Positions 1 to 33,343 of a stretch of DNA of 33,343 nucleotides are shown here, one piece after another. The stretch is taken from contig JAFSVR010000048.1 in the NCBI GenBank assembly GCA_017444895.1, positions 1 through 33,343 of the forward strand, read 5' to 3'. This DNA is from Clostridia bacterium (GTDB taxonomy: Bacteria; Bacillota; Clostridia; Christensenellales; UBA1242). The notes below the pieces were generated by a model. It had not been told where the DNA came from. It searched no databases and saw only the letters and a program-made list of their open reading frames with translations. The position numbers and the translations under genes are program-made. Numbering within the stretch: position 1 is the first letter of the stretch; the number at the start of each line of letters is the position of its first letter.

Positions 1-423
1 AGTGCTGTTAAAATCATGCTTAACATTAACTTCAACTATATCATTGTTGGCGGGTATCTTCTTGCAATGCTGTTAATGCTTTTCTCTTCACCGGTTTTCA
101 TTGGAATTGGGTTTGATTCAGGTGGCGTTGCCAGCGGGCCAATAAGTTCAGCGTTTGTCTTGCCTCTTATGATTGGGCTTGCTTCAGGAACTGGAGGTTT
201 TGGCGTTATTGCACTTGTAAGTTTGATGCCAATTCTTGTTCTTGAAACTTTGGGTATTGTGTATAAGATTAAGATTTACGCTATTGAGAAGCGCAGTGAA
301 AGACGCGCCCTCAGGATCGCATACGATATTGGCATGCTATCTCAAACAGACATGCTAAAGAAAGAATGGCAAAATGCCAAGAATAAAAAAAGGAGGCAGG
401 CAGATGCCGTCAAAAGAACTTAA
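1..423 (+). CDS. DUF1538-type integral membrane protein, C-terminal part (5' end outside window)
   Basis: The reading frame is open from base 1, with five codons before the first ATG at 16, so the true start lies upstream and only about 140 residues are visible. The visible part has two strongly hydrophobic stretches: one from YIIVGGYLLAMLLMLF onward and one from AFVLPLMIGLASGTGG through the LVSLMPILVLETLG segment. A glycine-rich conserved-looking motif, GFDSGGVASGP, lies between them, followed by a basic cytoplasmic tail. This motif and the two following P-II-like genes match what I know of the DUF1538 family of presumed transporters, which are often encoded beside P-II-like proteins. Substrate and mechanism are unknown. 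The stop codon lies 20 bases inside the next gene, implying translational coupling. The family call rests on motif recall, not on a search. Confidence 0.75.
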   Translation, partial: SAVKIMLNINFNYIIVGGYLLAMLLMLFSSPVFIGIGFDSGGVASGPISSAFVLPLMIGLASGTGGFGVIALVSLMPILVLETLGIVYKIKIYAIEKRSERRALRIAYDIGMLSQTDMLKKEWQNAKNKKRRQADAVKRT

Positions 424-772
424 AAGCAAAGCACCAAAAAAGTTTTTGCTGAAAAATGTTAATGACCTTAATATGTGCGTCTTTATTGTTAAAAGACATC
501 TTGAAATGGGCGTCAGGGAAGATGTTTTGGCGCTTGGCGGAAGGGTGCTTAGTGCTATTCCTGCAAAGGGTGTGAGCCACAGTTCAATGTTTGAAGTTGT
601 GAGCGGGAACAATGATCCGTGCATTGTTGTTTTTGCAACAGCAAGGAGTGAAGACACTGAGGAAATAATTGGTGAAATCAGCAAAAAATATGAACTATAT
701 AAAAAGGGTAATGGCAAGGCGTTCAGCATTGATATTTCAGGGTATCTGGGCGCAAAGGCATTATTCATTTAG
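404..772 (+). CDS. P-II-like regulatory protein (first of two)
   Basis: This 122-residue protein fits the size of the P-II (GlnB/GlnK) family. The frame also has an ATG at 374, but the ATG at 404 is chosen because AGGAGG at 391-396 sits seven bases before it. The gene begins within the last 20 bases of the DUF1538-type gene. Visible family features are a beta-alpha-beta pattern, a central hydrophobic strand CIVVFATA, and a B-loop-like KKGNGKAFSID near residues 100-113. The usual long T-loop with its modifiable tyrosine is not evident, so classical uridylylation control is doubtful. P-II proteins bind ATP/ADP or other small effectors as trimers and dock on membrane transporters. Here the upstream membrane protein is the obvious partner. 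A divergent P-II-like call is likely; the ligand is unknown. Confidence 0.72.
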   Translation: MPSKELKSKAPKKFLLKNVNDLNMCVFIVKRHLEMGVREDVLALGGRVLSAIPAKGVSHSSMFEVVSGNNDPCIVVFATARSEDTEEIIGEISKKYELYKKGNGKAFSIDISGYLGAKALFI

Positions 773-784
773 GGGGATAGTTAT

Positions 785-1141
785 ATGAAAAAATATGACG
801 ACATTTTTGATAAAGACGACTATAAACTCGTTGTTGCAGTTGTTGCAAGAGGATATAGTGGGGAAGTAATAAACATGGCAAAATCTGCGGGCGCAAAAGG
901 GGCTGTGGTTTTGTCTGGAACGGGAGCGGGGGAAAGCCAACGAAGCTTCTTTGGGCTTACTGTTAACCCAGAAAACGAAGTTATTATGATTGTTACGCCA
1001 ACAGATATTGTTATGGAAGTTATTGAAAATGCTTATAAAGCTGTTGACTATAAAAGCCGAGCGAGGGGCTTGGTTTTTGCGCTGCCTATTGATTATGTTA
1101 CGGGCATGAGCCATGCAAAAGAAGACGAAGAGATTAATTAA
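785..1141 (+). CDS. P-II family (GlnB-like) regulatory protein (second of two)
   Basis: This 118-residue protein begins at an ATG preceded by AGGGGG at 771-776 and lies 12 bases after the previous gene, so it belongs to the same operon. Residues 14-46 carry the P-II beta-alpha-beta start, ending in GAKGAVVLSGTG, a version of the family's GAxGxTVLxGxG nucleotide-binding turn. Residues 50-64 would be a shortened T-loop, and SRARGLVFALPID at 91-103 corresponds to the B-loop and fourth strand. I see no canonical T-loop tyrosine motif. It probably senses an adenine nucleotide or another small ligand and controls the DUF1538-type membrane protein, perhaps with the first P-II-like protein. Its last eight bases overlap the end of murG on the other strand. 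Confidence 0.82.
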   Translation: MKKYDDIFDKDDYKLVVAVVARGYSGEVINMAKSAGAKGAVVLSGTGAGESQRSFFGLTVNPENEVIMIVTPTDIVMEVIENAYKAVDYKSRARGLVFALPIDYVTGMSHAKEDEEIN

Positions 1142-2195
1142 CGTGTTTTATAATCGTTTTAACAATAGCGTCTGTTCCGTTTTTGAAATTTGCTTTTTTA
1201 AGTGTTGATGATAGTTTGCTCGCTTCATTTTGAAGTTGCGATAAAGATGAAAGCAACGTTTGATTGTTAAGGTTTGCCTGCGGTAAAACAAGGGCAAATT
1301 TTTTATTCGCAAAATATTCCGCATTTTCAACTTGGTCGCCCCTGCTTGAGCCTTTTGGGAGGGGGATAAGAAGCATCGGCTTTTGAAGGGTTGCAAGTTC
1401 AAAAATGGTGTTACTTCCTGCTCGGCTGATCACTAGATCGCTTGCCATCATCAAGGTTGGCATTTGAGTTGAAAACTCAATCTGTTTATATGATGCAAGG
1501 GAAAGCAGAGGTTTGTTAAGATTGCCTTTGCCAACAACGTGGACAACATAAAATTGCTTAACAAGGGCTTTTGCAACATTGAAACATGCTTCGTTGATGG
1601 CTTGGCTTCCAAGACTGCCACCGGTTATAAGCAGAATTGGCTTTGTCGTTTTGATGCCTAGCTTTAACTTAGCTTCATCTTTTGATAATGGCTTTATTAG
1701 GTTGTTGGGGCTTCCGGTATAAACGCCTTTATTGCCAAATTTCTCGGCAGTTTTTTCAAAAGTGGTGCAAACTGCTTTTGCGCTTTTTGCACATATTTTG
1801 TTGGCAAGGCCGCAAGAAAGGTCGCTTTCATGGCAAACAACAGGGATGTTAAGCTTTTTTGCAGCCAAAACGACAGGAACACTGACATAACCACCTTTGC
1901 TGAAAATGATTTGAGGCTTAATCTCTTTGAGATGGTGTTTTGCGGCCCTTATTGCATTGATAAGTTTGAAAGGAATTAAAAGATTCTGGAAAAACTTTCC
2001 TCTTATCAGTTTTACGCTTGGGATGGAATAGAACTTAATTGCAGGGTCTTGTGAAATAATTTTCCTTTCCATTTCGCTGGTTGAGCCAAGATAGTATATG
2101 TTTTTGAAATACTTTTTGAGTTCTTTTGCAACAACAAGGTTGGGGGTAACGTGGCCTGCTGTTCCGCCACCTGTTAAAACGATTGTGTTATACAT
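1134..2195 (-). CDS. murG: MurG: UDP-GlcNAc transferase of lipid II synthesis
   Basis: MurG transfers N-acetylglucosamine from UDP-GlcNAc to undecaprenyl-pyrophosphoryl-MurNAc-pentapeptide (lipid I), giving lipid II on the cytoplasmic membrane face. The 353-residue length is normal for this GT28 (GT-B fold) family. Recognisable elements are TGGGTAGHVTP at 8-18 with His15, SKGGYVSVPV at 99-108, HESD at 122-125 where many relatives have HEQN, GGSLGSQAINE at 192-202, and the UDP-sugar site SRAGSNTIFEL at 257-267 followed by GDQ at 286-288. The start is supported by a GGAG ribosome binding site eight bases upstream. It stands alone on the minus strand rather than in a visible division and cell-wall cluster, divergent from the topoisomerase operon and convergent with the P-II operon. 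I found no convincing promoter in the gap to its right. Confidence 0.96.
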   Translation of the reverse strand: MYNTIVLTGGGTAGHVTPNLVVAKELKKYFKNIYYLGSTSEMERKIISQDPAIKFYSIPSVKLIRGKFFQNLLIPFKLINAIRAAKHHLKEIKPQIIFSKGGYVSVPVVLAAKKLNIPVVCHESDLSCGLANKICAKSAKAVCTTFEKTAEKFGNKGVYTGSPNNLIKPLSKDEAKLKLGIKTTKPILLITGGSLGSQAINEACFNVAKALVKQFYVVHVVGKGNLNKPLLSLASYKQIEFSTQMPTLMMASDLVISRAGSNTIFELATLQKPMLLIPLPKGSSRGDQVENAEYFANKKFALVLPQANLNNQTLLSSLSQLQNEASKLSSTLKKANFKNGTDAIVKTIIKHVN

Positions 2196-2299
2196 TGTAA
2201 TTTCTCCATTTTATATTTTTATTAGTTTATGAAACTTGTCTTAAAAATATTTTTGTAGCGATTTTTGCTAGAAAAAATGGGCGCAAGGCGGTTTTTTAT

Positions 2300-2328
2300 T
2301 TGCTAAGGGGTGTAAATTTTGTTATACT
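2300..2328 (+). promoter_or_regulatory. Sigma-70-type promoter for the topoisomerase operon
   Basis: TTGCTA at 2300-2305 and TATACT at 2323-2328 are separated by exactly 17 bases. Transcription would start near 2335, giving a leader of about 30 bases before the ATG at 2364. The ribosome binding site AGGAAGGG lies at 2352-2359. The rest of the 168-base gap, toward murG, is AT-rich, and I saw no clear promoter or hairpin there on the minus strand. Confidence 0.7.
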
Positions 2329-2363
2329 GAACTATATAAGCAGAAAAACATAGGAAGGGTTAT

Positions 2364-4331
2364 ATGGCAGAACACAAAAGTTATGAAGCAAAAGATATTG
2401 AAGTTTTAGAGGGGCTTGATGCCGTTAGGCTTCGCCCAGGAATGTATATTGGAACAACGGGTCAAAAAGGTCTTCATCATTTAATTTGGGAGTTGGTTGA
2501 CAACGCCATTGATGAGGCGGCAAACGGGTATTGTGATCGAATTATTGTTACTCTTAATCCGGATGGTTCGGCAACGGTTGAGGATAATGGACGTGGCATT
2601 CCTGTTGATATTCATCCAACGCTTAAAATCAGCGCTGTTGAAGTTGTTTATACTAAACTTCACGCTGGCGGAAAGTTTAATAATGAAAACTATGCATATT
2701 CAGGGGGGCTTCATGGTGTTGGAGCTTCTGTTGTTAACGCACTTTCAAAGTGGCTTACCGTTGAAGTTTGCAGGGGCGGAAAGAAATATGCAATGCGTTT
2801 TGAAACCATAACAAAAAACGGAAAGGTTCATGGCGGTGTTCCAGTGGCACCACTAGCTGAAGTTGGCAAGGCTGTTAAAAGCGGAACAAAAGTTACGTTT
2901 ATGCCGGATAACACCATTTTTGAAACCGTTGAGTTTGATTTTGAAACCATTTCAAAGCGCCTTAAAGAACTTGCGTTCCTCAATAAAGGCATTGAAATTG
3001 ATTTGATTGATGACCGTCTTAAAGGTGCGATTGAAGCAACTTGCGTAACCTATAAATATGATGGTGGAATTGTTGACTTTGTTAAATATATGAACGAAGG
3101 CAAAAATTCGCTGTATCCAGATCCAATTTTGATAGAGGGTGAAAAAAACGGAATTAAAGTTTCAGTTGCAATTCAACACACTGATGTTTATACCGACAAT
3201 GTTTTCAGTTATGTTAATAACATCCCAACAAGTGAGGGCGGAACCCACGAGGTTGGCCTCAGAAGTGCGCTAACCAAGGTTCTTAATGATTGGGCAAGGA
3301 AAACTGGCGTTTTGAAAGAAAAAGACCAGAACTTTGTTGGTGACGATTTCAAAGAGGGGCTCACTGCTGTTTTGCTTGTTAAAATGAAGAGTGTTCAGTT
3401 TGAAGGTCAAACAAAAACAAAACTTGGCAACCCTGAAGCAAAACCTGCTGTTGAAGCCGTTGTTTCAGATGGACTTTCAGATTATTTCAACACAAAAAAT
3501 AGCAAAAAAACTTTGGGCATTATTCTTGATAAAGCTCTTGGCGCCGCAAAGGTTAGAGAGGCTGCAAGAAAAGCAAAGGAAATAACAAGGCAGAAAAATG
3601 CGCTTGATGGGGCTAGTTTGGTTGGTAAACTTGCATCTTGTACGGGCAAGAATTATGCAAACAATGAGCTTTTTATAGTTGAGGGTAAGAGCGCTGGCGG
3701 AACAGCAAAGCAAGCAAGAGATAGAAGTTTCCAGGCAATTTTGCCACTTAGGGGAAAACCTCTCAATGCTGAAAAGAAACGCATTGACCAAGTTCTATTA
3801 AACGAGGAAATTCGCACAATAATCACGGCTCTTAATGCTGGAATTGGAGAGGATTTCAACCTTGAAAACTTGAAGTATCACAAGGTTATTATTCTTGCAG
3901 ATGCTGACCAAGATGGTGCACATATCAGGGCAATTTTGTTAACGTTCTTCTATAGATACATGCGTGAACTTATAACCGAGGGCCATGTGTTTATTGGTAT
4001 GCCACCGCTTTATAAAGTTTATAAGAAAGATTTTGAGGAATATGTTTATAGTGATGTTGAACTTCCTGCGGTTTTGGAAAGAGCCGGGAAGGGATATGGC
4101 ATTCAAAGATATAAGGGGCTTGGTGAAATGAGCAACGACCAACTTTGGGATACAACAATGGATCCAAAGCGCAGAAGTCTTATCCAAGTTTCAATTGAAG
4201 ATGCAACTGAGGCTGAAAAGATGATAACCATTTTGATGGGTGATGACATTGAGTCTAGAAAACAATATATCAGCGATAATGCCGATTTCAATAAGATAGA
4301 TGATTTTAAGGCAACAAAGAAAGACGATTAG
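2364..4331 (+). CDS. gyrB: Type IIA DNA topoisomerase subunit B (GyrB; ParE possible)
   Basis: This is the ATPase and TOPRIM subunit of DNA gyrase or topoisomerase IV, 655 residues, the normal short Gram-positive length. The GHKL ATPase domain shows catalytic Glu43 and Asn47 in ELVDNAIDEA, Asp74 in EDNGRGIP, the GGLHGVGASVVNALS lid, and the QTK loop at Gln349-Lys351. The TOPRIM domain has Glu440 and the metal-binding triad Asp513, Asp515 and Asp517 in ADADQDGAHI. The C-terminal IQRYKGLGEM motif is intact. The TOPRIM motif reads EGKSAGG: Lys442 stands where most GyrB and ParE proteins have Asp (E. coli GyrB Asp426). The stretch RTIITALNAGIGEDF is more GyrB-like than ParE-like, but the partner's C-terminal domain lacks a good GyrA box, so topoisomerase IV cannot be excluded. 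It has its own promoter and lies 45 bases before the A subunit. Confidence 0.9.
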   Translation: MAEHKSYEAKDIEVLEGLDAVRLRPGMYIGTTGQKGLHHLIWELVDNAIDEAANGYCDRIIVTLNPDGSATVEDNGRGIPVDIHPTLKISAVEVVYTKLHAGGKFNNENYAYSGGLHGVGASVVNALSKWLTVEVCRGGKKYAMRFETITKNGKVHGGVPVAPLAEVGKAVKSGTKVTFMPDNTIFETVEFDFETISKRLKELAFLNKGIEIDLIDDRLKGAIEATCVTYKYDGGIVDFVKYMNEGKNSLYPDPILIEGEKNGIKVSVAIQHTDVYTDNVFSYVNNIPTSEGGTHEVGLRSALTKVLNDWARKTGVLKEKDQNFVGDDFKEGLTAVLLVKMKSVQFEGQTKTKLGNPEAKPAVEAVVSDGLSDYFNTKNSKKTLGIILDKALGAAKVREAARKAKEITRQKNALDGASLVGKLASCTGKNYANNELFIVEGKSAGGTAKQARDRSFQAILPLRGKPLNAEKKRIDQVLLNEEIRTIITALNAGIGEDFNLENLKYHKVIILADADQDGAHIRAILLTFFYRYMRELITEGHVFIGMPPLYKVYKKDFEEYVYSDVELPAVLERAGKGYGIQRYKGLGEMSNDQLWDTTMDPKRRSLIQVSIEDATEAEKMITILMGDDIESRKQYISDNADFNKIDDFKATKKDD

Positions 4332-4376
4332 TTTTGAAATGAATTCAACAAGCAATAAACATTAACGGAGAAAGAT

Positions 4377-6878
4377 ATGAGCGAATTTGATAAAGACGAA
4401 CAAAACGAAGAAAAGGAAAACTTAGCACGCAGAACAAGTAAAAAGGGCGGAGAAGTTGTTTTTGCAAAGGATATGTTCAACAAGCCTATTGAACAAGTTA
4501 TTCACGATTCAATGCTTCCATATAGCGAACATGTTATTTTGGATCGTGCGCTTCCTCGTGTTGAAGATGGGCTTAAACCTGTTCAAAGAAGAATATTGTT
4601 CACTCTTAGTGAACTTGGGATAACTCCAGATAAACCACACAAAAAATCTGCAAGAATTGTTGGTGAATGCTTGGGTAAATATCACCCACACGGTGACACA
4701 AGTGTTTATGATGCGATGGTTAGGTTGGCACAGAACTTTAATATGCGCGCCGTTTTGGTTGATGGCCACGGAAATTTTGGTTCTGTTGATGGTGATGATG
4801 CCGCTGCCATGCGTTATACTGAAGCAAGAATGGCACCACTTGCACTTGAAATTTTGCGAGATTTGGATAAGGAAACTGTTGATTGGACATTGAACTTTGA
4901 TGACACCCTTAAAGAGCCAGTAACACTTCCTTGCCGATTCCCAAATATTTTGGTTAATGGTGCAAGCGGAATCGCCGTTGGCCTTGCAACAAACATTCCA
5001 ACGCACAACCTTGGCGAAGTTATTGATGGGGCAGTTGCTCTTATTGATGATCCAAAAATCACACTTGGCGAGATGATGAAAAAGATTAAGGGACCAGACT
5101 TCCCAACGGGTGGATATATTATAGCCGGTGATGATTTGGTTAAAGCGTATGAAACCGGTAAGGGAAAAATCACAATTCGCGCAAAAGTGCATATTGAAAA
5201 CATTGCCAATGATAAAAAGAATATTGTCATAACAGAATTGCCTTATCAGGTTAATAAAGCTGTTCTTCTTCAAAAGATTTTGGAACTTAGCGAGAGCAAA
5301 AAAGATGAACTTGCCGGAATTAGTGAAATCCTGGATGAAAGCGACAGGCAGGGTATGCGTGCTGTTGTTAGAGTTAAGAAAGACTATGATGCTGAAAAGA
5401 TTTTGAATGTATTGTTTAAGAACACCCAACTTGAAACATCATTTGGAATTAATATGGTTGCTATCGCTGATGGCAGACCACAGCAAATGGGATTAATCAA
5501 GATTTTGGAGTATTACGTTAATTATCAACGTGAGGTTATCTATCGCCGAACAAAATTTGACCTTGATGCAGCCAAAGAACGTGCGCACATTTTAAGAGGC
5601 CTTGTTATTGCTGTTAAGAACATTGATGAAGTTGTTAAGATTATTAAAAAATCTGGAAGCCCAAGTGAAGCAAAAACAGCGCTTAGAATTAGATTTGATT
5701 TGAGTGACAGACAAGCCCAGGCAATTTTGGATTTAAGGTTGGCAAAACTGACTAGTCTTGAAATATACAAACTTGAAACCGAACTTGCAGAACTTGAAAA
5801 GAAGATTGTTGAACTCACGGCTGTTTTAGGCTCAAAGAAACTTCAACTAGATATTGTTAAGAATGAGATGCTTGAAATTAAAAAGGCATACAAAGACCCA
5901 AGAAAATCAATCATAATCAAGAGCCTTGATGAGTTTAATATTGCGGCAACGGATAACACTGAACCAGTTGTAAGTGGCGTTGTTGCAACAACGGAAAATG
6001 GTTTCGTTAAGTTTATGACGAGCAAATATTTTGCTTCTGCAACCAAAACCTTTGGCGAGAGAAGTGGAATGGGCGAAATATATAGAACGTTAACTAAAAC
6101 CTCAACAGACAAAAAGATTTTGATATTCACCAACCTTGGCAATGCGTTTAAGATTGATGTTGCGCAGATTCCAGAATGTAAGTGGAAAGACAAGGGAACA
6201 GAACTTAGGGATCTTTGTGAAGCAAAGAAAAACGAGATTCCTGTTTATGTTCTTGAAATACCAGAAAAAATGCCTGAAGGCTCATTGCTGTTTTTCACAA
6301 AAGACGGAATGATCAAGAAGACTGAGTATAGTGAATACACACTTTTGAAGTCTGCTTATCAGGCAATTAAGATGAAAGATAGTGATGAGGTTGTTAGAAT
6401 TGAGCCAGACACACCAGACACAACGATCTTCTTTGTAACAAAGAATGGTATGGCGCTTAATGCTCTCAAAAATGACATCCCAGTTCAAGGGCGAATTTCG
6501 GGCGGTGTTAAGGGAATTAACCTTAATGATGGTGATGAAGTTGTGTTCATTGGCCAAGCAAAGAAGGGTGTTTATGTTATTTTGCTTACGGATAAGGCGT
6601 ATGCAAAGAAGGTTAACACTGGCGAAATTCCAGAAACTGCAAGATATAGAAAAGGTGTTAAGATTTATGATCTTAAACCACAAACAACTGGTTCAAAGAT
6701 TGTTGGGGCAGTTGTGGAAAGCAACAATATTGAAGTTATTGCTGAAGGAACAGACGAAACCCTTTCTGCAATCAGTGAAACAGCCATTGTTGAAGACACC
6801 TGTGGATCTAAGGGCAGGAAACTTAGCCTTGAAGGCAAAGAACTTGCCGGAGCATATTTCAGAAAAATTAACGTTTAA
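4377..6878 (+). CDS. gyrA: Type IIA DNA topoisomerase subunit A (GyrA; ParC possible)
   Basis: This is the DNA breakage-rejoining subunit, 833 residues. GGAG at 4367-4370 supports the start. The N-terminal winged-helix domain contains the conserved region KKSARIVGECLGKYHPHGD and the active-site Tyr147 in AAMRYTEARM. At the quinolone positions, Thr108 corresponds to E. coli GyrA Ser83 and Asp112 to Asp87. Residues from about 390 to 500 form the coiled-coil and dimer-gate region, with AERAHILRGLVIAVKNIDEVVKII-type sequence. From about 525 to the end are five or six beta-pinwheel blades. The first blade reads GERSGMG at 560-566 where a gyrase has the DNA-wrapping QRRGGKG box, so this box is degenerate. 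That argues for topoisomerase IV-like or non-canonical gyrase activity, although the symbol gyrA is the customary label. A terminator follows directly. Confidence 0.9.
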   Translation: MSEFDKDEQNEEKENLARRTSKKGGEVVFAKDMFNKPIEQVIHDSMLPYSEHVILDRALPRVEDGLKPVQRRILFTLSELGITPDKPHKKSARIVGECLGKYHPHGDTSVYDAMVRLAQNFNMRAVLVDGHGNFGSVDGDDAAAMRYTEARMAPLALEILRDLDKETVDWTLNFDDTLKEPVTLPCRFPNILVNGASGIAVGLATNIPTHNLGEVIDGAVALIDDPKITLGEMMKKIKGPDFPTGGYIIAGDDLVKAYETGKGKITIRAKVHIENIANDKKNIVITELPYQVNKAVLLQKILELSESKKDELAGISEILDESDRQGMRAVVRVKKDYDAEKILNVLFKNTQLETSFGINMVAIADGRPQQMGLIKILEYYVNYQREVIYRRTKFDLDAAKERAHILRGLVIAVKNIDEVVKIIKKSGSPSEAKTALRIRFDLSDRQAQAILDLRLAKLTSLEIYKLETELAELEKKIVELTAVLGSKKLQLDIVKNEMLEIKKAYKDPRKSIIIKSLDEFNIAATDNTEPVVSGVVATTENGFVKFMTSKYFASATKTFGERSGMGEIYRTLTKTSTDKKILIFTNLGNAFKIDVAQIPECKWKDKGTELRDLCEAKKNEIPVYVLEIPEKMPEGSLLFFTKDGMIKKTEYSEYTLLKSAYQAIKMKDSDEVVRIEPDTPDTTIFFVTKNGMALNALKNDIPVQGRISGGVKGINLNDGDEVVFIGQAKKGVYVILLTDKAYAKKVNTGEIPETARYRKGVKIYDLKPQTTGSKIVGAVVESNNIEVIAEGTDETLSAISETAIVEDTCGSKGRKLSLEGKELAGAYFRKINV

Positions 6879-6895
6879 GTTTAATAAAATATTTG

Positions 6896-6927
6896 AGCGA
6901 ATACTTAATTGTATTCGCTTTTTATTT
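6896..6927 (+). terminator. Intrinsic terminator of the topoisomerase operon
   Basis: A perfect 9-bp stem, AGCGAATAC at 6896-6904 with GTATTCGCT at 6911-6919, closes a six-base loop and runs into TTTTTATTT. It begins 18 bases after the stop codon of subunit A. Confidence 0.9.
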
Positions 6928-6954
6928 GACCGCATTTTTTTTATTTGCTATACT
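6926..6954 (+). promoter_or_regulatory. Sigma-70-type promoter for the 663-residue membrane protein
   Basis: TTGACC at 6926-6931 and TATACT at 6949-6954 are separated by 17 bases, the best promoter match in the window. The -35 box overlaps the end of the upstream terminator, so the new transcription unit begins exactly where the previous one stops. The start would be near 6961, giving a leader of about 58 bases. Confidence 0.8.
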
Positions 6955-7018
6955 TATTGTGAAATTAAATTGGCATATTATGCTCACTTGCAGGGGAAAC
7001 TAAAAACAAAGCAGGTTT

Positions 7019-9010
7019 ATGGATAAAATAATGAAGGGAAAAGTATCGGGAATTGGAGCAAAAGCAGAAGGAAAATCTTCTGCTGTTTCTGTAAACAAGA
7101 ATACTTTTTCTCTTAATAAGCTGTTAAGTTCAATGCAAAAACTTGAAGCGCAAAAAGTTAAGGAACCTAAAAAAGTTCAAAAACAACAGCCTCAAGAAAA
7201 GCCAAAGGCAACTTCTCAAAATGGTGCATTTTCAGTGTCTGGATTGATAAAAAACCTTGAAAAAAATTCAAAACCAGCTAAAAAGACAACAAAAGAGAAA
7301 CCACAAAAAGAAGCGAAGAAGGAAGATGCAAAGCTAGATACCTTAAACAAAAATGTAGTTGAAGAGCAACAAAACAACAATAGTGCAGTTCAGCCAAATG
7401 CTCCTCAGCAATATCCGGTTTATCCTCCATATATGCCAATGATGCCTCCACAATATCCTCAACAAAACCCAAATGGGGAGGCTGACCAGCAACAGAATCC
7501 TTATGGGCAATATCCATATCCTTATGTTCCACAGTTCTTTGTTGCAATGCCATATAACTATGGATATCCAATGAATAATCAAATGCCTGGTGCCGATGGG
7601 CAAAATGGTGGGTTTGCGTTTGGCTTTGGTCAAATGCCACAAAACACAAACCAACAAACTCAACAAGAGCCTACAAAAGACGATGATGAGGATTCCCAAA
7701 AGAAGCTTAAAACTTTTAACTATTTTGCTTCACGTAGTTGGACTCGTAAGCAAAAAGATTCAGAAGCAGACAAAACTGAGGATGAAGGTAAACCTAAAAA
7801 GGATTATTCCGATTTAGATTTTGATGATTTGCTTGATGCTCTGGATGAAGAGGCAGACGAACAAGCCGAAGAAGAGGAGAATAAGCAAGACCAGCAGACC
7901 GAAGAAGAAGCAGATGAAGATGTTGATGATTTCAACAACTATATAGACGAACTTGATAGTGAACTAGAAAATAAGAAGGCGGATGAAGAAGAGACCGAAC
8001 AAGAGACTCTCAATGAAGCCGAGGAGCCAGAAACCCTAGAATCAGAAAATAATGAAACAGAATCTGAAACAGAAGATCAGGGCGAGCAATCTCAGCCAGA
8101 GCAAGAACAAACAGAAGAAAAAGAAGAACAACAACCTCAGGCCATTTCCAAACTTGATTATTTCAAATATAGATTCTTAGACAATTCAGCTGCCGGAATT
8201 AATGGCAAAAACAGAATTGAACAACTTTCAACAAAATATGGAACACGCAGAGAAACAAATGTTGGGCAATTCCAAAGTGAAGAGTCTGGTTTTGTTAATG
8301 ATGAGCAAAACGTATTTAACACCGAAGATTTCAACTTAGACTTCTCAAAGAAGGGCAGTGTTAAGGTATATAAAGATTCAAAAACTCTTTCAATTGCAAG
8401 CATATTCTTTGCTCTGCTATATGCGGTGGCGGGTGTAGTCTTATTTATGATGTATGGGTCCAGAACGGTCGCAACTGTTGTTGCTGAGGGGATTTCACTT
8501 AACGTTAAGTCAAATTATGTTCTATATGTTGAAGTTGGGCAGACGCTTGACCTGTCAAATTTTGAAATATCTGTTGAAAAAAGTGATAAAACCGTTGAGA
8601 TTGTTAAAGTTGAAAACTCAATGATTTCCCAATTCCCTGGTTGCATAAATAGTGAAACACTTAAAGTTGTTTCCCCAACAACCAGAGCGGTTAGCCTTTC
8701 GCTTTCATATGAGGGCAAAACAACGCACCTAAAAATATGGGCATATCAGTTTGGTGCCAGTGATGTTTCAATCAAGTATCAGATATTAAGTGGCTCAACA
8801 ATTTTGCCAAACTTGTCAAACGTTCTTTGCTATGCAGACTATGCTGTTACGCTTGGGGCTAAAACAATTTCAAAAAGGGTTGTTTTGAACTTGCAAAACG
8901 AAGACTCAACAAAGAATTATTATACAGACTCAACAGCTTCAGAAATAACATCAATTATGATTGATGGCGTTGAATTCACAGACTTTGAAGATATAACACC
9001 AGCGCCATAA
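7019..9010 (+). CDS. Single-pass membrane protein with long disordered acidic cytoplasmic region and extracytoplasmic Ig-like domain
   Basis: I do not recognise a named family. The first 110 residues are Lys/Ala/Ser-rich. Residues about 115-222 are rich in Pro, Gln, Tyr, Asn and Met, with runs such as QYPVYPPYMPMMPPQYP. Residues about 240-260 are basic, and 262-375 are extremely rich in Glu, Asp and Gln. One transmembrane helix lies at about 457-480 (LSIASIFFALLYAVAGVVLF). With no signal peptide, the large N-terminal part should be cytoplasmic and the last 180 residues outside. Residues about 487-578 (VEVGQTLDLSNFEI, then SYEGKTTHLKIWAY) resemble a group-3 bacterial Ig-like domain. The ATG at 7019 has only AGG three bases upstream. 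The ATG at 7031, preceded by GGATAA, is an alternative start four codons in. Flanked by its own promoter and terminator, the gene is monocistronic. Function is unknown; a scaffold or envelope-tethering role is only a guess. Confidence 0.85.
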   Translation: MDKIMKGKVSGIGAKAEGKSSAVSVNKNTFSLNKLLSSMQKLEAQKVKEPKKVQKQQPQEKPKATSQNGAFSVSGLIKNLEKNSKPAKKTTKEKPQKEAKKEDAKLDTLNKNVVEEQQNNNSAVQPNAPQQYPVYPPYMPMMPPQYPQQNPNGEADQQQNPYGQYPYPYVPQFFVAMPYNYGYPMNNQMPGADGQNGGFAFGFGQMPQNTNQQTQQEPTKDDDEDSQKKLKTFNYFASRSWTRKQKDSEADKTEDEGKPKKDYSDLDFDDLLDALDEEADEQAEEEENKQDQQTEEEADEDVDDFNNYIDELDSELENKKADEEETEQETLNEAEEPETLESENNETESETEDQGEQSQPEQEQTEEKEEQQPQAISKLDYFKYRFLDNSAAGINGKNRIEQLSTKYGTRRETNVGQFQSEESGFVNDEQNVFNTEDFNLDFSKKGSVKVYKDSKTLSIASIFFALLYAVAGVVLFMMYGSRTVATVVAEGISLNVKSNYVLYVEVGQTLDLSNFEISVEKSDKTVEIVKVENSMISQFPGCINSETLKVVSPTTRAVSLSLSYEGKTTHLKIWAYQFGASDVSIKYQILSGSTILPNLSNVLCYADYAVTLGAKTISKRVVLNLQNEDSTKNYYTDSTASEITSIMIDGVEFTDFEDITPAP

Positions 9011-9025
9011 AAAAATAAAAAAATT

Positions 9026-9051
9026 AAGCACCTTAAAAGGGTGCTTTTTTT
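9026..9051 (+). terminator. Intrinsic terminator after the 663-residue membrane protein gene
   Basis: AAGCACC at 9026-9032 pairs with GGTGCTT at 9040-9046 around a seven-base loop and is followed by a run of seven T residues. The stop codon is 16 bases upstream. An A-rich stretch precedes the stem. Confidence 0.88.
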
Positions 9052-9059
9052 GTTATAAT
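9051..9059 (+). promoter_or_regulatory. Extended -10 promoter candidate for the deacetylase gene
   Basis: TGTTATAAT at 9051-9059 is a perfect extended -10 element (TG, one base, TATAAT) just after the terminator T-run. No good -35 box is present at the expected distance, which is tolerable for extended -10 promoters. It would give a leader of about 140 bases through the inverted-repeat region. A second candidate is TTGGCA at 9126-9131 with CATAAT at 9150-9155 (18-base spacer). I cannot decide between them from sequence alone. Confidence 0.45.
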
Positions 9060-9093
9060 TTTCATTTTTGTTTCATAGAATTGAGCAGGTTTG

Positions 9094-9165
9094 TAATTTT
9101 GTTTTTACAAAATTATTGGCAATATTTGGCAAAAATGCCATAAAATTTGCATAATTCTCTGCCAA
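9094..9165. promoter_or_regulatory. Cluster of inverted repeats and phased TTGGCA boxes upstream of the deacetylase gene
   Basis: A 9-bp inverted repeat, TAATTTTGT at 9094-9102 with ACAAAATTA at 9107-9115, is followed at once by TTGGCA at 9116 and again at 9126, then TGCCA at 9136 and TGCCAA at 9160. The first three boxes are spaced ten bases apart, so they face the same side of the helix. The second and third form the palindrome TGGCA-AAAA-TGCCA. The arrangement looks like an operator or a structured leader for the downstream gene. No regulator is identified. Confidence 0.4.
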
Positions 9166-9207
9166 GTATTTTTCATATGTATTCTAAAATTGAGGAGCAA
9201 ACACATT

Positions 9208-9972
9208 ATGAAGATTTGTAGCGTTAATCTAAGACCAATGAAGGTTATTGTTGCGGTTTTTTTGGTTGGCATTATGCTTTTTGGATTGTTTACAATAACC
9301 AAAACTCAATCGGTTTATTTTGGTTATACGGCTAGATCGGTTCCGATTTACTGTGTTGAAACAAGCGAAAAAAAAGTTGCTCTTTCTTTTGATGCTGCAT
9401 GGGGGTCAGATAAAACCAACCAGATTATTGAGATTTGCAAGGCGAATAATATAGAAGTTACTTTCTTCTTGGTTGGATTTTGGGTTGATGCCAATCCAGA
9501 CAAGGTTAAGGCAATTTATGATGCTGGTTTTGATATAGGCACTCATAGTGAAACGCATCCGCAGATGAGCAAATTAAGCGCTGTTCAAATGGAAAACGAA
9601 CTGACAACCTCGTGTGGCAAAATTTCCGCCATAACGGGCCAAAAAGTGAGGTTTTTTAGGCCACCATATGGAGATTATAATAACTTACTTCTTCAAACGG
9701 CATCTAATCTTGGGCTCCAAACAATTCAATGGAGTGTTGACACGCTTGATTGGAAAGGCCTTTCAGCCTCTCAAATTTTAACTAGGGTTGAGCAGGGGCT
9801 AGATGATGGAGCAATAATTCTTTGCCATAACAACTCAGACCATATTGTTGAGGCATTGCCTGAACTTATTGGAATGATTAAAAGCAAGGGATATAGTTTG
9901 GTTAAGATGAGCAACTTGGTTTATGAAAATTCATACACAATCGATAATAATGGGGTGCAACATAAAAATTAG
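9208..9972 (+). CDS. Membrane-anchored polysaccharide deacetylase (PdaB-like NodB-homology family)
   Basis: This is a carbohydrate esterase 4 type protein of 254 residues that probably deacetylates peptidoglycan or another envelope polysaccharide. The ATG at 9208 is used because GAGGAG at 9192-9197 precedes it. An upstream in-frame ATG at 9190 overlaps that ribosome binding site. Residues about 11-32 form an uncleaved membrane anchor. Catalytic motifs are SFDAAWG with general-base Asp62, HSETH at 113-117 for zinc binding, RPPYG at 151-155, DTLDW, and His207 in LCHNNSDH. Motif 1 has Ala63 instead of the usual second, metal-binding Asp, a feature I associate with PdaB-like and related clostridial members. 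The gene is followed without gap by the SSB-like gene. A role in sporulation is possible but not shown here. Confidence 0.9.
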   Translation: MKICSVNLRPMKVIVAVFLVGIMLFGLFTITKTQSVYFGYTARSVPIYCVETSEKKVALSFDAAWGSDKTNQIIEICKANNIEVTFFLVGFWVDANPDKVKAIYDAGFDIGTHSETHPQMSKLSAVQMENELTTSCGKISAITGQKVRFFRPPYGDYNNLLLQTASNLGLQTIQWSVDTLDWKGLSASQILTRVEQGLDDGAIILCHNNSDHIVEALPELIGMIKSKGYSLVKMSNLVYENSYTIDNNGVQHKN

Positions 9973-9983
9973 TGGAGGAAAAT

Positions 9984-10673
9984 ATGAATAACAATTTTGA
10001 AAAAAACAATATCGCAATAATAAAAGGAGAGGTTCAGGGCGAACCAACGTTCAGCCATAGTGTTCTTGGAGAGGGGTTTTATAATTTAACTGTTAAGGTT
10101 TCAAGACTGTCTTGTGAGGCTGATTATATCCCAGTTACAATAAGTGAAAGATTAATGGGAGATGTTACTGATGGAACAGAAGTTGCATTTTCCGGCCAAT
10201 TTAGAAGCTATAACAAGCTTGTTGGCGACAAAAGCAAGTTAATGCTTACAATGTTTGTTAGGGAGCGTCTTGACCCCAAATCTTGCGAAGAAATAAACAA
10301 GATAACCCTGACTGGATATATTTGCAAAGATCCAATATATAGGACAACGCCATTTGGACGAGAAATAAGCGATCTTTTGATTGCGGTGAATCGTGCATAT
10401 AATAAAAGCGATTATCTTCCTTGCATTGCATGGGGAAGAAATGCGCGTTTTTCAATGGGGCTTGAGGTTGGCGAAAAAGTTGAATTAATTGGGCGAATTC
10501 AAAGCCGAAATTACCAAAAGAAACTTGAAGACGGGGCGGTTGAAACTCGAACAGCATATGAAATTTCAATAAGTAGTATTGGGCTTGCAGATTTTGAACA
10601 ATCCGTGTTTTCAAGTGAGAATATGGAAACATATAAAGACAACTATACCGGCAACCCAGCATCAGCAGTGTAA
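9984..10673 (+). CDS. Tandem OB-fold single-stranded-DNA-binding-like protein
   Basis: Two SSB-type OB folds lie in one 229-residue chain: a degenerate one at about 8-95 and a clear one at about 104-203. The second has the family pattern NKITLTGYICKDP, then TPFGREISDLLIAVNR, YLPCIAWGRNA, and EKVELIGRIQSRNY. Residues 204-229 form a short tail ending in NPASAV, without the acidic DDDIPF-like tip through which ordinary SSB recruits repair and replication proteins. The ATG at 9984 is chosen because GGAGG lies at 9974-9978. A GTG at 9972 would begin inside the preceding stop codon. The gene directly follows the deacetylase and shares its transcript and terminator. It probably binds single-stranded DNA, but the missing tip makes a housekeeping SSB role unlikely. 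Confidence 0.82.
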   Translation: MNNNFEKNNIAIIKGEVQGEPTFSHSVLGEGFYNLTVKVSRLSCEADYIPVTISERLMGDVTDGTEVAFSGQFRSYNKLVGDKSKLMLTMFVRERLDPKSCEEINKITLTGYICKDPIYRTTPFGREISDLLIAVNRAYNKSDYLPCIAWGRNARFSMGLEVGEKVELIGRIQSRNYQKKLEDGAVETRTAYEISISSIGLADFEQSVFSSENMETYKDNYTGNPASAV

Positions 10674-10720
10674 ACCATAAAAAGCAATCTTTGGTTTATC
10701 ATTTTGATGCATACGGAATA

Positions 10721-10754
10721 AAAAAAGAAACCAACTCTTGTTGGTTTCTTTTTT
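10721..10754. terminator. Bidirectional intrinsic terminator between convergent operons
   Basis: AAAAAAGAAACCAAC at 10721-10735 pairs perfectly with GTTGGTTTCTTTTTT at 10740-10754 over a four-base loop, a 15-bp stem. It has A residues on the left and T residues on the right, so each strand reads a stem ending in U residues. It ends the deacetylase/SSB operon on the plus strand and the giant-protein operon on the minus strand. A weaker 7-bp dyad (TAAACCA at 10671, TGGTTTA at 10692) precedes it. Another 8-bp dyad (AATTTGCA at 10765, TGCAAATT at 10790) follows it. Confidence 0.92.
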
Positions 10755-10821
10755 GTTTGTTTCAAATTTGCAATATAATTTCACCATAATGCAAATTATA
10801 CTAACAACAAAATAACATAAA

Positions 10822-12645
10822 TTAATCGTGGTTAATGCGTTTGCGTATCACATATAAAACAACCAACACAACAACATTAACCGCAACAAGGATTAAACCT
10901 ATTGTTTGCATAACAGACCAAGCATCTCGCTTTAAGTTTGATGCAAGAACATAGCCTGTTTTTTCAGTTCCATCGGCAGCATTATAAGTTATTCTAAGGT
11001 ATTTTGCATTTGTGCTTTGGTTGTCATCAATTCTAACCCTGGTGTCTTTATTAAGAACATCAATAACTTTTGTTCCGTTTTCCTCTTCATAAACCGAAGA
11101 GCGAACGGTAAGGGTTGCGTTGTTGCGAATCATATTTTGTGAGCCATTAGAAATATAAACCTTGTCTGTTTCAACGAAACCAATTTTATTGTCTGATGTT
11201 TTAATAAGATAGAAAGTAGCGTTTGGTGTTGTATAGTTGTTGATTGCACCAGACAAAACCACAACATCAGTGATTTGGTCAAAATCAAACAGAATTCCGT
11301 TCTGAACGGCGCCAGTGGTTTCAACATGCCTTGTTGGAAGTTTATAGAGATGCGCCCCCAAATTAATAGACACTCGTGTTTTTGCTGGCGCACGACTTTC
11401 AAGTTCATCAAGGTCAGCAGATGGGATATAGCCATAAACGTTTTTCTCGGCCAAAGAAAGAAGGCAATAATAGTATTCCGTTAGTGGTTGGCTATCAAAA
11501 GAGATAGTTGCAACACGAACAACCTTTGTTCCGTTTTCAATTTCCTCAAGCGGAGTTTGAGAATATGGGCTATCTGTTATTATCGTGTTTTTATTTGCAA
11601 CATAATATTCAAGGTTTTCTGCCGAAAGAGGGGTTAGTGTTGGCTCTGGGTTTTCTATTGCGTTTGAAGAAGAAAGAAGATAATTATCGCCAGATTTAGC
11701 AAAATCAAATTTTGTTATATACCTGCCAGTTGCATTTGTTGCAAATAGTGATGAGCCGTTGGAGCAAAAATCATTATAGCCTGAAACCTGTTGGTTTTGG
11801 CTTATGCTAAGCGTAAGAGATAATGAATCGGCACCAACTGTTTGCTTATAGACCTCAATTTTTGAACTTTCAATAACGGCCAAGTGTATTTCATCGCTAT
11901 ATGTTAACACTTCCAAAGATTTAATTGAAAGGGCAACAGAAGTGAGCGATGAAAGGGCATAAGTTGTTTTTTGCCCTTCAGTGTATGGCAAATAGAATTT
12001 GTATATTTGAGTTCCGCTTGAGAAAACAATGGTGAGGTGGTCAGCAAGGGTGTTGTCAGTTATAACAAAGCTAGTTAGTTTTGCAGTTTCTGTGTCAAGA
12101 TTGCATTCAATATATGTTTCTAAGAATTGCCAACTAGAACCATCATTTTTAAGCGTCAGAACTTCAAAAACATTTTTTGTTCCAGTATATTTGCTTGCAA
12201 AAACAAGAATTGTGTTTTCATCAACTTGCTCGGCAAAGCAACTGAAACAATTTTGAATTTGATCAATGCTGATGCTTGTTTTTGCTTTCGTTTGTGTGTT
12301 ATATGCCACAATAGAAGTTGAAGAGTCTTCTTCAACAAGCACGAACAAAAAGTCGCCAGCAACAGACATTTTCAAGCATCCAGACACGTCTGTTATGGTT
12401 TTATCTGCATCAACTTCATAGTTGGATTTATCATAGCATTTGATTTCGCTTTTCTGGTTATCATAAACATATAAATTGTTTCCAGATGAGGCAATTAAAG
12501 TTGGCTCAAACAGGAGCATAGCTTCGTTGTTTGGTGTTTCGGCATAAGCCGGCAGGCCAGTTTTGAAACCGACCTGCGCACAAAATAACGTAAATGCCAA
12601 AATAACTAGAATTATTAAACTTGTTTTTTTCATTATGTTTTTCAT
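10822..12645 (-). CDS. Secreted, C-terminally membrane-anchored protein with SH3-like segments
   Basis: The 607-residue product starts at an ATG with AGGAG seven bases upstream. A signal peptide covers residues 1-35, with likely cleavage after AYA. Residues about 45-330 form a beta-rich region with repeated short strands (for example LIASSGNNLYVYD and SCLKMSVAGDFLFVLVEED-type blades) that may be a beta-propeller. Three SH3-like stretches follow at about 340-414, 422-498 and 507-573. The last is the clearest (ATLTVRSS, then TRVRIDD, YLRITY and KTGYVLASNL). A transmembrane helix at about 576-600 and the basic end RKRINHD anchor it with the body outside. Bacterial SH3 domains often bind cell wall. 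The gene lies 14 bases after the giant surface gene, so the two are surely cotranscribed, and it may help anchor or assemble the giant. No known family was recognised for the whole protein. Confidence 0.85.
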   Translation of the reverse strand: MKNIMKKTSLIILVILAFTLFCAQVGFKTGLPAYAETPNNEAMLLFEPTLIASSGNNLYVYDNQKSEIKCYDKSNYEVDADKTITDVSGCLKMSVAGDFLFVLVEEDSSTSIVAYNTQTKAKTSISIDQIQNCFSCFAEQVDENTILVFASKYTGTKNVFEVLTLKNDGSSWQFLETYIECNLDTETAKLTSFVITDNTLADHLTIVFSSGTQIYKFYLPYTEGQKTTYALSSLTSVALSIKSLEVLTYSDEIHLAVIESSKIEVYKQTVGADSLSLTLSISQNQQVSGYNDFCSNGSSLFATNATGRYITKFDFAKSGDNYLLSSSNAIENPEPTLTPLSAENLEYYVANKNTIITDSPYSQTPLEEIENGTKVVRVATISFDSQPLTEYYYCLLSLAEKNVYGYIPSADLDELESRAPAKTRVSINLGAHLYKLPTRHVETTGAVQNGILFDFDQITDVVVLSGAINNYTTPNATFYLIKTSDNKIGFVETDKVYISNGSQNMIRNNATLTVRSSVYEEENGTKVIDVLNKDTRVRIDDNQSTNAKYLRITYNAADGTEKTGYVLASNLKRDAWSVMQTIGLILVAVNVVVLVVLYVIRKRINHD

Positions 12646-12659
12646 ATTTGAACTCCTGT

Positions 12660-15600
12660 TTAAGTTATCTTATTTAAGTGTTGCCAATTAACATTGTAGA
12701 ACCACTCAGTTGCAAAATCAACAGTCAGCAGAATTGTCAAGCCTATTGTTCCACCAACAACAGTACCGGTTAATACGATGGTAGATGAAGACTTAAGAAT
12801 TGCGAAGATCTTTACGGCAAGAGAGGCTTCTGCGGGAGCAGCTGAACCACCTGTTGCAATTCCAACGGCAATGATTGAAGCAGCCACAACAGCAGCGGCG
12901 GCTATTGTTGTTATTGTTCTTGCAACCTCACTGCTTGGGCGTTCACCTTCCCAATCAAGGTCTAGAACTGGCAATCTGCTATTAGGATCTATTGTTAAAA
13001 CAGAAACCACGCTTTCAAGGCTGTTAAGGCTACTAGCGGTTGGCGCCCAAGTTGAAACTAGGTTGTCAACATAGGTGTCATCATATTGGTGTCTTTGATT
13101 GAAGATTGCGGATAAGATGTTTCTGAATTTCTGCCAAGTTGTTATTTCAAGTTTGTTGGTTATTTCTTCTTCAACTGTGTTTTTGCTCGTATAAATGAAT
13201 CGGCCAATATTCTTTTCATCTTCAAAAGACATTGATGCTTGGTTATAATATAGATAAGGTTTAATTGCGTTTTTAACTGAGCCATCTCTATTTGTTTCTA
13301 AGTTTTGTTGATGTTGATATTTTAATGATAGTTTTGTTACCATAATGCACATGTCATTTGGGGCAACTGAGAGATCAAGGAATTTTGTTGATGAACCTTG
13401 ATCATATGTGAATGTTTCCCCATTAAGAGTATAGGTATAACCAGTAAATAAATTGTGTGGATTCTTGTTGTCAAAGTAGTTATTAATTGCATCTTTATCA
13501 AGTTGCGTTCCAGTGTAGTATGAGAAGAGGTTGATTCTTTGAATAGTAAACAGGTCTGCCATTGTGAAGTTTTGTGGAATAAGGTAGTTTGCTTTCATTG
13601 CATCAAGAACACTTGAAAGGGTGCTTGCCGTAACAGAATTGTCATAACTGAAAGTTGCCCTGATAAGTGATTCTGTGATAGACGCTGTGGCAGAAGTGAA
13701 GAATTGATAAGTTTCAATTGCATGGGAGGTTATTGAACTTGCATAGTTTATGAAGAAATCTGTTTTAGCGAAGTTGTTGATAAAGTCTAGCAAATAGTAT
13801 GCATTCTTCATAGCCGTTCCATCTCTTGTTTGAGCATCTGCGAGGATTTCAAGATATTCAAAAATTTTGTTTTGGATGTATGCGCCATTTTTCAAAATAC
13901 AAACATCATATTTTGAAACCTCGTTTTGAACAAGTTCAGCAAGTGTTAAATTCTGGTTTTCAAATGTTGCTTGTTTGTCATTATTAAGAAGTGGAATTAC
14001 TTTGCCGTTAACTGTTACAGTTCTTAGAACGCTTGTTTTGTATGTTTTATATGCAGAGGTTTTGTCTGCAATATCGTATCTATGATTAGAGGTTTGAATG
14101 ATTGCTTTTATTGGGGTTGATAGTTTTGCATAAACGAATTTGATTTTGAAATCAAGGTTCCCAAGCTTGAAGTTTGGATCCGTGAACATTTCAGTTTTGT
14201 TTCCAATATTGTTATATGATATTGAAACTGTTTGGCTGTCTAGATTTGTTTGTCTATCCCAAATTGACAACTGTTTTGTATTTGTTCCAGTCATTCTTGC
14301 CATGTTTTCCATATATTCAGAATTATCAATAACATATGGAATATAGGCAGGGTTGTCTGGTGGAGAGGCTGCCGTTATACGAACAACAGGGAAGCCGGAA
14401 TCATTAAGTGCTGTAACCCTAAATTGAATCATATAGTTTGCAACAACTCCATCTTCTGGGTTCTCAAACGGATTACCATCTTCATCAACAGGTTGGTTAG
14501 TTATTGAGTATTTGATGATGTTGCCTTTGCTGTTGATTCTAACAACCTTAACATTAAGATCAACGGCGGTTGATAGGTCTTGTTGTTTCTTGCCATTGAT
14601 TGAAACATATGCAACACCCGGCTTTAATGATAACGTTTGTGTTCCGCCGATGCTTGTTGCATCGTAATAAGTTGAAAGGTTTGATGGGATAGCGCTTGTG
14701 AATAATGAAATGTTGGTTAGGGTATAGAACGCTGCACGGTCGCCCTGCAAGATTTCTTGTGGGGTATAAGTTCGGTTTTCAACAGCAACTTCAAAACTAT
14801 CTGTTGTTGTTTCAGTTGCTGGGTATTCCTTGAACTTGATTTCAACCCTTGAAACCTTGTTGGTTGATTCATTATATCTTAAAACTGGATTGCCGGTGTT
14901 ATAGTATAGATAATAAACAGGGTTATCGGCTGTTCCACGATTAACCAAAGACTCTTCAATACTGATTAAGTCGGCTTTAATTTTGCTGAGCCCAAGCAAT
15001 GTTCCTGTTTTTTCTTGGATATTTGTTACGTTGCCCTCATTATCAAATGTTGGGATGAAGTTATCATCTTTCATTGTCATTATATATGATGTTGTGTCAT
15101 TCTCGGCTATTGAAACGAAACCATTATAAACGATTTGGTTATTGTCATCTCTCAAAGCAATTATATCTGTTTCCTCAACGACCATTGAAACGGTGTATGA
15201 CAGCAAAGATACATAAGCAGAAACAATCATGTCTTGGTCAACCCTTTGAATATAGAGATTGCTTCGTGATGGATTTTCAGAAGTGTCAACCAAATAGAGT
15301 TTATCGCGAATGAGGGTGATGAGTTTTTCTTTGTCGCTATCTTCTTCAGATTTTGTTAAGTCTTCAAACATTTTGGTTACGTCTTCAATATTCTTTGAAT
15401 CACCAGCATCAATTAGATAGTTGGTATTATATGTTTGAGCGGTTGCCCAACCGATAATGTTGCTGAACAGTGATTTTTGAGCGGTTATGACTGCTGATTG
15501 ATTTCTTCCAACAATTATTGTTGATGAAGATACTATTTTTCCGCTATTTGAAGCCTCATCATTAATAACATCAACATTGATTGTTGATCCAGGAGCATTT

Positions 15601-18600
15601 GAATTTGCATATTCAATTTTGCTTGCTGAAGATAATTCTTTAATTGAAACATGAATGATGTGTGGCCTGATTTCATACAGAACAACAACGTTGATGTCTC
15701 CGCTTACTTTAGGAATGGTGTATAGATATGTTCCGGATTCAACATCATAAGTTAAATCATCTCGTGAAACAATCTTATATGATTCATAATTATTTTCTTC
15801 AATTTCTTCACCATCAACAAATGGTTTGATGCTTTCTGTTGAAGAAGAGTTGATGATGAGTAAGCCTTGAATATAATATTCGTTTGCAAAATTGCTGTTA
15901 ACTTTTGCTTTGATTGTGATCGTGTCTCCAATTGGAAGATACTTTTGAACATATGTTGGGCAGTTGTCTTTTGATATTATTTTTTGTTCAGTTGCATCTT
16001 TCTCTTGTTCATAGATATATTCCTTATCTTTAAGCTGGCTTGCAATTGAGATTGTTACTTCTTCCAAAATTGCAATTTCTTCTTGCGAGTATTCCTTATT
16101 CAAATCATAGAACAAATCATAACGGTTAGGGTTATATGATGTTGTGTCTGAAGCGGTTTTGCCTGCGTTGATTGATCCGGCCTGCGCGATAATATTTGCC
16201 ATTGGTTCAACTATTGCAGAAATGCCATTTTCACTAAATTGAGAAAGGTCAATCGCTCCTGAAAGTTGATCGTTTGTTTGTCTTGAAGAAATTTCATAAT
16301 GGTTTTCATAGTCTTCGCTGTTTGAGGCTTTATAGTAGGACAGGGCGGTTTCATCAGATCCAATGAACTCATTGTTCTTATCCAAAAGATCAAGGATTTG
16401 AGTTGTGTTAGAATCGTAAACATATTGCGCGCTGTCAGTAGGCGACATATTTGTTTCAAACAGGAATGTGTTGCCTGGATATGCCGTGCCTGGATCAATT
16501 GTGTTTGGTTTAATAACAAGGAGCTGATTATTATCCGTGACTGCCAAAATAGCGTTTACATATTTATTTTGAAGTTCATTAATTGGAACATAGTCTGCAA
16601 CGCAATACATGTGGCTCTTCATTGTGAAGCTATATGTTGAAATTCCATGAACTTCGTTTTGGAACGCACTTGCGATATTAGAATATACAAGGTCTGCTAT
16701 CAACCTTGATGCCCACTCTGATGCAGAGAAGTTTGTTATTTGAGTGGTTGTAATGTTAGGTTCAGAACCTTCAGGGCCAAAGTTGACCGCCGTTCCAGAA
16801 CTGGTTTTAATAAAGATTGGGTTAGTGGTTGAGTTAAACAATGTTGAGAAGCTTGGAGTTCTTGTTGCATCAATGGTGATTGTGCTTCCTTCTTCAACCC
16901 AAATATCAATCATGGCTTCAGCAAACGTTGATGTTGATGAAAGGCCTTGAATTATGTTAGTTTGTGTTCCGTTAACGAAAACCCTAAGACTAATATCGCC
17001 AAGGTCTGAAGCGTGAGCTGATATGATTGAAAGAGTATATTGCAAATTGAACAGAGTTGTAACATTAAGATTAATTGTTTGATTTTGATAGAAGTTTTTC
17101 AAGTTAAGCGTTGCATATGGATTGCCGTATGAAATAACTTTGTCATTAATTTGGGTTATGCTCTTGAATTTATATTGATAGTGGTCAGAGCCTGCTTCGT
17201 ATTCATATTCATATTTGCCAGAAATTGGATTGAGGTTGAAGTTGCTGTCAACCAAATATAAAGAGTCTTCATTAATTGATGATGCAATTGAATATGAGAT
17301 AGTGTAGTAATATGCACCAGACGTTTTGTTTTGAGCCTTAGATATAATGATATTTCTTTGTTTTCCATCGTTGCCAGCATTAAGTGTTAAGCTCTTTGAG
17401 TTTTGGCTTGCTTCAAAAGCAACAAAGTCCTCATCATTTATGGTTGATTGAGCGGCAAACCTAACTTTTTCAATATTATCCTGAGTTGAGATATAACCTT
17501 GTTTTACGGTTATTTTTCTAACTTCTTCTTTGAATTTTGCTGTGAGGTTGCCATAGCCATTAGTAAGATTATTTGGGCTTATTGCGTTCCCGCTTGTTTC
17601 TCCGCTTTGAACAAGTTTTCCGCCAAGAACCCAACCAGAGAATGAGAAGTAGCCATGTGAATCTATAACCTCAATTATAATGTTATCATTATCATTATAG
17701 GTGAGGTTTGCAGTTTTATAAACAGCAAGGCCTTCGCCATCATCTTTCATTATTGTTGTGGTTTCAACATCGGATGAAACACTGTCGGAATCTTTAAGAC
17801 GAGTTACTCTAACTGAGAATCCGTCAAATGGGGTGTTATAATCTGAAGTGTTTGAGTTGTTATTGTTGATGCGCATGCTTTCAGTGCTATCATATAGTGC
17901 GATGCTGATTTCAAGACTATGTTGCTTAGCATAGGTTGCAATGATTGTGTATGCGGAGTCTCCGGAAATGTCAATTCCTTCGTCTGGAATAACAACGTTG
18001 TTATAATAGTAGCCAATGAACGTTTCGCCAGTTTCGGCCATTGAAGCAAAGTTCTTAATGCCACTTATTATTGTTTGAGTTAATGGGCGGTTTGTTTTTG
18101 AGTTGTTGCCAGTATCAATAGTGCAATCGTCAACATATAATTGATACATAGTGATATCGCCGTTGTCGCCCGTGTTGAGTGTTCGGCTGTCATAAACATT
18201 GAGGGTTACAACCTTATTATAGAAGATTGTTACGCTAACATTTTCCTGGCTTGATATTTGAAGCTTAACTTCGGTTAAGTAGAAGCGGTTTGCACTGTCT
18301 GAATGAGAATATCCAGGGAGCCCTTCAATGCTTGCTGTTGTTGTGTTTTGGTTATAGTTGATTGAAGAAAGTGATTGGCCATAATCAAGCAATGTTGAAG
18401 GGAAGAGCGTGCTGTTGATCATTATTCCTGAAATTCTGTATCCATCTTTCGCTGTTATATCCAACGTTTTAGTTGCATTTTCAAGATCTGAACCATAAAT
18501 GGTTTTGCTATAATAATTTCCATCATCAGTTACGTCATATTGATTGTGAACTGTAATTTGGAAGTTCTTTTTGAACACTGGCGTAATTGAAATTGGGCCA

Positions 18601-21600
18601 TCAAGAACCTTGATTGAAATGTGGCGGAGATTAAGTTTTTCCTCGCCGGTTAATTCAAGTTCGCCATCGCCATTTATGTCGCTAAATCTATAAACAAGAG
18701 CAGAAGACGTGTCAAACTTGCGGGTTATAATATAATAATCAAGATAATAGCCATTTGCAGGAGTTGAAACAATATATATATTATCAAACAGCGCAACACT
18801 ATCAAGGTTATCAATTTCGTTAAGTTGAGAATCATAAAGCGTAACGGTTCCTCGCCCAGTGGTGTAGGTGTTGTCTATAGAAACAAGTGGTTTTCTTGGG
18901 CTTGAAGCGTTGAGGTTGTCGCTTGTTAAAGCGTTTTCTTCAAGCTTAACAACATCGATTATGGTGTTGTTGAGAGCATAATACATATTGATGTCTTCGT
19001 CTGCAATGCGGGCAATTCTCGTTTCGCCGTTTCCTGAGTAGTATGGAACATTAATATCATATCCCTTGCGGGTTGTTGTTATGCTTGGAACGCTTGGTTC
19101 TGCTTGTTCAAGAGTATATAAGTCGTCATCAATTGAAGCAAATGTGGTTGCCTTTGAAACAACATCTGCAGGGTGGTTGATAGTAAGCGAACCATTGCTT
19201 ATTGTTGTGTTATATAATGGATATTCTGTTGCTTTCTTTGTTAAGATTGTTGAATTGGTTGTGTATGAACCGATGTTGCCATTGAGAGTAATTTGAGTTG
19301 TTGATGTTGGGGCAAACACCGCGTATAGGTTTCCAAACAAGTTGGCAGAAAGGTCAAGATATCTATTTGAAGTTATTGGGAAATAATATTCGCCGGCATT
19401 GTTAAGATAAACTGCAGAGCCAAACCAACCAATAAACATATATCCTTTGCTGTATGCGTCAGCGATATCAACATTGAAGGATGCGAAGCGTTGCTCACTG
19501 CTTTGGTCTGCAAACGATTTTGTTATATTGATATAGTTATCTGTTAAAGTTGTTCCATAAACAGTGTTGTCAGCAATAAGCCCGGTTGTGTTTGTTGCAA
19601 CAACAAGTTTTGGAGAAATCATATTGTTAACGGCAAACGTTGGAAGGGTAACAGAGCTGTCAACAAGTGCATAATATGTTTTGTTTTCAAGAGGGAGGAT
19701 TGATAGGCTTGTTGCTGTTGAATAATAAGCAACCAAACGGTTTGAACCATCAGGGGCTGGCAAACTCCAAGCCTTGAAGTTTGATTCTCCGGTTGATATT
19801 TCGGTTGTAACACCATATGGATATTCGGTTTCAATTGTCTTAACAAAAGTTCCGTCTTTTTTGTAGCATTGAATTGTTATGGTTACTTTTGAAGCGAATC
19901 TTGCCTCAACAAAAATTTGGTTGTTTGCATTCGCATCTGCCATCAATGCAGATTGAGAGATGGTGAGATGTTGTGTTTTTGAAAGCAGGTTATCATCTCT
20001 TCCAATTGTTGCAAGTTTAGAACTCCACTCATCAAGAGTGCGATAGTAGCCAACAAACTCATAGTTTGCTGAAACGCTAGGATCAAGGCTAACATCAATA
20101 GTTGCATCTGCATGATCAGTGTTTGCACTATATTTTGTGAACTTTGTGGTGCTTAATGAGAAATTAGCGTCAACACCTGCGGTTGCATTAGGATTCATGA
20201 TAACGGCAACATAGTTAATGGTGTATTGGGCAGAATAGTATGCCTGAATCGTCATTTCGTTAACCATTTCGCCGTTGTAGTTGTCAATATAGTAATACAT
20301 CAACTTATTGTTGTTGATATTGCCTGAAAGGTCATATTTGATGAACTCTTCATAGTTTGTTCCGTTAACAGTTGTGAAACGAACCTTAAAGCCAATGAAT
20401 TCATATCCGGCATATTCACCTGCGATAAGGGCAATTTCGGAATGTTTATATATGTTATTGATTTCTATAGCTGACTTATCATTAAGTGCATATGCTGTTG
20501 GGTTAACATATATATTTCTGATTTGTGATAGGGTATTTAGTTCAACCTGTGTTGCAAAAGCGGCAACAGGAAGGTTTTGATCGGTTGAGTTGCTTCCATC
20601 AATAAGACGTTCAAGTCTAACCTTAACAACATCTGCAAACCTTGCTTCAACTGAAACATTGCGTGGGAAGTTGCCACTGCCATTAAACAAGGCCATCAAG
20701 TTGCTTCGCGCACTAACAATTGTAAGGGTGTTTTCATTAACTTGGCAGAAGTCAAAACTTGTGTATGGTTTATTGTTGATATACCAACCAACAAACATAA
20801 TGTTTTCGTATGCGGTTTCACTTGCAATTGAATATGTGAAGGTGAGGTTTGCATCAAGAGATTCTTCCGTTCTCAAACCAATTTGGATTGATGGTGTTGA
20901 GCCAGAAAGCGTTTTTCCATCAAGTTGAGGAGGAAAGTAGTTGGCTGTGATTGAAATTTTATCAGCCGTGTATAAATCGTCATTAAGACGTCTTGTTGCC
21001 GTAACGATAATTCCAGCCGTGAAGTTTGCTTTAATGGTTGTTGCAGAGTTTGTTTGAATATAGTCAGCAGTTGTGCTGAAAGAGCAAACTTCGTTGTAGC
21101 TTGTAACAAAGTCGTTTGCTCCTTGTTGAACATAGTAACCTTCAAAATAGTAAGCTTCTGCGCTGTCTGGTTCAATAGTTGAAGTGAGTTCAAAAGAGGT
21201 TCCAGAAAGAACTTCAATTGTTTGACTTGAAGTTGAACCAAGGCTGGTTGACACAACTTTGTTATATTTATTGGTGTATTTAATGATAACATCAAAGATA
21301 GGGAAAATAGGGGAATCGCTAGGGATTGCAGTTCCTTCTTTGCATTTAACAATGTTGATTGTTCTTGTTGTTGCATAAACGGCTTTAAGAGTTATAGTGT
21401 GGTCGTCTGTTAAGAATTTGTTATCACTATTTATGCTGAAAATGTAGTTTTCATTGGTTGAAAGCAGGGTTTCGGTTTCATCATCGGCATAATACCAACC
21501 AATGAAAGAATGTGAATATCCAGATTCAAGGGTGGCGGAAATTTCATGGCCAGCCATAAACACAACAGGGGTTTTTGTGCTGTCTAGAGGTGTTTTTTCG

Positions 21601-24600
21601 TTGGTTGAGGTTAGCACATTGTTTGTTGTGTTGTTTTTAACTTGAATACTGTTTATAACTTGGGTGCCTCCGGCATATGCTTCAACATATAGCCTGATGT
21701 TTTCAACAACTCTTATTTCAAGGGTTATGCTTTGTTCAAGGGTAAACTCAATTGTTTTTCCTCCGTTAGAAAGTGTTGCAATAATAGGGCAACTTGGTGA
21801 ATCGGCAGGAACATTGTTGATGAAGTATCCAATCAAAGAGTAGTTTTCGTTATTAAATGTTAATCTAAGTTCAGTTCCTTGTGCGAACAGAGAGCGGTCT
21901 TTCAAAGAGTCTTCCGTGTTAGCATCAACAAGGTCATAGAGCGTGATTCCTGTTTGAAGTTTTCCTTTTGAGGTTTGTTGATAGTTGTTATATAAGATTT
22001 GATCAATCTTAAGATTAATGCCAGGTTCAACATCAATCTTCAAAACTGAATTGCACATAAAGCAAACGTCAAACACGGCCTTCTTGTTTTTCATTGTAAC
22101 TTTTTCTTCAATGAATTGAGATTGGTTTTCAGGGTTGGTGTATAGAATTCTCTCAACAACATAGTTTTGGTTTGGCGTTATATCAAACACAACGTTTGCA
22201 CCTTTAAGGGCATAATAGTGGTTGTTGGCTGGATTTGTTTCATCGTAATAATAGCCAAACACTGTTGTGTTTATGGTTTGATAGTGGATATTATCTGCAC
22301 CAAATGTGAACAGGTTTTGTTCAGTTGCAATTTGCATATCAGACATTTCAAGGAAGGCGTTACCATCCATATCTGTTATGTCAACGCTGACAACTTTAAC
22401 AAACCTTGCTTCAATTGTTGCACCGCTGGCGTTTGCAATGTTATATGAAGTTTCGTTTGAAACGAGTTCACCATTATTAAACCAACCAATAAAGGCATAA
22501 ACATCACCGGCTTCAAAATTAAGGTCGCCACTTCTAGATTGAAGGTTATTTTCAAAAACAATAAAGTTTGATCCCAAACTAACCATAAAGTTAGTTGTTG
22601 TGCTATAACGTCCTTCGTGATACATTGTTTTTGCTAAGCCGTTTGCGAGAGTTGCTGTTTCAGAAACGAAGGTTGTGTTGATATCCACATCTGTTGGAAG
22701 AGATGTGTGTCTTGCATTTTCGTTGCCAGTATAGGTCAGCATCAAATAATATGGCATAGCATTAGCAAGGTCAATGTCGTCATCAGGATATTCTGAAGAA
22801 CCAAAACCAAGCTGAGCAAGTGTGTAGAACACAGTGTCATATGCTTTTGATTTATCATTAGATAAAGTTAAGTGGTCAGCAAATGAAAGAGCAAAAGTTT
22901 GCTTGAATTCTTGCTCAAATATACCCTGCATAAAGTAGACAAGATTTTCTTCGTTCAAAACATATTTTGTGTTTGTTGTGTTGTCATCAGAAACAAACTC
23001 AATGCTATGTGTTGTTGGATAGGTGTCTTCAGTTGAGGTTGTGTATGGCTGAGCATTAATATACCAATGCTTAAATGAATCGCTTTCGTCCCCAATTTTT
23101 TCAGTTGTGATTTGCAATGGGTTTTCTAGGTTGTCATCAGTGTCAAAGTATGCATAGAAGAACATATTGCCAACAGTGTCAAACTCAATAAAGTAATAAG
23201 TATTAGCCTCGGTTTTTGAGAACACTGCAAGAGCCTCATAATAGTCTGGATCGGCAAGAACGGCGGCGTTAATGGTTGCCCATTCAGTGTCAGATAATGT
23301 TAAAACATTGTCGTAAGCATAATATCTATCGAACACGCGGATTGAGAAGAACCTGAACAGCCATTCTTCAATTGATCCACTGTTTTGACTATAGTGATCC
23401 TTAAATGCTGGGTTGGCGTTTGCATAGTTAACAACGAAAACAGGGAATACGCAACAAGCATCAATACCGTCATAGTCGGTAAGGTTTTGGGCGTATAGAG
23501 CATCAATGCTTGAAGAGAAATATGTTTTCTTGTTTTCGCCGGTTCCTCTTGAAATTTCAAAATTATATTCTTGAGCTTTTGTAATTTTTTCGCCAGCAAC
23601 TTCCTTGGTTGCATTGAAACCAGTGAGATGGTTATAAACCAAAGTTACTCTTTCGGTTGTGAAATTGATATTAATAATGCTTTCAGCGTTTTCGTCTTTA
23701 TAGTTGTGCAAAATGTTGTTTAATGAGAACGAGATATAAACCGACCCCGTGAGGTTGGTGTTTTCAAATGTAGATTTAATTTTAACATAGCCAGTTTTCC
23801 AACTTCCATCAAGATAGGTTATGTTGATTTTTCCATCAACAATTTCGTCTTGAAGAATATATAGGGTGTCTGATTTCAAAACATAAACTATTGAGTCATC
23901 TTCAATTGAATAAACAACCGGAGAATAGTCATATATCATGTTTGTGTTTTCAAGTGGGCTAGAATTAGAGTATTTTGCATTGATTGAATAGTCTGCATTA
24001 AACTCATCAAGATTTTCAAAACTTTCATTACTTGGATTCTCACCAACAGCAACAAGTGTTTTTTGCAATCTGTATCCACCAGTTGGTGTTATTGTGAAGG
24101 TTGGTGTAGCATCAATATAGAATTTGCCACTAGCAGTTATTTCATATGTTGCAGTTGGAAGTGTTGAATAATTGTTGTGGAACTCATCATAAACAAGTTG
24201 TTTGTCTGTTGAAGAAATCAACGTGGTTGTTGTTCCTTCGTATGTTTTTGTCAATGTGTAAGTTAGAGGGTTGCCAATGCTGTCAATGCTTGTGCTTGAA
24301 GCAAGAGTTGAGGTTAATGGGTTATATGCAACATTAACATCAACAATCTTTTTGAAGATAGCCATTATAACTGTGTCTGCATTTGAAATGGCAATGTATG
24401 GATACTTAATTTTTGTGCTAACAAGTTCAAGGGTTGTCCATTCACGATATTCAAACATATTTGCATTAACGAGCGTTAAAACGTTTTTAACATTTTCGTC
24501 TGCATTGTATGAAACCATATATAGTTTTAAGGTGTTAGGGTTAACGTAGTATAGCCTTTGTTTAGTTGTTCCAGACTGATAATAGTTGTTTTCATTAACA

Positions 24601-27600
24601 ACAACAGGGCTACCGTTTTCAACCAAACTATATGTTCCATTTGCGTTTTTAACTAATGAATACCCGTTATTATCGTTGGTCACTTTACTGTTTATAACAG
24701 GGATTCTGTTGCCATCAAGGTCATAGAATCTTTCTTCATAGTTATGAATGCGTTTTTGTTGATACCAGCCCATAAACTGATAATTGTTTCGGTTATTAAT
24801 TACGTCTTGTTCATATAGCCCTTCAAACAAGAACATTGTGTTTTCCGCAAGCAAGAAATCGGCGTAGCAATAGTGTGGGGCGTTTGTGTTCTCTTGGAAG
24901 TCTGGATCTGTGTCTGTATATTTATAGTTGAATAGAGTGCCATTGGTGTTGTATTGGTTCATTGTGCCGTTGTAATAGTAAGCACCACCTTGTGGGGCAA
25001 CAGAGCCAACATATGTTCGGCCATTTGTTCCAACAGAGGTATAGAATGTTATCGAATTAACATCTCCGACAACAGAGCCCAAACGGTGTGGGCCATCTTC
25101 TTCATCATTATAGATTATGTTTCCATCTGCATCATATCCATCTATGGTTAGTGATGAAATTGAGAACTTATATAATTTGATTGATGTGAGGTTGATTATG
25201 TTGATTGCGCCGTTCCCAACATTGTTGTGCGCAAAAACACGATAGAAATAATAGTTATCTTGAAGGTCTTCAAATGCTTCACTAGTTTTGATTGTGTATG
25301 AGCCGTCAACTGTTCTTATGCGTGTGTTATATGGCTCGCAAACTATTTTTTCTTCAACAAGATTTGAAACAGGAGCAGTTAAATAATTAAGAACACTATA
25401 AACATCATCAGGCAAAAGTTCAACAGGTGAAAGGGCAGTTATATTGCCGGCTTCTCTTGTTACTTCAATAAGTCCTGCGGTTTCAAGCGCTTCAATTTCA
25501 TTAATAACATTTAATTTAAGAGAGTTTGAAGTTGTGTTATATGCTTGAAGCATTGTTGACAAATATGTTTCAGAAAGGCGTATTTTTGAAATGAATAAAT
25601 TGCCTTCATTAGTGCCTATAACATCAGAACCTATATAGTTGAGAAGGCTAGAAAGATTTAAGAATGTTTGCTGTGTTCCTGTTATGTTGCTGAGATTCTG
25701 CTCTGGGATATCAATAATGCCACTGCAAATATCAAGGATTTGTGTTGCAAGGTCGCTAGTGTTGGTTAATTTGAACCTTACTGGGTTATTAGAGTCCTTA
25801 ACTAAGTATTTTTTAAGATTGAGATATTGGGTGTTTTGTCTTTCTTCGCCATTAACCGTTGTTTTTAAGGTTACACCAATATCAAAGTATTCACCATAGA
25901 AATCGTTATAATATCCATTGATGATGTCAAACGTTGTGCTGATTTCTCGTGTTTGATGAACGAGCAGGTCAGAATATTCGTTTTCTGGGTCGCGGTTGAA
26001 AGTTAAGGCAAAAACATAATACAAATAGTCTGCATGAATATCATTAACGTCTGCGCCATTTGAAGATTTTGGTTTTGATGAATTCAATTCAAAATATTTT
26101 TCTGTTGGGTAGATGAGCGGTTGTAGGTTATAGTTTGTGTTAAGGCCAAGTGTGTGGATTGATAGAGGGTTAGAAGCTGTTGTCCTAACAACAAATACTA
26201 GTGTTGTGTCAACATCAAAGCGCAAGTTGTTAAGTGCAAGAGATTCATTTTCTTCAAGCACAACTTGTTTAAGTTCGTTTGTGCCGAGGCCGTTTTGAAC
26301 AAAAACATTCCAAGCCGATCCGGTTTGGTTTGAAGAATAAGTATAGTCAAGAGAGATGTAGCCATCAAACTCATCATTGGTGTTTTTCCTGTTGATAAGA
26401 GAGCCAATGTCTGCATTTAAGTTGGTGTCTTCAAAAAGATCAAATTGGCTTCTATCTATTTTTCCATTACTTGCATATATATCAATGAGTTCGTCAGTGG
26501 TGTTATCGCCAACTTTAATAACATTTCCGTTTTCGTCAATGCGGTTTGCAAGAGAGCTGAGAGAACTATCTTTGTCTTTCTTCGCAAAATAGTAGGCGCT
26601 CAAAATTGTAACGTCAAAATCATCTTCAGCATCTGTTATGATGTTTGAAGTATAGATTTCCCTATAAACTGCAACAAGTTTAATGTTGCTGTGGAGCGAT
26701 TTGATAATCAATGTGTTTCCAGAAACAACAATGTTGCCAGCGTGTTTTGTTGTGTAGAAAGTTATTGTTTGGTCGGTTGCGTTTTCAAATTCATAAACCT
26801 GAACGCCATTAAGATAGAATTTTGTTGTTGTTTTGCCAGCAGTTGTTTCAGAATATGAAGTTATTGCGCTAACGTGTGTTTTTGTTTCAACGATAACCGC
26901 TCTTGTTCCATTTGAGTTTGTGCCATAAACATATTTATCTTCAACTTTCAAAGTGAAACTTGAATCGTAAAAATATTCATCATAAACTTGGTTATAGAAA
27001 ACTTCAACATAGTTTGGTTGAGATGCTGAACCCGTGTTGATATAGTAGCCTCTAACTTTATCAAGAAGGCGGGTTGGAACAAGTTCGCCCGTTGAAGTGA
27101 ATTTAAGTTCGCCGTCTATGCGCTTGCAGGTGGCATAATAGTACGCGCCATTTTCAAAAACTGCGCAAAGAATCTTGTCTGCATCATCAAAGCTGACAAG
27201 GTCTTCGCCATATTTTTCGTTCAAATATTGAGACAATGTTTTTCCAAGATCGTCTGAAAGATACCAATCGAGGAAGCGATATCCTTCGCCAGGTTCAGCA
27301 ACCAACATAATCTCGCTGCCACGATCTATATATGTTGTTTTGTATTTTAATGACGTGCTAAGGTTGCCGTTGTCGTCATAAGCAAGCTCGCCATAATTAA
27401 CTGAGCCTTTTGTATTGCGATAATACCTGCCATAAGATAGAGATGCCAACGCTTTGTCTGTTGAAACGATGTTGATGTTCTGGACATTGGTTTTAGCAAT
27501 AGGTGCAGTTGTGTCATAGTCGATCTTGTTTGTTGAAACGCTGTCAACTATATAAAGATATCCATTTTCTTCAAACAAACAATATTTAACACGGGTTGCA

Positions 27601-30600
27601 TCTGTTGTTGGTTGAGATAGGGTGCAGGTTGCATAGAAAGCAATATTTTGCTCAACAGCAATGTTTGAACTTCTGTCTGCGTTTTGTGTTGTGCTTGCCG
27701 GTATTGTGTATTGAAGCATAAAAGTTAGACCACCGGCATGGGTTAATGCATAAACCGTTGGTTTTTCGCTTCCGCCATGAAGCGTATCATTTTGTGTTGC
27801 GTTTTTGATATTGCTAAGCCTTGGTTTTTCAGTTTCTGATTTGATCTTGATTTCTTCAATTCTGGTTGTGTTGCCAACAACAAACACACCATAATACTTT
27901 TGGTTTTGAGAAAGCACGCATTTAAGTTTATTGCTTGCAACAAGAGTGCCGTTAGCTAGTGTTGCTTCGTCAAAATCTTCAAAATATGCATAAGGGGTGA
28001 ATGTGATTTGGCTATAATAATATCCATATTCGCCACCAAGCAGGGTTTTAAGATATTCAACAGTGAAAACGTCTTGGTCTGAGATTTCTTTAACGGTTAA
28101 ACCATCATTATAATAGAATAGAACAGAACCACCTTGGTTATATGGTCCATTTTCAACTGAAGTTGCAACAGAAACTGTGAACAAGCGCTGATAGATAGGA
28201 TAAATAACATAATACCCAACAGAATTAGGGTTGAAATACAAAGTGCTTGAATATCTTGTGTTGCCAAGAGATTCTGTTGCATCAACATCATAATAAATCA
28301 CGCCTGAGTTATATCTCGAGAAAATTTTCCATTCAAGGAATCTATAATTTGTTCCATCTGCCGTTGTGATGAGTGGGTCAGCGATAAGCATAACGCTTTC
28401 CCTGTTTTTAAGGAAATAAGAATTCTTTGCATCAAACGAATCAATGATTGGGATTGAGGCATATTTTGTGTAGCCAAAGAAGCCTTTGTTGAGTTCATCA
28501 AGCCCATCAATATATGATGCACTTTCAACGCTGGTTCGGTATGCTTGCGTTGTTCCGCCGATAATAACCTCATCAAAGTTATATAAGTTGTTTGTTGAGT
28601 TGATAGTTCCTGTTTCAATTCCGCTTAGGCCGTTGCAAACATCAAACATATCCAGCTCTCCTGAGTTGAACATGATTGCACCGGTTGATGCATTTGTTGT
28701 GTAGCCATGGATATCATAATATCCAACATTTTTTATGGTTTTTTTGCTAGTTGACCAAATGAAACATTCATCTGCTTTAAGAGGGCGGAATTTGTTTTCA
28801 ATTCCGTTGATATAGATGGTTTTAGCATTTGGATATGTGTTGAGGTCAGAGGCGCTGATGCGAACATAAACGGTGTTTGTATAGTTGCCGTTTGCGTCAA
28901 CGTTGTCTTTGAAGCGAAGTTCGCCAGATTCCTCATCCAAAGCAATTTCATTAACTTTCAAGATAACCCCATCAATGTTCCTGCTGGCGTCATAATAATC
29001 TTGGGCAATTTCATTCCCAATAAGTTTATAGCCTTTGATTGTGGAGAAATCCTCACGGTTTAAGATGTAGTAGATGTTGTTTATATAGTCGTTAGCATCA
29101 ATGTTGGCCATTGTGTCTTTGAAAGAATAGGTTGAAAAGTCTTGAACAAGGTTAGAAGATGAATCTTCAACTATTGTTCCGCCAATTTCAACATAATAAA
29201 CAGGTTTGATGTCAACGGCAATTTCAACCTTAGAATATTCGTGCGATTTATGCCTAACAGAAAGATATAGAACTGGGTTAGGGTATGGTGCGCCAGAGAG
29301 CCAATATGAACCCATGAAGCCTTGTCTTAATGCTTTTTCACTGCTATAGTCAATATCATAATAGTAGGCATTGTTGCTAAAGATATAAGAATTTTTGTCT
29401 GCATAGTCATCTTTAATGTTTGACATGCTTGGGTAAATTATAGGGTCATTAGGATCGTTGGTTGGAATATATTTTCCCCAAACCATAATTTGTGTTTTTT
29501 CATTTGTGTCTTCATCAAGAAGATAGGCCTCTCTTTCAATGCAATAGCCAGCAAGAGGTGACCTTTTTGGATAAACCTCTGTTGATGGATCGCTAGGATC
29601 TGTGTAAGCCCTAAATCCTATCTCTGAAATTGTTGCTCCGTTTACAACTGCATATGCGGATTCATTTTTTACAACCTTAATGAAGGCGTCATATTCTTTC
29701 GGACTGCCGTTTTCATTAGTGGTTATTTTGAAGGTTGGGAATATGTATAAATTAGAGAAGTTGGTTATTGTTTCTGAGCCATTTTTCCACTCACCTTTCC
29801 ACTCACCGTCAGTATAAGTTTCAGTATAAGTTACTGGGAATGTTGTGTTTGCTTCAAAATCATAAGCTGAATATGCAACAATCAATGTGATTGTTCCGCC
29901 ACCACCAGACGTACCTCCTGAGATGCTTCCTGAGGTGTAGGTTCCGCTTTCCTTAAAGTTGCTTACGTCGACACCGCTTTTTGAGAAAACCAGGTTATCA
30001 GCAGTTTCAATAATTTTTGTTCCATCTTCCTTAAATAATTGGGTAATATTTTTGTATTTGGTACCAGGATCTGTATCATCGCATGTGAAATCAAAGCCAA
30101 TTGAAAGTAGGCTTTCATCAACATCATTTCCGAAGGCATCTTGCAGTTTGAAACTGAAGTTGTCTTTATCAAACCAGATTCTGTATTCTTTTCCATCAAT
30201 GTTGAAGTATTTATATGCAGTTGTATTTGAATACACAATCGTAACGTCATCTGTTTCTGAGCAAGGAATTGTTAGTTCTTGATCCTTATAGAAAGTATAA
30301 TTTGTATAAGCATCTGGGTTAATTGAAGAACATTGCTTAATCTGTGCATCAGCAGGCGCAACAGACTTGGTATAGTAATAATAGAAGTTAACGAGTTTTT
30401 CACCCAGCAAAGTCTTGAAAGTTGAATCTGTTATTTCGCTTCCAAGCTGAATATTTGTCATTGCGCTGGCATTTGCATCAAATTCATAGAACCAGTGATT
30501 GATGCTATTAGAATCTTGATATCCAATTGGGCTGGTGTAGTAGTAAGTTGTGTTGCCACCGGCAACATAAGACATAACATCATAATAAAAGTAAACGGGC

Positions 30601-33281
30601 TGGCTGTTTTTATAGGTTAAATTAGATTTGTATACCTTTGCATCAACAGAAATATCTGATACCGTTATTTCTGTTGTTGAGAGTTCGGTAATCGTGAGGT
30701 TTTCAAAGTTGTTGTCCCATTCAAAATAATAAATCTTTGATTGATCATAGGTGTTTGGGATAAGGCCACTTTGAGTGTGGTAGAGGTTGATTATGTTGGC
30801 AGGGTTTGTCCCGTTTAAGTAAGATTCAACATCAGATGTCAAAGAGATTGTTGAAGAAATGGTGTCCACATTTTCAACACCATTATAGCCATAAAGTCCA
30901 TCAGTATCTGTTTCACCATTATCTGCGCCATAAACATTGGTTGGGTAATACATCTCAGCAACGTTATACTCAAGAAGTTGATAAGTGAAATTGCTGTTAT
31001 CAGATGAGTTTGTTTTAATCAAGCATTCAAAACTTCCGTTTTCTTTAATGTTACCATAATAATAACTGCGGTAATAAGTTGTTGTGCCGACTGTTTCAGA
31101 ATCACGGAAATTATAGGTATATAACTTATCATCATAAAGCAGGTTTTTGTTGGTTGAATCTGTGTTAACCCCAGAGGAAATGTTGCCATTTATGAGCTCA
31201 CAGATATAGTATTTGCCGGTTGTGTTGTTATAGAAAATCTGCATGTCTGTTCCAACATACTTAATTTGGTTTTCAATGTTTGGCGTGTTGATGTTATATC
31301 CAACAAGCAAACTATCCTCAGGGATTAAGATTGAAAGAATGATGTTGGTGGTAACGTAGCCATGTATATCTTCTTTTGAAGTTATGGACTTAACGATCTC
31401 ATATGAGATGTTTTCAGGGGATAGGTTTTGTGCAAATTGATCATTTCCGTCTTGTTTTTGCTTAACAACGACCTCAATGCTTGAGGACTCCTCATATTCG
31501 GTTCCAATAACGCCACACAGTGTTTTATCTTTTTGCTCAACGAACAAACACCTATTTGCAACGCCGTTGAAAAGAACATTGCTCATTGTTGCATTGTGGA
31601 ATGAATATTCAACGCCATCACCAGTTTTTGAGAATACCAAAACCATGTTGTGTGCAAGTCCAGTAACCTTGAAATCTGCGCCATTGATATCTATTGTTAC
31701 GTTACCAATGGTTTCTTTTTTTGAAATTTGGCCATTTTCAGTGGAAACAGAGGCAGTTGCTGTTGTGCTAAGTAAATCATATCCGTTGAGGTCTGCATTA
31801 TAGCTAAATCCAACAGGGGTGGTGTCGGTTGGGCTTTTTTGGGCGACTTTAACTTCATAAACTGAAATGGTATAGCCAGAAAGCAAAGTGTTGGAGTTTG
31901 ATTCAAAGAAATTGTCGCCGGCAAAAACTGTTCCGGACTGAGTAAAGTTTTTAACCTTAACAAAGTTTCCATAGAAGGTGTAGCCACTGGTGTTAGATTG
32001 TGCAACAACTTGAATTGTTGAAGATTGGTTATTAATTGTGGTTACAGGGTTTGCGCCGTTTGGTGAGGTAATACTGCTTAGAATTAAAGTTTCATAGAAA
32101 AGATCGTTTTTGTTTTCTGCGGTTATTTTTGCAGATCTTGAAACAACATTGAATTCTTCTTTGAGTTCTGGATTGTTATATGTTATTCCGTCATTTTCAA
32201 CGCTTGTTTTTGCTGTTGAAACATTAAATACCCCAGCATTTTGGTTTTCTTCAACAGAAACTTGTGGCAGAAGATAATTAAAATATCCACTTATTGTGCA
32301 AGGAAGGGTGCCTTTGATTATGGCATTGTTTGTGGCTTGTTTGTTTGCTGTGAAACTTGCAAGGGCATAATCGTCGCTTGCTTGGTGCCTTTGCACATTA
32401 ACAACGCGTCCCTCAGGGAAATAACCCTCAAGGTAGGTGATTTTTGAATCGGCCTCATTAAGGGTTAAAGTCTTTTTAATTCTAGAAAAATAGTAGGCGT
32501 TTGAATCATATGAAAGATACCCAACTTTTGAAATGTCTTCGGCAGAGTTTGGTGCAAAAACAGAGAATGCAAGTTTTGATGATTTATATGTTATGGTTGA
32601 GGAATATGTGCTATTGCCACGGCCAGAATTTGTTTTTGCAATAGTCCTAACTTTGATGCTTCGGGTTGTTGCTGTTCCTGTTAGCCTTGGGTTAAACACG
32701 ACCATATATTTGCCAGGGGCTGATTCAATGACCTCAATGCGAATATACTCAAGAGGTTGACGGAATTCGGTTGTTCCAGACTTGACAAAGAAATAAGATG
32801 ATTCAGTGTTAATGGTTTTGTCTGTGTTTAGAACAACTGTTGAATAGAAAGCAATAGGTTTTCCGTCAACAACAACTTCAAAATCAGGGTAGGCAATGTC
32901 TTTGTTGCGGTCGGCAGAGAGTTTTGTCTTATCTGCATCAGAGAGTCCGCTTATTTGAGCATCAGTTAGCCCCATGTATTGTTCGTCGCCATAAACAGAT
33001 TTGGCGTTTTGGCGATAATATGAGAAATTCCACGTGAAAGAACCAGAGAGGGAAGAGGCAATCTTCTCGTGGCCCTCGCCATCTGTTTTTGCATAAACAT
33101 AAGTAACCTCAGGTTCAATCAACCTCAGGTTGCCGGCAGCATCCATGGTTGCACTGTCTTCAGAGATAAGACCGGTTGGCCCGCAGGCAACAAAACTAAT
33201 TGCTGAAAACAGCAATAGAAGAGTTAGCGCAAGCGCCTTAACGATGTTAAATTTACGAGTTGATTGATTTGAGTTTCCCAT
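12660..33281 (-). CDS. Giant surface protein (6873 residues), lipoprotein-type signal, InlB-like repeat modules, C-terminal membrane hairpin
   Basis: A single uninterrupted reading frame is preceded by AAAGGA nine bases before the ATG. Residues 1-33 form a lipoprotein-type signal peptide ending FVAC-G (Cys33). Residues 34 to about 1600 are beta-rich and Tyr/Asn/Thr/Ser-rich, without a family I recognise, and include a glycine-rich loop near 1114-1134. From about 1640 to 6030 come divergent modules of the Listeria-Bacteroides (InlB B-repeat, Flg_new_2-like) type: a GY-x-F-x-GW/Y-Y core, later A-x-F/Y, then a V-x-V strand. About 15 follow each other regularly between residues 3600 and 5215. A helix-rich island lies near 2450-2650. 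An EF-hand-like loop begins at Asp4868. About 6440-6780 is helical, and two membrane helices lie at about 6787-6810 and 6832-6855. No LPXTG signal is present. The likely role is adhesion or a surface coat. The partner gene follows after 14 bases. Confidence 0.9.
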   Translation of the reverse strand: MGNSNQSTRKFNIVKALALTLLLLFSAISFVACGPTGLISEDSATMDAAGNLRLIEPEVTYVYAKTDGEGHEKIASSLSGSFTWNFSYYRQNAKSVYGDEQYMGLTDAQISGLSDADKTKLSADRNKDIAYPDFEVVVDGKPIAFYSTVVLNTDKTINTESSYFFVKSGTTEFRQPLEYIRIEVIESAPGKYMVVFNPRLTGTATTRSIKVRTIAKTNSGRGNSTYSSTITYKSSKLAFSVFAPNSAEDISKVGYLSYDSNAYYFSRIKKTLTLNEADSKITYLEGYFPEGRVVNVQRHQASDDYALASFTANKQATNNAIIKGTLPCTISGYFNYLLPQVSVEENQNAGVFNVSTAKTSVENDGITYNNPELKEEFNVVSRSAKITAENKNDLFYETLILSSITSPNGANPVTTINNQSSTIQVVAQSNTSGYTFYGNFVKVKNFTQSGTVFAGDNFFESNSNTLLSGYTISVYEVKVAQKSPTDTTPVGFSYNADLNGYDLLSTTATASVSTENGQISKKETIGNVTIDINGADFKVTGLAHNMVLVFSKTGDGVEYSFHNATMSNVLFNGVANRCLFVEQKDKTLCGVIGTEYEESSSIEVVVKQKQDGNDQFAQNLSPENISYEIVKSITSKEDIHGYVTTNIILSILIPEDSLLVGYNINTPNIENQIKYVGTDMQIFYNNTTGKYYICELINGNISSGVNTDSTNKNLLYDDKLYTYNFRDSETVGTTTYYRSYYYGNIKENGSFECLIKTNSSDNSNFTYQLLEYNVAEMYYPTNVYGADNGETDTDGLYGYNGVENVDTISSTISLTSDVESYLNGTNPANIINLYHTQSGLIPNTYDQSKIYYFEWDNNFENLTITELSTTEITVSDISVDAKVYKSNLTYKNSQPVYFYYDVMSYVAGGNTTYYYTSPIGYQDSNSINHWFYEFDANASAMTNIQLGSEITDSTFKTLLGEKLVNFYYYYTKSVAPADAQIKQCSSINPDAYTNYTFYKDQELTIPCSETDDVTIVYSNTTAYKYFNIDGKEYRIWFDKDNFSFKLQDAFGNDVDESLLSIGFDFTCDDTDPGTKYKNITQLFKEDGTKIIETADNLVFSKSGVDVSNFKESGTYTSGSISGGTSGGGGTITLIVAYSAYDFEANTTFPVTYTETYTDGEWKGEWKNGSETITNFSNLYIFPTFKITTNENGSPKEYDAFIKVVKNESAYAVVNGATISEIGFRAYTDPSDPSTEVYPKRSPLAGYCIEREAYLLDEDTNEKTQIMVWGKYIPTNDPNDPIIYPSMSNIKDDYADKNSYIFSNNAYYYDIDYSSEKALRQGFMGSYWLSGAPYPNPVLYLSVRHKSHEYSKVEIAVDIKPVYYVEIGGTIVEDSSSNLVQDFSTYSFKDTMANIDANDYINNIYYILNREDFSTIKGYKLIGNEIAQDYYDASRNIDGVILKVNEIALDEESGELRFKDNVDANGNYTNTVYVRISASDLNTYPNAKTIYINGIENKFRPLKADECFIWSTSKKTIKNVGYYDIHGYTTNASTGAIMFNSGELDMFDVCNGLSGIETGTINSTNNLYNFDEVIIGGTTQAYRTSVESASYIDGLDELNKGFFGYTKYASIPIIDSFDAKNSYFLKNRESVMLIADPLITTADGTNYRFLEWKIFSRYNSGVIYYDVDATESLGNTRYSSTLYFNPNSVGYYVIYPIYQRLFTVSVATSVENGPYNQGGSVLFYYNDGLTVKEISDQDVFTVEYLKTLLGGEYGYYYSQITFTPYAYFEDFDEATLANGTLVASNKLKCVLSQNQKYYGVFVVGNTTRIEEIKIKSETEKPRLSNIKNATQNDTLHGGSEKPTVYALTHAGGLTFMLQYTIPASTTQNADRSSNIAVEQNIAFYATCTLSQPTTDATRVKYCLFEENGYLYIVDSVSTNKIDYDTTAPIAKTNVQNINIVSTDKALASLSYGRYYRNTKGSVNYGELAYDDNGNLSTSLKYKTTYIDRGSEIMLVAEPGEGYRFLDWYLSDDLGKTLSQYLNEKYGEDLVSFDDADKILCAVFENGAYYYATCKRIDGELKFTSTGELVPTRLLDKVRGYYINTGSASQPNYVEVFYNQVYDEYFYDSSFTLKVEDKYVYGTNSNGTRAVIVETKTHVSAITSYSETTAGKTTTKFYLNGVQVYEFENATDQTITFYTTKHAGNIVVSGNTLIIKSLHSNIKLVAVYREIYTSNIITDAEDDFDVTILSAYYFAKKDKDSSLSSLANRIDENGNVIKVGDNTTDELIDIYASNGKIDRSQFDLFEDTNLNADIGSLINRKNTNDEFDGYISLDYTYSSNQTGSAWNVFVQNGLGTNELKQVVLEENESLALNNLRFDVDTTLVFVVRTTASNPLSIHTLGLNTNYNLQPLIYPTEKYFELNSSKPKSSNGADVNDIHADYLYYVFALTFNRDPENEYSDLLVHQTREISTTFDIINGYYNDFYGEYFDIGVTLKTTVNGEERQNTQYLNLKKYLVKDSNNPVRFKLTNTSDLATQILDICSGIIDIPEQNLSNITGTQQTFLNLSSLLNYIGSDVIGTNEGNLFISKIRLSETYLSTMLQAYNTTSNSLKLNVINEIEALETAGLIEVTREAGNITALSPVELLPDDVYSVLNYLTAPVSNLVEEKIVCEPYNTRIRTVDGSYTIKTSEAFEDLQDNYYFYRVFAHNNVGNGAINIINLTSIKLYKFSISSLTIDGYDADGNIIYNDEEDGPHRLGSVVGDVNSITFYTSVGTNGRTYVGSVAPQGGAYYYNGTMNQYNTNGTLFNYKYTDTDPDFQENTNAPHYCYADFLLAENTMFLFEGLYEQDVINNRNNYQFMGWYQQKRIHNYEERFYDLDGNRIPVINSKVTNDNNGYSLVKNANGTYSLVENGSPVVVNENNYYQSGTTKQRLYYVNPNTLKLYMVSYNADENVKNVLTLVNANMFEYREWTTLELVSTKIKYPYIAISNADTVIMAIFKKIVDVNVAYNPLTSTLASSTSIDSIGNPLTYTLTKTYEGTTTTLISSTDKQLVYDEFHNNYSTLPTATYEITASGKFYIDATPTFTITPTGGYRLQKTLVAVGENPSNESFENLDEFNADYSINAKYSNSSPLENTNMIYDYSPVVYSIEDDSIVYVLKSDTLYILQDEIVDGKINITYLDGSWKTGYVKIKSTFENTNLTGSVYISFSLNNILHNYKDENAESIININFTTERVTLVYNHLTGFNATKEVAGEKITKAQEYNFEISRGTGENKKTYFSSSIDALYAQNLTDYDGIDACCVFPVFVVNYANANPAFKDHYSQNSGSIEEWLFRFFSIRVFDRYYAYDNVLTLSDTEWATINAAVLADPDYYEALAVFSKTEANTYYFIEFDTVGNMFFYAYFDTDDNLENPLQITTEKIGDESDSFKHWYINAQPYTTSTEDTYPTTHSIEFVSDDNTTNTKYVLNEENLVYFMQGIFEQEFKQTFALSFADHLTLSNDKSKAYDTVFYTLAQLGFGSSEYPDDDIDLANAMPYYLMLTYTGNENARHTSLPTDVDINTTFVSETATLANGLAKTMYHEGRYSTTTNFMVSLGSNFIVFENNLQSRSGDLNFEAGDVYAFIGWFNNGELVSNETSYNIANASGATIEARFVKVVSVDITDMDGNAFLEMSDMQIATEQNLFTFGADNIHYQTINTTVFGYYYDETNPANNHYYALKGANVVFDITPNQNYVVERILYTNPENQSQFIEEKVTMKNKKAVFDVCFMCNSVLKIDVEPGINLKIDQILYNNYQQTSKGKLQTGITLYDLVDANTEDSLKDRSLFAQGTELRLTFNNENYSLIGYFINNVPADSPSCPIIATLSNGGKTIEFTLEQSITLEIRVVENIRLYVEAYAGGTQVINSIQVKNNTTNNVLTSTNEKTPLDSTKTPVVFMAGHEISATLESGYSHSFIGWYYADDETETLLSTNENYIFSINSDNKFLTDDHTITLKAVYATTRTINIVKCKEGTAIPSDSPIFPIFDVIIKYTNKYNKVVSTSLGSTSSQTIEVLSGTSFELTSTIEPDSAEAYYFEGYYVQQGANDFVTSYNEVCSFSTTADYIQTNSATTIKANFTAGIIVTATRRLNDDLYTADKISITANYFPPQLDGKTLSGSTPSIQIGLRTEESLDANLTFTYSIASETAYENIMFVGWYINNKPYTSFDFCQVNENTLTIVSARSNLMALFNGSGNFPRNVSVEARFADVVKVRLERLIDGSNSTDQNLPVAAFATQVELNTLSQIRNIYVNPTAYALNDKSAIEINNIYKHSEIALIAGEYAGYEFIGFKVRFTTVNGTNYEEFIKYDLSGNINNNKLMYYYIDNYNGEMVNEMTIQAYYSAQYTINYVAVIMNPNATAGVDANFSLSTTKFTKYSANTDHADATIDVSLDPSVSANYEFVGYYRTLDEWSSKLATIGRDDNLLSKTQHLTISQSALMADANANNQIFVEARFASKVTITIQCYKKDGTFVKTIETEYPYGVTTEISTGESNFKAWSLPAPDGSNRLVAYYSTATSLSILPLENKTYYALVDSSVTLPTFAVNNMISPKLVVATNTTGLIADNTVYGTTLTDNYINITKSFADQSSEQRFASFNVDIADAYSKGYMFIGWFGSAVYLNNAGEYYFPITSNRYLDLSANLFGNLYAVFAPTSTTQITLNGNIGSYTTNSTILTKKATEYPLYNTTISNGSLTINHPADVVSKATTFASIDDDLYTLEQAEPSVPSITTTRKGYDINVPYYSGNGETRIARIADEDINMYYALNNTIIDVVKLEENALTSDNLNASSPRKPLVSIDNTYTTGRGTVTLYDSQLNEIDNLDSVALFDNIYIVSTPANGYYLDYYIITRKFDTSSALVYRFSDINGDGELELTGEEKLNLRHISIKVLDGPISITPVFKKNFQITVHNQYDVTDDGNYYSKTIYGSDLENATKTLDITAKDGYRISGIMINSTLFPSTLLDYGQSLSSINYNQNTTTASIEGLPGYSHSDSANRFYLTEVKLQISSQENVSVTIFYNKVVTLNVYDSRTLNTGDNGDITMYQLYVDDCTIDTGNNSKTNRPLTQTIISGIKNFASMAETGETFIGYYYNNVVIPDEGIDISGDSAYTIIATYAKQHSLEISIALYDSTESMRINNNNSNTSDYNTPFDGFSVRVTRLKDSDSVSSDVETTTIMKDDGEGLAVYKTANLTYNDNDNIIIEVIDSHGYFSFSGWVLGGKLVQSGETSGNAISPNNLTNGYGNLTAKFKEEVRKITVKQGYISTQDNIEKVRFAAQSTINDEDFVAFEASQNSKSLTLNAGNDGKQRNIIISKAQNKTSGAYYYTISYSIASSINEDSLYLVDSNFNLNPISGKYEYEYEAGSDHYQYKFKSITQINDKVISYGNPYATLNLKNFYQNQTINLNVTTLFNLQYTLSIISAHASDLGDISLRVFVNGTQTNIIQGLSSTSTFAEAMIDIWVEEGSTITIDATRTPSFSTLFNSTTNPIFIKTSSGTAVNFGPEGSEPNITTTQITNFSASEWASRLIADLVYSNIASAFQNEVHGISTYSFTMKSHMYCVADYVPINELQNKYVNAILAVTDNNQLLVIKPNTIDPGTAYPGNTFLFETNMSPTDSAQYVYDSNTTQILDLLDKNNEFIGSDETALSYYKASNSEDYENHYEISSRQTNDQLSGAIDLSQFSENGISAIVEPMANIIAQAGSINAGKTASDTTSYNPNRYDLFYDLNKEYSQEEIAILEEVTISIASQLKDKEYIYEQEKDATEQKIISKDNCPTYVQKYLPIGDTITIKAKVNSNFANEYYIQGLLIINSSSTESIKPFVDGEEIEENNYESYKIVSRDDLTYDVESGTYLYTIPKVSGDINVVVLYEIRPHIIHVSIKELSSASKIEYANSNAPGSTINVDVINDEASNSGKIVSSSTIIVGRNQSAVITAQKSLFSNIIGWATAQTYNTNYLIDAGDSKNIEDVTKMFEDLTKSEEDSDKEKLITLIRDKLYLVDTSENPSRSNLYIQRVDQDMIVSAYVSLLSYTVSMVVEETDIIALRDDNNQIVYNGFVSIAENDTTSYIMTMKDDNFIPTFDNEGNVTNIQEKTGTLLGLSKIKADLISIEESLVNRGTADNPVYYLYYNTGNPVLRYNESTNKVSRVEIKFKEYPATETTTDSFEVAVENRTYTPQEILQGDRAAFYTLTNISLFTSAIPSNLSTYYDATSIGGTQTLSLKPGVAYVSINGKKQQDLSTAVDLNVKVVRINSKGNIIKYSITNQPVDEDGNPFENPEDGVVANYMIQFRVTALNDSGFPVVRITAASPPDNPAYIPYVIDNSEYMENMARMTGTNTKQLSIWDRQTNLDSQTVSISYNNIGNKTEMFTDPNFKLGNLDFKIKFVYAKLSTPIKAIIQTSNHRYDIADKTSAYKTYKTSVLRTVTVNGKVIPLLNNDKQATFENQNLTLAELVQNEVSKYDVCILKNGAYIQNKIFEYLEILADAQTRDGTAMKNAYYLLDFINNFAKTDFFINYASSITSHAIETYQFFTSATASITESLIRATFSYDNSVTASTLSSVLDAMKANYLIPQNFTMADLFTIQRINLFSYYTGTQLDKDAINNYFDNKNPHNLFTGYTYTLNGETFTYDQGSSTKFLDLSVAPNDMCIMVTKLSLKYQHQQNLETNRDGSVKNAIKPYLYYNQASMSFEDEKNIGRFIYTSKNTVEEEITNKLEITTWQKFRNILSAIFNQRHQYDDTYVDNLVSTWAPTASSLNSLESVVSVLTIDPNSRLPVLDLDWEGERPSSEVARTITTIAAAAVVAASIIAVGIATGGSAAPAEASLAVKIFAILKSSSTIVLTGTVVGGTIGLTILLTVDFATEWFYNVNWQHLNKIT
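12715..12925 (-). other. C-terminal pair of membrane helices of the giant protein
   Basis: Two long hydrophobic segments lie within the last 90 residues. The first is TTIAAAAVVAASIIAVGIA, and the second is the IVLTGTVVGGTIGLTILLTV stretch. They are separated by about 20 residues containing GGSAAPAEAS, and a short tail of about 18 residues follows. Together they form a membrane hairpin that would return the C-terminus to the outer side. Confidence 0.8.
15180..28350 (-). repeat. Array of divergent InlB-like protein repeat modules in the giant gene
   Basis: Conserved module cores (aromatic-x-I/V-G-W/Y-Y/F) lie near 28335, 27265, 24760, 23060, 22480, 21830, 21500, 21140, 20790, 20400, 20060, 19430, 18020, 17640 and 15450. 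More degenerate cores lie near 24080, 22150, 19760, 19050, 18740, 18430, 17160, 16800 and 15850. Between 22480 and 17640 they recur every 300-410 bases. Examples are SHSFIGWYYADDETE, NYEFVGYYRTL, GYMFIGWFGSA and GETFIGYYYNN. I saw no long exact DNA repeats, so the copies are old and diverged. Confidence 0.8.
18642..18680 (-). other. EF-hand/dockerin-like calcium-binding loop in the giant protein
   Basis: From Asp4868 the protein reads DINGDGELELTGEE. Asp, Asn and Asp stand at loop positions 1, 3 and 5, Gly at 6 and a hydrophobic residue at 8, as in EF-hand and dockerin loops. Position 12 is Gly, with Glu at 13 and 14, so the loop is not perfect. Only one copy was noticed. Confidence 0.5.
33183..33281 (-). 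other. Lipoprotein-type signal peptide of the giant protein
   Basis: The first 33 residues contain a positively charged start (residues 9-15), a hydrophobic core (ALALTLLLLFSAISF) and the sequence FVAC followed by Gly-Pro. Cys33 with Ala at -1 and Val at -2 fits a lipobox. Phe at -3 is less usual than Leu, so processing by signal peptidase II is likely but not certain. Confidence 0.7.
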
Positions 33282-33319
33282 TTGAGTTCATCCTTTGTTT
33301 CTAGTTTCTCATAGAACTT

Positions 33320-33343
33320 TTATTATTATTTATATAATAATAA
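33320..33343. repeat. AT-only inverted repeat upstream of the giant gene
   Basis: TTATTATTAT at 33320-33329 is the reverse complement of ATAATAATAA at 33334-33343, with a four-base spacer. It begins about 40 bases upstream of the giant gene's start and is cut by the window edge. On the minus strand it contains TATAAA (33329-33334), a possible -10 element. The -35 region would lie outside the window. Confidence 0.4.

Follow-up and report, generated by a model that had tools for sequence, protein, structure and literature searches.

The window analysed here, a 33,343-nucleotide stretch which is one whole contig (C39) of the 836 kb, 97% complete genome G000, encodes a 6873-residue protein that most likely acts as a giant adhesin or contact fibre on the cell surface, with a predicted N-terminal lipid and a membrane-associated C-terminal tail. 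Together with its relatives it forms an undescribed protein family in which the predicted lipid anchor is universal and the two-helix end is not. The initial annotation had described a protein of this length with an FVAC33 lipobox and hydrophobic C-terminal segments, which the reading frame and our hydropathy scan confirm. The features of the giant gene and of the partner gene behind it, all on the minus strand, are as follows.

33291..33296, minus strand: Shine-Dalgarno-like AAAGGA, 9 nt before the ATG of the giant
12660..33281, minus strand: predicted giant surface lipoprotein gene, 6873 aa, a single open frame
33186..33281, minus strand: signal peptide, residues 1-32, with the type-II lipobox FVA (lipobox in 16/16 homologous N-termini)
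33183..33185, minus strand: predicted lipidated Cys33, an invariant column in alignment A6
31002..33182, minus strand: conserved N-terminal region, residues 34-760, opening with a D..G.LR(I/L)..P motif (alignment A6, BLAST)
27702..29564, minus strand: best-conserved core block, residues 1240-1860, 29-55% identity across 9 giants
17514..24848, minus strand: ~10 divergent InlB B-repeat modules, residues 2812-5256 (family repeat HMM)
12942..14135, minus strand: C-terminal alpha/beta region, ~residues 6383-6780 (AF2 model of 6274-6873)
12858..12914, minus strand: hydrophobic segment H1, residues 6790-6808 (hydropathy scan, TM-like criterion)
12723..12779, minus strand: hydrophobic segment H3, residues 6835-6853 (hydropathy scan, TM-like criterion)
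12663..12722, minus strand: tail after H3, residues 6854-6873, ending NVNWQHLNKIT
12653..12657, minus strand: Shine-Dalgarno AGGAG of the partner gene, 2 nt after the stop codon of the giant
10822..12645, minus strand: partner, 607 aa, with a signal peptide, a weak SH3-like domain, one C-terminal TM helix and a basic tail

The giant matched no Pfam or NCBIfam family above the cut-offs, pore-former and fusogen families included. Profile searches with the N-terminal region and with the core block found no PDB sequence match, AF2 yielded no usable model of that block (pLDDT 39), and the core block had no relatives in the phage and viral sequence collections. On profile evidence the mid-protein repeats are divergent InlB B-repeats: an HMM built from the giants detected 10 copies in the window's protein, 5-12 in each of the remaining complete giants and 0 in shuffled controls, and the repeat consensus scored 24.3 bits against PF18998 (cut-off 23.6), with single copies from the window's giant giving weak matches below the Pfam cut-off. 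The alpha/beta region was modelled at a variable pLDDT (~35-90), and a Foldseek comparison of the C-terminal model with PDB folds gave no match at E<=0.001. Flg_new (InlB B-type) repeats are also present in several other large genes of G000 (contigs C14, C35, C36 and C47), with products of up to >2000 aa, some of them carrying lipobox signal peptides.

At the C-terminus, a 19-residue Kyte-Doolittle scan placed the top three segments of the giant at residues 6790-6808 (2.37), 13-31 (2.37) and 6835-6853 (1.91). We called a segment TM-like where, over 19 residues, the mean Kyte-Doolittle value was >=1.6 and the summed biological-scale cost <=2.5, a home-made heuristic rather than DeepTMHMM; by this heuristic the window's giant has two such segments, ITTIAAAAVVAASIIAVGI and TIVLTGTVVGGTIGLTILL. 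With the signal peptide set aside, hydrophobicity peaks within the last ~100 residues in all 15 available C-termini, one of which is a 139-aa fragment only. TM-like segments numbered 14 in the final 120-residue stretches of the 15 homologues (1800 residues) and 1 in the 107,448 ectodomain residues of all giants, an enrichment which marks the hydrophobic tail as a real, conserved feature; Gly/Ala-rich and ~100 residues long, it is universal in the family. The two-segment tail is not the conserved design, as two TM-like segments were found in 4/15 C-termini (G000, G001, G319 and G230 only), one in 6/15 and none in 5/15. A mid-tail Lys-rich amphipathic stretch was present in G003 (net +9), G024 and G028 (net +6), and a C-terminal end motif, N/D with an aromatic or aliphatic residue, recurs in several genera. 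A sortase-type end is absent from the window's giant, with no LPXTG near the C-terminus and a net charge of -1 after H3.

The initial annotation had proposed a membrane hairpin at this end. In the window's species a same-membrane C-terminal hairpin is plausible, given the two TM-like segments and a net charge of +1 in the H1-H3 connector with -3 and -1 in the flanks, which fits a positive-inside, N-out/C-out arrangement; it is not a conserved feature of the family. The AlphaFold (AF2) model predicts three tail helices (residues 6783-6810, 6821-6837 and 6844-6860), at a very low pLDDT, mostly 33-44, and does not decide the matter.

The gene for the SH3/TM partner starts 14 bp after the stop codon of the giant, and the position of its AGGAG suggests that the two may be translationally coupled. 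Its SH3_3 match (E=0.003) lies below the cut-off. The partner adjoins the giant wherever the contig runs on past the giant's 3' end, and is itself found in 166/309 genomes of the UBA1242-containing family of Christensenellales, mostly without a giant. In giant-bearing genomes the partner's TM helix has an outer Gln in 15/15 and a central Asn in 14/15 cases, the Asn occurring in 0/20 genomes without a giant. We take these residues as weak to moderate evidence for a possible intramembrane pairing of giant and partner, since the genera with a giant probably make up a single clade, and the Asn correlation may be a single evolutionary event.

We propose, with about an even chance of being right, that the giant is a Sec-exported surface lipoprotein with its tail in, or re-entering, the same membrane, and that it likely serves adhesion or sustained contact. 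After export by Sec, Cys33 would be anchored by Lgt (and LspA) in the outer leaflet of the cytoplasmic membrane, from which an ectodomain of ~6,750 residues (the conserved N-terminal third, the B-repeats and the alpha/beta domain) would span the wall and project past it. The hydrophobic tail would then stop in, or re-insert into, the same membrane, as a two-helix hairpin in the window's species, and would probably sit beside the TM helix of the co-translated partner. Its role would be to adhere to gut surfaces or partner cells, or to stay in contact with them; an adhesive function is likely, judged solely by the repeat type and the lifestyle. That the giants are a new class, with both ends fixed in one membrane, paired with a partner and forming a closed surface loop, is a tentative suggestion which we doubt more than we believe. 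The closed loop had been put forward in the initial annotation; as the hairpin is not conserved among the relatives, the loop is one admissible topology for the window's giant and not an established design.

The main rival follows from the tail hydrophobicity being graded across the family, from TM-like to Lys-rich amphipathic helices. It gives the giant a lipid-anchored base and a free, membrane-active tip, the helices of the exported tail inserting into, or binding, the membrane of another cell, and it agrees with the translocation by Sec that is expected of weakly hydrophobic tails and with a lineage thought to be partner-dependent (PMC12306168). Both segments of the window's giant, however, appear hydrophobic enough for an expected stop in the producer's membrane, and pore-former and fusogen families went unmatched; we regard the free tip as a serious but unlikely reading. 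The tail might instead lie outside the membrane, as a soluble buried helical hairpin or as a domain on which the SH3/TM partner docks. The adjacency of the partner and its clade-specific intramembrane Asn would suit this reading, as would the C-termini (5/15) that lack a TM-like segment, but such a tail would hardly be so extremely enriched in TM-like segments, or as hydrophobic here as the signal peptide, and we hold this to be rather improbable.

Returning to the membrane-associated lipoprotein that we favour, its distribution is narrow. A congener (G001) encodes a collinear 6928-aa orthologue with 38% identity over the full length, and a profile of the core block (A5, residues 1240-1860) detected the giant in 16/309 genomes and 6/42 genera of the family, whilst on 396 genomes drawn evenly across the order it recovered only the window's own giant. 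Nine complete giants measure 6492-9979 aa, and a tenth, of at least 8998 aa, is cut by a contig end. The 9979-aa protein is that of G227 (L077/L057), the truncated one that of G223 (L198/L199). In G225 (contig C57, L204) the giant frame stops after 3500 aa with a separate 704-aa frame next to it, and may be broken or misassembled. The giant-bearing genera cluster together in a terminase tree (93/97), where G002 is the sole row of the group in which no giant was detected; in G003 a giant is represented by its C-terminal end alone, at a contig edge. Both cases look like assembly gaps, and the pattern fits a single gain of the giant followed by vertical descent.

The giant gene has the partner gene on one side and, on the other, a divergently transcribed HTH activator, which opens a phage-head cluster with terminase, portal and major capsid protein (PHROGs). 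In G000 this cluster is on contig C30, its first gene 142 bp from the contig end, and the gene order in relatives leads us to infer that C39 and C30 are adjacent. The cluster (L170:142-15408, also L065-L082 and L066-L076) holds further tail- or holin-like genes, and in several genomes it comes after ssb and the SH3 gene. Its terminase was found, mostly single-copy, in 284/309 genomes and 41/42 genera of the family, and in 176/297 genomes from many families across the order; the cluster looks like an anciently domesticated, gene-transfer-agent-like element. One paper (PMC12946183) reports that Ruminococcaceae and Oscillospiraceae show GTA-like packaging; from a Christensenellales it describes no more than a 36.8-kb prophage that may carry out lateral transduction. 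The position of the giant between the partner gene and the activator could suggest that giant and cluster work together, the giant being a surface receptor or release factor, for instance, but of the 42 genera 41 have the cluster and 6 the giant, the two are transcribed in opposite directions and the core block is without phage or viral relatives, which leaves such a link very unlikely.

At the N-terminus, lipidation of Cys33 is a well-supported prediction, as had been claimed from the window at the outset. The signal peptide is MGNSNQSTRKFNIVKALALTLLLLFSAISFVA, followed by C33-G, and all 16 available N-termini, from 6 genera, have a basic n-region, an h-region and a lipobox (PROSITE-like pattern). 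Alignment A6 shows the lipobox Cys to be invariant and followed by a conserved D..G.LR-like motif. Lgt is encoded in the window's genome (PF01790, E=9.7e-58). A search of the whole genome for LspA (PF01252) gave no match in this MAG, whilst 56/60 relatives have LspA, all three congeners among them, for which reason the missing LspA is most likely an assembly gap. A loss of LspA leaving the signal uncleaved was considered and dropped, since the congeners and most relatives encode the enzyme.

The initial annotation had offered an uncleaved N-terminal helix, in effect a TM signal anchor, as the alternative to a lipidated Cys. The undetected LspA would be in its favour; the lipobox and Cys kept in 16/16 N-termini, the Lgt of the genome and the LspA of all three congeners argue against it, as do similar lipoboxes (FSAC, LTAC and FTAC) on other reading frames of G000, and we judge an uncleaved anchor highly improbable.

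The giant gene is intact, with an unbroken 20.6 kb frame, one terminal stop, in-frame stops upstream of its ATG and an even codon-position G+C along its whole length. The prospect that it is an assembly artefact or a decayed gene, raised by the draft state of the MAG and by a contig end 62 bp upstream of the start codon, is negligible against the lack of internal stops, the even G+C and the independent finding of giants in several unrelated assemblies.

UBA1242 genomes are strongly reduced, predicted to be partner-dependent and without standard transporters (PMC12306168), and the giant with its membrane partner is therefore a candidate for holding on. A gut bacterium with a ~0.84 Mb genome spends ~2.5% of it on this one surface protein, which its clade has kept, apparently by vertical descent, at 6.5 to 10 thousand residues. 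If both ends are indeed held in the membrane, the architecture would be unusual for an adhesin, and a literature search for giant proteins anchored at both ends returned nothing relevant. The family comparison yields testable predictions in the lipidated Cys, the C-terminal topology and a partner pairing via the intramembrane Asn.

Giant Gram-positive adhesins, such as staphylococcal Ebh, have a very long Sec-exported modular ectodomain with hydrophobic segments at the end. The window's giant shares this modular layout, in a likeness by general description, but has a lipobox, no LPXTG and divergent InlB B-repeats as its modules. Its repeats join it to the InlB B-repeat proteins (PF18998/PF09479), in that the giants' consensus passes the PF18998 cut-off, whereas its N-terminal third, C-terminal domain and tail match no family. 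With classical lipoproteins, the substrates of Lgt and LspA, the giants have the type II signal peptide and invariant Cys in common, and differ in their very large size and hydrophobic C-terminal tail. Gli349 and Gli521 of Mycoplasma mobile are also huge surface proteins of a genome-reduced bacterium with smaller partner genes adjacent, each with one anchor, the TM segment being N-terminal in Gli349 and C-terminal in Gli521 (PMC7052211); we found no Pfam link between them and the giant and liken them by description.

Elsewhere in the window, on the plus strand, a P-II family protein (785-1141) is preceded by an ORF of similar size (374-772), by eye maybe a second P-II-like gene; these adjoin murG and gyrB/gyrA. 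The bacterium is said to be without biosynthetic pathways. A 663-aa protein (7019-9010, plus strand) has a long Q/P/E-rich region, one apparent TM helix and no Pfam match. In an SSB-like protein (9972-10673, plus strand) the Pfam SSB match covers only the C-terminal half (residues 108-203), and the N-terminal half appears OB-like by eye, such that the protein may be a tandem SSB.
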